Positions 1-64,000 of a DNA stretch of 64,000 nt are shown here, in pieces. The position numbers and the translations under genes were made by a program. Below the pieces are notes generated by a model. It worked only from the letters and a program-made list of their open reading frames with translations, searched no databases and was not told where the DNA came from. Where the stretch lies: positions 26,963 to 90,962 of IMG/VR virus record IMGVR_UViG_3300042566_000706. The stretch is one strand, 5' to 3'. This DNA comes from a virus. How positions within the stretch are numbered: position 1 is the first letter of the stretch; each line of letters begins with the position of its first letter.

Positions 1-4
1 TTCA

Positions 5-11
5 TATTTAT
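5..11 (+). promoter_or_regulatory. TATTTAT late-type motif before the DnaQ-like gene
   Basis: TATTTAT ends 4 nt before the ATG at 16. It is the same motif, in the same orientation relative to the gene, that precedes most minus-strand structural operons. No Shine-Dalgarno sequence is present. The role (late promoter or start-site element) is inferred. Confidence 0.5.
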
Positions 12-15
12 TATT

Positions 16-810
16 ATGATAAAAATCTTAGACGTGCTAAATGAGGAGATTGTTTCTCCGGGTGCTAATAAATTATTAAGGTGGTTTGCAGACCACGCTG
101 ATCACACATATGTGTTCTTCGACACCGAAACAACCGGCCGTGGACCCTCAAGTGGTGACCAATTAACCCAAATTGGAGCCATAGCGACATTCTTTAATAC
201 CGAAACCCTAAGGTTTGCTGAAATAGATAGATTTAATGTTAAAATTAAATTAAATCCAGAAATGTTAGCCAAGGTTAATGATGAACCTGATAGAGAATTG
301 CCAGATGACCCAGAAAGATTAAAAAAGATGTTTAGTTATTCTAAAAAAGCAATTTTAAAATATAACCATTACGATTTAGCAAACTCAGAATCATTTACTG
401 AAGAAAGAGAAGCACTAGAAGAATTTGATAACTATCTAGATTCTCATGGTGATGTTATTTTATTTATACATAATGCACCATTTGATTTGCCGTTTGTTGA
501 AATAAGTGAAGTGTTTAAAACAAAAAACCGTTTGGTCTTTGATACACTAGAATTCTTTAGATATAGATTTCACCCAATTTTAGCTGAATTATCAAAGACA
601 AGTGATAGACATAAAACATTGTACAATCAAATTCCAGGCGAAAATAAAAAATCAAGCGCACTCGCTGATTTAGTGAAAGGGTTTAACCCAGATCCAGATG
701 AGTATGCTAAGAAATTAGAAATGGCTCATGAAGCGTTAACTGATTGCGAGAACACTATTGACGTATTTCAAAAAGCATTACTCGCAATCTATCAACATCT
801 TAATACCTAA
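16..810 (+). CDS. DnaQ-like DEDDh 3'-5' exonuclease
   Basis: Probable 3'-to-5' DNA exonuclease of the DEDDh/DnaQ superfamily, comparable in role to T4 DexA or a stand-alone proofreading subunit. The three Exo motifs are visible: FFDTETTG with the acidic pair near residues 36-38, HNAPFD at about 152-157, and the HxxxxD signature with His238 and Asp243. At 264 aa it is a little longer than T4 DexA (about 227 aa). It is one of only three plus-strand genes in the window and meets the gp46-like gene tail to tail, with the stop codons overlapping by a few bases. The start is the only ATG close to the left end and is preceded by the TATTTAT motif. The family is clear; the exact substrate is not. Confidence 0.85.
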   Translation: MIKILDVLNEEIVSPGANKLLRWFADHADHTYVFFDTETTGRGPSSGDQLTQIGAIATFFNTETLRFAEIDRFNVKIKLNPEMLAKVNDEPDRELPDDPERLKKMFSYSKKAILKYNHYDLANSESFTEEREALEEFDNYLDSHGDVILFIHNAPFDLPFVEISEVFKTKNRLVFDTLEFFRYRFHPILAELSKTSDRHKTLYNQIPGENKKSSALADLVKGFNPDPDEYAKKLEMAHEALTDCENTIDVFQKALLAIYQHLNT

Positions 811-3146
811 TTCATTTTAGCCGTCACATAGTCGATTGATGATATGTTATCATCTTTCTTAACCATGATAATATTATCTGACCAGTTTCTAATTAATGGG
901 TTGTGTGATATTACAAAAATGTGTTCAAAGTAATTCTTAATCTTTTTAAAGAACTCACCAACCATTTCTAAATTTTCATCAGCTATCTTACCAAATACTT
1001 CGTCCATCACTACAATGTTTGGTTTAGGTAGAGATGACACTTTAGTTAATACACTTCTTAATGCTAATGACGATATTGTTCTTTCATAACCAGAGCCAGC
1101 ATTAAGTGGTTTAACCACTCTTGTTTCATTATCAATCATAATGAATTCAACTTCATTCTTGTCATTGATATTCAATTCTAGTGTGAAGTATGAACTATCT
1201 AAAAGCAATCTTGATAATTCTTGATTTAGAAGTGGTATCATATTTTTCAAGATAACTTTTGAAATACCATTCTTACCAAACACCATCAAGTAGGTTTTGA
1301 ACACTTGCAAATATTCTTCCTCGCCTTTAATTTTTTCAATCAACTTAATATTGTTTTCAATCTTTTCTTTAAGATTGCTAATATTATTTTTATGTCTTTC
1401 AATATTGTTTAAGGTTTGTTGAATATCCGCGTTTGCTGTTTCAATCTTAGTTCTTAAAGTAATGATTTCTGCCTCAATCTTTTGGTTATTTTCCAATTTA
1501 GATTTGTTGCTATCATAGCGGTCTAACTTTGATTGTTTAGAATCAATCTCAACTTGTTTTTGTTCAACCTCTAATTCGAATCTACTTTTACGAAGTTTAT
1601 TTCTTTCGTATTCGTCATATTCTTTTTTAATCGCAGCGTATAACTTTTCAGCGTCATTTGCTTCGGTGTATTGAGATTTTAGTTCCCCTTGTTTAGTTTT
1701 TAAATCCTCAATCTCTTTCTTGATTTTTTCAATCTCACTAGTGTGGTCAACCTCATCTAACGCTCTGTGACATGTTGGACATACACTACCTTTTTCTAAT
1801 TGATTAACTAAATTTTCATTACGAGTAATGGTTTCACTAACCAGTTTACCTTCAACAACGATTGAATTAACTTTATCTTTTAACTTATCGTGTTCTTCGT
1901 CTAAATAATACTGCGATGGCTCCACAACACTTACCGCATCGCCTTGGCTCTTACTAGATGATTGAAGACGCTTAAGGTCATCAATCTCTCTTTGCAATAA
2001 AGTTGGGTTAGTTCTTATAAGATCATCATCGATGTCGTTATTCTTTTGACCCAATATAAAATCTCGTCTATCTTCTAGATTTTTTAAGGCGTCTTTAAAA
2101 CCATCTAAAGCTACACCTAATTCACCAATCTGCGTATTAGAATTTTCAATTGAATCTTCAAACGTTTTAATCTGATCCTCTAAATCTGTTTTGTTGTTGG
2201 TGTTAGAAACTAATTTCTTACTCCATTCACTATACATTTCTTTAGCAATATCCTCTTTTTGTTTTAAGGATTCTAACCCAAGAAATTTAGTGATGATTTG
2301 TCCTCTAGCAGTTGGTTTACTTTCAATAAGTTCTTCTAAGTTATAACCAGTTGTTAAAATTGTAGATAAGAAATCTTCTTCAGTTCCAATAGCGGATGTA
2401 ATTAATATCTCTGTCTCTCTTCTTTGTTCACCAGATAAATTAATCAATTCACCTTCTGGTGATTTCTTAAAGAACTCCAAATCATTTTTAACCGTGTATT
2501 CACCTGACTTACTTTTTTTGCGAGTAATAGTTCTACTGATAAGATAATCATCACCATCAATTGTAACCTCACCTTTTACCTTAACTTCATCTGAATCGGA
2601 AAACTTGTTGAATATCTCTCCGTTAGTTTTTGTTTTGGTTGTTGAATTAAAGAACAAAAACATCAATAAATCAACAGTTGCGGTTGACTTACCACCAAAA
2701 TTTTTAGGTGTTGATTCAATTACTGTGATGCCGTCTAAATCTGTAAAATCAATTACATTCCCTTCACCATAGGATAGGAAGTTTGAGAATTCAACCTTTT
2801 TAATAAACCATTTATTATATCTAACCTTGTTCTGATTTAATTTATCGATTTCACCATTAACACGGTCATCTAAACGATTTATAAAATCCCATTTAATCGT
2901 TGACTGGTTCTCAGTTAAGAACTCCTTTACCAAGTTTTTTTGATATTGAGGGTCCAATATATTATCAGACGCCTCTAACGATTTCAACTTCGCATTGGAT
3001 GAGTTGTTGATTGTCTTTGTAACAATCTTAACATTCGTGCTATTGTATTTGTTTTGGAAATACGATTTAACACGTTTGATTCTTTCTTGGGTAAGATTCT
3101 CTGGAGTATCTTCCCACTCAACTTTAATAAAAGGGTTATTATACAT
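807..3146 (-). CDS. 46: gp46-like SMC/Rad50 (SbcC) recombination endonuclease subunit
   Basis: ATPase subunit of the gp46-gp47 (Rad50-Mre11/SbcCD) complex that resects DNA ends for recombination-dependent replication. Visible elements in order: an unusual N-terminal extension (about residues 1-112), the Rad50-type start with Walker A around 146-155 (GGKST), long coiled-coil arms, a zinc-hook CPTC near residue 457, a second coiled coil, the ABC signature region (GSGYERT), and Walker B VVMDEVFG near 714. At 779 aa it is clearly longer than T4 gp46 (about 560). The stop of the DHH-like gene upstream overlaps this start by 8 nt, suggesting coupling. The partner gp47-like gene lies three genes upstream at 4966-5784 rather than adjacent. 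Confidence 0.93.
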   Translation of the reverse strand: MYNNPFIKVEWEDTPENLTQERIKRVKSYFQNKYNSTNVKIVTKTINNSSNAKLKSLEASDNILDPQYQKNLVKEFLTENQSTIKWDFINRLDDRVNGEIDKLNQNKVRYNKWFIKKVEFSNFLSYGEGNVIDFTDLDGITVIESTPKNFGGKSTATVDLLMFLFFNSTTKTKTNGEIFNKFSDSDEVKVKGEVTIDGDDYLISRTITRKKSKSGEYTVKNDLEFFKKSPEGELINLSGEQRRETEILITSAIGTEEDFLSTILTTGYNLEELIESKPTARGQIITKFLGLESLKQKEDIAKEMYSEWSKKLVSNTNNKTDLEDQIKTFEDSIENSNTQIGELGVALDGFKDALKNLEDRRDFILGQKNNDIDDDLIRTNPTLLQREIDDLKRLQSSSKSQGDAVSVVEPSQYYLDEEHDKLKDKVNSIVVEGKLVSETITRNENLVNQLEKGSVCPTCHRALDEVDHTSEIEKIKKEIEDLKTKQGELKSQYTEANDAEKLYAAIKKEYDEYERNKLRKSRFELEVEQKQVEIDSKQSKLDRYDSNKSKLENNQKIEAEIITLRTKIETANADIQQTLNNIERHKNNISNLKEKIENNIKLIEKIKGEEEYLQVFKTYLMVFGKNGISKVILKNMIPLLNQELSRLLLDSSYFTLELNINDKNEVEFIMIDNETRVVKPLNAGSGYERTISSLALRSVLTKVSSLPKPNIVVMDEVFGKIADENLEMVGEFFKKIKNYFEHIFVISHNPLIRNWSDNIIMVKKDDNISSIDYVTAKMN

Positions 3147-4092
3147 TTTGTGTTTCCTTTGGAATATAGGTTAAAGAAATGATATTTTGTCCTGTGTAAT
3201 TAATTGTCATCACATTTTCATATAATGATGCCGGGTTTTGCGTAATATCTTCTGGTAATTCATTACCACTGTAACCACCATATTTGTGACTATTAAGTTT
3301 AATATTCTTATCCATGTTTATTTTAGTAAAATCCATACCTAAGTTTTGGAATGGTAAAGATAAGTGATTTAATTTCTCTTTTACCAAAGATAAACGAGTT
3401 TCTTCGTCAATATTTTTACTGTTTAAACGTTTATTAAAGAATTCATAACCACCAAACATCTTTTTTGCTTCGTTTAATAAGCGTTCTGTGTCTTTTGAGA
3501 AACTAAATTTTTTAAATAATACCTTTAAAAATTTATCTTGAAATAAATCGTTTTTAAATAATTTATCTGCCCAGTTCTTAAAGTTTGTGGGGTATTTGTT
3601 TACCGTATTATATACCGCATCTGAAATATACAGAAGTTGTAATAACTCTTTTGATTCAAATAACTCAGGAAGATTTAATTCTTCTGAATATAATTCAATT
3701 AGATAATGTGCGGTACCAAACGGGTACTTACCAGTATATTCTTTTACGGTTACACCAAACTGATAGTTAGGGTTTAAACAATTAACCAATCTGTCTTTAA
3801 TTTCCTCGTAAACTTTAGGGCTTGTAATGTTATTATGATTACCAACAGATAATACATCTGGTAAGAACATTTCAACGTCAACAAAAACATAATCACTTAG
3901 CTTGTCGTTTTCATCAATACCATAAATGTTGTTATATAAATCCGATACGCCAACAACATCTAATCCTGTTAATCTACTAATAATAAACGCGGAATATAAT
4001 CCGTCAGGGTCTAACTGTGCTATAATACCTTTTTTGGTTTTAGCGGTTTCCAACCATTTAATTTTTTTTACTTCAAATTCACTTGATGTCAT
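3139..4092 (-). CDS. Unknown protein with DHH-phosphoesterase-like N terminus
   Basis: A 317-aa protein wedged in the recombination operon. The N-terminal third (IIAQLDPDGLYSAF, then a hydrophobic strand YVFVDVEM, then VGNHN) looks like the order of motifs in DHH/RecJ phosphoesterases (DxDGxxSA, then D, then DHH), but the catalytic DHH appears as GNHN. If the resemblance is real the site is degenerate. The C-terminal half is Lys/Asn-rich with no motif I recognise. It overlaps gp46 by 8 nt and follows the small membrane protein gene by about 20 nt, so co-expression with the gp46/gp47 resection machinery is likely. A role in DNA end processing is only an inference from context. Confidence 0.55.
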   Translation of the reverse strand: MTSSEFEVKKIKWLETAKTKKGIIAQLDPDGLYSAFIISRLTGLDVVGVSDLYNNIYGIDENDKLSDYVFVDVEMFLPDVLSVGNHNNITSPKVYEEIKDRLVNCLNPNYQFGVTVKEYTGKYPFGTAHYLIELYSEELNLPELFESKELLQLLYISDAVYNTVNKYPTNFKNWADKLFKNDLFQDKFLKVLFKKFSFSKDTERLLNEAKKMFGGYEFFNKRLNSKNIDEETRLSLVKEKLNHLSLPFQNLGMDFTKINMDKNIKLNSHKYGGYSGNELPEDITQNPASLYENVMTINYTGQNIISLTYIPKETQNV

Positions 4093-4112
4093 TTTTTGTT
4101 ATTTTATTTATA

Positions 4113-4430
4113 TTATTTTATTCTACTTTCTTCAAAAAATTCAACTATTCCGTTTATAGCCCAGACGATGCCGGCCGTATACATACCATCAAAAAATATT
4201 GCTGGAATCCAATTAATGTCAAATATTTTAGTTGACAGCCCGCCCAAAACTAATGATAAGAAAAATCCGCACCAAGTTGATGTACAAAGCATACAACCAA
4301 CAAGATCTCCAAAAAATTTTGAGTGTCTCTTAATGAACTCCCTAGGTTTATCGAATATTGATCCGTAAACAATTATTGTTGTCATACCGTAAGCCATAAA
4401 AGCCCAGAAAAATAATAATGTCATATTCAT
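4113..4430 (-). CDS. Small phage membrane protein (DUF1360-like)
   Basis: 105-aa integral membrane protein with three or four hydrophobic segments: residues about 3-24, about 42-62, and about 73-95. A Cys-containing motif (GCMLCTSTWCGFF) sits at the start of the second segment, a pattern reminiscent of small DUF1360-type membrane proteins found in phages and Firmicutes. No signal peptide cleavage site is obvious. It lies between the coiled-coil protein gene and the DHH-like gene, inside a DNA-metabolism operon, so it may belong to host takeover rather than to recombination. Function unknown. Confidence 0.7.
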   Translation of the reverse strand: MNMTLLFFWAFMAYGMTTIIVYGSIFDKPREFIKRHSKFFGDLVGCMLCTSTWCGFFLSLVLGGLSTKIFDINWIPAIFFDGMYTAGIVWAINGIVEFFEESRIK

Positions 4431-4487
4431 ATGTTTTTACTAATATACTTTATTTACCACATAATAAAAAATAACCGTTGCCCGATT

Positions 4488-5009
4488 TTATTCGCCATAC
4501 AAGTCATTTAAGTCGCTGTTTTTAAGGTACTTGGCTTTACCCATCTTATCCAACGCTGTGGTTATTTTATTTAAATCATTTGTAAGTTTTTGATTTTCCT
4601 CTGTTAATTTTTGAATTGTTTTATCCTTTTCAACATCTGGGATTATTTTATCTACAAAGACCTCTTTAATAACTTCTTTAGTTACAATTTGAGTTTCCCC
4701 TTTCGTTTTAACTGGAACTTCTTTTATAATTTCCACAATTTTCTCAACAGGTATTTCTTTGATGACTTCTACTAATTTCACCACCTCTACAATCTTTTCA
4801 ACAATTACTTCTTTGATAACTTCCTTCTCCACAATTTTCTCTTTACCCTGTACCCCATTAGGGGTTTCACCGTACTTTATGATTGAGAAACCTTGATTAA
4901 ATATTCTTTTAGCAAATGATTGTTGATCCTCTATATTGTTGAGTTTGCAGTATTGTATAAAATCATCATCCAAGATTAACGAGATGCTCTTTTTGCTCTT
5001 CGATATCAT
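4488..5009 (-). CDS. RHH-like N terminus plus heptad/EVIKEV coiled-coil protein
   Basis: 173-aa protein of unknown function with three visible parts. Residues 6-47 read like a ribbon-helix-helix or small DNA-binding fold (a short strand KSISLIL, then two helices ending in a conserved-looking KYGETP). Residues about 58-125 are repetitive, alternating Val/Ile with Glu/Lys (VEKEVIKEVIVEKIVEV and variants), predicting an extended coiled coil or beta-rod. The tail (about 130-155) is a second coiled coil. Its 5' end overlaps the gp47-like gene by 44 nt in a different frame, so the two are translationally coupled. A DNA-bound oligomer assisting gp46/gp47 is possible but unproven. Confidence 0.7.
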   Translation of the reverse strand: MISKSKKSISLILDDDFIQYCKLNNIEDQQSFAKRIFNQGFSIIKYGETPNGVQGKEKIVEKEVIKEVIVEKIVEVVKLVEVIKEIPVEKIVEIIKEVPVKTKGETQIVTKEVIKEVFVDKIIPDVEKDKTIQKLTEENQKLTNDLNKITTALDKMGKAKYLKNSDLNDLYGE

Positions 5010-5784
5010 TTATGTCTGTGATTTTAAAATGTAAAAATGGTTGTTCAACTTGTAAGTTTTTAAACTCATATGTGTTTGTATTAACATCATAGACGCCATA
5101 ACCATGATGATTAACTGTCTCACCGAAATTCTGTTGTATTAAAGAACCAATCATTACACCTTTACCACCGCTAGGCAATGTAAAGGTTTGTCTTTTGTGA
5201 ATGTCGCCACATAGTAATAAATCTAAATCTCTAAAATTTAATTGGTCATATGCATCTTCAAACTCAAAACCTAAATCAGTTGATAATCCTTGAATTGGTC
5301 CGTGAAATAATCCGATGTGTAGTTTACCTTCTTCTTTTTCAAATTCAGGTCGTTGATTATGCTGATATAATGAATACACAACCCAATTAACATTATCATC
5401 TTTATAAACACCCATGTCTCTATAATAAACAATATTTTTATTGTTTAACAATTCTATAATAGGTGTTATACTGTCTAAACGCTCGTGGTTATTCTCTAAG
5501 AAGTCGTGATTTCCAGGGATGATAACAACCATACCATAACTTGATAGTTGATTTAAGAACCAACTAGTTAATAGTAATTGTTCGTTGGATATATTAATCT
5601 TTTGATGTGCTATGTCACCAGCAATTACAATGCGAATTTCTTCCCATCGAATACCTTCTGAAGTCCATTGTGCTGCATGTTCACGTACTTCTTCAATTAA
5701 CTTATCAAACTGTGTTTTATACAACTCGTGCATTTGATATGTACGGATGTGTAAATCTGCGATATGAATTATTTTTTTTATCAT
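4966..5784 (-). CDS. 47: gp47-like Mre11/SbcD metallophosphoesterase nuclease
   Basis: Nuclease subunit of the gp46-gp47 complex. All calcineurin-like phosphoesterase motifs are present: ADLHIR at about residues 9-14, AGDIAH near 55-60, PGNHDF near 92-97, FHGPIQG near 165, and CGDIHKRQ near 198. At 272 aa it is shorter than T4 gp47 (about 339) and has little beyond the catalytic domain, so the capping domain is reduced. It overlaps the nuclease gene upstream by 4 nt and the coiled-coil gene downstream by 44 nt. Gene order (nuclease, gp47, coiled coil, membrane protein, DHH-like, gp46) differs from T4, where 47 and 46 are nearly adjacent. Confidence 0.93.
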   Translation of the reverse strand: MIKKIIHIADLHIRTYQMHELYKTQFDKLIEEVREHAAQWTSEGIRWEEIRIVIAGDIAHQKINISNEQLLLTSWFLNQLSSYGMVVIIPGNHDFLENNHERLDSITPIIELLNNKNIVYYRDMGVYKDDNVNWVVYSLYQHNQRPEFEKEEGKLHIGLFHGPIQGLSTDLGFEFEDAYDQLNFRDLDLLLCGDIHKRQTFTLPSGGKGVMIGSLIQQNFGETVNHHGYGVYDVNTNTYEFKNLQVEQPFLHFKITDINDIEEQKEHLVNLG

Positions 5785-6638
5785 TTTCTTGTGTATTTGC
5801 TTAAATCCATTCTTAAAATTGTTGAACTAATAACAGGCGGTACCTTATATTCAACATATGTTCCGTCGTCTTTTAATAATACAATTACACCGCCTAGTAA
5901 TTTTAAATCGGCATATTTTGTTCCACTTAACATTTTTAACAATAAACGAACATAAAGAGGTAGTTGTAAAAAATAATGACCTAATGCATTATCATGATAA
6001 TCATTAAATGGTGGATACAATTTACCAGTATAATGATGAACCTCGAAGTTTTTTGGTTGATTTGTTTTCCAATCAGTAATTACGATTCCGTAATTGGTGT
6101 TATCCTTATTCATCATTAACCAAACCTTATCTGGTTGTCCCGTATAGCCCAGCTCATTATCACCTAAAATAATTTCAGTATCTAATAGAACTGCTCCACG
6201 TTCAGCCATTAAATCTAAAAATGAATTACCAGCTTTAATCATGTTGTCGCCTTTAATAATTTGACTTTCATCACAATTGAAAATTGGTTCTCTAACCTCT
6301 TTATAACCACCATAACGTTGGATTGTCTCCGACTCTAAAACATAGTGAACACGACTACCCATATTTGTTGAGTAGTCCCCAGCCGCTCGCCATTCACCCA
6401 ATAATTGTTGTTGTTTCGTCCTGTCACCTTTAGACATTTCTAATGCTTTGGCCGGTGCGTCAAATGCTTTGTGAAATCTTTTAATTACTCTAGAAACAGA
6501 TGGGAAGTCATCTCTGACAATACCATCAAGATCCTTCATATAATAAATGTGTTTGTCCTCAACAAAGGTGAGTTCTAATTCATTTCTTCTTTTAGTCAAT
6601 AATTCATTTATCTCTAACGAGATTTCTTTTAAATCCAT
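5781..6638 (-). CDS. RecB/Cas4-type PD-(D/E)XK exonuclease
   Basis: Likely single-strand or end-processing nuclease. The PD-(D/E)XK core is visible: GSRVHYVLE at about residues 94-102 (the RecB-family H motif), GQPDKVW with Asp170, ITDWKT with Asp189 and Lys191, and the QxxxY motif at 225-229 (QLPLY) typical of RecB/Cas4-like enzymes. No Cys cluster for a Cas4 iron-sulfur site is evident. It sits between primase and gp47 with a 4-nt overlap to gp47, so it is probably part of the recombination/replication module; a counterpart of lambda-Exo-like or AddB-like trimming is plausible. The fold is fairly secure; the specific reaction is inferred. Confidence 0.8.
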   Translation of the reverse strand: MDLKEISLEINELLTKRRNELELTFVEDKHIYYMKDLDGIVRDDFPSVSRVIKRFHKAFDAPAKALEMSKGDRTKQQQLLGEWRAAGDYSTNMGSRVHYVLESETIQRYGGYKEVREPIFNCDESQIIKGDNMIKAGNSFLDLMAERGAVLLDTEIILGDNELGYTGQPDKVWLMMNKDNTNYGIVITDWKTNQPKNFEVHHYTGKLYPPFNDYHDNALGHYFLQLPLYVRLLLKMLSGTKYADLKLLGGVIVLLKDDGTYVEYKVPPVISSTILRMDLSKYTRK

Positions 6639-6639
6639 G

Positions 6640-7578
6640 TTACTTTAATTGAAAGGGTTTATAATTTTCTAATTTTCCTTGTAAGTCAGCGATATCTTTA
6701 TCAATATCTAGTTTTACTATCCAAACTTTACCAAATAATCTACCGCCATTTAATTTATGATATACTCTTTGTGCATCTTCCCACGCATCCCCATCTAATA
6801 ATATCGTAATCCCGGTTGCGTTATCATATATCTTATTGAAAACAAACTCACTAACAAATTTACCAAGTAATGGTATTGAGTTTGGTACGAATATACTGTC
6901 AAATGCACCTTCAACAATATAAATTGGTTTAGTCCAATCAAGCAAATGTTCATTAAAAATCAAATCCTCTTTTCTGACATCTGGATTTTTATATTTTAAT
7001 TTAGTGTTTGGGGCATATGATCTGGCAATGAAATAGTTTAACATTAAATCATGCCCATATGATGGAATTATGATTCTACTAGCGTATAAACCAGTGTATG
7101 CAAATCCTATTCGATATTTTTCAATCATTTCGTCAGTAATATTTCTACTACGTAAATAATTCATCGCCTGTTTATAGTAATGAGTTAATTTTAAACCCAT
7201 ACTAGCGTCTTTTAATGGAATGTACTCGTTTGGTAACCTCGCAACCTTAGTTACTTTTCTTAATTCACCAATATCATCTGGTCTCAATAACTCATAACGT
7301 TTTGTATGTTTAGGTCGACCATATTTTTTGATTAACTTATATAGCCCACCGTGAGTATCGTGTGTTTCACTACACGCCCAGCACTTATAAACCCCAAAAC
7401 GATAGTTAATTTCTAAATTACCCTTACCATCCCCTTCATCTAACCCCTTTAACTCATACGAGCAGACAGGGCAGTCAAAAGATATTTGACACCTATAGTC
7501 ATTGTGCATATGTGGTTCTCCCAATATGTCCTCTAAAAGGTCAACAATAGCTGAATAGTCGATTTCGGTTTCCGGCAT
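6640..7578 (-). CDS. 61: DnaG/gp61-type DNA primase
   Basis: Synthesises RNA primers with the gp41-type helicase. An N-terminal zinc-binding domain has CPVC at residues 36-39 and CWAC at 66-69 (numbered from this start), followed by a TOPRIM catalytic core with VEGAFD near 221 and LLDGDAWEDA near 261. Length (312 aa) fits T4 gp61 (342 aa). I chose the ATG at 7578 although the frame is open to an ATG at 7629: the upstream 17 codons run through a T-tract and the arm of an intrinsic terminator (7604-7638) and encode an unlikely peptide. The start (MPETEID...) is therefore just downstream of that terminator. The gene ends 1 nt before the RecB-like gene begins. Confidence 0.88.
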   Translation of the reverse strand: MPETEIDYSAIVDLLEDILGEPHMHNDYRCQISFDCPVCSYELKGLDEGDGKGNLEINYRFGVYKCWACSETHDTHGGLYKLIKKYGRPKHTKRYELLRPDDIGELRKVTKVARLPNEYIPLKDASMGLKLTHYYKQAMNYLRSRNITDEMIEKYRIGFAYTGLYASRIIIPSYGHDLMLNYFIARSYAPNTKLKYKNPDVRKEDLIFNEHLLDWTKPIYIVEGAFDSIFVPNSIPLLGKFVSEFVFNKIYDNATGITILLDGDAWEDAQRVYHKLNGGRLFGKVWIVKLDIDKDIADLQGKLENYKPFQLK

Positions 7579-7603
7579 ATGCCTAATATATGTAAAATAT
7601 GTG

Positions 7604-7638
7604 AGAAAAAAAAATCCCCTGGACACCACCCCAGGGGA
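7604..7638 (-). terminator. Intrinsic terminator after the RuvC-like gene
   Basis: Perfect 8-bp stem TCCCCTGG (7615-7622) / CCAGGGGA (7631-7638) with an 8-nt loop. On the minus strand it is followed by a run of nine T (the A-run just left of the stem). It ends the resolvase transcript and separates it from primase. The long-frame ATG of the primase ORF lies inside it. Confidence 0.9.
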
Positions 7639-7730
7639 ACACCAACCAGATGTACATTTCTGTGCACCCGATTTGCTGTATTGTATACTAATATACGCTA
7701 TTAATAATTAATAACAAAATACTAGTTGCC

Positions 7731-8333
7731 TTATTCTTTTAACATGTTAATATAGCCGATTACCGCTGTTGCAGCATCACTCATATCATAGTTTTCTTTT
7801 CTTAATGAACCGGTTTTACCATATAACCAAGTAACTTCTGGGCAAACAGCGTTTACGTGTTCCCAAACCACATGTTTCTTATCAATATCTTTAGGATAAC
7901 CGCCAAATAGAACATTTCTACCTTTATCATTTGGACCAACTAAATCTGGGAACGCAAATTTTCTTGCATTATATGTGGAAATAAATGTCGGAACAATACC
8001 CAAAATATCGTATACTATCTTGCAAATCATTGTGTTATATCTTAATAATGTACCTACTGTGTAGATATTATTAGAATTTAATAATGGTTCTTCAATGATA
8101 ACTTTAACAATACCCATATCACGATAACCCTCAAGTTGTTTCTTGAAAGCATCCGCTTTTTTCATTAATTCCTCTAATTTGTCTTCTGGTAGGGGTTTAA
8201 CCTTTGGTGAGAAATGTGTTAACTCTAACAACTTCTTACCGGCTAAATCGAATAGTGCCCAACCAATAGTTTTGGTTGAGATATCTAATCCTAAAATTTT
8301 AGATTTGTTTTTGAATTTTGTTTCCATAAACAA
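7731..8333 (-). CDS. RuvC-like Holliday junction resolvase
   Basis: Probable structure-specific nuclease with a RNase H-like (RuvC) fold. Visible acidic motifs: LGLDIS with Asp17 followed by the TIGWAL strand, VIIEEPL with Glu81/82, and DMSDAATA with Asp183/Asp186. This order is what RuvC and related phage resolvases show. T4 uses an unrelated endonuclease VII (gp49), so this phage appears to have a different resolvase. Length 200 aa. A second ATG at codon 3 (METKF...) is an equally good start. It is first in transcription order of the left recombination block but is cut off from primase by the terminator at 7604-7638. A region of about 90 nt between gene end and terminator shows only a weak GTATA/TATAC dyad. 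Confidence 0.75.
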   Translation of the reverse strand: MFMETKFKNKSKILGLDISTKTIGWALFDLAGKKLLELTHFSPKVKPLPEDKLEELMKKADAFKKQLEGYRDMGIVKVIIEEPLLNSNNIYTVGTLLRYNTMICKIVYDILGIVPTFISTYNARKFAFPDLVGPNDKGRNVLFGGYPKDIDKKHVVWEHVNAVCPEVTWLYGKTGSLRKENYDMSDAATAVIGYINMLKE

Positions 8334-8364
8334 GAATAACTATAGATATTAAAAATGTAAATGG

Positions 8365-10467
8365 TTAAAAATCAATTTTTAGTGCAAAAACTTGTACTCC
8401 AGACCTTATCACTGGTTTAGCTGTTTTTGACATCGCCAACACATTTTTACTTGCATCTAGTAATGCTACCTCTGTAATTCTTTTGGTTGCACCAGAAATA
8501 TACGTAGGATTCTGAGTTTGTGTGAATTGTGATGACGGTAAGTTAATCATAAACGTCATAACCTCTAAGTCAGACGCCCTAGTTAACTTAACGCTACCTG
8601 GAAATGGTTGACTATCACCAAATTGTGGAAGTGTAGCATCACCGCTAGTCAATGTTGGTTGATAACCAATTAAATTATCTGTTGTTGACGTATTTGTTCC
8701 GATTGAATATAAAGAACCACCATCTAACATATCTTGACCAATAACAAACTGATAGTCACATAAATTATCGGGATCAATTAAATTACCAACTGTGTGGTTA
8801 GGTATTTGGTCTGTTAAATCTATTACAGTCCAAGAATCTGATTCTGGTTGTGTACTTCCTGAAACTATTTGAACTAATGCTTTAAACTTATTTGCTCTAA
8901 ATCCGCTGGTGCTACCAACTAAATTGGTATTATTATTCATATACTTGAAATCATCAGTATTGAATTTAATTGATGCATTCACAGATATACCAGTAACACT
9001 ATTATAGTAATTACAATGTATCCCACTTAATGCTGTATTTCCTGTTAGTTCTAATTCATATGTAATGTATGCTGTTTCACCACTTGTTATCATTGGTAAA
9101 TCTCCAACAGTACATGGTAAATCAACCGGAACCGCACTAACTCTTGGTGATGGTAGTGTGAATCTTCTGTTTGATTTATATTCTAATGCCGCTATAATTT
9201 CTTGATCATCAAATACTATTATCTTTTTACCTGTGAAAACTTTACCAACTTTATAACCTTGTTCATCTAAAAGATATCTGAATACAACATTATTAGTATT
9301 TGGTTTATCGTTCTTACTTGATGTTACATAATAATTTGTTTCGCCCATAGTAAACACTGCACCAATAGTGGTACCAGTATTTCTATGATATAACATAAAC
9401 GGAATGTACACTTCGAAACTTAAAATATCATCTTCAGTTTCAGATGCGATGTAATCATCGTATTTAAAAAATCTTTCAGGGTCGTTAACTGAATCACCTA
9501 ATTCTGAGTAATGTAATATTGCTATTACTCTTTGGTCTTCTGGTTTAACATTAACTTCTTCACCAAATGAATTAACAAATGTTGTTGGTGTTGATAGTGT
9601 TCCTCCAGTAAAATTTGTAAATGTTTGACCTGATGTGCTATTATACCCTAAATATTCTTTTGTTGATGCGTATTGTGTTCCAGTATATCCTGTTAAACTT
9701 TCATTTGATGCATTTAATCCTGCTGGTTTTTCTGTCCAAACGATTTCCATTCTCCACGGATCATGTGCTGCTGATGGATCTACAGGTGATGGTGAACAAA
9801 CAGTTGTTGTTGTAGTATCAGACCCAAATTCAACATCACAATTATGACATATCACTTGCGCATAACCACTTAATGATGAGAAGTTTGGCATAATTCTATC
9901 AAACGCTAACTCATTACCTGTTATACCTGTAATTTTATAAACCAAACTATTTGTTTCGCCAGTTAATGTTGGTATCTCACCACAGGTTCTACTGTTAAAA
10001 AGAATTGTAACATATTCACAACCATTGTATGTTGCACCAGTTAAAACTGTTAATAAATTAGTACCATCAACTTGTGATAACGATATTTCTTGTATCTCAC
10101 ATGCAATTGTTGTTCCAGTACAATCCACTGAATCATATTCAACGTAATCTGAAACGAAACCTGCCGGTCCCATAACATTTTTAATTGTATCTAACGTATT
10201 TTGTTTTATTGGGTTACCGTATGTTAAACTTTCAGATGATGTTAATTTATATGGATACTTTACTTGAGCATCTTTATCCATTGGCGCCAACACTTTTTGA
10301 TGTGGTGTTACGCCATTCCCAGTGAATCCTGTGAAGTTGTAATCAAATTCAGAATCACCTATTTGGAAATAACTTATTACAAAATTACCCTCAGCGATAG
10401 ATTTTCTACCTTTTTGGGTAATTCTTGCTGTTAAAAATTCTGAATTATTACTGTTTAAAAAGCTCAT
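8365..10467 (-). CDS. Virion structural protein, probably baseplate/fibre-associated
   Basis: 700-aa protein without membrane segments, rich in Thr, Gly, Ser and Asn and full of short beta-type stretches such as TGFTGNG and TGYTGT, as in the neighbouring virion proteins. The N terminus (residues 10-42: LTARITQKGRKSIAEGN, then YFQIGDSEFDY) looks conserved and may be the anchor to the particle. No enzymatic motif seen. It is the last gene of the left structural block and has its own TATTTATA motif 4 nt before the ATG. It immediately follows the modular TPT proteins, so a fibre or fibre-connector role is likely but not demonstrated. Confidence 0.6.
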   Translation of the reverse strand: MSFLNSNNSEFLTARITQKGRKSIAEGNFVISYFQIGDSEFDYNFTGFTGNGVTPHQKVLAPMDKDAQVKYPYKLTSSESLTYGNPIKQNTLDTIKNVMGPAGFVSDYVEYDSVDCTGTTIACEIQEISLSQVDGTNLLTVLTGATYNGCEYVTILFNSRTCGEIPTLTGETNSLVYKITGITGNELAFDRIMPNFSSLSGYAQVICHNCDVEFGSDTTTTTVCSPSPVDPSAAHDPWRMEIVWTEKPAGLNASNESLTGYTGTQYASTKEYLGYNSTSGQTFTNFTGGTLSTPTTFVNSFGEEVNVKPEDQRVIAILHYSELGDSVNDPERFFKYDDYIASETEDDILSFEVYIPFMLYHRNTGTTIGAVFTMGETNYYVTSSKNDKPNTNNVVFRYLLDEQGYKVGKVFTGKKIIVFDDQEIIAALEYKSNRRFTLPSPRVSAVPVDLPCTVGDLPMITSGETAYITYELELTGNTALSGIHCNYYNSVTGISVNASIKFNTDDFKYMNNNTNLVGSTSGFRANKFKALVQIVSGSTQPESDSWTVIDLTDQIPNHTVGNLIDPDNLCDYQFVIGQDMLDGGSLYSIGTNTSTTDNLIGYQPTLTSGDATLPQFGDSQPFPGSVKLTRASDLEVMTFMINLPSSQFTQTQNPTYISGATKRITEVALLDASKNVLAMSKTAKPVIRSGVQVFALKIDF

Positions 10468-10471
10468 ATGT

Positions 10472-10479
10472 TATAAATA
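10472..10479 (-). promoter_or_regulatory. TATTTATA late motif, 4 nt before ATG of 8365-10467
   Basis: Coding-strand octamer TATTTATA, preceded by GA and followed by ACAT and the ATG. If it is a -10-like element, the transcript would be essentially leaderless. Confidence 0.55.
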
Positions 10480-10498
10480 TCTTTTTTTATTTTTATCA

Positions 10499-11893
10499 TT
10501 AAGGTGCGCATATACTATATCCGACTTGTGCACTATAAGAATTTATTACTCTTGTTTCATTTTCACAATTAGCTTGTCCATTATCTACAGGTACTGATGT
10601 ATCAATGGTAAGCGTGCCCGAACTTGTTCCACTACTTATTTCAATTGGATATTCATATGTATTTTCCTGCTCGTAAAGGACATTTACCGTAACATTAACA
10701 TAGGCATATACATCACCAACAGCATTCATTGCATTACCATTACCATCAGTTAATAATGCTGTAATAACGGTATAGAAATATGGTACAGTATTAGATAAAC
10801 ATTCAGTGGTACTTTGTGAAGAATATTCTGTTATTGAAATACATGCTGATCCCGGTGCCCCGCCCGCACTAGGTGTTAATGTCGGTGTTGCTGTTAATGT
10901 TTGTGTTGGGGTTGGTGTTTGTGTTGAACCAAAACAATCAACATAACTTGAACATGAACCATCTGGTCCTGTTGTTAATATTTCTTCTGGCGTTGTTGTA
11001 CCTACACCAGTTGATATATTAACATACTCTGGTATACTAGCACTACATACATAATAAATTGCGTTAAAACTTGGACCAGGTCCTTGTTCCGCGAATAATC
11101 CGTTAAATGGTATATCTTGTACTGGTTGACCAGGTATTTGAATTCTTAAACCATAACCACTTGTATTATATGTTGATGGTATAGAAAAACTATAACATTG
11201 TCCCGCCATTTGCGTAGGGGTAAGAGTAGGTGTTGCTGTTGGGGTTGGGGTTGAAGTTGCTGGATTACATTCACATCCACCGCCCGCTAATGTTCCTGTT
11301 CCACCATCTAACGATATTGGTAAATTACTTGAACTACAGATACATATTGGACTATCTCCGGTTGTAAAATAATCATATCTCTCATTTCCTTCACAATCAG
11401 TCCAATAGAAATTACCTGCAGCGGTTATATTATATTCTTTAGGTACACATGTTACTGTTGTTGATGTAGGGGTAGGGGTTGATGTTAAGGTTAACGTTGG
11501 AGTATTTGTCGGTGTAGTTGTTAGCGTTAATGTTGGCGTGGCCGTTGGAGTCGCACCTTCGGTTGTTGTATTTGTAGGTGTTTGTGTATTTGTAGGTGTT
11601 GGTGTGTTTGTAGGTGTTGCTGTTAAAGTTGGCGTCGGCGTGTTTGTTGCTATAGGTTCTATTAGTGAAACCAAAAATATTTGGTCGTCACAACCATTAC
11701 AATTAATTTTTACATAAACTTGTGTTAAAGTGTCACTTAAACCTGTTAAAGTACAACTGCTAGCGGTTATCCCATTACATATTGTAGTTCCAGTCACATT
11801 ATCAGCAGTTAAACCAGTATAAACATACTGAGGAAAATTTGATTGTGAATGATCCGAATCTATTGTAAAATTTATTGTTACTCCTTTAGCCAT
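10499..11893 (-). CDS. Modular TPT-stalk adhesin/fibre-like protein
   Basis: 464-aa mosaic. Residues 1-82 form a Cys-containing beta module (INCNGCDDQIF), followed by a first Thr-Pro stalk (about 84-145), a Cys-rich module (YWTDCEGN ... CICSSS ... GGCECN, about 148-210), a short TPT spacer, the QCYSF module (about 231-322) that is also present at the end of 12207-13367, a third TPT spacer, and a C-terminal beta domain. The architecture, alternating disulfide-capable globules and stiff Thr-Pro linkers, suggests a surface-exposed fibre or receptor-binding protein. There is no signal peptide and no catalytic motif. It is 10 nt downstream of the 96-aa gene and has no TATTTATA of its own, so it is probably co-transcribed. 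Confidence 0.6.
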   Translation of the reverse strand: MAKGVTINFTIDSDHSQSNFPQYVYTGLTADNVTGTTICNGITASSCTLTGLSDTLTQVYVKINCNGCDDQIFLVSLIEPIATNTPTPTLTATPTNTPTPTNTQTPTNTTTEGATPTATPTLTLTTTPTNTPTLTLTSTPTPTSTTVTCVPKEYNITAAGNFYWTDCEGNERYDYFTTGDSPICICSSSNLPISLDGGTGTLAGGGCECNPATSTPTPTATPTLTPTQMAGQCYSFSIPSTYNTSGYGLRIQIPGQPVQDIPFNGLFAEQGPGPSFNAIYYVCSASIPEYVNISTGVGTTTPEEILTTGPDGSCSSYVDCFGSTQTPTPTQTLTATPTLTPSAGGAPGSACISITEYSSQSTTECLSNTVPYFYTVITALLTDGNGNAMNAVGDVYAYVNVTVNVLYEQENTYEYPIEISSGTSSGTLTIDTSVPVDNGQANCENETRVINSYSAQVGYSICAP

Positions 11894-11903
11894 TTATTTA
11901 TCT

Positions 11904-12194
11904 TTAACATGGAATTAATTCCACTAATCTTATTTGATATCCCCCCTGTTTTTTAGGCGTTGCATTTGGTACTGATGTTATATGGTCATCACAATGTTCA
12001 ACAAAAACACAAACATATTTTGATGCGCCAGAATATATTATTTGAAATGTTTTTCCATTTAATGGTATGGCAACATCAGAAAAAAGCGGTGTTGTTGGTA
12101 TTGTTTCCCAAGTAGTTCCGGTATAAATGTTATAAACACTACACGGTGTTGTGCTTCCGCTTATATTCGATATTGTTATATTATATGTTGCCAT
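11904..12194 (-). CDS. Stand-alone N-terminal adhesin module
   Basis: 96-aa protein that corresponds to the N-terminal module of its larger neighbours and nothing else: it starts with alternating beta residues (YNITISNISGS) and contains CVFVEHCDDHI, closely echoing the VKINCNGCDDQIF segment of the 464-aa protein to its left. No TPT stalk is attached. It may be a small virion or adaptor protein, or a module available for recombination into fibre genes. The coding-strand motif TATTTAT ends 5 nt before the ATG. Confidence 0.55.
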   Translation of the reverse strand: MATYNITISNISGSTTPCSVYNIYTGTTWETIPTTPLFSDVAIPLNGKTFQIIYSGASKYVCVFVEHCDDHITSVPNATPKKQGGYQIRLVELIPC

Positions 12195-12199
12195 TATTA

Positions 12200-12206
12200 A
12201 TAAATA
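12200..12206 (-). promoter_or_regulatory. TATTTAT late motif, 5 nt before ATG of 11904-12194
   Basis: Coding-strand context ATATTTATT, then AATA and the ATG. Likely drives the two-gene unit 11904-12194 plus 10499-11893. Confidence 0.5.
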
Positions 12207-13367
12207 TTATATACATTCTACATTACCACTACATCCTCCTAATGGCCCGAATCTATAAACACCGTTAGGTACCGCTCCACCAGTTCCCGAAGTAGATGTT
12301 GTCATTATAAGCCATGTTGGTTCCTCCGAACTACATATTGAATATGTGAAATAATCAACACCCTCAATTGTTGCTATCCCTGGATCCAAAGTATCGAGGC
12401 GATTGTCAGTTGAAAGTGATCCAGGATATCTGTATCTTATACCATATTCTGATGTGCTAACAGGCGCAGCTTGTGCAACACGATATGTGTAACATTGACC
12501 AAGTGATGCTGTCAGTGTCGGTGTCGGAGTTGGTGTTGGTGATCCTAAACAAGTAAATGTTACCGACCATCCGTCTGAAGGGTTTGGTGGGTCTGCAAGT
12601 GGATTCGATGGACCCACATCAACACGTAATTCATAGGACATTCCACTTTGATATGTAAATGTAAATGAACCGGTACCGTCAGGGTCAGCTAAACTTCCAG
12701 CCGTTCCCCAAGGACCCGCATACGTATTATCAGCACCAACCCATCCACTATTTTCAATTAACATTCCATTTCCGTAAATATTAAATCTATTTGGTCTATC
12801 GTACGCAACGTATCCAACGCTTATTATTGATTCATCAGTAGCTTCAGATAAATCTAATGCTTGTGTTTGAATCGTAAAACCTGTTGGTATATACGTTCCT
12901 GTTAATGTATCACCACAACCTGGCAATGGTTCAGCCAAACTAGTTGTCGGTGTTGGTGTTTGTGTAGGTGTTTTAGTTAATGTTAAAGTAGGTGTCGGTG
13001 TTGATGTTAAACCAATGCTAGCGGTTAATGTTTGTGTAGGTGTGCTTGTTAAGGTTAAAGTAGGTGTTGCTGTTGGCGTTACCGGTGGAGGAACACATGA
13101 AGCACTTAAATCAAAATCTATTGTGTCATAGAATGGATGTGCTTTACTATCGTGAATATATATATTTTCAATAATATATCTATTTGTAACCAAATCTGTC
13201 AGTTTAATATAATATTGCGTGTCGAATTCAAATGGGGCACCACTAATTGTTGCTGTGGATGTCGTACCTGTAAGAGCTGTTGTAAATGAACCGTATGGCG
13301 AGGTTGAATACGCCACGCTATACGATGTTGACCCACTAATATTAATTAATCTTATTGAAACACCCAT
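12207..13367 (-). CDS. Modular TPT-stalk adhesin/fibre-like protein
   Basis: 386-aa mosaic. Residues 1-75 are a beta module (IRLINISGSTSY ...), about 95-145 a Thr-Pro/Leu-Thr stalk, about 150-270 a globular beta domain containing GSFTFTYQSGMSYELRVDV (jelly-roll-like appearance), then a short PTPTPTLT spacer and a C-terminal QCYTY module (about 290-386). That last module is paralogous to the internal QCYSF module of the 464-aa protein: both share QCY, YG-R, a PG turn, an YxxCS motif, and a GP-G-CS ending with a Cys near the end. Surface adhesin or fibre role inferred. It is separated from the gene upstream by a terminator at 13403-13428 and has its own TATTTATA motif. Confidence 0.6.
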   Translation of the reverse strand: MGVSIRLINISGSTSYSVAYSTSPYGSFTTALTGTTSTATISGAPFEFDTQYYIKLTDLVTNRYIIENIYIHDSKAHPFYDTIDFDLSASCVPPPVTPTATPTLTLTSTPTQTLTASIGLTSTPTPTLTLTKTPTQTPTPTTSLAEPLPGCGDTLTGTYIPTGFTIQTQALDLSEATDESIISVGYVAYDRPNRFNIYGNGMLIENSGWVGADNTYAGPWGTAGSLADPDGTGSFTFTYQSGMSYELRVDVGPSNPLADPPNPSDGWSVTFTCLGSPTPTPTPTLTASLGQCYTYRVAQAAPVSTSEYGIRYRYPGSLSTDNRLDTLDPGIATIEGVDYFTYSICSSEEPTWLIMTTSTSGTGGAVPNGVYRFGPLGGCSGNVECI

Positions 13368-13372
13368 AATAG

Positions 13373-13380
13373 TATAAATA
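13373..13380 (-). promoter_or_regulatory. TATTTATA late motif, 5 nt before ATG of 12207-13367
   Basis: Coding-strand TATTTATA followed by CTATT and the ATG. It lies between an upstream terminator (13403-13428) and the gene, the arrangement expected of a promoter rather than of an element inside a continuous transcript. Confidence 0.65.
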
Positions 13381-13402
13381 CCTTTACATATAATTTAAAT
13401 AA

Positions 13403-13428
13403 AAAACCCCTTAAAATAAAGGGGTTTT
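13403..13428 (-). terminator. Intrinsic terminator after 13450-13968
   Basis: Perfect 10-bp stem AAAACCCCTT / AAGGGGTTTT with a 6-nt loop. On the minus strand the stem is continued by a T-run (the A-run at 13401-13406). The symmetrical A/T flanks mean it could also work on the plus strand. Confidence 0.9.
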
Positions 13429-13449
13429 AATCAGTTATAAGTCAAAAGA

Positions 13450-13968
13450 TTATGGGGTACTACCGCTACAATCACTTATTGTTGAAATCATGCCTCCTGC
13501 CGCAACATTAAATAATCCAAATGTTAAACCATCGTTGAAATAGTAACCCGAACTTAATGGTGTGCCAGTTTGGTCTTCATATAAATAATCTCCTGACATT
13601 AATGCACTTAAAAGACCGTCGTAGAATACTGTTACAGGTAATGCGGTTCCTACGTTACAAGCATTTACACTTGATGTACCATAATAGAATACGCTATTTG
13701 ATGTGTGTTCGCCGCCACCGCCGCCACCACCACCACCAGTTACCGAACTAATGTCCACTGTATCTAATGTGCTACAAGTTCCAGAACTTTCTACTCTAAT
13801 AGATTCGTCTAAAGAAGTTATATTTTGAATCAAATATCCACTTAATATTGTTGCTCTAGTAACATTTGAAAATGTTTGTGTTGCGGTATTACTACCATCT
13901 CTAACGGTAACCGTAAAAGGTCCCACAGATAATGATGGTGTTGTTGAAAAACTAATTGTTATGTCCAT
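13450..13968 (-). CDS. Small modular virion protein with poly-Gly linker
   Basis: 172-aa protein with two domains joined by nine consecutive glycines (about residues 76-84). The first domain (SVGPFTVTVRDGSN ...) resembles the N termini of the 362-aa and 476-aa neighbours (NSGPFDIIGTPGN and [13 protein letters not shown]), so it is part of the same paralogous set. The second, GEHTSNSVFYYG through CSGSTP, contains two Cys. The poly-Gly is encoded by a GGN triplet run (about 13708-13738) that could change length by slippage. Start context lacks both a Shine-Dalgarno and the TATTTATA motif. Function unknown; surface protein inferred from the neighbourhood. Confidence 0.55.
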   Translation of the reverse strand: MDITISFSTTPSLSVGPFTVTVRDGSNTATQTFSNVTRATILSGYLIQNITSLDESIRVESSGTCSTLDTVDISSVTGGGGGGGGGEHTSNSVFYYGTSSVNACNVGTALPVTVFYDGLLSALMSGDYLYEDQTGTPLSSGYYFNDGLTFGLFNVAAGGMISTISDCSGSTP

Positions 13969-13997
13969 GTTTTATATTTTATATTTTATGTTTTATG

Positions 13998-15086
13998 TTA
14001 TGAAATACACACTGCGTATTCTATTAATTTACAAGTTGGTGTTTCTGGATCAGATGTATCTAAAACATATCCACTTGCGCAACTATAATTAGTACAGAAA
14101 CCTTGTCCGTATTTTGAACCAGCGCCTACGTTTTCAATAAATTGAACGGAGCCCGCCGAAGCAGATGTTGTTACACCAGATATCGCCCTAGCTGGTAAAT
14201 AATCACCAGTTGAGAATATAATATTTAAACTACTTGCTGAAGTTGCTCCAGTTAATTGTGCCAATGTGTTGTCATATATTTCCGCTGCGTAATCTCCAAC
14301 AGAACCAGCATTATAGTTTGATAATTCAACAATATTTGGTCCGGCGTTTAATACATATGGATAAACGTGCCAATATTTAAAGTTGTTTGTCGGAGTTGTA
14401 GATCCGCCAACTGTCGTTCCACCTGCTGGTTGGTCTACTATTGTTGTTCCATTAACTTTAATCATAATTTCATTATCACCAGCAATACCTATATAATAAA
14501 CCTTGGTTGTTGCAACATTTATTGTTGTACAAAAACTAAGTGTACCAATATAATTTGGGTTTCCACTAACCCAAACTCCGTTATAATTCATTCTATTAGC
14601 CCAGAATAATTCACTAACTGTCATACTAGCGTTAGTTCCAAAATAACTACCGTTATATGCGTAATTACCACTAGTTGAACTACCATTTAAATTGAAATCA
14701 CTAACATTATATATCAAAACACCAAAATCGCCATAAGCACCGTTAGCGGCGCCAGTTCCTGGTTGTTTTGTGTCTACTGACGTTGCACTTGTTATTGTTA
14801 CTTTATAACAACCTAAACCATCATTTGTCACCGTATATCCCTCATCACACAAGCAAACAGGTCCACTATCAAATGTATATGGTCCAACACTATTATTACA
14901 AGTACCTGAACTAGTTAAAGTAATACCAGTATATATCCCCATATCAATATCATATACTTGACCAGTTGATAGGTCGTTATACGATTGAGTTGAAAATAAT
15001 AAAGTGTTCCCAGGTGTGCCAATTATATCAAAAGGCCCACTATTTGTGGAAGATCCAGCCGCTAATGTTATTGTTACGTATGCCAT
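13998..15086 (-). CDS. Modular virion protein with PA14/galactose-binding-like domain
   Basis: 362-aa mosaic. Residues 1-70 are the shared GPF/GPY beta module. Residues about 75-100 hold a small Cys-rich EGF-like stretch (CLCDEGYTVTNDGLGCYKV). The central part (about 105-295) contains KVYYIGIAGDNEIMIKVNG and, later, VLNAGPNIVELSNYN, which is how PA14-like and galactose-binding-like carbohydrate-binding domains read. The end carries another Cys-rich knot (NYSCASGYVLD ... CKLIEYAVC). A glycan-binding tail or capsid adhesin is a reasonable inference. The TATTTATA motif ends 10 nt before the ATG. Confidence 0.55.
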   Translation of the reverse strand: MAYVTITLAAGSSTNSGPFDIIGTPGNTLLFSTQSYNDLSTGQVYDIDMGIYTGITLTSSGTCNNSVGPYTFDSGPVCLCDEGYTVTNDGLGCYKVTITSATSVDTKQPGTGAANGAYGDFGVLIYNVSDFNLNGSSTSGNYAYNGSYFGTNASMTVSELFWANRMNYNGVWVSGNPNYIGTLSFCTTINVATTKVYYIGIAGDNEIMIKVNGTTIVDQPAGGTTVGGSTTPTNNFKYWHVYPYVLNAGPNIVELSNYNAGSVGDYAAEIYDNTLAQLTGATSASSLNIIFSTGDYLPARAISGVTTSASAGSVQFIENVGAGSKYGQGFCTNYSCASGYVLDTSDPETPTCKLIEYAVCIS

Positions 15087-15096
15087 ATTTGTCTAT

Positions 15097-15104
15097 TATA
15101 AATA
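15097..15104 (-). promoter_or_regulatory. TATTTATA late motif, 10 nt before ATG of 13998-15086
   Basis: Coding-strand TATATTTATAAT followed by AGACAAAT and the ATG. Confidence 0.55.
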
Positions 15105-15132
15105 TACTATTATTTCAAATTATTCTAAAGGT

Positions 15133-16563
15133 TTAACAACCAAAACAACTATTAAACGCGACTAATCCAATTATGTAGTTTTGTGAACCACTTGATGCTG
15201 GGTTTACATCCATAATCCAAGCATCAGTTATTATTTCATAATTTTGTAAAGCTGGCCCATTTACAGTACTAACACAAGAATAACCATTAAGTATTGTTAT
15301 AGTATGTGCGGTATTAGTACCTAAATCACCAATTATTCTCACATCAACGGTAACATTTGTGTTCACCGAAACATCGGAATTTACTTGTACCGTTGTACTA
15401 TTATTACCACCGGCCATTACACAAGCACTAATTACAACATTTGTTGCATTTGGATTACACTCAATACATCCAACTGGTGGTGTTGAGTAGTATTCACAAC
15501 CGTATCCACAATTGTAATAACCTAGATAAGCTGTTGTTGTTGGTGTAGGTGTTGGTGTTGACGTTAAGGTTAACGTTGGTGTGTTAGTAGGTGTTGATGT
15601 TAATGTTGGTGTGTTTGTCGCTGTTAATGTAGGTGTACTTGTTGATGTTTGTGTTGGAGTGTTTGTTGCGGTTAATGTAGGTGTGTTTGTTGATGTTTGT
15701 GTTGGTGTGTTTGTAGGTGTTGATGTTAACGTAGGTGTATTAGTTGCAGTTAATGTAGGTGTACTTGTTGCAGTTAATGTTGGTGTATTAGTCGCGGTTA
15801 ATGTAGGTGTACTTGTTGATGTTTGTGTTGGTGTCGGAGTTGGTGTTGGTGTGTTAACAACATATTGAATGCTAAAGTCACAATCAACAGTTGGGGTATT
15901 AGTAGGCGTACTAGTTAAAGTTAATGTTGGTGTATTTGTTGGTGTTTCCGTAGGCGTTAACGTAGGTGTTAATGTTGGTGTTAACGTTGGTGTGTTAGTT
16001 GCGGTTAATGTAGGTGTGTTTGTAGGTGTGTTTGTCGGTGTTTCCGTAGGTGTACTTGTCAACGTTAATGTAGGTGTATTCGTAGGCGTTAATGTAGGTG
16101 TCGGAGTTGGTGTTGGTGTTGCAGTATTAACAACGTATTGAATTGCAAAATTACAATCAATAGTTGGGGTATTAGTAGGTGTACTAGTTAAAGTTAATGT
16201 TGGGGTATTCGTAGGTGTTTCAGTCGGGGTTTCTGTAGCTGTTAAGGTTTGTGTTTGAGTTGGTGTATTCGTAGGAGTTAATGTAGGTGTAGGTGTTAAC
16301 GTAGGTGTTGCTGTTGGTAACATATACACATCTTCGGTAACACAAGAAACGTTTTCATTTTTTAATATTAAAGATGTTACTCCATCTGGAACAAACACAT
16401 TTACACCATTACCAGTTATTAAACTAGTATACGTCATCCCGGTTGCAGGTTGACTTGATGATGTTATCGTGGCAATAGTAACCGGATTCACACTGTTGTA
16501 GTAAACTGTGTAAGGTCCAGAAGCTGTTCCTGATGTTATCTTTATATCAAAATACCTTGCCAT
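15133..16563 (-). CDS. TPT-repeat fibre/adhesin-like protein
   Basis: 476-aa protein: an N-terminal GPY-type beta module (residues 1-80), a long Thr-Pro/Thr-Leu stalk (about 82-342) and a C-terminal Cys-rich beta domain (about 343-476, starting with [11 protein letters not shown]). The stalk is interrupted twice by a 15-residue cassette, DC(N/D)F(A/S)IQYVVN, which is the same cassette found many times in the 2296-aa neighbour. The Thr-Pro stretches should be extended and rigid and have no hydrophobic core. There is no signal peptide. The gene most likely encodes an exposed fibre whose length is set by repeat number. Confidence 0.65.
15535..16320 (-). repeat. Thr-Pro coding repeat with two [11 protein letters not shown] cassettes
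   Basis: Short-period repeat (on the plus strand GTTGGTGT, GTTAATGT and variants) encoding TPT/TLT/TNT units. Synonymous third positions vary from unit to unit, so it is repetitive in protein but not a perfect DNA tandem. Two short non-TPT cassettes interrupt it, at about 15847-15890 and 16123-16170. Confidence 0.9.
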
Positions 16564-16619
16564 TTATTTTTATTTTTTATGTATATTTTTTTTCATTTTA
16601 TTTATTATAATGCTTTTTT

Positions 16620-19600
16620 TTAACTAGGTGTACAGTTAGTGTCGCTTATATTATTATATGATAATGAGTTATTTGTTACATTATATGTGAAATATCCAAT
16701 TTTTACATAAGTAAATTGCGCAGAGCATACTTTAGAACTATCATTTGTAAAATATGATTCAGATAATGATGTGCTAAAATCTACTCCGTTATTAAGTGCT
16801 GTGTCAATTAGGTTAGTAGATTTTATTGAACGTTTAACTGTTACAGTTTCATCAACTGCCGTTAATCTAGTTCCATATAAATCAAATGTATATGTTGTTA
16901 CACCTTCATAATCACTCTTTAATTTAGCACTATTGATTGCGAATCTATAAAATCTAGTACTACCATTTATTGATTCACTTTGTCCAGCGATTAAATTAGA
17001 AGTGGTTGCTGAAGTTGATTCTGTTGGTAAATGTCTATTTGAATCAACGTTTGAAATTGATACATATGAACCATAATCTGCAACCCCAGTAGTTGATTGA
17101 TATAATCTAAAATTATGAGTATCGTACCCCGCGTTATTCATTAACAAGTCAATGAAAATTGCGTTTACTGTTACTGGTTCACCAACTGGTGCGCCTGTTT
17201 CGGTAAATGACGCCTCAAATAAACAATCAATAGTTGGTGTAGGCGTACTTGTTAATGTTTGTGTTGGTGTGTTTGTTGGTGTTAATGTTGGTGTAGGTGT
17301 AGGTGTAGGTGTTGCGGTATTAACAACGTATTGAATACTAAAGTCGCAATCAATAGTTGCCGTTGGTGTTAATGTCGGAGTATTAGTTGGTGTTTCAGTC
17401 GGTGTTTCAGTTGGTGTTAATGTTGGAGTGTTTGTTGGTGTTTCAGTCGGGGTCTCTGTTGGTGTTAATGTTGGAGTATTAGTCGGAGTTTGTGTTGGTG
17501 TAGGCGTTGGGGTATTAACAATCACATCAAAATCAAAATTACAATCAACAGTCGCTGTTGGTGTGTTAGTTGGGGTTAATGTAGGTGTTGTTGTTAAAGT
17601 TTGAGTTGGTGTAGGCGTAGGTGTGTTAACAACATATTGAATTGAGAAATCACAATCAACAGTTGCTGTTGGTGTTAATGTAGGTGTTTCAGTAGGTGTT
17701 TGTGTAGGTGTTTCAGTAGGTGTTAATGTTGGGGTATTGGTTGGTGTTTCAGTAGGTGTCTCTGTTGGCGTTAACGTAGGTGTATTAGTTGGTGTAGATG
17801 TTGGAGTCGGTGTTGGGGTATTAACAATTACATTAAAATCAAAAGTACAATCAACAGTTACTGTAGGTGTATTAGTTGGGGTTAATGTAGGTGTTTCAGT
17901 AGGTGTCTCTGTTGGCGTTAACGTAGGTGTATTAGTCGGTGTTTCTGTTAATGTTGGTGTAGGTGTAGGTGTTGGGTCATTAACAATATATTGTATACTA
18001 AAGTCACAATCAACAGTCGGTGTAGGTGTTAATGTAGGTGTTTCAGTAGGTGTCTGTGTTGGTGTCTCTGTTGGTGTTAACGTTGGTGTGTTAGTTGGCG
18101 TTTCAGTCGGTGTCTCTGTTGGCGTTAACGTTGGAGTATTAGTTGGGGTGCTAGTCGGTGTAGGTGTTGGTGTGTTAACAATTACATCGAAATCAAAAGC
18201 ACAATCTACAGTAGCCGTTGGGGTTAACGTAGGTGTATTTGTTGGAGTTTCAGTTAAAGTTGGTGTAGGTGTCGGTGTTGGTGTGTTAACAATATATTGA
18301 ATTGCGAAATCACAATCAACAGTCGGTGTTGGTGTTAATGTAGGTGTCTCTGTCGGTGTTAATGTAGGCGTCTCTGTCGGTGTTAAAGTCGGAGTATTGG
18401 TCGGAGTGCTAGTTGGTGTTTCAGTTGGTGTTAACGTTGGAGTATTAGTTGGGGTGCTAGTCGGTGTAGGTGTTGGTGTGTTAACAATTACATCAAAATC
18501 AAAATTACAATCAACGGTTGCCGTTGGAGTATTAGTTGGGGTTTGTGTAGGTGTTGTTGTTAAGGTTTGTGTAGGTGTTGGTGTTGGAGTATTTACAACA
18601 TATTGAATACTAAAATCACACTCAATTGTTGCCGTAGGCGTTAACGTAGGTGTTTGAGTTGGTGTCTCTGTAGGTGTACTCGTCAACGTTAATGTTGGGG
18701 TATTCGTAGGTGTTTCAGTTAACGTCGGAGTTTGAGTTAAAGTTTGAGTTGGTGTAGGCGTAGGTGTGTTAACAACATATTGAATTGAGAAATCACAATC
18801 AACAGTTGCTGTTGGTGTTAATGTTGGGGTATTAGTTGGAGTTGACGTTAGTGTTAACGTAGGTGTGTTAGTTGGTGTTAATGTTTGTGTTGATGTAGGT
18901 GTTGGTGTTGGAGTATTTACAACATATTGAATACTAAAATCACACTCAATTGTTGCCGTAGGTGTTTGTGTGGCTGTTAAAGTTAACGTTGGTGTATTTG
19001 TTGGTGTTGTTGTTAAGGTTTGTGTTGGTGTAGGTGTTGGAGTATTAACAACGTATTGAATGCTAAAGTCACAATCAATTGTTGCCGTAGGTGTTTGTGT
19101 AGCTGTTAAAGTTAACGTTGGTGTATTTGTTGGTGTTAAAGTTGGTGTTAAAGTAGGTGTAAACGTTGGTGTAGACGTTAACGTTAACGTAGGCGTATTA
19201 GTTGGTGTACTAGTTACAGTTTGTGTTGGTGTACTAGTTGGTGTGCTAGTTAAAGTTTGAGTAGGCGTACTTGTTGGTGTACTTGTTGGCGTCTTTGTTG
19301 GTGTTACCGTAGGTGTTAATGTAGGTGTAGGTGTAGGTGTTCTTGTTTGTGCAACATATACTTCACCACATTCAACAACTGGTGTGTTATCACAATCCTC
19401 AACACCCATTTCTCTAGGGAAATAGTTTGTGTTAGAACCATTTACATATAATTGTTCTAAATCAAAGTTTAATGAAACAAATTTATTTTGTGTGAATGAT
19501 AATAAGATTTGTTTGTTATTGTCACCATTAAAAAGAACCACATCACCTGTACCGTTCCAGTTCAAGTGATAGAATATGCTTCTTGAGCAATAATCCAATT

Positions 19601-22600
19601 CAACAGTTTCAACTTCAATTGGGAAACCAAGCTGGTCCAATAACATATCTCCAGCGAATCCGTCATAATATGATGTATTAACATCACAACAAGGTTCTTC
19701 TGGTGGTGTTTCTTTTAATAATAAATCTTCTGGAAACGCACTTGTGAAATTACCATCACGCAAAATTCTTAATTCTGTTGTTGGTAAAACTTCAAATTGG
19801 TTGTTAATTAAATGTTTCTTAACCGAACCCAAACAATCTTTATTTGTTATTTGAATTAGTTTATATGTAAAGCTAAATGAGTATCCATTTGTTGCTGCGT
19901 TTCTAAAATCTGTTGTGGCAAATGGGCATGGATTAAAATCTGCGGATAATATATAATCACCAATGTTTACGTTTTCAATTGTTGTTTCAATTAAAGCACC
20001 AGAAGTAATCGCAGCATCAACAATCGCTTTAGTTGATACGTTTACAGTGCTACCGGTTGCTTTTAAAACAATTGACCCGTGCTTAATACCATAATTAAAT
20101 GTTTCACGATATTGAACTTTAGGTTGTATTGTATAACCAGTGTAGTTGTCACAAAAAGTAACACCTGACATTGTTGATAAAACTAAAGCGTCTTTTGTAC
20201 CAATTAACTCAAAGAATTGTGTATGTGATCTACCATATCCTAGTGGATATGGATCGTGCTCTACTTTAAGTTGTAGACCTTCAATTTTTATTTTTTGTTC
20301 GCAGTTTGCTGCGTCTGTAAATAATAATTCAATTGGATTACCATCAATATCCCCATCTTCGTAAACGTCTGGTATGATAAACATACATGGCTCACCAATA
20401 ATTTGTTGAATTTCTAAACCACTAATATTCTCGTTGAAATTCTCAGCATTTTCTCCGCAATCATAAAATATGTTAACCGGCCAAGAAGTTACATCGTCTT
20501 GATTTCTAGTGGCTCCGCTAATTGTAATGTAAACATCACTTTTAAGTCGACAATCTTCGGTACCTTCTTCATATATGTCGCAAGGTGTTGAAACATAAAC
20601 TTGCATGCATAGTGGCTCTTCATATAAAAATTCTGAAGAGAAGAAGAAATCAATTTGTTTTGTACAAACACCATCAGCGTTTTTTTGTGAAAAGAATTTA
20701 ACTTTTTCAATACCGTCAGTGTCAACAAAAAACTCATGAGATAATATTGGTAAATCAACATTACATGTTGCTCCTGATGTAATTGCACTATATGGTATAT
20801 AATCAGTTATACATCCTGCACTATCTCTTGTGTGTGTTGTATTAATCTGGTCAATTAAATCTGATAAAGCATTTTTCCAAGAAACTTTTATGGTCGAAAT
20901 ATCTAAACCAATCCATTCTTTAAAGTCACAAATAAGTGGAGCATAAGATGTTCCAGACACAAATGAAGTGCAACCAGTTTTTGGTGTGAATTGATCAAAT
21001 AGTGTGGTACCGGTTAAATTAACTTTAGTGTCTCCAGTATATTCTACCCCGTCAACGTCAACAATTAAATGGTATGTTACCCCCGTAAGTTTTAATAAAC
21101 CTCTTAAATTTGATTCAGTACCGATTAAAGTTTCTAAATCCTCTTCAATAGCTGTTTCAAATTCAGGATATAAATTATCAACAAACTCTGTTGGTGTACA
21201 TGGTTTAACGTATTGATATTTTGGTCTACCGAAAACATTATTCTCTGTTAAGTTACCACCTAGCCATAAAGTTGTTGCTGGAATAATTTGATTTAAGATG
21301 TTAGGCCAATAAGGACCCATCTTGTCAACAAATTCGTAAACACTAACAAAATCGTATGATGTAAAACCAGAATGTGAAATGTATTCACGATAGATTTCTT
21401 CTAATGCGATGTAATTCTTTTTGTATTTTATTACATGAGAATTTCTAATATGATTTTTTAATACGTTATCAAGATACTCAGCAAAACTAATCTCGGTTTG
21501 AACATCTAGTGTGCCAAAAGATAATGTTAAGTTTTGTGATTTTCTCCAAATATCATAATCAATTGCTTTTGAAGATGATACGAAAACGTTTATATTTTTT
21601 CTATTTAATATTAAATTAGTTGAATCTAAATCGTCAACTATTTGTCCTTTAACATTATCAATACTACTTCTTAATTCATAACCGTAATCTAATCCTGGTA
21701 ATGTTCTATAATAATTGTAGAAGTCCTCACCATATGTGAATTCTCTAGATTTGGTTTTTAATGTTTTAGTTCTACCCGTTGTAATTGAATTAGCTTCATC
21801 TAAAACATCATATGATCTGTGGTCTAATGTTTCCTCATACCAACCAGAACCCATTTGAAAGAACACGTTCTCATCATTTGTTGTTGGTGATATTGGTAAC
21901 CCAGTATTTTCATCAACAGGGAAATCGGTTCTAGAACTAAATGATGTTGATGCCGTTTCTTCAACAATGTCATATGTGTAACCAGTAGTGTTAAAGGTTA
22001 ACGTTTTATTGACTTTGTTGCCTTGCATAACATCAAAGATATCTTGCTCAATTGTTGAACTAGGTAAACTTGATTCAACGTTATAAACGAACTCATCAAT
22101 TTTTACCATTTGTGGTGGTGCACCTATAAACCTTAAAAAGAAATCTAAACTACTTCTAGTACCTTTAGATTTATAGATATGTGCTAGGTTAACAACAATT
22201 CTTCTATAAAATTCAAGTTCTGCTTCAACTAAGTTTTTACCTATTGAAACCCCGTCGTATGTTTGAATTGAAGCGTTATATATTTGATCTTGTAATGTTT
22301 TCTCATCAAACATATTAATTGTATTAAAACCTAACGTGTTTGCTAAGTTTTTTAAGAATACATCTGGTATGTTATTGATGGTATCATAACTAACATTACG
22401 CATGTATGCAATGTTGTCAATATATTTTTTAACCTTATCAAAATTTTGACCATATAATTGGAAAATTTTATTGGTTTTTTGGTCATCTGTATCAAATTCA
22501 AATAATTGTGGTGATGATAGAAATCTAATTATTAAATCAGATTTGTACTCATCTACCTCAATCGCAATTGAGTTAACAGTGTCAATATAGTTTTGGTATT

Positions 22601-23510
22601 CTAAACCAACAATTCTAATATTCCAACCGTCTTTAGATACTGGCCAATTAACTTCAACTGGAATAATTTCGGTTTTTGTTCCGCCGGAAGTATCTCTAGG
22701 TATTTGAAACGTTGTCTTATATATTGGTAGTGTTTCTCTATTTAAAATTGTTTGTTCTAAATCGTCTAACCCTATATAAAACTCTTCGACAACGCCGTTA
22801 TTTGGGCGAATTAAATATGAACTTGTATATGTTGAACCAGTAAATGGCTTACCAATAACTTCGAACCCAACAACATTATTAACATCTGGCTCCGTATATT
22901 TTGTTACAGTATAAGTTGTGTTGTTAACATCAACGGCATATTTTTTATATGCTGAATATAAATTTCTTATACTATTTGTTGTTTCTCCAGTAACAACAAC
23001 TGTCGGTTCAACTAAAACAACATCTAATGGATTATACATTAATGATGTTTGTAATGTAAACGTAGTTCTATTTGTGATTATATTGTAAACAATATTTTCA
23101 GCGGTGTTTTTGTTAACACCAACAGGTGATGTACTATCTGCTAAAAGTGCTGCTGGGAAATTATTAATAATCCTAGCTGTTGAAACTCTAAATCTTTCTC
23201 TTAATGAACCATATAATGATTTTCCGGCATCTGCTTTAGAATCGTTAAATTTGATTGGTCTTTTTTCACCTGTCGACTGTGTAACAGTTGTTGGTGATTC
23301 TGTTTCAATTTTTAAATCTTCTAATGTTAAAAAATCTGAAAACGGCGCAGTTTTAAACGATTTTGAATCTTTTTCTGGTATGATTTTATCTAAAGCAAAA
23401 TTGGTATTGGTCAATTGACTAGTTCCATCGGTAATTTGACTACCGATAATACTGTCGGAAAATGTTTGATTTCCGCTCGTTGCTTGACTTGGTACCTTAT
23501 ATTTTGCCAT
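16620..23510 (-). CDS. Giant baseplate-anchored protein with Thr-Pro repeat stalk
   Basis: 2296-aa virion protein. The N-terminal part (about 1-1385) is conserved-looking structural sequence. Residues about 330-480 ([13 protein letters not shown] ... [19 protein letters not shown]) resemble the tail-protein segment that anchors fibres at the baseplate rim in many myoviruses. Residues about 1390-2093 are a Thr-Pro stalk containing 12 cassettes of DC-x-F-(S/D)-(I/F)-x-Y/V-V-V-N type plus a degenerate 13th, followed by a C-terminal globular domain (about 2095-2296) with several Cys and beta strands. I infer a long tail fibre or baseplate spike with an adhesive tip. The stop of the gene upstream and this ATG overlap as TAATG, indicating coupled translation. 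Confidence 0.7.
17226..19356 (-). repeat. Higher-order Thr-Pro repeat array (A and B cassettes)
   Basis: About 700 codons of Thr-Pro repeats. Twelve cassettes occur in two types: A, with core [10 protein letters not shown] or close variants (8 copies), and B, with core FDFDVIVN (4 copies). In translation order the series is A A A A B A B A B A B A, then a degenerate copy leading into the C-terminal domain. The second half is therefore built from an A-B dimer, and the first half from A monomers. Confidence 0.9.
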
Positions 23511-24415
23511 TATTCTGTAATATCATTAAAGTTTAAAGATTCATCAATAGTTGTTCTCTCTTCACGAACTTCATATAATGTTTCATTAAATTCGTCTTTA
23601 ACTTCGTAAAGATTAAATTGTTTGTATATATAATTTTCTTTATTGTATATGCTGTATATACCACTATTAATTGCTTTAGTTTGATTACCATAAAGAGCAA
23701 GTGCTAATGTCGATGCATCATGTTCAACCATTTCAACCTCAATTGTTGTTGGGTTAAAGTATGTATTTGTAATGATTATTTCTTGGTTTGGCTGACCAAT
23801 AAAAGGTATTGTATTCGGTCTGTTTGCTGGAGACGATGATGGTGTCACCGTCAAAAACATTAAATTACTAGCAGAATCAGTATATCTATAACGAATCGCT
23901 TTTTGTGACGAGTTTGTTAAATTAGATGTGATTGGCTCACAATAAAATGAAGAAGTCACTATTCGGTAAAAATTAGGAACTTTTTTATGATTAGCATCTA
24001 GATATTCAATTCTGTGACCAATTAGACCTTGAGGTGTGAACTTGTTTCTATCCTCTGTTTCAATATTACCTAAATCTACAATAATACCTCTAACTGATGG
24101 TAATGACGCTAAAACCCCACAATCAGCTATTAATGTTCTAATTTGTTTAGGTCTAATATGTAATGTATATATTCCAATATCTGTGAAATCTGACGATTCT
24201 AATTTTAGATTGTACATACCACCTAAAACTTCAACACCATTTGAAGCACCCGTACTATCATTATGATATACTGGAGTTAAAATATCTGTTGCAGATAATT
24301 TTTTCAAAATTGGGGCGGAATCTGTCGACCTTGTCGCCGCATAATGGTAGATGATTTCAACATCTTCTGGTGATGCGTCTGCTGGTCTAACTATTCCGTA
24401 TGATCCTACTGCCAT
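23510..24415 (-). CDS. Virion protein, probable baseplate component
   Basis: 301-aa protein with no motif I recognise. It is beta-rich, ends with an acidic/charged segment ([21 protein letters not shown]), and is directly coupled (TAATG overlap) to the 2296-aa giant downstream, so it may be that protein's partner or attachment subunit. The upstream TATTTAT motif 11 nt before the ATG suggests these two genes form one late transcription unit. No signal peptide or transmembrane segment. Confidence 0.55.
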
Positions 24416-24426
24416 GTGTTTTAATA

Positions 24427-24433
24427 ATAAATA
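24427..24433 (-). promoter_or_regulatory. TATTTAT late motif, 11 nt before ATG of 23510-24415
   Basis: Coding-strand ATATTTATTATTAAAACAC and the ATG. Lies in the 24-nt gap between two structural genes. Confidence 0.5.
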
Positions 24434-24439
24434 TAATTT

Positions 24440-25354
24440 TTATTGTTTTCTTACTGTAAAAAATCCATTTCCATACACTTCTAACTCACCTAAACTGTCA
24501 ACTTCACCTAATCTTAAGTTATATTCACAAACACCCTGCTTTCCTCTTTCAACAAAAATGTCAGAATATATCACAGGATCATCAATAAACCCTAAAAAAT
24601 GTTCATTTCTGGTTAACATTGCGTTTATTGTTGATTCTATTTGAAATGACGCCGTGTTCCCAGAAATATATGTAGAACCATCAGATAAATCTTTATATTG
24701 TAATCCATCTAATGTGTATCCTGTATATGCGTATGTTTCACCTTCAACTGTTGTTGTTCCGGTTGTAATTCCACTGTACGAATTTCCTGAACCATATAAT
24801 TTTAATTCGTCTACTCTACTAGTACCAACTCCTAAGAAAGTGGTGGTACCCGTATGTCCGGTAGCATAATCATAATCGTTCAAGTAATCTTGTGTAACTC
24901 CAGTAATGCTTGTATATGGCACATCAAACGTTAGTGTTCCTAATGCATTTGTGCCGGTATACCCACTAACCAAAGGTACCTGTATTGTTTTTTCAACCTC
25001 TTGAACACCCCAGGGGCTATCCATTGTTATTGTTATTGTTTTTTCACCGCTACTAGTATATGTGTGTGATGTATTTGATAGTAATGTAAATCCGGTTAAC
25101 AATGCACCGTCACCCCAATCAACTGTAAATTCGGCTTCAACAAGTTTTTTTAACCTATTTGTACTTCCGGTATTATAAACTGTAATCGCATTACCATTTC
25201 CTGAATAAGTAAAATTACATAGCTGTTCTATTTGTTCTAATTCACCATCAAATTCCACCATTACCCCCATCTCATCCAAATCTGCCTCTAAAAATATTGG
25301 TACATTGAACGTTTTTCCGGTATTTTGTAATATTTGAAATTGATTTTTATTCAT
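24440..25354 (-). CDS. Virion protein with PKD-like (Ig-like) domain
   Basis: 304-aa protein. Residues about 70-130 contain the PKD hallmark VDWGDG followed by HTYTSSGEKTITIT, that is the WGDG turn and the HxYxxxGxxxV/I strand of polycystic-kidney-disease Ig-like domains. PKD domains are common in surface glycan-binding proteins of Bacteroidota and in some phage tail proteins. The N terminus (NKNQFQILQNTGKTFNVPIFLE) and C terminus (GKQGVCEYNLRLGE) are not recognised. It follows the 252-aa gene without a gap, so is part of the same transcript that begins upstream of 31748. Likely a peripheral baseplate/fibre-connecting protein. Confidence 0.65.
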   Translation of the reverse strand: MNKNQFQILQNTGKTFNVPIFLEADLDEMGVMVEFDGELEQIEQLCNFTYSGNGNAITVYNTGSTNRLKKLVEAEFTVDWGDGALLTGFTLLSNTSHTYTSSGEKTITITMDSPWGVQEVEKTIQVPLVSGYTGTNALGTLTFDVPYTSITGVTQDYLNDYDYATGHTGTTTFLGVGTSRVDELKLYGSGNSYSGITTGTTTVEGETYAYTGYTLDGLQYKDLSDGSTYISGNTASFQIESTINAMLTRNEHFLGFIDDPVIYSDIFVERGKQGVCEYNLRLGEVDSLGELEVYGNGFFTVRKQ

Positions 25355-26113
25355 TTATTCTGGTATTTCATAAAAATTTATTGGTGTTGTTCTTAAACCC
25401 TTTCTAGATCCAGTTGAACCATTATACTCATAAATAACATATGAATGATTTGTCATATCTGTTTGCACTTCATAATACAAGTCATCATCTTGATTTAATT
25501 CTGATCCAATAATATTTTTATTGGAAAAACTTAAAATTGAACCATCCTCAGCATTAAAAAATCTAGCTGAAATGTAAAAAGTGTCACCAGAATAAACGGA
25601 ATTATCTTGGAACCAAAAGAAGTACATGTTTTCACTATTCCTGTAATTGTTACCAGTAAAAACTGGAACATGGATATAGTCACCTAAAGAGGTATAGAAT
25701 ACTTTTTGACCTAATGGTAATGATAATGTTTTGGCAAATATTAATTTTTGTGTTTCCTTTTTTGGTGTGCTATAAAATTCTATTCTGAAGAAACTCTTAA
25801 CAGTATGTGCTAATAACATAGCATTCTCTTCTGGAGATATACCAACTAGATTATAATCTAAACCATTTGAATACCCATTATTAGCGTCTAAAAAATAAAA
25901 GTAAAACCAAATATCGCTTTGATTGATTCCTGAATTTAAATATGGTTCATGTATGTATCTGGTCGTTTCGTAGTTATCAACTTGATTGATAATTTTTTTC
26001 ATCGTTTCTTTTTCATAACTAGCAAAGTTTTCTTCCCAACCAGCATTAGTTTTGAAATCAACGGATTGTGGAATGTTTAAATAAAAATCATCAGTTGTTT
26101 TTAAAATTTTCAT
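25355..26113 (-). CDS. Unknown virion protein
   Basis: 252-aa protein rich in aromatic residues and Asn, without membrane segments or known motifs. It begins MKILKTTDDFYLNIPQ and has mixed alpha/beta character. It is coupled to the 581-aa gene upstream (start and stop share bases at 26113) and abuts the PKD-protein gene downstream. Position within a run of structural genes between the gp6-like protein and the giant fibre suggests a baseplate component. Confidence 0.5.
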   Translation of the reverse strand: MKILKTTDDFYLNIPQSVDFKTNAGWEENFASYEKETMKKIINQVDNYETTRYIHEPYLNSGINQSDIWFYFYFLDANNGYSNGLDYNLVGISPEENAMLLAHTVKSFFRIEFYSTPKKETQKLIFAKTLSLPLGQKVFYTSLGDYIHVPVFTGNNYRNSENMYFFWFQDNSVYSGDTFYISARFFNAEDGSILSFSNKNIIGSELNQDDDLYYEVQTDMTNHSYVIYEYNGSTGSRKGLRTTPINFYEIPE

Positions 26114-27858
26114 TAACAGATAGTTTTCTTTTTACCAAACGCTCTAATGCCATTTGTTTTATTTAAATATTCCTTCTCATTTCTCATATAGAAATTAATA
26201 TCTTGCATAACATAATGTTGACCATTAACAAATGGAAAATTTGTTCCGTTACCTTCGTCATCGATATATCCGTGGTCATAAACGTCTCTCCATTTCCAAA
26301 TACCTTCTTTTGGAAAATATTGTACGTTATCTGGTAAATCATATATATTATCCGTATTTGAAGTTTCAATATATGGCGAAAGTTGTCTTAATTTAATTCT
26401 ATAATGTGGTTGATAATATAACCCCATTTTATTTTGTGCGCTATTACCCACATAATAAACAGAATCATCTTGATTAAAGTCGAATATTGAAACTGGGTTA
26501 GTGATTTTATGTAAAGATTCACTAATAATTCTTTCTTTTAAATTAACTGGGTCATATTCCACAAAAGCACCAATTAATACAGTGCCTTTTGGTAATGTTG
26601 TTCCACTACTAAATGTATAAGTGTCTGATCCTTGAGTTCTTGTAAATGTTTGACCAGACATTCCGGTTTCATTAGATGTTGATCCGCTGAAGTGTTCATC
26701 AACCCATGAATTATGTAAGTGAAACTTATATCCCACTTTTGGTGGGTATTCAAAATATCCAGAGCCATTTTTAAAAACAACAGACAAGTAAACTTCGCTT
26801 GGTGTAAAATCTAAATTGTTAGTAATACCAGTTAAAATAAATGGTTCCCTAAAATCAAATATCACTGACTCCATTCTATTTTTCTCAACTAACACATCGT
26901 TTTCTTGCGCGCTATTTTCAAATAATAATTTTTTTTCATCCTCAAATATTGGCGTTTCAAATCCTGCCTTATCCATTATATAAGCTGAATTATCTGTAAG
27001 TGTTTTATGTTTATGTACATAATACGAACAAGTTGTTCCTGTTACGTCGTTATCACTTAAACATCTTTTAATCATAATCACACCACTAATAGTGGTTCCA
27101 CTTAATTCGGTTTTGTCAACATTAATAACATACTTTTCAGATTCATAAACTTCATCACCAATACTTTTAATTGAATGTGCCGTACCATTGATAACCACAA
27201 ATTCTTTTTGTTCAATTCCGTGAGGGACTGGTGTTGTTAACTTATAATAACTTCCTTTATCGGTTACTCTTGCCGGTATTCCGTGTTTAGCTTTATTTCC
27301 ACTTGGTGTTTTTACCCCGCCGGTTAATGTATACGCAATAGGGTATTCGGGGTCAGAACCATAAACATAACTAAGATATAAATTCCAGTTATGGTATGGT
27401 GCGTCCATAGTTGATATTGACGCATGGTTATTGTTTCCTGTAACGCTAACACCATAACCACTATACGTGCCCATGGTTCCAGCATTTACATCTGGCTCTG
27501 TTATGACTTCACGCAATAAATCACGTCTTAAAAAAGCAAATTCATCATATGGTAAGTAACCTTCATTTTGTGCACCAGTTGCTCCGTCACCATTTAGATA
27601 TAACGACTTTTGTAATTTTGCATATCCTGTTGTTCCAGAATATAGATTTCTAAAAATCATTTTTAATTTACCATATATTTTATACTTAGGACTTTCGTTT
27701 CTCTCCTCACCAAATAATTCTTGAACATCCAATAATATTGTTTTGTCACCTTCTCTTAACAATTCTTCAGATGTATTCAAACCAATTTTAGTCACCAAAT
27801 CTTTTTCTGGTGCTTTAGCGTATTCCTTTTCTGGTAATATAATTTGTCTCTTTTCCAT
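26113..27858 (-). CDS. Unknown virion protein, probable baseplate component
   Basis: 581-aa protein beginning MEKRQIILPEKEYAKAPEKDL, with many Gly/Tyr/Asn beta-type stretches (YSGTTGYAKLQKSLYLNGDG) and an acidic centre. No catalytic signature. It overlaps the 1296-aa gene upstream by a TAATG junction and the 252-aa gene downstream. The tight coupling of 27858-31748, 26113-27858, 25355-26113 and 24440-25354 implies a fixed-ratio assembly, which would fit a baseplate wedge subcomplex. Confidence 0.55.
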   Translation of the reverse strand: MEKRQIILPEKEYAKAPEKDLVTKIGLNTSEELLREGDKTILLDVQELFGEERNESPKYKIYGKLKMIFRNLYSGTTGYAKLQKSLYLNGDGATGAQNEGYLPYDEFAFLRRDLLREVITEPDVNAGTMGTYSGYGVSVTGNNNHASISTMDAPYHNWNLYLSYVYGSDPEYPIAYTLTGGVKTPSGNKAKHGIPARVTDKGSYYKLTTPVPHGIEQKEFVVINGTAHSIKSIGDEVYESEKYVINVDKTELSGTTISGVIMIKRCLSDNDVTGTTCSYYVHKHKTLTDNSAYIMDKAGFETPIFEDEKKLLFENSAQENDVLVEKNRMESVIFDFREPFILTGITNNLDFTPSEVYLSVVFKNGSGYFEYPPKVGYKFHLHNSWVDEHFSGSTSNETGMSGQTFTRTQGSDTYTFSSGTTLPKGTVLIGAFVEYDPVNLKERIISESLHKITNPVSIFDFNQDDSVYYVGNSAQNKMGLYYQPHYRIKLRQLSPYIETSNTDNIYDLPDNVQYFPKEGIWKWRDVYDHGYIDDEGNGTNFPFVNGQHYVMQDINFYMRNEKEYLNKTNGIRAFGKKKTIC

Positions 27859-30800
27859 TATTCTGCTGATGGGAATGCTCCTTTCGGACCAAATCTTTCA
27901 ATAAACTTATCCAAGCCGGTTTTGCCTGGTCTTAAACCGAAATAAAATAAAAATGGTGTTGATAAAATCTGTTTTGAACTACTATAATAATCTTGTGTTT
28001 TTCTAATTATAAAGTCATCGGTATAATCCCATGATTGTGAATGCCAACCTACTATTCCATCTGTTCCTGCATTACCATATCTTGTATATAACGTACCTGA
28101 TGTTGGTTCTATTTGAGTACCACTAGTATAATATAGATAAGTAAATCCTGGATACTCACCATTATATGATGCGTGACCATCAGATGACGATACCACATCA
28201 AATTCAACTGTTGTTGTTACATCAATACCACCAATAGTTAAACCAGAGAATGTATATGTCATTGGTAATAACAGATATTTGTCAGAAGAATCATCCGCCG
28301 CCGATGTTAAATTATAGCCATAAGTCATTCCTTGTAAAGGTTGTACTTGAACATTTCCATAATCCCATCGTTGATTATCTAACGTTGTTTCATTATGTGG
28401 TCCAAATCCGGTTCCGCCTTTTTCCCATAAATAAAATGGTACTGGTTGAGCCGATTCTGTCAATCTACCCTGTACAAGTGTTAACCCGTCATTTGCGATA
28501 TGTGTTGGTTCATTTAAGCAAGCTCTTTGTCTTTCGCCGTCTTCGGCAAATTCAAAAGTTACTGGTAATGGTCCATACACATTTGTTCCGTTTTTAAACA
28601 CACTAGGGTATACATCTGGATCTAATACTTGATATGAATACCCAAGATATTTTGGGCTTTGTAAATCAAATGGTTCAATACCAACTTCATTATTAATGGA
28701 TATTAATTGCATAATATCACCATCCAACACCTTATTAATACCGTTTACTTTAAATCCTTCATTATCAAAAAAATTATTAATATCATGTTCATTGTTACTA
28801 ACATCCATTCTATAGTTAATTGCCAACCCTAACAGTTCACCAAAATTTTTATATGATGTTGGACCAATCTGTCTACTAACAGAACAGTTTGGGTCTAAAT
28901 TTGGATCAGTGCAAATTTCTTTAATGAATTCATCTCTAGGACCTAAATCAACAAATGTTGTTGGGCGATTAATTCTTTTTTTGGTAAAAAATAAACTAGC
29001 GCCTGCCCCCCAAGCACTTGTACTAGGATTATACGGGCATGATCTGTAATAAAATATATTTTGATCTGGCGCCCATTTTATAATATCTTTACAATAATCA
29101 GCATCTGTTGATGTTTTATTCTTAGCTTTAAATGCAAAGAAATATAACGAACCAGATAACCAGTTATCAACAAATGAATAATTTACGATACCACCACAAA
29201 AAAGTTTACCAACACGTTTTCTTCTTCGATATTCTCTCAGTATCTCCCAAACCCTTCTTGTTGATTGGGATCCAGGGACAATGGTGAAAACACCATTTTC
29301 AAATTCAGACATACCACTACGGGTAAATTTTTCATAGGAATCACCACCAAAAGATGTAACTAATGGAACACCTGAACTAGGATAAAAAATAATATCGTCT
29401 GTACCTGAAAGTGTTGAAGTATAAGCATCTGTTGTTGCACCATATCCGGTATTGGTAATGTTTGTTGCAACAACTGATGTTGTACCAGCATTATAACTTG
29501 CTGGTGATATTACACCCGATTGACTGTAATTAGTGTAACCGGTTGTTGGATAATACCAGCTAACAATACTTTCATCATATGGTGTATCATATAATTCACA
29601 ACCAGATTCTAATTGAACTAATGTTGATGTGTCTGTACCTTCTTTTTCTGTTGCGCTTCTAATTGTTAATGTGTATGATATTGGTTCACCTAATGATGCT
29701 TCTATATCTTCAAATGTTATATTGCTATAACTAATAGTATTACCGCTAATATCTAAAACAGGTGTTCCCGAAAATTGATTGGTTAAATTTTGGTTTCCAT
29801 AAGTCACACTAGATAATAGATAATTTGACTGATTATTTATAAAATAAAGAATACCTGTACCGCCAGAAATTAATGCGGCGCCTAAGGCATCTAAATCTTC
29901 GCCAGAACAATTACCTGTTGACGATGGTGCAAATGTTAATGATGTCACATTTAACGTTCTACTATTTTCTAAATAATCTCCAGTTATTGTTACACTACCA
30001 ACTGAACAATAATCACTACTAGTTCCAGTACCGCTTACAACAGAGCCATAAGTGTCATCACCGTTACATTCCTCACATTCTGGATAGTTTATTAGATATA
30101 AACGTCTTTGACCATTTTCTTGTGCTCTAAATGCTGCCTTTTTAATGCTTTTGGCTAATTGTCTAATAGGTCTAAAATCTGCACCATCCCCAATTGTAAA
30201 TAATAAACGCACTAAAGAATTTGTAAACGTCAATGTTAATAGATTTATTAAATGCTCTAAAAATAATAGAACCTCAGCAATTAATAATGTGAAAGTTACA
30301 TTTTTAGTACCAAAGTTAACTGGGAATGTATTTGCCGAACTTGTACAATCTTCTTCTTCTGCCGGAACAATTTCTTTAATTGCTAAGAAATTATCGGTTG
30401 AGAATGGTACGTTTTTAAAATATGAACTTTGGAAAGATGAAACAGTATAAACTTTATTATATGAAAATCTATAGAAATAATCTTGTGGGTAATTAAACCC
30501 GTCGACATTGTTTAATATGTCGCCCATAGCAGATGCGGGGTAATCAGAATATTCGGTTGACCACGCATACGATTTCATTTGGTCGTTACTATACTCTTTA
30601 ATGTTTGGTAAAAGATAACTTGCGGTTGTTCTAACCCTACCCAATGTTTCGTTCTTAACAGACATTCGCATTCTATAAATGGCTGACGTTGGAATACCTT
30701 TGTTTGGGTCATTTGTAAACTCGTTTTCACCAAATTCATTTGTATAGACATAGTCCATATTCATTTCAATTGGCATTACGAATGAACCACTTTCGTCAAT

Positions 30801-31748
30801 ATCTTCTTTTGTTTCAATAAGTTCTAATATTGGTCGATTACTTGAATCTCTCTGTGTTGTAAATCTAATTGATTCGATAGTGGAATTAACTGTTACCAAA
30901 TCACACTTTCTACCCATTTGTCTTCTTGGTTGGCAATTCTTATTAATTGCATTACTATCCTTGTCAGTAAATAAACCACCGATAACAAATGCTTTTGGTT
31001 GTATTTTAACCCCTTGACTAGACAAATCAAAGTCGCTTCTAGTAATTCCTAAAGTACATAGTTCGACATTTCCCCAGAAAGGGTGCACTTCAACGGTTCT
31101 ATCAAAAGAAACGACTTGTGGTAGTGAATCTAAATCTACGCTTGGTTTAAACTGATATGTTGACTTAAATTGGTCAACCCCATAACCATTCCTTAAAAAA
31201 TCATCTGGGCGTAATGAGAAGCAACCAATGTCAGATAAATCAACATCCACGTGTATTGTTTGTTCACCTAGGGGTACCCCCCAAATCATAAAATCACCTG
31301 AAGTATTTGTTTTAACAGTATATTTGTAATATTTCTCATATACCTCTAGAACTTCTTCTCTTGTTAAAATATCTGTCTGGTCTGGAAATGTTCCTGTTGG
31401 TTCATGACCGCCGTGTTGTTTTCTTGCTGGAAGTAGATTATAGCGATATCCGTTCTCATTTTTATCTTGTGCTGATTTAAATGGGTATAAAGCTGATACC
31501 ACTGGGTCATCTTCGTCTTCTTGTGCTAATGGAACAAATATGGATACTCTAGCATTAGGAACGCCAAATCCGTTGTTTACTGATATTCTACCACAAACAA
31601 CGCCATAGTCGGCGCACAATGATGCGTAAGTGTCTTGTTGAGTAAATTTTAATGAAAGTATCTCTAATAAATCGAATTTCTGTTGTAATTCAACAGTAAC
31701 CAATTTATCCTTCCCAACATTTGTTAAAATTCTATGTTTTTGAACCAT
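27858..31748 (-). CDS. Large virion protein with carboxypeptidase-regulatory-like domain
   Basis: 1296-aa structural protein. Near the N terminus (about residues 40-165), CGRISVNNGFGVPNARVSIF and later KTNTSGDFMIWGVPLGEQTI read as a carboxypeptidase-regulatory-like beta sandwich with a long insertion. A hydrophobic stretch (FTLLIAEVLLFLEHLINLLTL) lies in the middle (about 474-500) and could be a membrane-active or buried helix. Several Cys occur in the second half. Its size and position directly after the gp6-like gene would suit a gp7-like wedge protein, but I see no direct similarity. The TATTTATA motif ends 5 nt before the ATG. Confidence 0.6.
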   Translation of the reverse strand: MVQKHRILTNVGKDKLVTVELQQKFDLLEILSLKFTQQDTYASLCADYGVVCGRISVNNGFGVPNARVSIFVPLAQEDEDDPVVSALYPFKSAQDKNENGYRYNLLPARKQHGGHEPTGTFPDQTDILTREEVLEVYEKYYKYTVKTNTSGDFMIWGVPLGEQTIHVDVDLSDIGCFSLRPDDFLRNGYGVDQFKSTYQFKPSVDLDSLPQVVSFDRTVEVHPFWGNVELCTLGITRSDFDLSSQGVKIQPKAFVIGGLFTDKDSNAINKNCQPRRQMGRKCDLVTVNSTIESIRFTTQRDSSNRPILELIETKEDIDESGSFVMPIEMNMDYVYTNEFGENEFTNDPNKGIPTSAIYRMRMSVKNETLGRVRTTASYLLPNIKEYSNDQMKSYAWSTEYSDYPASAMGDILNNVDGFNYPQDYFYRFSYNKVYTVSSFQSSYFKNVPFSTDNFLAIKEIVPAEEEDCTSSANTFPVNFGTKNVTFTLLIAEVLLFLEHLINLLTLTFTNSLVRLLFTIGDGADFRPIRQLAKSIKKAAFRAQENGQRRLYLINYPECEECNGDDTYGSVVSGTGTSSDYCSVGSVTITGDYLENSRTLNVTSLTFAPSSTGNCSGEDLDALGAALISGGTGILYFINNQSNYLLSSVTYGNQNLTNQFSGTPVLDISGNTISYSNITFEDIEASLGEPISYTLTIRSATEKEGTDTSTLVQLESGCELYDTPYDESIVSWYYPTTGYTNYSQSGVISPASYNAGTTSVVATNITNTGYGATTDAYTSTLSGTDDIIFYPSSGVPLVTSFGGDSYEKFTRSGMSEFENGVFTIVPGSQSTRRVWEILREYRRRKRVGKLFCGGIVNYSFVDNWLSGSLYFFAFKAKNKTSTDADYCKDIIKWAPDQNIFYYRSCPYNPSTSAWGAGASLFFTKKRINRPTTFVDLGPRDEFIKEICTDPNLDPNCSVSRQIGPTSYKNFGELLGLAINYRMDVSNNEHDINNFFDNEGFKVNGINKVLDGDIMQLISINNEVGIEPFDLQSPKYLGYSYQVLDPDVYPSVFKNGTNVYGPLPVTFEFAEDGERQRACLNEPTHIANDGLTLVQGRLTESAQPVPFYLWEKGGTGFGPHNETTLDNQRWDYGNVQVQPLQGMTYGYNLTSAADDSSDKYLLLPMTYTFSGLTIGGIDVTTTVEFDVVSSSDGHASYNGEYPGFTYLYYTSGTQIEPTSGTLYTRYGNAGTDGIVGWHSQSWDYTDDFIIRKTQDYYSSSKQILSTPFLFYFGLRPGKTGLDKFIERFGPKGAFPSAE

Positions 31749-31753
31749 ACTAA

Positions 31754-31761
31754 TATAAATA
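31754..31761 (-). promoter_or_regulatory. TATTTATA late motif, 5 nt before ATG of 27858-31748
   Basis: Coding-strand TTTCTATTTATATTAGT and the ATG, between the gp6-like gene's stop and this start. Probably drives the four-gene coupled unit down to 24440. Confidence 0.6.
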
Positions 31762-31805
31762 GAAACCTACTGATTTTCTAATGTAGAATATAAGTAAAAA
31801 AACTA

Positions 31806-33635
31806 TTAGTATGTAGTGGAACCTAAGGTTTTAACTCTTATTTTAATATCTTTATTTGGAAATCTGATTTGAAATATCTGATTTGCTTTCATATATATGG
31901 TTGAATCAGATTGTACAATTTCTTTTGTTACAGGATTTGACTCTTGAGCAACCTGCGCTGTTGAATATTCTCCACCAATTTTGTTAAAAACTCTAATACT
32001 AACCACGTTAACAATACCAGAAATATCGTTGATTTCTTTTTGCAAATCACCCACAAATAACGGGTCTCCCATCTTACGTTTGTCGATTGAGAAATAAGCT
32101 GTTATTTTAGTAATTGCTTCTCTTAATAAATCCGCTTGGTTTTGGTTTTTATCAACCACCAAATCGATTTCTAAACCCATATCAATAACCTCACCACTAA
32201 CAATATCCAAATAGTCGTTAATCATTCTATATTCCGACAAGTAATTTAAAATATTGTTTTTTAGGGTGTTAGAAACGGTATCACTTAAGTTACCATTCTC
32301 ATCATATGATAATAACTTAATTCTCACTCTGTTGTTTTCTTCCATAACATTAACTTTGGCCGGAGCCCCGAATGTTGATGGCATATTTTCAATCAATGAT
32401 TTATAGTCATTAAGGGTAACTGCTCTGTTTTGTGCCGCAAAATTATATGCAACCATATTTCTTAATTCTTCAACAGTTGGTTGATCCGCCCCACCGACAG
32501 CCGGTGTTACGTTTGTAACTTGTAATGATTGAGATACTTGGTTATTTATAGAACTTAAAGGACCCGTCATCACAAAATCAACATTTTCTACCGTTGTTAA
32601 AACACCAACCCCTAGATTACTTTCCTTACCACCACCAATCCTATATTTTACAAATAAGGTTGTGTTTGCTTTAGGAATTGTACCCATTGACATATTATTT
32701 AGATATGTTCCTAGGTTAACCTTTAAATTACTTGTAATATAGTTGTCCAAATTATCTAACGGATCAACATTACCTGAACCAAATGTTAATGAGAAATAAC
32801 CTTCTGGTGTGTATTCTGTAATAAATTTATTTGAAACCTTAACATTTGTACCTGCAACAAAATTCTTTTTGTCAGAAGTGCTTGTAGGGTCTTTAATGAA
32901 TACTTTATCTTGTATTAGTGTTTTAACCTCATACCATTTATTAGTTGAACTAATAAATTCAGAAGCATTTGGATTAGCACCGAAAGACGTTCCTTCTTTA
33001 TGTATAATTGAAGTAACTCCTAGAACATTTTTTTCAGGTAAATAGAGTTTTAAGAATGGTTTTTGGTCTCTTTGCGTGATTGCTCTTCTAAAAATTTTAG
33101 TAACACCATTAACAACAGCTTCTCTTTTTGTAATCGTATATGAAATCAATTTATTATTGGCATCAGAATTTGGTATTTTTAATCTGTTTGGTTCTCCTCT
33201 GTCATTAAATGGGTTAGAAAAATCAATATCAGAAATTGTTTCAAATATTTGACCACCCCCAGACACTTGAGCGCCAGCTCTTAAGATACCTTCGTATCTT
33301 TCATCATCCTTATCACCTCTAACTGGTACATTAATACTAAAATCACATAATGAAACGGCCGGTCTTTGACCTGGAACCCTAATTCCGTATGTTTTTGCTA
33401 TATGAAATAATGATTGTTTTTGTTGAGCAAAGTCCAGCATAGTTTCTTGCCAAACCCTATCTATATGGTAATGTAAGTTATCCGCAACAGCGGCATTTAA
33501 ATCCAATGACACCGAAAATATTGATGCGTCATTTGTATTTTTAATTAATTCGGGATAGTAATCTTTTGTTAAATTAACTAACTCTTCTCTAATTCCCGCG
33601 AAATCTCTATTCGTGTACGATATTTTTTTACTCAT
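31806..33635 (-). CDS. 6: gp6-like baseplate wedge protein (baseplate J family)
   Basis: 609-aa protein matching the T4 gp6/P2 gpJ family in layout. It has a characteristic N terminus (SYTNRDFAGIREELVNLTK, then an alanine-containing helix LNAAVADNLHYHIDRVWQET), a central beta domain, and a second conserved part with PTVEELRNMVAYNFAAQNRAV and LNDYKSLIENMPSTFG typical of baseplate J proteins. T4 gp6 (660 aa) forms the ring of the baseplate wedge. It lies 1 nt after the gp25-like gene, the same pairing seen in T4-like and P2-like phages. Identification of the family is firm; assignment as gp6 rather than another J protein rests on context. Confidence 0.88.
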   Translation of the reverse strand: MSKKISYTNRDFAGIREELVNLTKDYYPELIKNTNDASIFSVSLDLNAAVADNLHYHIDRVWQETMLDFAQQKQSLFHIAKTYGIRVPGQRPAVSLCDFSINVPVRGDKDDERYEGILRAGAQVSGGGQIFETISDIDFSNPFNDRGEPNRLKIPNSDANNKLISYTITKREAVVNGVTKIFRRAITQRDQKPFLKLYLPEKNVLGVTSIIHKEGTSFGANPNASEFISSTNKWYEVKTLIQDKVFIKDPTSTSDKKNFVAGTNVKVSNKFITEYTPEGYFSLTFGSGNVDPLDNLDNYITSNLKVNLGTYLNNMSMGTIPKANTTLFVKYRIGGGKESNLGVGVLTTVENVDFVMTGPLSSINNQVSQSLQVTNVTPAVGGADQPTVEELRNMVAYNFAAQNRAVTLNDYKSLIENMPSTFGAPAKVNVMEENNRVRIKLLSYDENGNLSDTVSNTLKNNILNYLSEYRMINDYLDIVSGEVIDMGLEIDLVVDKNQNQADLLREAITKITAYFSIDKRKMGDPLFVGDLQKEINDISGIVNVVSIRVFNKIGGEYSTAQVAQESNPVTKEIVQSDSTIYMKANQIFQIRFPNKDIKIRVKTLGSTTY

Positions 33636-33636
33636 C

Positions 33637-34089
33637 TTATATGTTAATAATTATAAAATCACTTGAACCAAATGCCCCATTATTTACTGTATAATCAATT
33701 CTTACTTTTGCTGTATAAGGTTTGTTTGATGAATCAGATGTTCTAAATAATCGACTATCTTCATCTTCACTAACACTAACCTGTTCATCTGGATCATTTT
33801 CAGCGTTAACAACCTTTATTGAATTTATATCTAAATTTGGAATGTATTTTTTTACCGATTCTCTTATTTCGTCTTCAATATGGTTAAAGGTGATAACATC
33901 ATTTTGGTCAAAAATATATTCATAAATTCTAGTACCAAAATCTGGTAAAAAATATCTAGTACCCCTCTTTGTTAATATAAGGTGTATTAGGTTCGCTCTA
34001 ATCTCTTGCTCGGGGGTTTTTGTCATTCTAACAAAGTCACCGACCATACTATCCCTAAATGGGAAATCTATACCATAGGATGTTGCCAT
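33637..34089 (-). CDS. 25: gp25-like baseplate wedge protein (GPW/gp25 family)
   Basis: 150-aa protein with the gp25 fold signature: an N-terminal PFRDSMVGDFVRM, the helix EQEIRANLIHLILTKRGTR followed by FLPDFGTRIYEYIF, and the final IEDEIRESVKKYIPNLDI with IKV strands. Gp25 joins the sheath initiation end of the baseplate wedge and initiates sheath polymerisation. T4 gp25 is 132 aa. It is the promoter-proximal gene of the gp25-gp6 pair, with TATTTAT 4 nt before the ATG and a strong terminator just upstream. Confidence 0.92.
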   Translation of the reverse strand: MATSYGIDFPFRDSMVGDFVRMTKTPEQEIRANLIHLILTKRGTRYFLPDFGTRIYEYIFDQNDVITFNHIEDEIRESVKKYIPNLDINSIKVVNAENDPDEQVSVSEDEDSRLFRTSDSSNKPYTAKVRIDYTVNNGAFGSSDFIIINI

Positions 34090-34093
34090 ACCA

Positions 34094-34100
34094 ATAAATA
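34094..34100 (-). promoter_or_regulatory. TATTTAT late motif, 4 nt before ATG of gp25-like gene
   Basis: Coding-strand ATATTTATTGGT and the ATG. It sits immediately downstream (on the minus strand) of the nrdA terminator at 34132-34162, as expected of a promoter. Confidence 0.6.
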
Positions 34101-34131
34101 TAAAGAATACCGAAATGGTAATAAATAAAAA

Positions 34132-34162
34132 ATCGCGACACTTTATTAAAAAATGTCGCGAT
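34132..34162 (-). terminator. Intrinsic terminator after nrdA
   Basis: Perfect 9-bp stem ATCGCGACA / TGTCGCGAT with a 13-nt loop. On the minus strand a T-run of six follows directly. GC-rich stem in an AT-rich genome. It shares its upstream arm sequence with the repeated segment at 34173-34203. Confidence 0.9.
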
Positions 34163-34203
34163 AATTGTGACGCTTTATTAAAAAATGTCGCGATAATTGT
34201 GAC
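34141..34203 (-). repeat. Two-copy 32-nt direct repeat of the terminator arm
   Basis: Copies at 34141-34171 and 34173-34203 are identical over 31 nt (period 32). Each carries the TGTCGCGAT arm and the segment ATAATTGTGAC. Only the left copy has its exact complement (ATCGCGACA, 34132-34140). The right copy can fold only with an imperfect partner (TTGTGACG, two mismatches), so it looks like a decayed or regulatory second terminator. Confidence 0.9.
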
Positions 34204-34225
34204 TTTTTAGGTGCCACCCATTATA

Positions 34226-36637
34226 TTATGAACCACAACCAACACATTCAAATGGTGAATCGTCTGGTTTTGCGGTCAAGGTTGCATCGTTTTGTTCAAA
34301 ATGTATTGAATTCGTCGTTTGTGCTTGCACTGGTTCTGGTTTTGGTGTTGTGGCTGAAATATCCACCCCTAAACTTTTTATAGCGTCTACCGCTGAACGA
34401 GTTCTTAAATAATACATTCCGGTTTTTAAACCCATTTTCCAACCATAAATGTGTGCCGCCAATAATTTTGGTTTTGTCACATTGTCCATAAATAAATTCA
34501 TAGATTGTGATTGGTCAATATAAACAGCGCGATTTGCTGCCATTTGGATAATTCTTTTTTGTGACATTTCCCAAACGGTTTTATATATCTCTTTTAATTC
34601 TGTAGGAATTTCTGGGATATTTTGAACAGAACCATTTTCCATAATTAATTTATTTTTGATGGTATCGTTCCACATACCAATCTTTAATAAATCTTTTACT
34701 AAATGTTTGTTAATTACAACAAATTCTCCACTTAAAGTTCTTCTCAAGTAAAGATTTGTTGTGAATGGTTCAAACGCTTCATTGTTACCCAAAATTTGTG
34801 CTGTAGATGCCGTTGGCATAGGTGCAACCAATAAAGAGTTTCTAACACCAAATTTGATGATTTGTTTTCTTAGTGATTTCCAGTCCCATCTACCTGAAGT
34901 GTCCTTATCAGTTTTACCCCACATTTGATATTGTAAAATACCTTGAGATAAAGGTGATCCTTCAAATGTTTCATAAGCACCTTCTTTTTGTGCTATCTCC
35001 ATTGAAGATGTTAGTGCTGCAAAATAAATTGTTTCAAAAATTTCCACTTGGATTTTATCCGCCAATTCACTTTCAAATGCAATACCTAACAAACAGAAAA
35101 TATCTGCTAAACCTTGAATACCTAAACCTACTGGTCTGTGTCTAAAGTTAGAGCGTTTAGTTTCTTCTGTCGGGTAGTAATTTAAATCAATCACATTGTT
35201 TAAGTTCCTAACAATTTGCTTAGTAGTTTCATATAACAATTCATGATTGAACTCACCATTAATAATATATTTTGGTAAAGCGATTGACGCTAAATTACAA
35301 ACTGCTTGTTCATCGGCAGATGAATATTCAATAATTTCAGTACATAAGTTAGATGACTTGATTGTACCTAAATTCTTTTGGTTTGATTTATAATTTGCAG
35401 GGTCTTTGTACAACATGTAAGGTGTACCTGTTTCTATTTGCGCTTCTAAAATCTTATCCATCAATTTTCTTGCCTTTACAACTTTACGCGCTCTACCTTC
35501 TTGTTCGTATTGTTCATATAATTTTGTAAAGTTCTTTTCTTCTGGTGTGTCATATGTATCAGATAAACCTGGAGCTTCGTCTGGTGTGAATAGTGACCAA
35601 TCACCATCTTCCTCAACTCGCTTCATGAATAAATCTGGAGTCCACATTGCTAAAAATAAATCTCTAGCACGCATCTCTTCTTTACCAGTATTTTTTCTTA
35701 ATTCAATAAATTCAAAAACGTCTGAATGCCAAGGTTCTAAATAAATCGCAAATGAACCTTTACGTTTACCACCTTGATTAATCCAACGAGCAATTTCATT
35801 GTATGTCTTCATCATAGGGATTAAGCCATCAGATTCACCGCCTGTACCCTTTATATACGCACCCTTTGCTCTAACATTGTGAACGTGTAATCCAATACCA
35901 CCGGCCCATTTAGATATGTGTGCAACGTCTTTAATTGTTGAAAACAACCCCTCGATACTGTCGTCTTTATTCGCTAATAAGAAACATGATGACATTTGTG
36001 CCTTTGGTGTTCCGGCATTAAACAATGTTGGTGTTGCGTGTGTATATAAATGAGTAGACAAATCATCATAGATTCTTAAGCCCATTTCTAAATCACCATT
36101 ACAAATACCCATAGCAACTCGCATATAAAGATACTGTGGTCTTTCAACTATTTTTTCGCCAATCTTTAATAGGTATGATCTTTCTAAAGTTTTAATCCCA
36201 AAAAAATCAAAATCTAAATCCCTTTCGATATCAATCGCTGAGTCAATTACTTCTTTGTTTTCCAAAACAAAATCATATAAATTTTTTGAAATCAATGATG
36301 ATTCTTTTCCAGTTTTAGGTTCATTGAAAGAATATAATTGTTTAATACATTGTGAAAATTTATTTGGTGTTGATTTATGTAAATTTGAAACAGCAATTCT
36401 ACCAGCTAATTTTGCGTAATCTGGATGAGTTGTTGTCATTGATGCGGCGGTTTCAGCCGCTAGTTTATCTAACTCTAATGTACTAATTCCATCATATATC
36501 CCTTGCGTTACTTTAAGAGTGATGTATGTTGGGTCAATATATTCCAAATTTAAGTCATGACAAAGGGCACTAATTCTTTTAGTAATTTTGTCATATCTCA
36601 TTTCTTCTAATTCACCGTTTCTTTTTTTTACCTTCAT
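34226..36637 (-). CDS. nrdA: Ribonucleoside-diphosphate reductase, class I alpha subunit
   Basis: Reduces ribonucleotides for phage DNA synthesis. 803 aa with, in order: an N-terminal ATP cone (residues 1-95, KRNGELEEMRYDKITKRI), the redox Cys in MSSCFLL near 217, the active-site triad motif NLCTEI (Asn, Cys, Glu) near 427-432, the second redox Cys in AVCNLA, the tyrosine pair in GMYYLRT, and a C-terminal FECVGCGS tail carrying the shuttle cysteines. The sequence style is of the eukaryote/Bacteroidota-like class Ia enzyme. It follows nrdB with an 11-nt gap and is the last gene of the uvsX-to-nrdA side, closed by the terminator at 34132. Confidence 0.97.
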   Translation of the reverse strand: MKVKKRNGELEEMRYDKITKRISALCHDLNLEYIDPTYITLKVTQGIYDGISTLELDKLAAETAASMTTTHPDYAKLAGRIAVSNLHKSTPNKFSQCIKQLYSFNEPKTGKESSLISKNLYDFVLENKEVIDSAIDIERDLDFDFFGIKTLERSYLLKIGEKIVERPQYLYMRVAMGICNGDLEMGLRIYDDLSTHLYTHATPTLFNAGTPKAQMSSCFLLANKDDSIEGLFSTIKDVAHISKWAGGIGLHVHNVRAKGAYIKGTGGESDGLIPMMKTYNEIARWINQGGKRKGSFAIYLEPWHSDVFEFIELRKNTGKEEMRARDLFLAMWTPDLFMKRVEEDGDWSLFTPDEAPGLSDTYDTPEEKNFTKLYEQYEQEGRARKVVKARKLMDKILEAQIETGTPYMLYKDPANYKSNQKNLGTIKSSNLCTEIIEYSSADEQAVCNLASIALPKYIINGEFNHELLYETTKQIVRNLNNVIDLNYYPTEETKRSNFRHRPVGLGIQGLADIFCLLGIAFESELADKIQVEIFETIYFAALTSSMEIAQKEGAYETFEGSPLSQGILQYQMWGKTDKDTSGRWDWKSLRKQIIKFGVRNSLLVAPMPTASTAQILGNNEAFEPFTTNLYLRRTLSGEFVVINKHLVKDLLKIGMWNDTIKNKLIMENGSVQNIPEIPTELKEIYKTVWEMSQKRIIQMAANRAVYIDQSQSMNLFMDNVTKPKLLAAHIYGWKMGLKTGMYYLRTRSAVDAIKSLGVDISATTPKPEPVQAQTTNSIHFEQNDATLTAKPDDSPFECVGCGS

Positions 36638-36648
36638 TTTTTATTATT

Positions 36649-37623
36649 TTAAAAATCCATGTCAGAAAATGCGCTGTCAAGTTCTTCTTCAGCTTTATTA
36701 TGTACTCCTGCTTTTTGGTACTCAGCAACTCTTTTTTCAAAGAAATTGGTTTTACCTTGAATAGCGATATTCTCCATGAAGTCAAATGGATTCGCTACGT
36801 TGTATACTTTAGAACAACCTAAAGCAACTAATAATCTGTCTGTGACAAATTCAAGATACTGAGACATTAAATCTGAGTTCATACCGATTAATCTAACAGG
36901 TAACGCCTCTAATATAAATTCCTTCTCAATTTCTAATGCGCTAACAATGATTTCTTTAAGTTTCTTTTCAGGTATTTTTTTCTCAATATGACTGTTGTAT
37001 AAATGACAAGCAAAATCACAATGCATACCTTCGTCTCTAGAAATTAATTCATTGGAGAATGTTAATCCAGGCATTAGACCTCTCTTTTTTAACCAAAAGA
37101 TAGAACAAAATGAACCCGAAAAAAAGATACCTTCAACAGCCGCAAACGCAACTAATCTTTCAACAAAAGATTCAGAATTAATCCATTTAATAGCCCAATC
37201 AGCTTTCTTTTTAATTGCTGGGATAGTATCTACTGCACGGAAAAGATGCATTTGTTCTTCTCTATCTTTAATGTATGTGTCAATCAATAATGAATATGTT
37301 TCACTATGGATATTTTCCATCATTATTTGAAATCCGTAGAAAAATTTTGCTTCAGTATATTGAACCTCATTTACGAAGTTCATTGCTAAATTCTCATTAA
37401 CAATACCATCCGATGCCGCAAAAAATGCCAACACATTCTTAATAAAATGTTGCTCATCATTATTAAGTTTATGCTCCCAGTCAGTAATATCTTGACCTAA
37501 ATCAATCTCTTCTGCTGTCCAAATACACGCTTCTTGTTGTTTGTACAATTTCCAAATATCCTCATGTTCTATTGGGAACAAAACAAATCGGTTTGGGTTT
37601 TCAACCAAAATTTTCTCTACCAT
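36649..37623 (-). CDS. nrdB: Ribonucleoside-diphosphate reductase, class I beta subunit
   Basis: Di-iron radical-generating partner of NrdA. 324 aa. Metal-ligand and radical motifs are visible: [11 protein letters not shown] near 35-45, ENIHSETY near 104-111 (Glu, His and the radical Tyr in the E. coli E115/H118/Y122 spacing), and EGIFFSGSF plus [13 protein letters not shown] for the second set of ligands. The C terminus SAFSDMDF is the tail that binds NrdA. The sequence is strongly eukaryote/Bacteroidota-like ([17 protein letters not shown]), unlike the E. coli or T4 type. Tight spacing with gp41 upstream (14 nt) and nrdA downstream. Confidence 0.97.
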
Positions 37624-37637
37624 AATTTATTGTTTTT

Positions 37638-39023
37638 TTAGTTAGTTACGCGAGTTTTTGTTTTCTCGTCTAATAGTTTTCTAATTCTTTGCTTGTTTTT
37701 TTCTTCTTTGTCTTGTTCAAAACCAAGCATAGTGCTTTGTGAATCAGTATCAATCGTTAAATACTCATTGTTAAAGTGGCAGTTATCAAATATAACACCA
37801 TCTCTACCAACTCTAGATTTTAACAATGTAAGAGTTGCCAAATTTAATTCTTTTTGTTGTAATGTTTTACCAATAGATAAAACTACGTGACCAATTTGTG
37901 CTTTCTTAATAGAACCACCCATTTGGTCCGTTGTAACTACTTCGCTTTTAATTGATTCTCTATTACCTTGTGTTGCAGTCCAGATTGCAATATCAAACTC
38001 AGAAGTCATCGATTCCAATTGTCTCATAATAGCACCTTCACCTTTCCATTCTTCACCAAATGCACTTCTTTCTGGTGAAATACAATCAACATAGTCCAGT
38101 GTTAATAAATCTATTTTAAAACCATCGGCAATCATCTTTCTTAATTTAGATTTAATTTCACTAACGGTTACAGAATCACTAGGTAATTTTAATAACCTAA
38201 TTTGACCTTTAGACCTTTCTTTGGCTTCATTAACTCTTTTTTCAACCTCTTCAGGAACTTCTGTTTGGTCGTCTGGCGCAATCCCAGACCAAATTGTAAA
38301 ATGCTTTCTTTTAATATTATTGACGTTATCCTCAAAAAATATTTGAACAACATTAAAATCATTATTAAACGCTGCGTTCGCAAACTTGGTTAGTAACGTT
38401 GTTTTACCAGTACCTGTTGGTGCTAATACCACACCTAACTCACCTCTACCTAGACCACCCTTTAATAAGTTATCAACGCCCACAACACCTGTTGGTATAG
38501 CGGTTCTACAATCTTTTTGTAATGCCGACATAACATCGTCAAAAATATCTGTCATATCATGATCAATCACACCAACCTGTAGTGCTTTTTGAATAATATT
38601 TTCAATTCTTTTGTATGCTTCAAATTCACCGTCATTAGTTATCGCCTCAACTTCTTTTAATGCTTTCTTTAACACTTGTTGTTTACAGAAATTAAGGGCA
38701 CTGCCTTGAATGTGCAATGCATCGTTAATTTCTATAGTTTGAATATCACTTAATGTGTCAATAATAACTTTAGAAGACGATGAACCTTCTTTTGTTTCAA
38801 TTAAAATTTTATTTTTAATAGTTTCATAAGCTGGTATTGAATTTAAGGTTATATACAACTCTTTAATATGTTCCATAATCACTCTAAAATACACACCATC
38901 AAAGTAGTTGCTTTCGATAACTTCAACAATTGAATCACCGAATTTTTTATCTTCAATAATTGTTTTTAATAATGATTGTTGGAATCTAGGACCCAAATAA
39001 CCAAAATTCATTTCTTTCGACAT
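37638..39023 (-). CDS. 41: Replicative DNA helicase, gp41/DnaB-like
   Basis: Hexameric 5'-to-3' replicative helicase that would work with the primase at 6640-7578. 461 aa, close to T4 gp41 (475). An N-terminal helical domain precedes a RecA-like core with Walker A APTGTGKTT at 201-209, a following VQIFFEDN strand, Walker B LLTLDYVDC near 305, and an arginine-finger-like LLKSRVGRDG near 415. Starts MSKEMNFGYLGPRFQQ. Upstream leader is pure A/T with no Shine-Dalgarno. Lies between the 147-aa protein and nrdB. Confidence 0.95.
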   Translation of the reverse strand: MSKEMNFGYLGPRFQQSLLKTIIEDKKFGDSIVEVIESNYFDGVYFRVIMEHIKELYITLNSIPAYETIKNKILIETKEGSSSSKVIIDTLSDIQTIEINDALHIQGSALNFCKQQVLKKALKEVEAITNDGEFEAYKRIENIIQKALQVGVIDHDMTDIFDDVMSALQKDCRTAIPTGVVGVDNLLKGGLGRGELGVVLAPTGTGKTTLLTKFANAAFNNDFNVVQIFFEDNVNNIKRKHFTIWSGIAPDDQTEVPEEVEKRVNEAKERSKGQIRLLKLPSDSVTVSEIKSKLRKMIADGFKIDLLTLDYVDCISPERSAFGEEWKGEGAIMRQLESMTSEFDIAIWTATQGNRESIKSEVVTTDQMGGSIKKAQIGHVVLSIGKTLQQKELNLATLTLLKSRVGRDGVIFDNCHFNNEYLTIDTDSQSTMLGFEQDKEEKNKQRIRKLLDEKTKTRVTN

Positions 39024-39059
39024 AATCTTTTTTTTTAAATTAAATTAAATAACTATATC

Positions 39060-39503
39060 TTACAGTTCATACTGTAGATATACCGTTTCTAGGTCTTCTC
39101 TTGACATTATGTCAGTTAAATCAGATAAAATTCTTCTCAAATTTGGTCTAATGTCAACCGAGTATCTCACTTTTGGATGGAACACACTCGCAAGGAAAAT
39201 CCTTTCAATAAATACATCGTTACCTTGTTTCACTTGTAACAAAAAGTATTGTTCTTCGGTTTCTTTTGGGTCTTCCACGTATGTCGAATTCAGGATATAA
39301 TTTTGATTTTCAACCAAATAATTGGAACTTTTTATTTTTAAATCCTCACTAATTTCTACACAAATATCTTGTATATAATAGTGCAGGTCCATAGACCGTC
39401 TACTAACTGGGTTATAGTCGTGGACATTAAAAAATCTTTGGCAGATGATGTTATTGTCCAACGTCAAAAGGAATTCAAATTTGTTTTGTTCTTGGATGTT
39501 CAT
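39060..39503 (-). CDS. Conserved-looking protein between helicase and nuclease
   Basis: 147-aa protein of unknown function. It has no motif I can name but has a distinct layout: a beta strand with TLDNNIICQRFFNV, a helix-rich middle (YYIQDICVEISEDL) and a C-terminal basic stretch (YSVDIRPNLRRILSDL). Location between the FEN nuclease and gp41 genes, 3 nt from the former and 36 nt from the latter, suggests a replisome accessory; T4 carries small accessory genes near 41. Assignment to gp59 or gp40 is not supported by sequence. Confidence 0.65.
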   Translation of the reverse strand: MNIQEQNKFEFLLTLDNNIICQRFFNVHDYNPVSRRSMDLHYYIQDICVEISEDLKIKSSNYLVENQNYILNSTYVEDPKETEEQYFLLQVKQGNDVFIERIFLASVFHPKVRYSVDIRPNLRRILSDLTDIMSREDLETVYLQYEL

Positions 39504-39506
39504 GTT

Positions 39507-40520
39507 TTAAATTTTAAATTTTATTATTTTTTTATTTTTTTCTTTTCTGGTTAACCTCAGAAAGGGGTTTAGAAATTTTATCCAGGCGTCTTCTTGTTTG
39601 GGTAATACGGTGAACATCCCGTCATCCATCATCATTTTCATAGTATTTTTATATGATCGCCCTTCGGAATCCAATGTTTCATTTATTAAGTCAAGTATTT
39701 GCGTTTTCGCATCATCAGTTAATATTGGTTCCGTTAAATCAACTATTTTTTCATTTGTTTCGAAAAATTCTTCACCTAGTACCCCTAATTTGCTAACACC
39801 AGTAAGTAAATTCTGTAAGGTTTTGTTGTGTTTATCCACTTGCCATATTTCTTCTGCTTTAGTTCTAACCTCGTTAAGTGTTAAAATTTTTGTTTGCATT
39901 TCAGGAAATAATCCAATCATCCTTTTCAGTCCTAAGTTTCTAATACCAAATATGTTATCAGATGGGTCTCCGCACAGCATTTTTACAATTTTAACATTTT
40001 CAATTAAGATTGTTTCATGGTCGTATTCAATATTATCCCCTGGTTTATATATTTTGCCATGTGCTGGATTATATAAATCAGTATCAACTGAAACTAATTG
40101 TGCTAAATCCCTATCTGATGAATAGATGATTTTTTTCTCTTTGGGTGAATTTTGTGAATAATAGGCAATACAATCATCCGATTCGCAATTTTGATATTCG
40201 CCTTGGCGTACGTATAACTCTTCTAGATATTGTTTAATTCGAACTCTTTGATAACTGTATGAACTTTGTGCTTCATCCGTCCATCTGTTACTTCTTCTTG
40301 TGTCTTTGTATAAGTGGTAAATTTTTTTCCGAGTGGCGGCACTGTCGGCGCCATCCCAAAAAACGCATATCTTGTCTAGGTGGTATGTCTCAAATGATTT
40401 TCTAAGAGTATTGAGAAAATGATAAATTCCTCCAATATGTTTTCCCTTATAGAAGTAATTTTTGACACCAAAAAAACCAATCGTAAGTAAATTGTCACCA
40501 TCAACAAGCAGTACAGACAT
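39507..40520 (-). CDS. rnh: FEN-like 5'-3' exonuclease / RNase H
   Basis: PIN-fold 5' nuclease that would remove RNA primers, as T4 RNase H does. 337 aa. Catalytic acids are visible: Asp7 and Asp9 in LLVDGDN, Asp56 in FWDGADS, Glu113-Asp115-Asp116 in ESDDC, Asp136-Asp138 in SSDRDL, and Asp185/Asp188 in GDPSDN, followed by the helix-hairpin-helix-like GIRNLGLKR. The C terminus (about 300-337) is basic (RLTRKEKNKKIIKF). It lies directly downstream of uvsX and upstream of the 147-aa gene in a replication operon. Confidence 0.9.
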   Translation of the reverse strand: MSVLLVDGDNLLTIGFFGVKNYFYKGKHIGGIYHFLNTLRKSFETYHLDKICVFWDGADSAATRKKIYHLYKDTRRSNRWTDEAQSSYSYQRVRIKQYLEELYVRQGEYQNCESDDCIAYYSQNSPKEKKIIYSSDRDLAQLVSVDTDLYNPAHGKIYKPGDNIEYDHETILIENVKIVKMLCGDPSDNIFGIRNLGLKRMIGLFPEMQTKILTLNEVRTKAEEIWQVDKHNKTLQNLLTGVSKLGVLGEEFFETNEKIVDLTEPILTDDAKTQILDLINETLDSEGRSYKNTMKMMMDDGMFTVLPKQEDAWIKFLNPFLRLTRKEKNKKIIKFKI

Positions 40521-40548
40521 TTAAAATTTAAATTATAATGTTAAAAAA

Positions 40549-41559
40549 CTATTCCTCTTCTGTGACAACTTTTAGTTTAGAAATTTCGTCAATACTAACT
40601 TCTAATCTTTCACTAATATAGTTACCATAATCTTTTTTGTATTCTTCAATACTTTTCTTCTCTTCTGGTTCTGACTTACCCGGCATAAAACCATGTGCTG
40701 TAACAATAATCTTACCATCCTCATATCCTAAACCATTTACGTGGTTTTTCATAATTGAGATTTTAGTTCTTACAGCCATTTTAACTTTTCTACCATCTTT
40801 AGTGATAGCAATCTTAGTTGTGCCGGCATTTTTTTCATTACCAAAACGGAAAACTAATGTTGAGTTTAACCAGATGGCTTCGCCACCTTTAGCTTTAATT
40901 TTAGGTTGACCAAATGGATTATCTGGTAACTCTACCCAAGGTTGGTTTACTATAATTAGTGTGTTTGTAAATTTCTTATCACTTCTTCTTGAACCTGAAA
41001 TTCTTTGATTAATTCCTTGACCAATTTTATCTGATAATACTCTGGCGTTATGTTGTGCACCACCTTTACCATCAAAAGTCATCTTACATGGAACTGACCC
41101 TACCGAATCCCAAAGGAAACATAAATCGTAATCCAATTCACCTTTATCTTGTGCATCTAATAATTCACCAATATAATCAGTAATTTGTTCAATGTATTCA
41201 AAGTGATTGTTAAATAAGAAAAATCCATCAAATGTCTTATCTCCAGTTTCTTTGTCAATGCTTTCTTCAACTTCAAAACCCATAAGTTTTGCGTGTGGAA
41301 AGTCCCATTTTTGTTCTGTAATGATAAACACTGGTAATATACCTTTCTTTTGTGCATCTACCGCCGTTTTTACCAATGCTGTTGTCTTACCAGTATCAGA
41401 ATGACCTAGAAGCATGTTTAAATGCCCCATAGCTGGTCCAGGTATACCTACTGCGTCTGAGAACGCATCACCAAGATCAAAGAATCTATCTGGCTTAAAT
41501 GATGCCTCTTTTGAGAATTTTTTCTTTATTGCTGAAAAATCGTTTTTCTTAATTGCCAT
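40549..41559 (-). CDS. uvsX: UvsX/RecA-like recombinase
   Basis: Strand-exchange ATPase for recombination-dependent replication and repair. 336 aa. Walker A GHSDTGKTT at 52-60, a FIITEQKWDF strand, Walker B YDLCFLWDS near 143-151, and a following GSVPCKMTF with the glutamine-containing loop region. Length is a little below T4 UvsX (391 aa). The N terminus has a basic stretch (KKFSKEASFKPDRFF). It is the first gene after the ssb terminator (41578-41622), with an A/T-only leader. Confidence 0.93.
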   Translation of the reverse strand: MAIKKNDFSAIKKKFSKEASFKPDRFFDLGDAFSDAVGIPGPAMGHLNMLLGHSDTGKTTALVKTAVDAQKKGILPVFIITEQKWDFPHAKLMGFEVEESIDKETGDKTFDGFFLFNNHFEYIEQITDYIGELLDAQDKGELDYDLCFLWDSVGSVPCKMTFDGKGGAQHNARVLSDKIGQGINQRISGSRRSDKKFTNTLIIVNQPWVELPDNPFGQPKIKAKGGEAIWLNSTLVFRFGNEKNAGTTKIAITKDGRKVKMAVRTKISIMKNHVNGLGYEDGKIIVTAHGFMPGKSEPEEKKSIEEYKKDYGNYISERLEVSIDEISKLKVVTEEE

Positions 41560-41577
41560 AATATTTTTTTTTAAAAA

Positions 41578-41622
41578 GAGGGACCCTTGTCTCCCTTAGA
41601 TTAAAATTTGACAAGGGCCCTC
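41578..41622 (-). terminator. Intrinsic terminator after ssb
   Basis: Long stem GAGGG(A)CCCTTGTC (41578-41591) / GACAAGGGCCCTC (41610-41622), 13 bp with one bulged A and an 18-nt loop. On the minus strand it is followed by TTTTT. Strong terminator that would limit read-through from the heavily expressed ssb gene into uvsX. Confidence 0.9.
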
Positions 41623-41632
41623 AACATCTTAA

Positions 41633-42472
41633 TTAGAACGGTAAATCTTCGTCTACCTCATCAGTGTCTTGTGGATCAACTAATTTCTGTGTCTCAGTCG
41701 CTCCCAAGTCAACTTGTCCGTCGTCACCATAAACCCATTTCTTTTCTTCAGTGTTCCATTTTGGGGTATAACCCTTAGCAACACCTTCTAGATATTCTTC
41801 TGGCTTTTTAGAGTACGCGTCTGCCCATGTTAAATCATCCATTAACCATTCTGTTGCTTGTCCTTCGTTTGTACTGATTGGACTAGCATCATCTGGGAAA
41901 ATTGATGAAATGGTTGTGTATTCTCCGCCACTTGGCTTCTTAGTTAATGTTAATGAAATAACTAAGTCACGACCATTTTTAGGGTCTGTAATATCGCCCT
42001 TATTGCGCATGATTGGCACAATTTTATCTAGAGGACCATCACCTTTTGAGTTGTGCTTAAATCTCCAGAATTTAACACCGTCTTGCTCATTATCTCTGTC
42101 GATAACTTTAACGATATAAAAACGTTTAGGATTGTAATTTTTAGCCAATTCTCTATCGGCTTCATTACCTGTGCTACGAAGTGCTTCGTTTACCTCGGTT
42201 AAAGGTGAACGCTTACCTTCATTTTTTCCTGGGTCATATAATTTAACCCACTTACCATCCACTTGGATTTCGTGGAACCATACCTCTTTAAATGGTGATG
42301 TACCATCCTTCATTGGGATGATTCTGATTCTTTTTTCTCCAGAAGACACACCTTTTGTTAAGATGGGTGCGAAATACTTTTTCAATCTCTCTTCTGAACT
42401 AACTCTTTGGGCTGCTCCCGCTGGTTGTTTGTTTTTCTCATACTGGTTGAGAATTGCATCTAATGCTGACAT
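41633..42472 (-). CDS. 32: gp32-like single-strand DNA-binding protein
   Basis: ssDNA-binding protein of the T4 gp32 type. 279 aa. The N-terminal arm is short (MSALDAILNQYEKN), then a core with GEKRIRIIPMKDG, HEIQVDGKWVKLYDPGK, FWRFKHNSKG and a basic/aromatic DNA-binding face. The C terminus is acidic and ends DEVDEDLPF, close to the conserved tip of bacterial SSB (DDDIPF) rather than the T4 gp32 tail. There is no clear zinc-binding Cys/His cluster as in T4 gp32. It lies upstream of uvsX behind its own terminator, with the TATTTATA motif 40 nt upstream, consistent with high expression. Confidence 0.8.
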   Translation of the reverse strand: MSALDAILNQYEKNKQPAGAAQRVSSEERLKKYFAPILTKGVSSGEKRIRIIPMKDGTSPFKEVWFHEIQVDGKWVKLYDPGKNEGKRSPLTEVNEALRSTGNEADRELAKNYNPKRFYIVKVIDRDNEQDGVKFWRFKHNSKGDGPLDKIVPIMRNKGDITDPKNGRDLVISLTLTKKPSGGEYTTISSIFPDDASPISTNEGQATEWLMDDLTWADAYSKKPEEYLEGVAKGYTPKWNTEEKKWVYGDDGQVDLGATETQKLVDPQDTDEVDEDLPF

Positions 42473-42512
42473 AATGTTACGTTTTAAATGAATAAATTTT
42501 GTTATGAGCTAA

Positions 42513-42520
42513 TATAAATA
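42513..42520 (-). promoter_or_regulatory. TATTTATA motif, 40 nt before ssb ATG
   Basis: Coding-strand TTATTTATATTAGCTC followed by a 40-nt A/T leader. Lies right against the end of the terminator at 42519-42548, so the upstream operon ends and the ssb unit begins here. Confidence 0.45.
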
Positions 42521-42548
42521 AAAAAACCCGAATTAAAAAATCCAGGTT
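42519..42548 (-). terminator. Weak intrinsic terminator after 42598-42840
   Basis: On the minus strand AACCTG pairs with CGGGTT (6 bp, one G-U), followed by a T-run. Weaker than the others in the window. Confidence 0.6.
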
Positions 42549-42597
42549 AATTATTTTAATAAAAATCGTTTTTTTAGCTAAATAGCGTGTTAGAACC

Positions 42598-42840
42598 TTA
42601 GGTAGGTTCCCCCCAATTAATTAAGTAGTTCGCAAAAGTACCCATAGAATCCGTTCTTTTAGTGACATTATACCCATAAGTGTTTTTTAACACATTTGCC
42701 ATATTATCATCCATACTTCTTTCGTCAATAAAAGCATTGTACTGTCCTTGAGACGTTGCGCCGGTTATCACATTATTCACATATGATAATGAACTTCTTG
42801 TCGAATCTGTGTTTGTTGTTGCTAATGAACCTGATATCAT
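42598..42840 (-). CDS. Small unknown late protein
   Basis: 80-aa protein rich in Ser, Thr and Asn, with no motif recognised (MISGSLATTNTDSTRS, ending INWGEPT). It is the last gene of a four-gene unit, 12 nt after the Dps-like gene. Possibly a minor virion component. Confidence 0.55.
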   Translation of the reverse strand: MISGSLATTNTDSTRSSLSYVNNVITGATSQGQYNAFIDERSMDDNMANVLKNTYGYNVTKRTDSMGTFANYLINWGEPT

Positions 42841-42852
42841 TTTCTATATATT

Positions 42853-43227
42853 TTATTCTAATGTTAATAAGTAAGCTAATTTGTTTATTGTTGCCAACAT
42901 TTCGTCTCTAATATTTAACAAATCACTATCTTTAGTTGGTTCTAATTCATTACTTAATGAAATTAAAAAACCTTTAATATTTTGTAAAAATTCAACAATT
43001 TTAACATCCGTTAAATTGTCAATTCTAATATTCTTGTCTTGCTCTTCCAAAACAAATCTACCTTGTTTACCCATAGCCGTTTCAACATACGTGTCGATAA
43101 AACCTTCTAATGTTGAGTATGTTTCACCAAATGCGATATGTCTTGCATATCCTTTAGTTTGCCAATGTAATATTCTTAATTGGACCTGTATTTCTAAAAA
43201 TTTTTGAACACTAGTATTGAGTATCAT
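42853..43227 (-). CDS. Dps/ferritin-like protein (DUF5856-like)
   Basis: 124-aa all-helical protein. The first helix pair carries QLRILHWQTKGYARHIAFGE followed by GFIDTYVETAMGKQG. This order (LHW-x3-G, then ID-x3-E) mirrors the Dps core LHWNVKG ... HLDTMAER. The LHW His and the D/E of the second helix are kept, while the second His of the Dps ferroxidase site (LHEMFD) appears as FGETYS. I infer a Dps-like fold with a partly altered metal site. Phage homologues of this type have been grouped as DUF5856. Overlaps the 208-aa gene upstream by 17 nt and is co-transcribed with the other small late genes. Confidence 0.65.
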   Translation of the reverse strand: MILNTSVQKFLEIQVQLRILHWQTKGYARHIAFGETYSTLEGFIDTYVETAMGKQGRFVLEEQDKNIRIDNLTDVKIVEFLQNIKGFLISLSNELEPTKDSDLLNIRDEMLATINKLAYLLTLE

Positions 43228-43837
43228 CTTGTAATGGGTTGAATGTTTTTGCTATTTCATCCTTAGAGTAATTTTCAATGTCATTTTTAGTTAAAACGTA
43301 TTCGTTTTTACCAGATGCTTGCATTTCAGCTTGCTTCATTGAGAAAAAATCATTAGGTTTTTGGTTAAAAGGATATGAGTCCAATGAACGCATTTCCAAT
43401 TTCTCTTGTGGAGTTGTTGGTTTCATTGATTCAATTTTAGAACCTAATTCGTCTATTTTTAATAAAACCTGATCCATCTGCGCTAATTTTGTTTCCAAAT
43501 CAGCTAACTTACTGAACGCGTCATCCATTTTTTGTAAAACGGCGGTATTTTCACCTTTTGACGATTCTAAGTCATTTTTTATATTTTTTGTCATGTTAAC
43601 CAATTCGGTAACATCGACTTCTTCAGTATCACCGCCTGCTGCTGGAGCATCTAACGCCGGATTTTCTGGAAGTGCCCCTAAATCCGCTGCTGGAGCGTCT
43701 TCTGGTGCTGGAGTTAGTGACGCCGCAGGATCGGCTGGTGGTGGAGGCGCTGGTAATTCCTGTTCATTCAAATTTGAAGCATTTCTATTAATACTTTTAA
43801 ATCTGTTTAATTCTTCAAGGAGTTTTTTTTCTAGCAT
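43211..43837 (-). CDS. Pro/Ala-rich linker plus coiled-coil protein
   Basis: 208-aa protein. The N-terminal 15 residues are helical (KKLLEELNRFKSI), followed by a Pro/Ala-rich disordered linker (about 28-75, ELPAPPPPADPAAS) and then a long coiled coil (about 78-145, heptad-like AVLQKMDDAFSKLADLE). The C-terminal part has SYPFNQKPNDFFSMKQ and ends FNPLQDDTQY. This suits a scaffold, internal-head or assembly protein, but there is no sequence proof. 4 nt separate it from the 66-aa gene upstream. Confidence 0.55.
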   Translation of the reverse strand: MLEKKLLEELNRFKSINRNASNLNEQELPAPPPPADPAASLTPAPEDAPAADLGALPENPALDAPAAGGDTEEVDVTELVNMTKNIKNDLESSKGENTAVLQKMDDAFSKLADLETKLAQMDQVLLKIDELGSKIESMKPTTPQEKLEMRSLDSYPFNQKPNDFFSMKQAEMQASGKNEYVLTKNDIENYSKDEIAKTFNPLQDDTQY

Positions 43838-43841
43838 GATT

Positions 43842-44042
43842 TTAATCTTGTAATAATTGTCTACCGTCTTCGGTAATATATTTTTTATTTATTCTTTCAA
43901 CAATACCGTCTTTTGACTTAATTGTATAACACTCCCCGGTTTGTAAGTCACAAACCTCTTGTTCTTTTCCATCCTCAGATTGGGTTTTAACCATTTTTGG
44001 ATTTAAGAACTGATCTATTGAACTGTTTCTATTATTTTCCAT
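43842..44042 (-). CDS. Small unknown late protein
   Basis: 66-aa protein (MENNRNSSIDQFLNPKMVK...) with two Cys and a charged, mixed composition (VCDLQTGECYTIKSKDG). The Cys-Cys spacing is too short to claim a zinc finger. First gene of the four-gene unit 44042-42598 and preceded by a TATTTATA motif 10 nt before the ATG. Confidence 0.6.
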   Translation of the reverse strand: MENNRNSSIDQFLNPKMVKTQSEDGKEQEVCDLQTGECYTIKSKDGIVERINKKYITEDGRQLLQD

Positions 44043-44052
44043 AACTTTATTT

Positions 44053-44060
44053 TATAAATA
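44053..44060 (-). promoter_or_regulatory. TATTTATA late motif, 10 nt before ATG of 43842-44042
   Basis: Coding-strand AGATATTTATAAAATAAAGTT and the ATG. Likely drives the four-gene unit ending at the terminator 42519-42548. Confidence 0.55.
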
Positions 44061-44081
44061 TCTAAAAAATCTTAATTTTCA

Positions 44082-47000
44082 CTATTCGGGCTTAAAATAA
44101 ATAACGTAACCGTCTTGCACTTTTAACTTCCTCATTAATTGGGGTGACATTGCTATACCATAAGTTGTATCTGGTAAACCATTATGTACCGCGCCAGAAA
44201 ACAGACCAGTTGTAAAGTTTATTGAAGGTAGAACTTTTAATGGATTTGGAACACCTGTATCAGTGGTATTCTTAGCCAAAAATGGGTTATAGAATATCAT
44301 ATTGATATTTGATATCTCAGATGCTGACTTGTTTGAAAAATCGAATCTAGTTGAGAAGTAATAATCAATATTTTCATTAATGTCGCCAAATGTTAAAATA
44401 TTGTTGTTTTGAGCTTTTGTTGTAACGGTCATTTCTGTGTTGTTAGGTAATGTGTAGTTCGGCCCACCCATTTGAACCACTCTAGCACGTAGCCACTTGT
44501 CTTTAACACCGTTAATTGTGTGTTCAACATATTGGATATATTTTTCACCGTTCTGACCGTTGTATGGGATACCTGAAAGGAATCCGGATTCACTTAACAC
44601 AACTTCCCCATTAACATTAAGTGGTCCTAAGTCGTATTCAACAGTTTTACCGTTTATCGTTGCACTCTTGGTTGTAGTTGTAACAGCATTTGCTTCTTGT
44701 TTTTTCTTAAACGCGGCCTTTAATATTTTGTCAAATAATGGTCTGTATGCAGCAACAAAGCTATCCTTTATGTTTGGTAAATTATCGTTGGGTATTCTAG
44801 CACCTTTAAACGTTGTGTCAATTTGATTCGCTTTAATACTGTGAGACACTTCAGTGATAAAATATGTACCTTCAAACATAGGTATATTATTTAAATAAAA
44901 ATACATTGTTGGTTGTATCATAGCGTTACCCATAGAAGAAACCTCACATGTGTATGAATATGTTCTATATAAATCAAATAAATTAACATCTACTTGATAT
45001 GTGTTAGAACCAGATTGTGACCTACCTAAATTTTCATACGCCAAGAATGTTTCTGATGTTGGTGTTTTAGAATCTTGACTTAACGAAACGTTTTTAAACA
45101 TACTTTGTGCTTGATCCCCAAAATTAACCTCAAAACCAACAACCCTATTTGACTTACTAAAATCTGTATCCATAAACAGTTGTTGTGAAACTAATAATGG
45201 ATTTTTATTAACGTTACGAATATCGGCACCGTCATTCTTAAATTTGTTTTTTGGACTAACCTCACCCATTGATAAGTGTTTTGATGATGGTCCGATATAT
45301 TGTAAAATCATTTTAGGAGATGATTCTTGATAGTCAACTTCTAAAAATGTTCCAAATAAATTTCTAGCAAGATTTTTGGATGGGGTAATTCTTTTCTTGT
45401 CAGAAAAGTTTGTACCATAAAAATTAACGTAGGCCGGTAGTGGTCTAAAGTCAATATTGTTACCTTGAATTAAAATTGAAATCATACCCAATAAACTTTT
45501 ATTTGCATTTCTTGGGTCTGCCAATGGTTTTAATCTATCCAAACTCATATATAGTTCATTACCAATATCCTTATTTGCTCTATCTAAGAATAAAAATTCT
45601 TCCAAAAGATTTCTTTGTCCTAATGAATTACCAGAAACCCATTTATCGTTAAATGATTTAAAGAAATTGTAAGTTTCTAATTTAGTTGTCTTGTCGGTAT
45701 TAAAACCTCTATAAACCGTTACTGGAGTCGTTGTGTCGATTGGTAATTTTCCAACCTTCAACATCAATCCATTAAAATATGTATCAAATCTTTTTTCTTG
45801 TGGGATTACTATATTCTCATTTAGATATGCTCTAAAGGTTGTTACAGTAGGGTTATATGATGGGTTATCCGCTAAGTTCTTAGCTAAATACCCAGCATAT
45901 ATTCTAGCTAGTAATCTATGTGAATAGATGTTTTCCTCATTTAATTCAACATTGGTTGTGGCGAAATAATCTAAATAATGCCCGTCAATATCTTCACCAA
46001 CATATAATTTAATTAAATTTAAATTATCTGAAGTAACCTGTGAAACATCAAAATCATTATCTGAATATGTTTTGACTAACCCAGCAGCACCGTATAATGT
46101 GTAATTATCAATTTGTTTTGCATTCCCAATTGTTAATTTAACTAGGTTTTCATTTTTTAAAATGTCGTCAGTTATATTTTTTAATACAACTATTTGTTCT
46201 TTTATTATCGAATTAAAATCAGTTGCTGTTACACTTGCTTTTTTTAATGTAACAATTTCCCTTAATAATTCTTGAAAATTACTGTGCTTGTAACTAGTTG
46301 TTGTTGTTTTACCGTCTGTGTTTAATTTTAATGTTGAGAACTCTAAAAACATGGCTTCAAAGTCATCTAACATTTTTGGGCTAAATGTTGCCATCAAATC
46401 AATTACCTTTCTTTTATTTCCTTTTAACGAATATTCATTAGTTGTAATTGTTTTAAATTTCTCGCCATATGTTGGCATTGTCAACCCACTATAATTTGGA
46501 TAATCTTCGTTTTCTGGGTCCCAAATTAATTTAAATGAATCTTGTTCAATTTGTTTGTAATCAGTTTCTAAATCCTTAAGTTGATTCCCACCAAAAGAAG
46601 GTAGCACTGTGTAGTTTGCATTACTTGATGAAAATATTGAATTGTCCACCATAAATGATAATGTGATACCATTACTTTGATATGGTAATGATGTTAATTT
46701 TTTAACAGCCCCGGAACTATAAACAGACGCAAAGTTTGTTTTCATTTCGGCACTATTCAAAACTAAATCCCCTGCTTTCTCATTTCCAGTGGTAGTGCCT
46801 GGTGAAAAATAAACATATCCGTTAACCACTTGATGAAAGATGTCTTGATATAATGGGTAAAAACCAACAGTTTCTACTGGGAAAGAACTTGTTGTTCCAG
46901 TTGTATAAATTGTTGATCCACTAACATATGTTGTATCACCACCATAATTAAACGTGGTACCTGACGTGTTATCAAAAAATTTACTAGATGTAATTGAATT

Positions 47001-49823
47001 TGTAACACCAGAAATTATATCAACACCTTCAGTTAAATATTTTTTATATCTATGGTAGATTGACCCCCATTTTAAAATTAAATGGTATGGTATAAAATGC
47101 GATGCTCCAACCTCTCTAAAAAGGTTAGACATTAATATTTTACTATTACCATTATACTCTATAATATCATCTAAATCTTTAAATGGTAATGAGTTTAATA
47201 AAAGATATGCTGAACCAGAGTATCTTCCTACGTTACCACCTTTAAAAAAGTCAGAATATATTTGGTTGTGGAAATATGGTGTATTTAATATGTTTCTAGT
47301 AGTTCCACTTAATTCAATTTTATTTATAAATAAATTATCTTTATACGTGTCATTAATCCACATTTTAGGTTCAATAGGTGAACTAATAAATGAATCATTT
47401 GAATTTATTGACAATATATCATTAAACTTAAAGTCGTCACCATTTAGTGCTCTACCTAAGTAATTCTTATATGTTGTTGAACCAAACGGATATTCTTCAA
47501 ATCGATATTCTTGAACCTCGTATTTTTTTATACTATTTTTTAAAGCGTCATATGAACCATCTGTATAATCAACTTTTCTAATTTTATCATATTCTTCAAT
47601 TTTAAAATCTCTTTCAATTATCTCTTTTAAATAATCAACAGTTGCTATCTTGTCTTTGTAATAAGGGTGTCTTTCAAATGGAGAATAACTTGTTAAATAT
47701 TTTTCATACCCAGCGGTTCCGGATAAAAGATATTCTTTATATATCGGACCTCTTAACATTGCTTTTAAATCAGGATCGTTATTTAACGCTCCCTCAATTG
47801 TTTCATACTCCTTATCTCTTAATTCTACAATAGCGTCTGTTGAAAATGACTCATATGATGTTGAATAAAAACCTCTTTCATATACTTCATACAATAAATT
47901 ACTAATTGTTTTATCATTATATCCCTTCATATTTGATATGTTAAATAATGTTGAGATATTATTAACAACTCTATCATCATTATCTTTAGGGAATATGTAA
48001 TTTAACTTACTAACATCAATTTCATTATTTGTTAATGGATCAACTCTTTTAGTTGCAACAGATTCGTATGTCTCAATAAATTCAACTTCCGGCCAAATAA
48101 TTGGGTCATTTGCTTTAATACCATTTGCGATTTGTGCGTCGCCTGGATACATTAAAGTTGACGTGTTTTCGTTAATTTGTTTCTTAACTTGTGGCCAAGG
48201 ATATAATCCCTCATTTTTGTTATCTACAATACTTCTTGCTGTTAGTATTGATTGTCTTTCTTTTGAACTTTGAATTGCTTTAACGTGAACATCTTTCATT
48301 AAACGAATGTAAGTGTCTGCATTAGCACATATCACGGCAAATATATTTCTGATTGTTGGTTTAAACCCGATACCTAAATCTGAATCGTTTTCAATGATTT
48401 CATTCATTTTGGTTTCCAACTTGTTTTCTAATTCATTTCTTTGTGCAACAAATTCGTTTTTAATATCATTGATGTCGTTAACCAAAATATCAAACGCAAC
48501 ACTAACTTTACCGCCCTTTGTACTATAATACCTTTTATTTAAAACCCTATCAAATGTTATTGTTTTTAATGATATACCGGTATCTTTAATTAGGTTTTTA
48601 TCTAAAGTGACACCAAACGCTTGATTATTGTACGCTCTTTCTTTGTATTCATTTATTTTCTTGTTAAGTGCATTTTTAGTTGTACCCGTTATACTACTTA
48701 AACTAATACTACCCGCCTTGGTATCTTCTTCACTTGCAACTTTTGTCAATGGATAATATGCAACACCGTCATTTTCCGGATTATCTGGTTGTCCTAAATT
48801 TAAATAAGACCTACCCCAGGCATCAATACCTTTTTGAAAAGCTGTAATAATATTTTCATACTCTTTAACAGAACCTAAAACTTTAAAGTCAACAACATTT
48901 TTAAAAATTTGTGTTTCCAATAATCTTTCCGCAGATTCTGCGGTCATAACTAAATCTCTTAATGTTTTAATTGGAAAGTTTTCTGGAATTAGTTTTTTAT
49001 TCTTATAGTCGGAGTATACCGATTTTAAGATAGAATAACCCTTTGTTGATTGAGATATTTTTTTCTCAATTAAACCTGTTTTTGTGTTTTCGCGATATGG
49101 TTCAGAGTTTTCGACCATATACATATATGGCGCAGCTAAAATATTTTGTAATAATATGTCGTTTAAATAAGCAAAAGTTGAACCAACAAATTTTGTAGTA
49201 ATTTCAAAATTTCCGGATGTACCATTGAACTTACTTTTAAAATCAACCATGTGCAATCTATAACGAATTGCTTTACCGTAATACCCTTTTACCGTTAAAT
49301 AAAATATTGGCCAAGGTAAATGAAAAAATGCTTGGTATGGTGAATTTTTAGGCGATTCAAATAATGTTTTACCTCTAGCATCGATTAAATTAATGCTAAC
49401 CTCTGGTATTGCGTTTGCACCTTTAGTGACAATATTAATACTTTCAAAACCGAAACTTTGACCAGAGCCATCAGATATTTTTTCTTGAACATCTACGTTT
49501 GATGATAAAGCATCATTAGCTGCTGGGGTGAAAACGTCTGTCCAACTAGTATCGTAGTTTTGACCATTTTGATTACGTAAAAAATTTAATTCCCCGCCAG
49601 CAATTGAAATCATTGTGTTTTCATCACCGTTAGAAAATAAAGTTGTTCTAGGAACTAAATCGGCTTCTAGATTAACATACATGACCAAGTTTTCATGGTC
49701 AACCAATCTACTATGTATTTCACCATCATTATCAACAATACTAGATGGGTCGATATAAACAAGGTTTTGTTGGTCGACTTTGACAAGTATGTTTTCATTG
49801 ATGCTGATTCTATTATTCGCCAT
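44082..49823 (-). CDS. Giant tail/baseplate hub-like structural protein
   Basis: 1913-aa virion protein. Residues about 118-220 (INLIDARGKTLFESPKNSPY ... LTVKGYYGKAIRYRL) and about 1660-1720 (MGNAMIQPTMYFYLNN, then FEGTYFITEVSHSIKANQI and TTFKGARI) read like the split parts of a gp27/VgrG-type hub, in which a beta-barrel strand pattern ends with G-Y-I-V-H-I and T-F-R. The rest, over 1400 residues, is unassigned beta-rich sequence. It may combine hub and spike-carrier roles. It overlaps the gp53-like gene by 11 nt, so it follows it in one operon. Confidence 0.65.
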   Translation of the reverse strand: MANNRISINENILVKVDQQNLVYIDPSSIVDNDGEIHSRLVDHENLVMYVNLEADLVPRTTLFSNGDENTMISIAGGELNFLRNQNGQNYDTSWTDVFTPAANDALSSNVDVQEKISDGSGQSFGFESINIVTKGANAIPEVSINLIDARGKTLFESPKNSPYQAFFHLPWPIFYLTVKGYYGKAIRYRLHMVDFKSKFNGTSGNFEITTKFVGSTFAYLNDILLQNILAAPYMYMVENSEPYRENTKTGLIEKKISQSTKGYSILKSVYSDYKNKKLIPENFPIKTLRDLVMTAESAERLLETQIFKNVVDFKVLGSVKEYENIITAFQKGIDAWGRSYLNLGQPDNPENDGVAYYPLTKVASEEDTKAGSISLSSITGTTKNALNKKINEYKERAYNNQAFGVTLDKNLIKDTGISLKTITFDRVLNKRYYSTKGGKVSVAFDILVNDINDIKNEFVAQRNELENKLETKMNEIIENDSDLGIGFKPTIRNIFAVICANADTYIRLMKDVHVKAIQSSKERQSILTARSIVDNKNEGLYPWPQVKKQINENTSTLMYPGDAQIANGIKANDPIIWPEVEFIETYESVATKRVDPLTNNEIDVSKLNYIFPKDNDDRVVNNISTLFNISNMKGYNDKTISNLLYEVYERGFYSTSYESFSTDAIVELRDKEYETIEGALNNDPDLKAMLRGPIYKEYLLSGTAGYEKYLTSYSPFERHPYYKDKIATVDYLKEIIERDFKIEEYDKIRKVDYTDGSYDALKNSIKKYEVQEYRFEEYPFGSTTYKNYLGRALNGDDFKFNDILSINSNDSFISSPIEPKMWINDTYKDNLFINKIELSGTTRNILNTPYFHNQIYSDFFKGGNVGRYSGSAYLLLNSLPFKDLDDIIEYNGNSKILMSNLFREVGASHFIPYHLILKWGSIYHRYKKYLTEGVDIISGVTNSITSSKFFDNTSGTTFNYGGDTTYVSGSTIYTTGTTSSFPVETVGFYPLYQDIFHQVVNGYVYFSPGTTTGNEKAGDLVLNSAEMKTNFASVYSSGAVKKLTSLPYQSNGITLSFMVDNSIFSSSNANYTVLPSFGGNQLKDLETDYKQIEQDSFKLIWDPENEDYPNYSGLTMPTYGEKFKTITTNEYSLKGNKRKVIDLMATFSPKMLDDFEAMFLEFSTLKLNTDGKTTTTSYKHSNFQELLREIVTLKKASVTATDFNSIIKEQIVVLKNITDDILKNENLVKLTIGNAKQIDNYTLYGAAGLVKTYSDNDFDVSQVTSDNLNLIKLYVGEDIDGHYLDYFATTNVELNEENIYSHRLLARIYAGYLAKNLADNPSYNPTVTTFRAYLNENIVIPQEKRFDTYFNGLMLKVGKLPIDTTTPVTVYRGFNTDKTTKLETYNFFKSFNDKWVSGNSLGQRNLLEEFLFLDRANKDIGNELYMSLDRLKPLADPRNANKSLLGMISILIQGNNIDFRPLPAYVNFYGTNFSDKKRITPSKNLARNLFGTFLEVDYQESSPKMILQYIGPSSKHLSMGEVSPKNKFKNDGADIRNVNKNPLLVSQQLFMDTDFSKSNRVVGFEVNFGDQAQSMFKNVSLSQDSKTPTSETFLAYENLGRSQSGSNTYQVDVNLFDLYRTYSYTCEVSSMGNAMIQPTMYFYLNNIPMFEGTYFITEVSHSIKANQIDTTFKGARIPNDNLPNIKDSFVAAYRPLFDKILKAAFKKKQEANAVTTTTKSATINGKTVEYDLGPLNVNGEVVLSESGFLSGIPYNGQNGEKYIQYVEHTINGVKDKWLRARVVQMGGPNYTLPNNTEMTVTTKAQNNNILTFGDINENIDYYFSTRFDFSNKSASEISNINMIFYNPFLAKNTTDTGVPNPLKVLPSINFTTGLFSGAVHNGLPDTTYGIAMSPQLMRKLKVQDGYVIYFKPE

Positions 49824-50133
49824 AATATAGTTTATACAATTCTACCCCTCTTTTATAATCTTGTAAAGTGTTAACTAGCGGAAAAGGTATTCTTATTGTA
49901 GTATTATCCGGAATTTCAAACTCCATAGAACCAGAACTAGGGTTTGCCATCATGATTATCCAACCAAATAAGGGTGAATTGTAAAATTCTTGTGAAAGTT
50001 TATCTAATCTATCTTTATTTTTTCTGTATTGGATATATTTGTCACTAGATTTAACAGGTATTTCAATACCTGGAACAATTTTGTGTTCTTCATCTTCTAC
50101 AAAATATTGATACCTGTCAAAATATTGGTTCAT
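49813..50133 (-). CDS. 53: gp53-like baseplate wedge protein
   Basis: 106-aa protein with the LysM-like baseplate signature KDRLDKLSQEFYNSPLFGWII followed by the turn NTTIRIPFPL, which is how gp53 and other LysM-type tail proteins read. Gp53 in T4 is 196 aa and completes the wedge, so this is a compact version. It has 4-nt ATGA overlap with the 1594-aa gene upstream and an 11-nt overlap with the 1913-aa gene downstream. The exact equivalent (gp53 or a short LysM tail protein) is not settled. Confidence 0.7.
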   Translation of the reverse strand: MNQYFDRYQYFVEDEEHKIVPGIEIPVKSSDKYIQYRKNKDRLDKLSQEFYNSPLFGWIIMMANPSSGSMEFEIPDNTTIRIPFPLVNTLQDYKRGVELYKLYYGE

Positions 50134-53100
50134 CTTAAATAATTTAATTTAACTCCACTACTATTATCTTTTGAGTTTAGCACTTTTTTTAATTTTTCAT
50201 TTTCTGGTCCCGTTAATGTTACATCGGTAATAGTATATAATAATGGATTTGTATCTTTAACATTTGGATGTTTAAATTTAATTTTCTTTTCTTTAGTTGT
50301 GAGTATCAATTTTTTCATTTTTTTACTCATTTTAGAAATTATATTAGGAGTAAAGAAAAGAGTATCTGGTGAATCCTTATAAAGTGTTTCTAATTTTGTT
50401 ATATCCGCTTCAGTTATAAAATACCCAATAAGGTCTTTAAAAACATCATCAGGTAATGTTGTATTATGTACTGAAATAAAATCAATAGTTGTGGTTAAAT
50501 CATTCGTAAATGATTCAGGGTGTTCTTTTTGTATGAAAGTAATAACCTTTTTATATCTATCGTAAAAATCGGCAGGTATAAAATTAGCTGCTTGTTTTCC
50601 TGTTATAGTTTCTTTATCTGTTTTACCGTCCTTGCCATTTGTACTTAAAATAAAATTTAATTTATCAAAAATTTGGACAACTTTATTTCTTGCTGATTCT
50701 ATCTCAGTTAATTTAACACCCTCAAGATCAGATATTTTTGTTTTAATTAAATCTAAAATAAACTGCTTTAAAATTAAATCTGATTGAGTAATTTTATAAT
50801 CCTGTAAGAATGAATCAAATTCAAAAAAGGTACTTATGCTAGAAATACTATTAACTTTTTTAGTTAATCCCTGATTAAAATTATTAACCAATATTGAATA
50901 ATCTGTTTTACTATCATATACCCCCAATAATTCAATTTCAGTTGTTGTTGAAACAGAATCATTTACATCCATTTTATATTTTTTTCTATAATTTGGTGAA
51001 ATGAATAATGGCATTAACAATGGTCCATTAATAACCAATAACTCATTATATTTCGTTTTTAAACTATCAAAGTATAATTTTGTAGATTCAAATATGCTAT
51101 TCTCGCCTTGTTCTAAAACATATGGTAAGTAAGATAAATTATCAGTTCCTTCTACTAAACCAATATATGTTCCATCAATTGGTTTGTTTGGAGATTCACT
51201 AACTATTGGTTTTGTAGGTGTTTTAGGCGCTGATTCTAAAATTTTTGTTAATTCAGCTATATTGAATTTCGTTCTGTCTTCAGTTGCTGTTGAGCGATGA
51301 TCATAAACTTCAGTGTTTCCATAAAAGTTAAAACTCAATGCATTTTGTAACTTAGCAACTGGTTCTTTTAATCCTTGACCGCCGATAAAACTAATTTGCA
51401 TCGTAACGTTGGCAATCATGGGTTGAATACCGATACCCTCTGGATTCATATCTAAAGGCGCATCATCGTAGTTTATTTGTATATTACCAATAATAACTTT
51501 TGAATGATAGAAGTCACCAATTCTCAATACACAAATTGGTGGTGGACCAAAAGTTGTATTTCTAGCATCTAGATTCATGATGTCACTAATATCCTTAATT
51601 GGGATAGTGTCTCCGGGTCTTAAACATTGTTGTAAAAATGTTAATCTAGAATTTAACCCCTCAGGTGTCATCGAATGGAACGCTGGGTGAAAATATTTTA
51701 ATTTGTCCTTTAAGGCACTATAAGCTAATGGTGATGATTCCTCTAATTGTTGAAAATAAAAACATTCTGATAATATTTTCATTATTATTAATTTCAACGC
51801 ATCCAATGGTGGTTTTCTATTAACAGTATCGGTTTCAACATCAATCTCGATTTTTGGTGGGTAAACACGCTCACTACCAAAATCTTGTAGTGGTTCACTG
51901 TCATATGGGTCAAACCCCTCACTTTCTACTGTTTCATCAACTGAAGTATAATTTAAATTTACTTTTGTGTGACGACATAAGAATGTAATTGGCGCTGCGA
52001 TTTTTAATCCTGAGGTGTTTAGTAATTCAATACCATGACAATCAAGACCACCGCAATCACTATTTTTAGTGTTTTCACCTAACATAACGAATTTAATAAT
52101 TACATTACCTTGTATATCATCACTGTATCCTAAATCTTTAAAAGAAATAGTTATTTCTTCTGTTCTTTGTGCTGGATTACTTTTTAATTCTGCTGGAGTT
52201 GCTTTCCACGTAAAACTAGGCACAGTACCACTTTTAGATATAGATTTTAAAACGTATTTTGCAACGCTATCAGATCTTCTAAACGCTAATTTAATATTAT
52301 ATTTTTCATCAGCAACAAATGATGTTGATGATTGCATTTCAAGTTTTACTTCTTTAATTTTTTTAGCTTCAATATCTTTTTTAATTGCGGCTGTTGCATC
52401 TTTAAGTTTATTATAATTTGTGTCTAATTTAGTGAAACCCTCATTTAGTTCGGTAACTGTTTTACCTGTAACACTAGGATCTGGGTTTTCATTATTGTAT
52501 AATGTGTTTCTATCTTTTTTATTGCTTGCCGAATTACTTGCAAATATACTTGCTAAACCTGTTGCTAATTTAGATTGATATGTTGACTTTAATGCCACAT
52601 AAGAAGTATATTGTGCCTCATAATCTGAATCAGCATATAAACCATCTTGAGGATGTGGTTGGTCGTTTCTAAAATATAAGTCACCATCAAACGATACTGG
52701 TTGTCCTGATGCACCGCCAGTGTCAAATGGTTCTGATTGATAAGGTAACAACCCATCGCTGTTATTAGGGTTTGTGGACACAATCTCACCAGCAGTTCTT
52801 TTAAATTTTAGTTTAAGATAATCGTCGCTAGTTTTACCATCACGATAATAACTTAACCAAATTTGTATAATCTCAATTTCTTCGGATTCCAAATTACCAT
52901 AACGTCTAATTAAATCATAGAAATCTAATTGTTCACAACCAGCAAAAAATGAATTGATGTAGTTTGTTGATTCTTCATCAGACATACCCTCAAAACGTTT
53001 TTTAACTAATAAGTTTAAAACACTTGGGTGATCGACAACAACCTTAAACGATACAGTACCACTTCTTTCCGCATTTTGATATGTGTATATGGGTTCTGGT

Positions 53101-54914
53101 CTACCTATGAATTTAGTTGTTTCCCAGTTTGCCGTATTTGTCTCTTGAAATTTTAAATCATATGGCGGAAACCACATAACTCTACCACCATTAGGTCCTC
53201 TTTCACAATATGGTAAATCATTGTACGTAAATCCCGGCTTGTTTGATGTTTTCCATGCTAAATTCTCTATTGAGAACATATATTTTTTTGCCTGACCATT
53301 AATAATGTTTGTTGAACCATTAAATGCGTCTTTACCTCTTTGTCCGTTTGACATTGGGGCAATATTCAAATTCCAAGGAGTTGTCATTACACTTTCCTTA
53401 AAATTTCTAATTAAACCAGTACGTTTCATTGTGTCAGAATAATTCATATATGAACGGTCTTTTGTCCATACACGACAATATTCAATACCACTTTCTTCGC
53501 CAGAAAATTTATCAATATATTTTATAGCAGAACCTCTAGATAACATTGTCTCACCTTCACGAAAAACTCTACTTGTTTGGTCAATGGCATTTGCCACGTG
53601 TCCTTTTGCTTCACCACCATTCTCTGGTAATGTATTAAGTAATCTTTGTGTTTCACCTAGTATTGAATCCTCTCTAAATTCATAAGCCGTAGATAAACTT
53701 TCAGCATGTCTTGATGCCTCACTTTGCCATTCAGCATTATGAACACCTTTTATTTTTTCATTTGATTGTCTACTAACCCAAGTAAGTTTACCACCTATTT
53801 GTCCGCCATCCGATATATTTTTATCTTTATGAAATAACTTAGTTGCCGTTTCATCAAACATTAATGAAAGATAATAACCACTTCTTACTGGTCTATCATT
53901 AAAGTCCGAAATAGCATACATCACATCTTCACCTCTATCATCACCAATATATGCATTACCCCTAGGTGCTTCAACACCTAAAACGTTTTTAATTCCCTGT
54001 GCAATTTGATTTGGGAAATTAAATAATTTACTAGATTGTTGTGATCTGCCAGTTGTTGTATAATCTGGTTTATATTTTGAAAATGATAGGTTATTGTACA
54101 ATGTTTGTAATTGTCCGTTACCCATATATTCAATTAATAAATCCGAAGGTTTTCTAGAACGCTTTGGTCTTCTTTCTATTCCAATTAAAGAACCTAACAC
54201 ACCTGTAACATCTTGAAATGCTCTACCTAATCCTGTTCTTGCTTCTGGTCTATATTTTACAGGATTTGCTGGGTTACTTAAATAATCACCAGGGATTTCA
54301 CTCCAAGGGAATTCTACACCCGCAACCGTTTGTGCAAAATCAATTACCTTACCGGCCAAAGATTTAGCAACAGTAATTTTATAATTTTTTTCAACTAATG
54401 GCTCTCTACCTGAAATTAAACCGATTGCGGTATTTGTGTTACCCGCTAGTGCATCTAATATTCTAACTTTACTTAATGTATTAGCTAATAAGTTTTGTCT
54501 AATTCTCGCCTGTATTGGTCCCTCTGTTGCTGTTTTAATATTTGATGCCGCGAACTTAAATAATTCGGATTCATCATCATATTTGTCCGTTGTTAATATA
54601 CTAATTAATGAATGGTCTTGGTCACGTTGAAAGTAGGGATATAAACCAAGATTTGCTCTTCTTGGTAAAACATCGATATTTTCCTTTACAACGTAGATTT
54701 CTGGTTTAAATGTGTTGCTATTTGATGCGTCTAATAAAAGTTTAGGTCTTTGGTCCGAAACTTCCCCTGGGTCAACGTTTGCGAAATTTGAAGTATTTTG
54801 AATAGAGTAATTACCAGACGTGAATGTTTGCGGCCCATTAGGTTGTACTAATGTCTTTGCTAACATCGCATCTCTTAATTTTTTGGTTGAATCAAAATCT
54901 AAGTAACTTGGCAT
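50130..54914 (-). CDS. Large tail/baseplate structural protein
   Basis: 1594-aa virion protein. Conserved-looking features: GRPEPIYTYQNAERSGTVSF with FKVVVDHPSVLNLLVKKRFEG (about 600-650), and CVLRIGDFYHSKVIIGNIQI with GGQGLKEPVAKLQNALSFNF (about 1130-1210). Coiled-coil/helical regions follow the Pro/Ser linker (about 1235-1240). No enzymatic motif seen. It follows the tape measure gene in the transcript and overlaps gp53 by 4 nt, so is likely hub- or wedge-associated. The TATTTATA motif lies 13 nt before the ATG. Confidence 0.65.
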   Translation of the reverse strand: MPSYLDFDSTKKLRDAMLAKTLVQPNGPQTFTSGNYSIQNTSNFANVDPGEVSDQRPKLLLDASNSNTFKPEIYVVKENIDVLPRRANLGLYPYFQRDQDHSLISILTTDKYDDESELFKFAASNIKTATEGPIQARIRQNLLANTLSKVRILDALAGNTNTAIGLISGREPLVEKNYKITVAKSLAGKVIDFAQTVAGVEFPWSEIPGDYLSNPANPVKYRPEARTGLGRAFQDVTGVLGSLIGIERRPKRSRKPSDLLIEYMGNGQLQTLYNNLSFSKYKPDYTTTGRSQQSSKLFNFPNQIAQGIKNVLGVEAPRGNAYIGDDRGEDVMYAISDFNDRPVRSGYYLSLMFDETATKLFHKDKNISDGGQIGGKLTWVSRQSNEKIKGVHNAEWQSEASRHAESLSTAYEFREDSILGETQRLLNTLPENGGEAKGHVANAIDQTSRVFREGETMLSRGSAIKYIDKFSGEESGIEYCRVWTKDRSYMNYSDTMKRTGLIRNFKESVMTTPWNLNIAPMSNGQRGKDAFNGSTNIINGQAKKYMFSIENLAWKTSNKPGFTYNDLPYCERGPNGGRVMWFPPYDLKFQETNTANWETTKFIGRPEPIYTYQNAERSGTVSFKVVVDHPSVLNLLVKKRFEGMSDEESTNYINSFFAGCEQLDFYDLIRRYGNLESEEIEIIQIWLSYYRDGKTSDDYLKLKFKRTAGEIVSTNPNNSDGLLPYQSEPFDTGGASGQPVSFDGDLYFRNDQPHPQDGLYADSDYEAQYTSYVALKSTYQSKLATGLASIFASNSASNKKDRNTLYNNENPDPSVTGKTVTELNEGFTKLDTNYNKLKDATAAIKKDIEAKKIKEVKLEMQSSTSFVADEKYNIKLAFRRSDSVAKYVLKSISKSGTVPSFTWKATPAELKSNPAQRTEEITISFKDLGYSDDIQGNVIIKFVMLGENTKNSDCGGLDCHGIELLNTSGLKIAAPITFLCRHTKVNLNYTSVDETVESEGFDPYDSEPLQDFGSERVYPPKIEIDVETDTVNRKPPLDALKLIIMKILSECFYFQQLEESSPLAYSALKDKLKYFHPAFHSMTPEGLNSRLTFLQQCLRPGDTIPIKDISDIMNLDARNTTFGPPPICVLRIGDFYHSKVIIGNIQINYDDAPLDMNPEGIGIQPMIANVTMQISFIGGQGLKEPVAKLQNALSFNFYGNTEVYDHRSTATEDRTKFNIAELTKILESAPKTPTKPIVSESPNKPIDGTYIGLVEGTDNLSYLPYVLEQGENSIFESTKLYFDSLKTKYNELLVINGPLLMPLFISPNYRKKYKMDVNDSVSTTTEIELLGVYDSKTDYSILVNNFNQGLTKKVNSISSISTFFEFDSFLQDYKITQSDLILKQFILDLIKTKISDLEGVKLTEIESARNKVVQIFDKLNFILSTNGKDGKTDKETITGKQAANFIPADFYDRYKKVITFIQKEHPESFTNDLTTTIDFISVHNTTLPDDVFKDLIGYFITEADITKLETLYKDSPDTLFFTPNIISKMSKKMKKLILTTKEKKIKFKHPNVKDTNPLLYTITDVTLTGPENEKLKKVLNSKDNSSGVKLNYLR

Positions 54915-54927
54915 CTATTCTTTATTC

Positions 54928-54935
54928 TATAAATA
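54928..54935 (-). promoter_or_regulatory. TATTTATA late motif, 13 nt before ATG of 50130-54914
   Basis: Coding-strand ATCTATTTATAGAATAAAG, then AATAG and the ATG. Likely drives the three-gene unit (1594 aa, gp53-like, 1913 aa). Confidence 0.55.
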
Positions 54936-54954
54936 GATATTATTATAAAACCAA

Positions 54955-56934
54955 TTAAGCATTTGCTAAATATGATCTAATTGGTTCATTTATTGCTGCA
55001 ACCACCTGATCCTTCATTGAAGGGTCTTTTTGCATTGTTGTGGCTAGTAAATTAGCATAGTTATCGGCACCCGAAATTTTTAGATTAACATTAAATGTTG
55101 TTTCATTTCCGGAAATGGGTCTACTTTTAGCATCATTTATTTCTTTTTGAATTTTTTCTTGTTGTTTTTCATAAGATGTTCCCTTAAAACTATCACCACC
55201 TGGTATTATACCCATAATTTTGTTTAAGGTTTCTTCAGCGCCTTTAACTAATGCAGGACCGTTACTCGGGTCCATTAACGCGGTTTTAGCTTTATCTAAT
55301 AAATCATAAACCTGAGTTTCACGAATACCTCTTCTTAAATTGTTTTGTAATAACAAATAAATGCTATTAATATCACTCATCATTTGTGTTTGAACGGTAA
55401 ATTGGCTTCTAGACAAATCCTCCAAACTAGCGCCAGCAATTTGTTCTTGATATCTTTGTAGTGCGGCAACTTGGTCACCAGTCATATTTGATAATTCAAC
55501 AAACGCCTGACCACCAAAGAATTGTTGCATTTCTTTTGGTATTTCAAACCCAATTGTTCCACCTGAACCAATTTGAGCCATATTTTTTATAAACTCTTTT
55601 TGATCACCATCCTTGAATTGAGGGAACATATCTATTTGACTCATTACCTCAAATTGGTTTGCTGCTTTTATAGCTAAACTCGACATTTCCCCCAGCGTCA
55701 TCCCTAGCGCATCTGCTCTAGCTTTTGCAACTCTTAAGTTGATACCTGTAACAGCAAAACGACCTTGAGCTTCATCAAACACAGCTAAACTTCTTGCTGA
55801 ATCAATGATTGAACTTTGTATGCCTTCCATATTATTGGTAACATCGTACATTGCTCTAATAGGGTCAGCTAGGTCACCAGCAGCGCCACCAATCATTTGT
55901 AGTTTAGCTGCCATATCAATAGCCCCTTCTGGTTCAAAAACTTTGTCAGCAACTACAAAAACTTTATCCATGTTTAGTTTTAGTGATTGTGCTTGTTGAA
56001 CCATTTGAGTTAAACCTGCAACACCATTTTTAAATCCGTATTCATTTAGTTTACCTAAATTAGCCATTAATGTTTTTGTGGTTTCCCTAGCTGTTAAACC
56101 TTGTGCTAAAGATGCTTTACCAGCGTTTAATATAATTTTAGTTGCGTCTTGTAACCCATAACCAATATTTCTAAAATTCTCAGCATTTTCAAATATAGAT
56201 TTTGCGCTATCCGTTAATGTACTACTAATCTTAAGTGCATTTGCAACTGTTTCTGCTGTATATAGTTTTGTTTGTCCGGAATTTTTACTTAATGCCGCTG
56301 AGGCATCTCTTGCCTCTTGCATTGAAACACCAAATTTAGTTGCTTCTTCTGCCGCTGTTAACATTTCCTCTTTCATAACACCAGCAAAATCACCCATAAT
56401 TCCACCAGCTTCTGAAATTGATGTTAGCATTTTTGCTTCGTTATCATAAGCATCTGCAAGTAATCCAGCAGCATTTGATGCTAGTGAACTAATTACTCCT
56501 TTAACAAGATCCACGGGTTTTACCGCATTTGTGGCAACTGTTTTAAGTAGTGCAGAAATTTCTGAGGATTGCAAATCTCTCTGAACATTCAATTGGTCTT
56601 TAAATATACTTTCAGCGCCACTAACAATAATATTACCTAATCCACCTATTGCAGTACCAGCCAAACTCGATATTCTACCAACAACACTGCCAACAGCACC
56701 AGATGTTGCTGCTAGAACACCAGCGCCACCGGCGGCAGCACCAGTTGCAGCGGAAGATGCTGTAAGCGTTCTGATTTTGTTTTGAAGAGTCGATATACCA
56801 TCGTTAATGTCTTGCTTTAGTGCATTGTTTGAACTATAGTTAGTTGTATTGGATTGCATAAAAGAAAGCAAATCCGTATTACCACGTCTACCATTACTAC
56901 TAAATAATTCGTCAATTGCGCTGTTAAATCCCAT
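54955..56934 (-). CDS. Tail tape measure protein
   Basis: 659-aa helical protein with all the features of a tape measure: a helical N terminus, an Ala/Gly-rich hydrophobic stretch at about 60-110 (SSAATGAAAGGAGVLAATSG), then long amphipathic helices with repeating Ala/Leu (AEEATKFGVSMQEARDASAA ... LSKNSG) and a short charged C terminus. Its length is comparable to T4 gp29 (590 aa). It lies between the gp26-like/38-aa genes and the 1594-aa structural protein, near the tube gene. The TATTTATA motif ends 4 nt before the ATG. Confidence 0.82.
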   Translation of the reverse strand: MGFNSAIDELFSSNGRRGNTDLLSFMQSNTTNYSSNNALKQDINDGISTLQNKIRTLTASSAATGAAAGGAGVLAATSGAVGSVVGRISSLAGTAIGGLGNIIVSGAESIFKDQLNVQRDLQSSEISALLKTVATNAVKPVDLVKGVISSLASNAAGLLADAYDNEAKMLTSISEAGGIMGDFAGVMKEEMLTAAEEATKFGVSMQEARDASAALSKNSGQTKLYTAETVANALKISSTLTDSAKSIFENAENFRNIGYGLQDATKIILNAGKASLAQGLTARETTKTLMANLGKLNEYGFKNGVAGLTQMVQQAQSLKLNMDKVFVVADKVFEPEGAIDMAAKLQMIGGAAGDLADPIRAMYDVTNNMEGIQSSIIDSARSLAVFDEAQGRFAVTGINLRVAKARADALGMTLGEMSSLAIKAANQFEVMSQIDMFPQFKDGDQKEFIKNMAQIGSGGTIGFEIPKEMQQFFGGQAFVELSNMTGDQVAALQRYQEQIAGASLEDLSRSQFTVQTQMMSDINSIYLLLQNNLRRGIRETQVYDLLDKAKTALMDPSNGPALVKGAEETLNKIMGIIPGGDSFKGTSYEKQQEKIQKEINDAKSRPISGNETTFNVNLKISGADNYANLLATTMQKDPSMKDQVVAAINEPIRSYLANA

Positions 56935-56938
56935 AACC

Positions 56939-56946
56939 TATAAATA
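56939..56946 (-). promoter_or_regulatory. TATTTATA late motif, 4 nt before tape measure ATG
   Basis: Coding-strand ATATTTATAGGTT and the ATG. It is just past the stop of the 38-codon gene. Confidence 0.6.
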
Positions 56947-56951
56947 TTAGA

Positions 56952-57068
56952 TTAACCATTTTGCAAGTCAAATAAATAACTAACGAAATTTCTTCTTTCG
57001 TGTACTGGAATCATTAATACATCTTGATACGTAAAACCGTTTTTCAACAAGAATAATATTTCATCCAT
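56952..57068 (-). CDS. 38-aa gene between gp26-like and tape measure genes
   Basis: Short reading frame MDEILFLLKNG ... FTYQDVLMIPVHERRNF ... DLQNG, stop TAA at 56952-56954. Start ATG lies 11 nt after the gp26-like stop. The core GFTYQDVLMIPVHERRNFV matches the style of tiny proteins found at this exact place (after the hub/tape genes) in many T4-like phages, where similar short proteins carry G-F-x-Y and P-x-x-x-R-R motifs. Composition and reading frame look coding. Assembly chaperone or gp51-like helper is a guess. Confidence 0.6.
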   Translation of the reverse strand: MDEILFLLKNGFTYQDVLMIPVHERRNFVSYLFDLQNG

Positions 57069-57078
57069 TTGATATTTC

Positions 57079-57828
57079 TTATAATCCGTAGAAAGGACGA
57101 AAAAACTCCACCCCAAAGTCAATAACAACTGTGACTTTTTCTCCTGACGGGGCGGCTATATCAATAAACAAATCTAATCCTGGTTTATTATCTGAAACGA
57201 ATTTCTTAAAGTCCTGAGAATCCTTAATTGGCATCGTTTGAATGAATTGGTAAAGTGCCATTGGGTCTTTATTCCCATCAATGGATTTAATCATCATTTC
57301 TAGTCGTTTGGTTATTACATTAGAAACTTCTTTACCAGTTGTTTTATTCCTTATTGTTAGTAATTCATTTTCTTGTGATTGTGTTAAGAATTTGAATGAA
57401 ATATCTTTTTTAGAGATTGGTAAATGATATGAATATTCATCATTTTCGTTTGCTTTTAAAGTAAAATCTTTTGTTTTTAAACTAGATAAATCAATATCCT
57501 GTTCAAAATTTTCACTTGTTTTAGGGTCAACCGCTTTTACCTTATAAATTGTACCAAATGCGGTATTTCGCAAGAAAATTAAGATTGCTTGTCTATCCTC
57601 TTCTAAAAGTTCATTTACGTCTAAATCTCTATCAAGAATTTTTCTTCTTAATAATTCGTCAATAACGGCTTCGCCATTGATTAAGTTGGGGGACATCAAT
57701 ACATTCTCATCAGCAGCGGTTAAATAACCCACCCTGACGGATTTTTTCTTATTTGTGTATGATAGTCCTTGCGAAGGTAATTGCACAACGTCGTATGCAA
57801 TTGAGGGGTCTATGTTAAAATTTTCCAT
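57079..57828 (-). CDS. 26: gp26-like baseplate hub protein (T4 baseplate family)
   Basis: 249-aa protein with the T4-baseplate (PF12322-like) pattern: VVQLPSQGLSYTNKKK at the N terminus, YLTAADENVLMSPNL, then LLRRKILDRDLDVNELLEEDRQAILIFLRNTAFGT and a final FGVEFFRPFYGL. T4 gp26 (208 aa) is part of the hub assembly. It is followed at the 3' end by the 38-aa gene and precedes the tape measure, as hub genes often do. Start context is A/T only, with no TATTTATA motif. Confidence 0.8.
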   Translation of the reverse strand: MENFNIDPSIAYDVVQLPSQGLSYTNKKKSVRVGYLTAADENVLMSPNLINGEAVIDELLRRKILDRDLDVNELLEEDRQAILIFLRNTAFGTIYKVKAVDPKTSENFEQDIDLSSLKTKDFTLKANENDEYSYHLPISKKDISFKFLTQSQENELLTIRNKTTGKEVSNVITKRLEMMIKSIDGNKDPMALYQFIQTMPIKDSQDFKKFVSDNKPGLDLFIDIAAPSGEKVTVVIDFGVEFFRPFYGL

Positions 57829-57866
57829 AATACTAGTTTACACTATAAGTACATTAAAGTAAAGTT

Positions 57867-57922
57867 TAAAAAAAAATTCGTTAAATCCTGCATTTCACGT
57901 GGAACACTGGACTTAACGAATT
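57867..57922 (-). terminator. Intrinsic terminator after tail tube gene, carrying a parS-like loop
   Basis: Stem AATTCGTTAA (57875-57884) / TTAACGAATT (57913-57922), 10 bp perfect, plus TCC/GGA after one mismatch. On the minus strand a T-run of nine follows (57868-57876). The apical loop contains TTTCACGTGGAACA (57893-57906). Confidence 0.85.
57891..57906. promoter_or_regulatory. parS-like site in the terminator loop
   Basis: The 14 bases TTTCACGTGGAACA match the bacterial parS consensus TGTTTCACGTGGAACA except for its first two bases. As CACGTG-centred dyads of this length are rare in AT-rich DNA, it may be a ParB or similar binding site, but its position inside a terminator loop makes chance equally possible. 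Confidence 0.35.
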
Positions 57923-57947
57923 GAATATCAATATATTGTGTAGAATA

Positions 57948-58436
57948 CTAGTAAATAAGTACGCATCTATCCATTCTTAAAGAACAGTCGATACTTGCCA
58001 ATTCATCTTGAGAATATGCTAAATCACCGAAGTTTAAGTTGGTAAGGAAACAACCCTCTAATAACCACTTTTCAACAACAACACCTGTTGGGTCTAACAT
58101 TTCCAAGTACACATCTTTTTTGTATCCTGCGGCATAACCCATACGACCTGTAACCGATTCTGCATGTAAGCGGAACCACTCCATAAGTGCTTGTGCTGCT
58201 GAAGGACCAATCGGGTCTTTAAACTGAACTTTAATTTCTTCCCAGTCAAATCTACCAGCAACGTAAGTTGAGGTGTTTAAGAAAGGTATTTCAACAGATT
58301 TAATTTTAGCTGATGGGCGAGATGTTGAAGTCACGTACCACTCATTTATACCTAATGTAGATGGAAATCTTAGGATAAATCTATTTTTTCTTTTTGGTTC
58401 GTAGGGAACCGGCATTTTCATTAATAAATCCGCCAT
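57948..58436 (-). CDS. 19: Tail tube protein gp19-like
   Basis: 162-aa protein, same length as T4 gp19 (163). Signatures: basic start KRKNRFILRFPSTLGINEWYV, SRPSAKIKSVEIPF, KVQFKDPIGPSAAQAL with the aromatic WFRLHAES, and the C-terminal YLEMLDPTGVVVEKWLLEGCF and SLRMDRCVLIY. The final Tyr and the DPTG turn are typical of myovirus tubes. The TATTTATA motif lies 36 nt upstream, giving an A/T leader, and a strong terminator follows. High expression expected. Confidence 0.93.
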   Translation of the reverse strand: MADLLMKMPVPYEPKRKNRFILRFPSTLGINEWYVTSTSRPSAKIKSVEIPFLNTSTYVAGRFDWEEIKVQFKDPIGPSAAQALMEWFRLHAESVTGRMGYAAGYKKDVYLEMLDPTGVVVEKWLLEGCFLTNLNFGDLAYSQDELASIDCSLRMDRCVLIY

Positions 58437-58472
58437 TTTTTGTTATATTTGTTTTTAGTTTATTTGCTTTAT

Positions 58473-58480
58473 TATAAATA
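58473..58480 (-). promoter_or_regulatory. TATTTATA late motif, 36 nt before tail tube ATG
   Basis: Coding-strand GATATATTTATAATAAAGC followed by an A/T leader. It lies within the 271-nt gap between tube and sheath genes, which otherwise holds only A/T-rich sequence and the sheath terminator. Confidence 0.6.
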
Positions 58481-58656
58481 TATCACTAATTAAAATAAAT
58501 TTATTTTTGGGTTTTCTTGGTTTTGTCGATTTTTTTCCGTAGCTTTTTGCAAACACTTATATAAAACATTAAAAAAATATCAAACAAATCTTAAAAAATA
58601 GAGAAAAAAATATAAAATTTTTAAAAAACATCATCTCTTTTCACTATCAAAAATTA

Positions 58657-58687
58657 AAATGGGGGATATTATGTCTACCCCCCATTT
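58657..58687 (-). terminator. Intrinsic terminator after tail sheath gene
   Basis: 9-bp stem AAATGGGGG (58657-58665) / CCCCCATTT (58679-58687), followed on the minus strand by TTTTAATTTTT. Separates the sheath and tube transcripts. Confidence 0.88.
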
Positions 58688-58707
58688 GTGTTTTATTTTA
58701 ATTAATA

Positions 58708-61527
58708 TTATATATTTTCAAAAGAAGCACCTGTTGGTGTTATTATGAATTCTACATCGATAAATTCTAATGATCTAGTTGGTTTAATGTAAATCTTACC
58801 TCTTAGTGTGTTAGCATCAATGTCTTCTGGGTCGTTAGAAACCGCTACGCGGAAATCATACAAACCTCTTTCTTTCTTAATAGAATCTAATATTGGGTTA
58901 ACCAAACTTAAGAATTCTTGTCTTACTTGATCATCATTTTGTTCGAACAATAATCTAACTGCTACTGCTGAAATCAACTTTCTAGCTCTTAATAACAATC
59001 TTCTTACGTTAATTCTATCTAATGCCGATTCTCTTACTTGTAAGGTTTTGTTACCCCAAATAATTGTACCTGTATCAGAGAATGTCGCAATTGGGTTAAT
59101 TCTGTTTTTGTATAATTCATCTCTATCATCTAATGTTAATTTTTTAGCTGCTTTAATTGAGTTAACTAAACCTCTTGAATAACCTGCAACTGCAAACCAA
59201 GGATATGATACATTATCGGTTAATGCAATGTTTTTAACAACTTCTCCTGTTGGTGGTAAGTAAAGTTGAGTTGCGTTGTCAGTATCTCTTACTTGAATCC
59301 AAGGCCAGTAAGTTGCTGAATAGTTTGTGTCTAAACTAACACTATCTAAATCATCAACAACTTCCGCTGTTGTTGTGTGGTTTGGTGCATTAATAATGTA
59401 TAATGAATCCGCTCTATCATTCTCAACCATATCAATAGCTTGAGTTACAAGAGAACTGTGGTTTAACCAATTGATACCTGGAGTTGCAAATAAATTAATA
59501 TCTACTGCTTCTGGATTAGAGAATGAATTAATACCTTCTAAATAAGCGTAATAATCTGAGTTACCAACTGTTGAACTGAATACACCACCACTTGTTGAGT
59601 GATTGGTTGAATATGTGTTTTTACCAAAAATATATCCGTCTGTGTTTGTTCTAACATTTCTGTAGATATCCCAACCATCAAATCCGCCAAATACTGGTAA
59701 TGTGAATTTACAATAAGATATACCTGTTAATGGGTTATCCACACCTGTTTGACCTTCAAAGTCATATGCAGTTGTTTCATATACTGTATTTCCATTAGCG
59801 TCAGTTATTGTTGAGGCATTTGTTGATAAGTGAAAACCAAATGTTACCTCATTAGCACCAACACCCTTAAATTTGAACATGTCTTTGTCATATCCAATAT
59901 GTGATTGCGATGATAAACCTAATGTTACTTTTTTAACTTTATCTCCATTAGATATTTCCGCACTACCATCTGTGTTATAATAAATTGTTTCACCTGCTGT
60001 ATTGTATTTTGTTTTAAATGTTAAACCTCCGATAGAATCTTTGGTTGTACATCCTTTGAAACCCGCTGGAATTGCGTCTGCTGGCGCGTTATCAGCCAAT
60101 ACTAACATAACGTATTTACTTCTGATTTCATATTCACCATCAGATGTACCAATTTTTTTAGCAACGAAACCTGGAAGATCCGGATTCATTGAACATCTTG
60201 AGAACTTCTCTAGAACCACTTGGTTTTCGTCTGAATCATAAAAATCACGAACTAAAACATCAAATTCACCAGTTTCAACATTAATATTTTGAATAGTAAT
60301 TTTAACTTCATTATTAGAAGCGTTACCATCTGATATTGTTAAGAAACTAAATAAATCAAATACGTTACCACCTCTTACTTCAGAAACAACTAAATTTGAA
60401 CCCGCCATATCCCATTGTTGTACAAAATCTTCATCTTCTGCGTTTACATATTCAGTAGTATTTAAACCTCTGATTTGACCTTGTTGGAAAAGATTTTTAA
60501 TTAAATTTGGATAAACTTCGTGAACATATATTGGGTTAACCGTTTTTTCTTTATCAAAAACATCAACACCTAAAACTTTTGTAATATATTTTGTTGAAGC
60601 AGTGTCAAAACTACAATCAAATGTTCTAACATCAGCATCGACGTCTGTAACAGTTAATGTGAATTCTGATAAAGGATCTAATGCAATATCTGATCCAGTA
60701 ATTTGAACCGATGTTGTACCAGTAACTCTATGTGTTAATACTTCCGAAATGTATGAACCTCTAGACCTTAACAAACAAACAACTTTTCCGTCATTTGCTA
60801 AAGTTGCGCTATATTCATATCTTGTAACATCAAATGATGTTGTTCCGTGATTATAAACGAATAGGTATGAATAAACCTTGTTTGTAAAGTTTGAGTATGT
60901 GTTATACCAGTTTTTGGTTGCACTAATACCTATTGGTGATGAAACAGTGGTTCCAGTTAAAGAACTTGTTGCAGCAGTTGGTACAGTTCCAATTGTAAAC
61001 CAGTTACCAGTATTCCCACTAGTGTTTCCACTATATCGGTCTAAGATAAATCCTGGTACTGAGTCGCCATCAGATGCTGTTTTTCCTGAAAGTTCAGCAT
61101 AAAATGTTGAACCAGTAATACCACTTGCGGTAACCACTGTTGTTCCAGTTGTTGTTCCTGTTGTTACAAGGTCTCCAACAACCATACCACCCAATGTTTT
61201 AATACCATAGGTTCTGTTTGGTTTATAACCAGTTAAACCCAATACTCGGGTTACAAATAACTGATTTGATTCTTGTAAATATGATTTTGCTACATAAGGT
61301 AACTCGTATTTTGGGTTATCACTTCCGTCTTTTGCGGGTGAAGTGCCACCAAAATATGTTTTGAATTCGTCGAAATTAGACACCAAGATTGGTTCGAAAG
61401 CTGGACCTTTTAAAGTTTCACCTACTAAACCCAATGTTGTTACCCCTACACTTTGCGCTACGAATGTTAAATCTTTCTCTGAAGTGTAGACCCCCGGAGA
61501 AACGAAAACTCTGTTTGAATTTGCCAT
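58708..61527 (-). CDS. 18: Tail sheath protein gp18-like
   Basis: 939-aa protein with the sheath signature: N-terminal SPGVYTSEKDLTFVAQSVG and GLVGETLKGPAFEPILV, then YFGGTSP, and C-terminal RLLLRARKLISAVAVRLLFE with GLYDFRVAVS and TLRGKIYIKPTRSLEFIDVEF (the strand-exchange arm). T4 gp18 is 659 aa, so about 280 extra residues, mainly between residues about 120 and 330, form an insertion likely exposed on the sheath surface. The TATTTAT motif is 37 nt upstream. Divergent from the plus-strand mini-gene at 61654. Confidence 0.95.
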   Translation of the reverse strand: MANSNRVFVSPGVYTSEKDLTFVAQSVGVTTLGLVGETLKGPAFEPILVSNFDEFKTYFGGTSPAKDGSDNPKYELPYVAKSYLQESNQLFVTRVLGLTGYKPNRTYGIKTLGGMVVGDLVTTGTTTGTTVVTASGITGSTFYAELSGKTASDGDSVPGFILDRYSGNTSGNTGNWFTIGTVPTAATSSLTGTTVSSPIGISATKNWYNTYSNFTNKVYSYLFVYNHGTTSFDVTRYEYSATLANDGKVVCLLRSRGSYISEVLTHRVTGTTSVQITGSDIALDPLSEFTLTVTDVDADVRTFDCSFDTASTKYITKVLGVDVFDKEKTVNPIYVHEVYPNLIKNLFQQGQIRGLNTTEYVNAEDEDFVQQWDMAGSNLVVSEVRGGNVFDLFSFLTISDGNASNNEVKITIQNINVETGEFDVLVRDFYDSDENQVVLEKFSRCSMNPDLPGFVAKKIGTSDGEYEIRSKYVMLVLADNAPADAIPAGFKGCTTKDSIGGLTFKTKYNTAGETIYYNTDGSAEISNGDKVKKVTLGLSSQSHIGYDKDMFKFKGVGANEVTFGFHLSTNASTITDANGNTVYETTAYDFEGQTGVDNPLTGISYCKFTLPVFGGFDGWDIYRNVRTNTDGYIFGKNTYSTNHSTSGGVFSSTVGNSDYYAYLEGINSFSNPEAVDINLFATPGINWLNHSSLVTQAIDMVENDRADSLYIINAPNHTTTAEVVDDLDSVSLDTNYSATYWPWIQVRDTDNATQLYLPPTGEVVKNIALTDNVSYPWFAVAGYSRGLVNSIKAAKKLTLDDRDELYKNRINPIATFSDTGTIIWGNKTLQVRESALDRINVRRLLLRARKLISAVAVRLLFEQNDDQVRQEFLSLVNPILDSIKKERGLYDFRVAVSNDPEDIDANTLRGKIYIKPTRSLEFIDVEFIITPTGASFENI

Positions 61528-61564
61528 TGATAAATGTTTGGTTAAGTTATTTTATTCTTATCAA

Positions 61565-61571
61565 ATAAATA
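61565..61571 (-). promoter_or_regulatory. TATTTAT late motif, 37 nt before tail sheath ATG
   Basis: Coding-strand AAGATATTTATTTGATAAG. A 7-bp hairpin (ATCTTTG / CAAAGAT, 61571-61591) overlaps its 5' edge. Lies in the divergent region with the plus-strand gene at 61654. Confidence 0.5.
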
Positions 61572-61638
61572 TCTTTGTTTTTAGCAAAGATTTCCAAGAT
61601 TTTGACTACTTAGATAGTATTTTATCCTTTTTTATCGT

Positions 61639-61645
61639 TATTTAT
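61639..61645 (+). promoter_or_regulatory. TATTTAT late motif, 8 nt before plus-strand mini-gene
   Basis: Plus-strand GTTATTTATCTTTAGAT and the ATG at 61654. With the minus-strand motif at 61565, this makes a divergent pair of late start elements. Confidence 0.5.
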
Positions 61646-61653
61646 CTTTAGAT

Positions 61654-61812
61654 ATGAAAACAACAACCAAAAACGTCAAAATAAGTGATAAACATCACGA
61701 AATGGTTAAAACCCACTGTGATAAACACGGATTAAAAATTTATAAACTTTTAGAAAAATTAATAGAAGAAACCTGTAAACCTAAAAAAAGGGACATTTAC
61801 GGGGAATCTTAG
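61654..61812 (+). CDS. 52-aa ribbon-helix-helix-like protein
   Basis: Short plus-strand frame MKTTTKNVKISDKHHEMV ... KTHCDKHGLKIYKLLEKLI ... GES, ending with TAG at 61810-61812. A short beta strand (KNVKIS) followed by two helices (HHEMVKTHCDKHG, KIYKLLEKLIEE) is the ribbon-helix-helix layout of Arc/MetJ-like regulators and of many small phage DNA-binding proteins. It overlaps the stop of the minus-strand gene at 61809 by 4 nt. Codons and leader look coding, though at this length function is uncertain. Confidence 0.6.
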   Translation: MKTTTKNVKISDKHHEMVKTHCDKHGLKIYKLLEKLIEETCKPKKRDIYGES

Positions 61813-63044
61813 TGTAGATATGTCACACCAATTTTTGAATTAATCACAGGGGAATAATTGAGAGTTATTTCATTTGATGAACTAATATCAAATCCGCCAC
61901 CCTCTTCTTCCAAAAGACCGTTAATATCTAAACTAACAATGCTGTCAATATTATTCAATAATTCGAAAACAAGGGTTGAACCATCGTAAGTGTAATATTC
62001 TGTGGAAACTTGAATTGGTTTACCGTAGCTATCTATGAATACACTATTTTTACCTTTATAATATGTTATTGCAATTAAACTATTTTCAAACGGAGCATCT
62101 ACAAATGTTATTTTAGATGTTCCGGCGATATGGAAATAATCTACATCTCTTTCTTGTAAAAGACCGTTTATTGAAACATTAAATAGAATACCAATACTCT
62201 CACCAACGCTAAATTGTTTTTGCAAACCATCCCCTGGGAAAGTTACAACGGTCAATTCTATTGTTTTATTAATATATTTCTTTTGATAATTAGATCCTGC
62301 AATGAATTCATTTAATAGAAACATTCTACTAATGGCCGGCTTAACCTCAAATTCTTCAGAGTCAATTAATAAACCTAACAAAGTAAATTGATAATTTTGC
62401 GAGTAAAATCTACGATTATCAATTTGTTCAATCGGAGAGTTATCCTCAACCTTATCTAGTAAAATAGGTATGTAATGACCTTTTACCGTTGTATACGCTT
62501 GTCTAGATGCAAATTTTTGCATTACAATTTTATTGAATCTGTTTAGTTCACGTATTTTGTTACAAATAATGGTAACCTCATATGTAATGTCCACTGCGAC
62601 CGGCTGTGGTATCTTATAAACGTCTGCACCCATTTGTGTGCCGTTCCAAGTAGCAACTGTTGCGTAATGGAAAGGTAATCTTTCTGGGATTGTTCTTTGT
62701 ATTGATGGATTTGTTCCCGGTTGTACATCAGGTCTTCTTATGATACCCATAAATGGTATTTTCATATTACCGTCATCGTCGGAAAACTCCCAAGTATTCA
62801 TTACCTGAGCCCATCTTTGTATCGTTAAAATTTTTGGAATAATTGGAATAGGTTTACCGTCACTAATAACTTTAAAATTAGTGTTAACAAAATCTAACAT
62901 ACCCATATCTAAATCGTCATGTAGAATAGAGTCAGGTAAATACGTATCCGACTTTGTTATTTTATCTAACAATTCCTGTCTTCTACCGGTCAATTCTTTA
63001 CCTTTGTAGATTTGTATGTCGTTTTTTCTTTTTGGTATTCCCAT
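61809..63044 (-). CDS. Virion protein, with two beta modules at its C terminus
   Basis: 411-aa structural protein. The first about 240 residues (DMGMLDFVNTNFKVISDGK, FMGIIRRPDVQPG, IPERLPFHYATVATWNGTQM, then VTIICNKIRELNRFNKIVMQ) resemble a neck, tail-completion or virion-lining protein, but I cannot name the family. Two similar C-terminal modules, at about 275-330 and 345-411, both contain ING-LL, an acidic turn, IT/I-F or L, P, and a final ITYY or VTYL pattern. A 1-nt gap to the 170-aa gene upstream implies coupling. Confidence 0.55.
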   Translation of the reverse strand: MGIPKRKNDIQIYKGKELTGRRQELLDKITKSDTYLPDSILHDDLDMGMLDFVNTNFKVISDGKPIPIIPKILTIQRWAQVMNTWEFSDDDGNMKIPFMGIIRRPDVQPGTNPSIQRTIPERLPFHYATVATWNGTQMGADVYKIPQPVAVDITYEVTIICNKIRELNRFNKIVMQKFASRQAYTTVKGHYIPILLDKVEDNSPIEQIDNRRFYSQNYQFTLLGLLIDSEEFEVKPAISRMFLLNEFIAGSNYQKKYINKTIELTVVTFPGDGLQKQFSVGESIGILFNVSINGLLQERDVDYFHIAGTSKITFVDAPFENSLIAITYYKGKNSVFIDSYGKPIQVSTEYYTYDGSTLVFELLNNIDSIVSLDINGLLEEEGGGFDISSSNEITLNYSPVINSKIGVTYLH

Positions 63045-63045
63045 T

Positions 63046-63558
63046 TTATACTCCTCTAAATTCTTGTTCCTGTGCTGGCGCGCAAGTTATTGTGCGATAA
63101 TACGGCTTATAACCAAACAAGTTATGTTTGTTATCAGATGTTACCTTACCATCGTTTGTCACAGTATAGTAACGCATTTTATTTTCGGTTTCTGGATAAC
63201 CAATATAATCACCGTACTTAATTTCAACCCCTAATTCACTTAGATGCTTAATATAAACTGAGAATGTTAAATTACCCGGTTCATTATATCGCATCATACC
63301 AGCTTTGTATGAATTATTTTTAGACGCTTCTACTTGAACCAAGGCGTTAACTTCGATTGGTGGGAAATATTTGATTTCATCAAGACCTACCTCACCATAA
63401 ACCCCATCGGTATCTGTTTTTTGTCTATCAACTCTAAAAAGGACCAATTTCATGTTAAGATCACCGTGCAAATATTCTTGACCTATTTGTATCTGTAAAT
63501 CAAAATCCTCGTTTGAGAAAAATTTACTTAATCTAGTTATTGGTAGTTTATTATCCAT
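63046..63558 (-). CDS. Small virion protein, probable neck or tail-completion protein
   Basis: 170-aa protein (MDNKLPITRLSKFFSNEDFD ... ITCAPAQEQEFRGV). Beta-rich with aromatic and acidic residues; no motif recognised. It is the first gene of the unit with 61809-63044, preceded by TATTTATA ending 4 nt before the ATG, and divergent from the plus-strand gene at 63615. Position next to sheath and tube genes suggests a tail terminator, neck or head-tail connector. Function inferred only from context. Confidence 0.5.
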   Translation of the reverse strand: MDNKLPITRLSKFFSNEDFDLQIQIGQEYLHGDLNMKLVLFRVDRQKTDTDGVYGEVGLDEIKYFPPIEVNALVQVEASKNNSYKAGMMRYNEPGNLTFSVYIKHLSELGVEIKYGDYIGYPETENKMRYYTVTNDGKVTSDNKHNLFGYKPYYRTITCAPAQEQEFRGV

Positions 63559-63562
63559 ACAA

Positions 63563-63570
63563 TATAAATA
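63563..63570 (-). promoter_or_regulatory. TATTTATA late motif, 4 nt before ATG of 63046-63558
   Basis: Coding-strand ACTATTTATATTGT and the ATG. Within the 56-nt divergent spacer. Confidence 0.6.
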
Positions 63571-63614
63571 GTTTATAATGTATTTGTTTTTCCGTATATT
63601 TCTATATAAAGATT

Positions 63615-64000
63615 ATGTTACCAGAAATTGAAGCTCGAGAAATACTAGCAATATATGAAGGGTCAAATAACCAAATCCTTGATTGGAAGAAAAAGTTACT
63701 TGACACCAAGAACTATAAATTAACAAGAACACAAGCTGATTATATTATAAAATATCAAAATGTGGTTCCTAAAGTGGCTAGAAAATATGTGAATATTGTT
63801 CAAACTTTTGGTGAGAAACTAATGGAAGATAAACTATTGGTTAAGCCCCCAGAAAAAATTTGGATTGAAAAGTTATTGTGTGAATCAGATAAGGCGTACC
63901 ACATATGGGGTAAAGTTTTAGACGCCGAGAAACTACAAGCGTTATGGGTACCTAAGGTGGTAATAATGGCTGAAGAAAAAAAGTTAAACAGAGTAATTGA
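63615..64000 (+). CDS. Partial plus-strand gene running off the window
   Basis: Open from ATG at 63615 to the window end (128 codons, no stop). Translation starts MLPEIEAREILAIYEGSN and includes LTRTQADYIIKYQNVVPKVA, then WIEKLLCESDKAYHIWGKVL. The helical, Lys-rich N terminus is the kind of leading domain seen before helicase or terminase cores, but no Walker motif has appeared yet, so the product is not assigned. The 5' spacer lacks a clean TATTTATA (only TATATTTCTATATAAAG). Confidence 0.6.
   Translation, partial: MLPEIEAREILAIYEGSNNQILDWKKKLLDTKNYKLTRTQADYIIKYQNVVPKVARKYVNIVQTFGEKLMEDKLLVKPPEKIWIEKLLCESDKAYHIWGKVLDAEKLQALWVPKVVIMAEEKKLNRVI

Follow-up and report, generated by a model that had tools for sequence, protein, structure and literature searches.

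What is the short element TATTTATA, or its core TATTTAT, that recurs on the coding strand just before the genes of this phage? The earlier note on the 64,000-nt stretch analysed here (the window) had described it as the reverse complement of the T4 late promoter, and offered two roles for it: a promoter recognised by an unusual late sigma factor, or a start-codon element replacing Shine-Dalgarno. We find that TATTTATA upstream of virion genes is, as judged from sequence comparisons, a real and strongly conserved late-gene promoter and a two-letter variant of the T4 box. It is very likely that the whole reading holds together, namely that TATTTATA is the late promoter of T4-related contractile-tailed phages, is read by a gp55-like sigma factor, places +1 about 5 nt after TATTTAT and gives leaderless mRNAs in its proximal class. 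The phages that carry it form a large, T4-related, contractile-tailed group, probably with Bacteroidota hosts. Literature searches among the papers available returned no report of TATTTATA as a phage promoter.

Enrichment upstream of genes

Motif counting over the whole window is uninformative, with 17 copies of TATTTATA relative to 14.2 expected, a raw count not above chance, and 33 of TATTTAT relative to 49 expected; what stands out is strand and position. The 90,962-bp record has 74 genes, and when the 60 nt ahead of each were evaluated with 2000 shuffles, TATTTAT was found in the sense direction at 25 of them (3.96 on average and at most 13 in the shuffles) and in the antisense direction at 5, with 5.5 expected, while TATTTATA occurs 15 times in sense and once in antisense. 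The strand- and position-specific enrichment over shuffled sequence that had been proposed as a check is thus present. TATTTAT is also the top strand-asymmetric 7-mer among 508 genes of relatives, with 277 sense and 67 antisense occurrences, and stands about 10-fold over expectation at its preferred positions. The consensus is the core TATTTAT, which is followed by A or T and rarely has a T before it.

Boxes and gap classes

All 16 sites listed earlier are present on the strands reported, and their gaps, counted in nt from the end of TATTTAT to the ATG, form the classes claimed for them: eight sites lie 4-6 nt away (4-5 nt when the 8-mer is measured), five 8-14 nt and three 37-41 nt. Features are on the minus strand unless marked plus. 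The proximal, putatively leaderless class comprises the TATTTAT box at 5..11 (plus strand), 4 nt before an exonuclease-like gene (16-810) and also at 4 nt in the relative G007; the TATTTATA box at 10472..10479 (gene 8365-10467, gap 5, motif in 2/4 orthologues); the TATTTAT box at 12200..12206 (gene 11904-12194, gap 5, present in the single orthologue found); the TATTTATA box at 31754..31761 (gene 27858-31748, gap 6, conserved 2/2 at gap 7); the TATTTAT box at 34094..34100, before a gp25-like baseplate wedge gene (33637-34089, gap 4, kept in 4/4 orthologues 4-5 nt from the ATG); and the TATTTATA boxes at 56939..56946 (gene 54955-56934, gap 5, 19/19 orthologues) and 63563..63570 (gene 63046-63558, gap 5, conserved 34/34, mostly at gap 5-7). 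A further TATTTATA box with a gap of 6 nt, 13373..13380, precedes gene 12207-13367.

At intermediate distance lie a TATTTAT box at 61639..61645 (plus strand), 8 nt before a small ORF (61654-61812); a TATTTATA box at 15097..15104 (gene 13998-15086, gap 11); a TATTTAT box at 24427..24433 (gene 23510-24415, gap 11, conserved 4/4); and TATTTATA boxes at 44053..44060 (gene 43842-44042, gap 11, conserved 4/4 at gap 13-19) and 54928..54935 (gene 50130-54914, gap 14, conserved 29/33). The plus-strand ORF is real, as had been proposed: its 52 aa are conserved, and TATTTAT lies at most 40 nt upstream in 33/40 relatives. The most distant boxes are TATTTATA at 42513..42520, before an SSB (gp32-like) gene (41633-42472, gap 41, motif in 1/4 orthologues), TATTTATA at 58473..58480, before the tail-tube (gp19-like) gene (57948-58436, gap 37, conserved 76/78), and TATTTAT at 61565..61571, before the tail-sheath (gp18-like) gene (58708-61527, gap 37, conserved 46/54); the last two are mostly kept at 37-38 nt across relatives. 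Two sense sites add to the original 16, both second copies upstream of a proximal box: 34121..34127 (gap 31) before the gp25-like gene and 56972..56978 (gap 37) before gene 54955-56934.

Intrinsic terminators directly before the 13373 and 34094 boxes, already described, are confirmed at 13403..13428 and 34132..34162, the latter immediately followed by the second gp25-like box at 34121, and a third that we add, 42525..42548, has a T-tail that adjoins the 42513 box; the boxes start units at these three places. The genes behind boxes are largely virion genes, a statement whose statistics are weak taken alone: 7/13 virion and 2/11 replication genes carry a site (p = 0.10, hand-picked PHROG classes). 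The earlier description of the motif as largely confined to virion genes stands in that nrdA, nrdB, gp41, uvsX, primase, gp46 and gp47 have no site, and gives way at the SSB and exonuclease-like genes, which carry one.

Conservation in relatives

Motif-bearing genes keep the motif in relatives (76/78, 46/54, 34/34, 29/33, 19/19, 4/4 and others), and genes that lack it have orthologues at or near zero too. The TATTTAT columns are invariant across relatives where the flanks have diverged, including in the tail-tube block. The sequence of the motif stays constant while its distance to the ATG shifts between orthologues, which for gene 54955-56934 have the box 4-5 nt from the ATG in one set of phages but 17-23 nt away in another.

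Comparison with T4 and host promoters

The reverse complementarity to the T4 box turns out to be coincidental; compared in sense, TAT-TT-ATA and the T4 sequence TAT-AA-ATA match at 6/8 positions in the same orientation and differ only at positions 4-5, TT in TATTTATA and AA in TATAAATA. The consensus is two bases off TATAAATA and is therefore a variant, not the canonical T4 box, which itself is found in sense upstream of 1 gene and in antisense upstream of 15. As set out in PMC2988020 and PMC7892883, TATAAATA is the late promoter of T4 (Straboviridae) and works with gp55, the co-activator gp33 and the sliding clamp gp45. Like it, TATTTATA is a single 8-bp -10-type box before virion genes on either strand, with no -35 conservation found upstream, and our search for a -35 or -33 partner returned none. 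Unlike the T4 boxes, which in the stretch checked lie mostly 24-28 nt from the ATG, about one third of those described here lie at 3-6 nt. Another T4 relative, Aeromonas phage Aeh1, likewise has a late-box consensus that shifted in its own lineage, with a/gC for TA at -13/-12, although other positions are changed there and the available part of that report describes no leaderless class (PMC2988020).

Scans for sigma-70 promoters (TTGACA/TATAAT) remain at shuffle level. The Bacteroidota sigma-A promoter mapped in Flavobacterium psychrophilum is TTG-N-TAnnTTTG at -33/-7 (PMC9723704), and TTG-N17-23-TAnnTTTG occurs 42 times in sense vs 4 in antisense before non-late genes of relatives with upstream space (n=232), compared with only 2 sense vs 7 antisense before TATTTAT genes. 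By this pattern, the non-late genes carry the Bacteroidota sigma-A promoter instead of TATTTATA. That promoter is bipartite with TTTG, whereas the TTG element and TTTG are both missing from the late box; the two promoters are spaced relative to the ATG by the same logic, a leaderless cluster included.

A gp55-like sigma factor in relatives

TATTTATA is probably read by a relative of the T4 late sigma factor. Matches to the T4 late-sigma family occur in 4/7 records searched (G003, G006, G011 and G012); G005 and G007, both possibly fragments, gave none. The search for a gp55-like gene that the earlier note had called for thus succeeded in near relatives and found none in this 91-kb record, which is incomplete; in G006 about 22 kb separate the gp55L gene from the tail-tube gene, and extrapolation from relatives would place the gp55L gene of this phage about 17 kb past the tail-tube end of the record. 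Cultured phages immuto and Mel-JY01 contain both gp55L and TATTTATA, and IMG/VR holds 341 confirmed gp55L stretches. The best PDB profile match of gp55L is T4 gp55 (7d7c, E 7e-4), gene 55 holds the only match of its profile in the genome of T4, and it also matches phrog_234; profile comparison thus indicates that gp55L and T4 gp55 are homologous across sigma domain 2, which is similar in both.

gp55L differs from T4 gp55 in its 232 aa, which continue at the C-terminus past the stretch that aligns with the T4 protein. Its C-termini mostly end in GFLE or GFLD, similar in character to T4 SLDFLYE, but short, and their role as a hydrophobic/acidic clamp-binding motif is putative. A relative of the gp45 sliding clamp was not found with PF02916 or with phrog_223 (the latter search had no positive control); clamp-loader-like matches exist. 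The AlphaFold model of gp55L was dropped as proof, having low confidence (pLDDT 63) and Foldseek matches that are mostly to sigma factors and weak (best E 0.046). Also set aside were phrog_12791, with one weak match containing stop codons, and Rhodothermus phage RM378 as a motif carrier, the motif being absent from the 50 kb read and gp55L giving no match.

From these comparisons we infer the pairing of sigma factor and box, the late timing and the transcription start. Host RNA polymerase with the phage gp55-like late sigma would read TATTTATA as T4 gp55 reads TATAAATA, and transcription would begin about 5 nt past TATTTAT, so that the position of the box would set the mode of translation: mRNAs from boxes at least 11 nt upstream would have a short, A-rich leader that lacks a Shine-Dalgarno, and where the box is 4-7 nt from the ATG, +1 would fall on the A of that codon. 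The originally proposed role as a late promoter with a phage sigma factor draws support from the enrichment, conservation, variable spacing, terminator adjacency and the gp55 homologue in relatives.

A putative leaderless class

Box-to-ATG spacing is multimodal (4-7, 11-22 and 35-43 nt), with a peak at 5 nt and a trough at 8-10 nt; pooled over five genomes, 86 sites vs 10 antisense fall at 4-7 nt, 9 at 8-10 nt and 90 at 11-22 nt, with a tail to about 44 nt. Of the proximal genes, 62/82 have T at -1, compared with 43/122 of the distal ones (p 1.6e-8); with one gene per family the fractions are 0.74 and 0.39 (median p 5e-5). The simple signature of T then purine 5-6 nt after distal boxes was not seen; bases 5-7 nt after them are A-rich, and T at -1 is therefore specific to the proximal class. 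N-termini are conserved from codon 1, and the phages' bipartite sigma-A promoters show the same cluster at 3-5 nt, are empty at 7-13 nt and have a pyrimidine at -1 in 8/8 cases.

The Flavobacterium sigma-A box lies at -12 to -5 (PMC9723704), and a 4-nt gap after the box therefore puts +1 on the ATG. The T4 late box lies at -13 to -6 (PMC2988020); at that distance, transcription of the 4-nt class would begin within the codon. We find that the nearly or fully leaderless mRNAs proposed for the close sites are supported by T at -1, the 8-10 nt trough and the sigma-A pattern, and that the 4-7 nt class, about one third of sites, probably makes leaderless mRNAs with the 5' end exactly at the start codon. 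Somewhat less firmly, we favour a late programme in this abundant lineage that is systematically built on leaderless mRNAs, with +1 on the AUG at about one third of TATTTATA promoters and T at -1 selected for an exact AUG 5' end. Proximal boxes are few or absent in immuto and Mel-JY01, and the layout is therefore not general to the motif. Leaderless phage mRNAs are said to be frequent in PMC5312081, citing Brock et al. 2008; the mRNAs predicted here share their 5'-terminal AUG, but differ in that one late-promoter class would lay leaderlessness out systematically.

Alternative explanations

A late promoter read by a sigma-A-like factor or a host sigma, rather than by a gp55 homologue, is an unlikely solution, although such a factor is encoded in this very record (genome 22049-22879) and in 7/13 relatives searched, among them all those larger than 150 kb, and TATTTATA shares the TA and two of the Ts with the Bacteroidota -7 box TAnnTTTG. 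Region 4 of a sigma factor normally reads a -35/-33 box, and the sigma-A-like factor keeps region 4, yet the late box has no such element; bipartite promoters of the sigma-A type exist separately, at non-late genes, and immuto and Mel-JY01 combine the motif and gp55L with no match to the sigma-A-like factor, in one search that had no internal positive control.

We consider it very improbable that TATTTATA replaces Shine-Dalgarno as a translation-initiation element on mRNAs made from other promoters, and this half of the earlier proposal is rejected, with spacing variable and multimodal and the sequence kept as distance changes between orthologues. A Shine-Dalgarno excess is indeed absent (40 vs 61 in the control interval, n=1072 genes), about one third of sites lie 4-7 nt from the ATG, and the gp25-like gene and 54955-56934 each have a second box upstream; but at least half of the sites are 11-43 nt from the ATG and conserved there, a second box is present at only 7/82 proximal genes, the motif is usually missing from genes packed behind another one, and boxes come after terminators. 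Chance, by which TATTTAT would simply be natural in AT-rich leaders and with which whole-window counts at or below shuffle expectation agree, has a negligible probability and is excluded by the bias in strand and position, by conservation across phages and by the shuffle test specific to leaders.

Implications

A gp55-type late promoter here would carry T4-type late transcription into a large phage lineage that is mostly uncultured and probably infects Bacteroidota; its new box, paired with a divergent sigma to match, makes a natural experiment in how a minimal sigma reads a -10 box. The prediction is that one third of late promoters fire on the start codon itself, several times the leaderless rate known in a Flavobacterium host (5.5% of mRNAs in F. 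psychrophilum; PMC9723704); late expression would then rely on host ribosomes initiating without a leader, and the phages would be a test bed for leaderless translation in bacteria not using Shine-Dalgarno. TATTTATA could also be used to annotate transcription units and start codons in many uncultured genomes. A separate observation is that some relatives encode their own ribosomal protein bS21.

Strand bias and conservation of the TATTTAT box

All 16 TATTTAT or TATTTATA sites claimed in the earlier note are present in the sequence. The raw motif count in the window is not above chance, and the proposed test of strand and position against shuffled sequence reveals sense enrichment: within 60 nt upstream, TATTTAT is found in sense orientation at 25 of 74 genes, where dinucleotide shuffling of each leader gives 3.96 on average and at most 13 in 2000 rounds, and in antisense at 5 of 74 versus 5.5 expected, with TATTTATA at 15 sense versus 1 antisense. 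The same strand bias recurs in four long relatives, and TATTTAT is the most strand-asymmetric 7-mer among 508 genes of 80 relatives, called mechanically as the longest ATG ORF (277 sense, 67 antisense). The motif is ≈10-fold above expectation, and the only one-base variants clearly above it are TATTTGT (5.7-fold), TATCTAT (3.2-fold) and TACTTAT (2.4-fold). The contrast between functional classes, assigned by hand from PHROG matches, is weak on its own.

Each gene of the record was then compared with its orthologues for box presence. Box-bearing genes retain it: the tail tube gene in 76/78 orthologues, the sheath gene in 46/54, and genes 63046-63558, 50130-54914 and 54955-56934 in 34/34, 29/33 and 19/19, with 4/4 each for the gp25-like gene, 23510-24415 and 43842-44042. 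Box-less genes are mostly at zero among orthologues too (49813-50133, 0/31; 61809-63044, 1/36; replication genes, 0/3 or 0/4). When the sequences are aligned, the TATTTAT positions vary little or not at all, whereas neighbouring columns diverge. Tandem boxes occur at 34094/34121 and 56939/56972, one proximal and the other 27-33 nt farther upstream; both are retained at the gp25-like gene in three related phages (G006, G007, G012). A 52-aa plus-strand ORF at 61654-61812 lies between the sheath gene and the next gene, on the opposite strand from the operon around it; it is conserved in 40 relatives, 33 of which carry TATTTAT ≤40 nt upstream; it is a small late gene hidden by the 60-aa ORF cut-off.

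Promoter or start-codon element

The earlier note had left open whether the motif is a promoter or an element tied to the start codon. Pooling five mutually related genomes, for which family-level counts correct for kinship in part, we find that the gap from TATTTAT to ATG is variable and bimodal with a tail: 86 sites at 4-7 nt (proximal) versus 10 in the antisense control, 9 at 8-10 nt, 90 at 11-22 nt (distal), and scatter up to ≈44 nt. Within single gene families the box is kept and the distance changes, as for gene 54955-56934, where some phages have a 4-5 nt gap and others one of 17-23 nt, which argues against a start-codon element. Intrinsic terminators at 13403-13428, 34132-34162 and 42525-42548 directly precede sites, and the box is usually missing from genes packed tightly behind a neighbour (a same-strand neighbour lies <25 nt away for 60% of box-less genes, 26% of proximal ones and 16% of distal ones). 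Variable gap, conserved box, terminator adjacency and absence from packed genes all favour the promoter role, which the sequence patterns fit.

A gp55-like sigma and a second promoter class

T4 late promoters consist of a −10 box of 8 bp, have no −35 element and are read by gp55 (PMC2988020, PMC7892883). Read in the same orientation, TATTTATA and T4 TATAAATA differ at positions 4-5, where TT replaces AA; the reverse-complement relationship to which the earlier note gave special sense is a coincidence of two words. In T4 itself, TATAAATA gives 9 sense versus 3 antisense. The gp55/gp33-like pair suggested in the earlier note as a search target is borne out for gp55: relatives encode a 232-aa protein (gp55L) that matches the T4 late-sigma family, with T4 gp55 as the best PDB match of its profile and gene 55 as the sole match in the T4 genome. 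gp55L is confirmed in 341 IMG/VR stretches; its structure model is weak. Two cultured phages, immuto (Flavobacterium) and Mel-JY01 (Microcystis), encode gp55L and also have the motif ahead of late genes (13 sense versus 3 antisense and 6 versus 0, respectively). In G006, the gp55L gene is 22 kb past the tail tube, in the direction opposite to the sigma-A-like gene. The present record stops 5.5 kb past the tail tube, and its lack of gp55L is therefore expected. By extrapolation, this phage would encode gp55L outside the record. No sliding clamp was recognised in our searches, and in the literature searched, where coverage of subscription papers is sparse, we found no description of TATTTATA as a late promoter in phages.

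A second class is evident in pooled relatives, where TTG-N17-23-TAnnTTTG, a Bacteroidota sigma-A promoter, precedes TATTTAT-less genes with ≥50 nt of upstream space (42 sense versus 4 antisense of 232); TATTTAT genes lack it (2 sense versus 7 antisense of 120). No bipartite match lies upstream of genes in the record itself, and no upstream partner box was found for TATTTATA. A sigma-A-like factor with regions 2 and 4 is encoded outside the window on the minus strand (record position 22049-22879; L010:8549-9379); it is closest to primary sigma factors, and 7 of the 13 relatives searched carry it, conserved at 60-67%. This factor has no match in immuto or Mel-JY01, and RM378 matches neither it nor gp55L, and the 50 kb of RM378 that were read contain no copy of the motif; these sigma-A-like searches had no positive control of their own, the same query having matched among relatives. 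Words around TATCAATAATTAAAA and TATATTTA recur upstream of many small mid-region genes of immuto (66001-115000, L245) and may be its early promoter.

A putative leaderless class

The Flavobacterium −7 box sits at −12 to −5 (PMC9723704), and a box so placed would therefore put the start after a 5-nt gap from TATTTAT, which is the most frequent gap. T at −1 is found in 62/82 proximal versus 43/122 distal genes (p 1.6e-8), in 29/32 genes with gap 5, and, taking one gene per family, at 0.74 versus 0.39 (median p 5e-5); distal boxes are A-rich at the same offset. We infer that this T is under selection to place the 5′ end precisely on the AUG, the predicted start. In the families inspected, conservation of the encoded N-termini begins at codon 1, so these starts are real. 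The bipartite sigma-A promoters of these phages provide an independent check, clustering at 3-5 nt (8/57, none at 7-13) with a pyrimidine at −1 in 8/8. Within 150 nt of ATG, 56/165 TATTTATA sites are proximal; for comparison, 5.5% of F. psychrophilum mRNAs are leaderless (PMC9723704). Ribosomal protein bS21 (PF01165, above cut-off) is encoded in relatives (G006:76844-76996; G011:27487-27645; G012:28129-28287) and Mel-JY01 (22231-22392) and was not found in G000, G003, G005, G007 or immuto; a link in relatives to unusual translation initiation is possible.

Phage and host

We show that the phage is T4-related and contractile-tailed; PHROG searches match sheath, tube and baseplate, as well as SbcC/D-like gp46/47, primase, gp41-like helicase, UvsX, gp32-like SSB and NrdA/B. 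The window covers positions 26,963-90,962 of an IMG/VR virus record. This 90,962-bp record is incomplete, because its numerous relatives with tail tubes 82-100% identical reach 199-288 kb. The host is probably a member of the Bacteroidota, since these genomes have no Shine-Dalgarno excess, relatives' non-late genes carry Bacteroidota sigma-A promoters, and a gp55L relative is present in immuto. A DUF5856 protein (42853-43227, minus; PF19174, E 2.6e-16; PHROG 858 'starvation-inducible transcriptional regulator') is encoded beside a gene for a possible coiled-coil protein. GC skew makes a sharp excursion (+0.35) at 16001-20000, mostly inside the 2296-aa gene 16620-23510.
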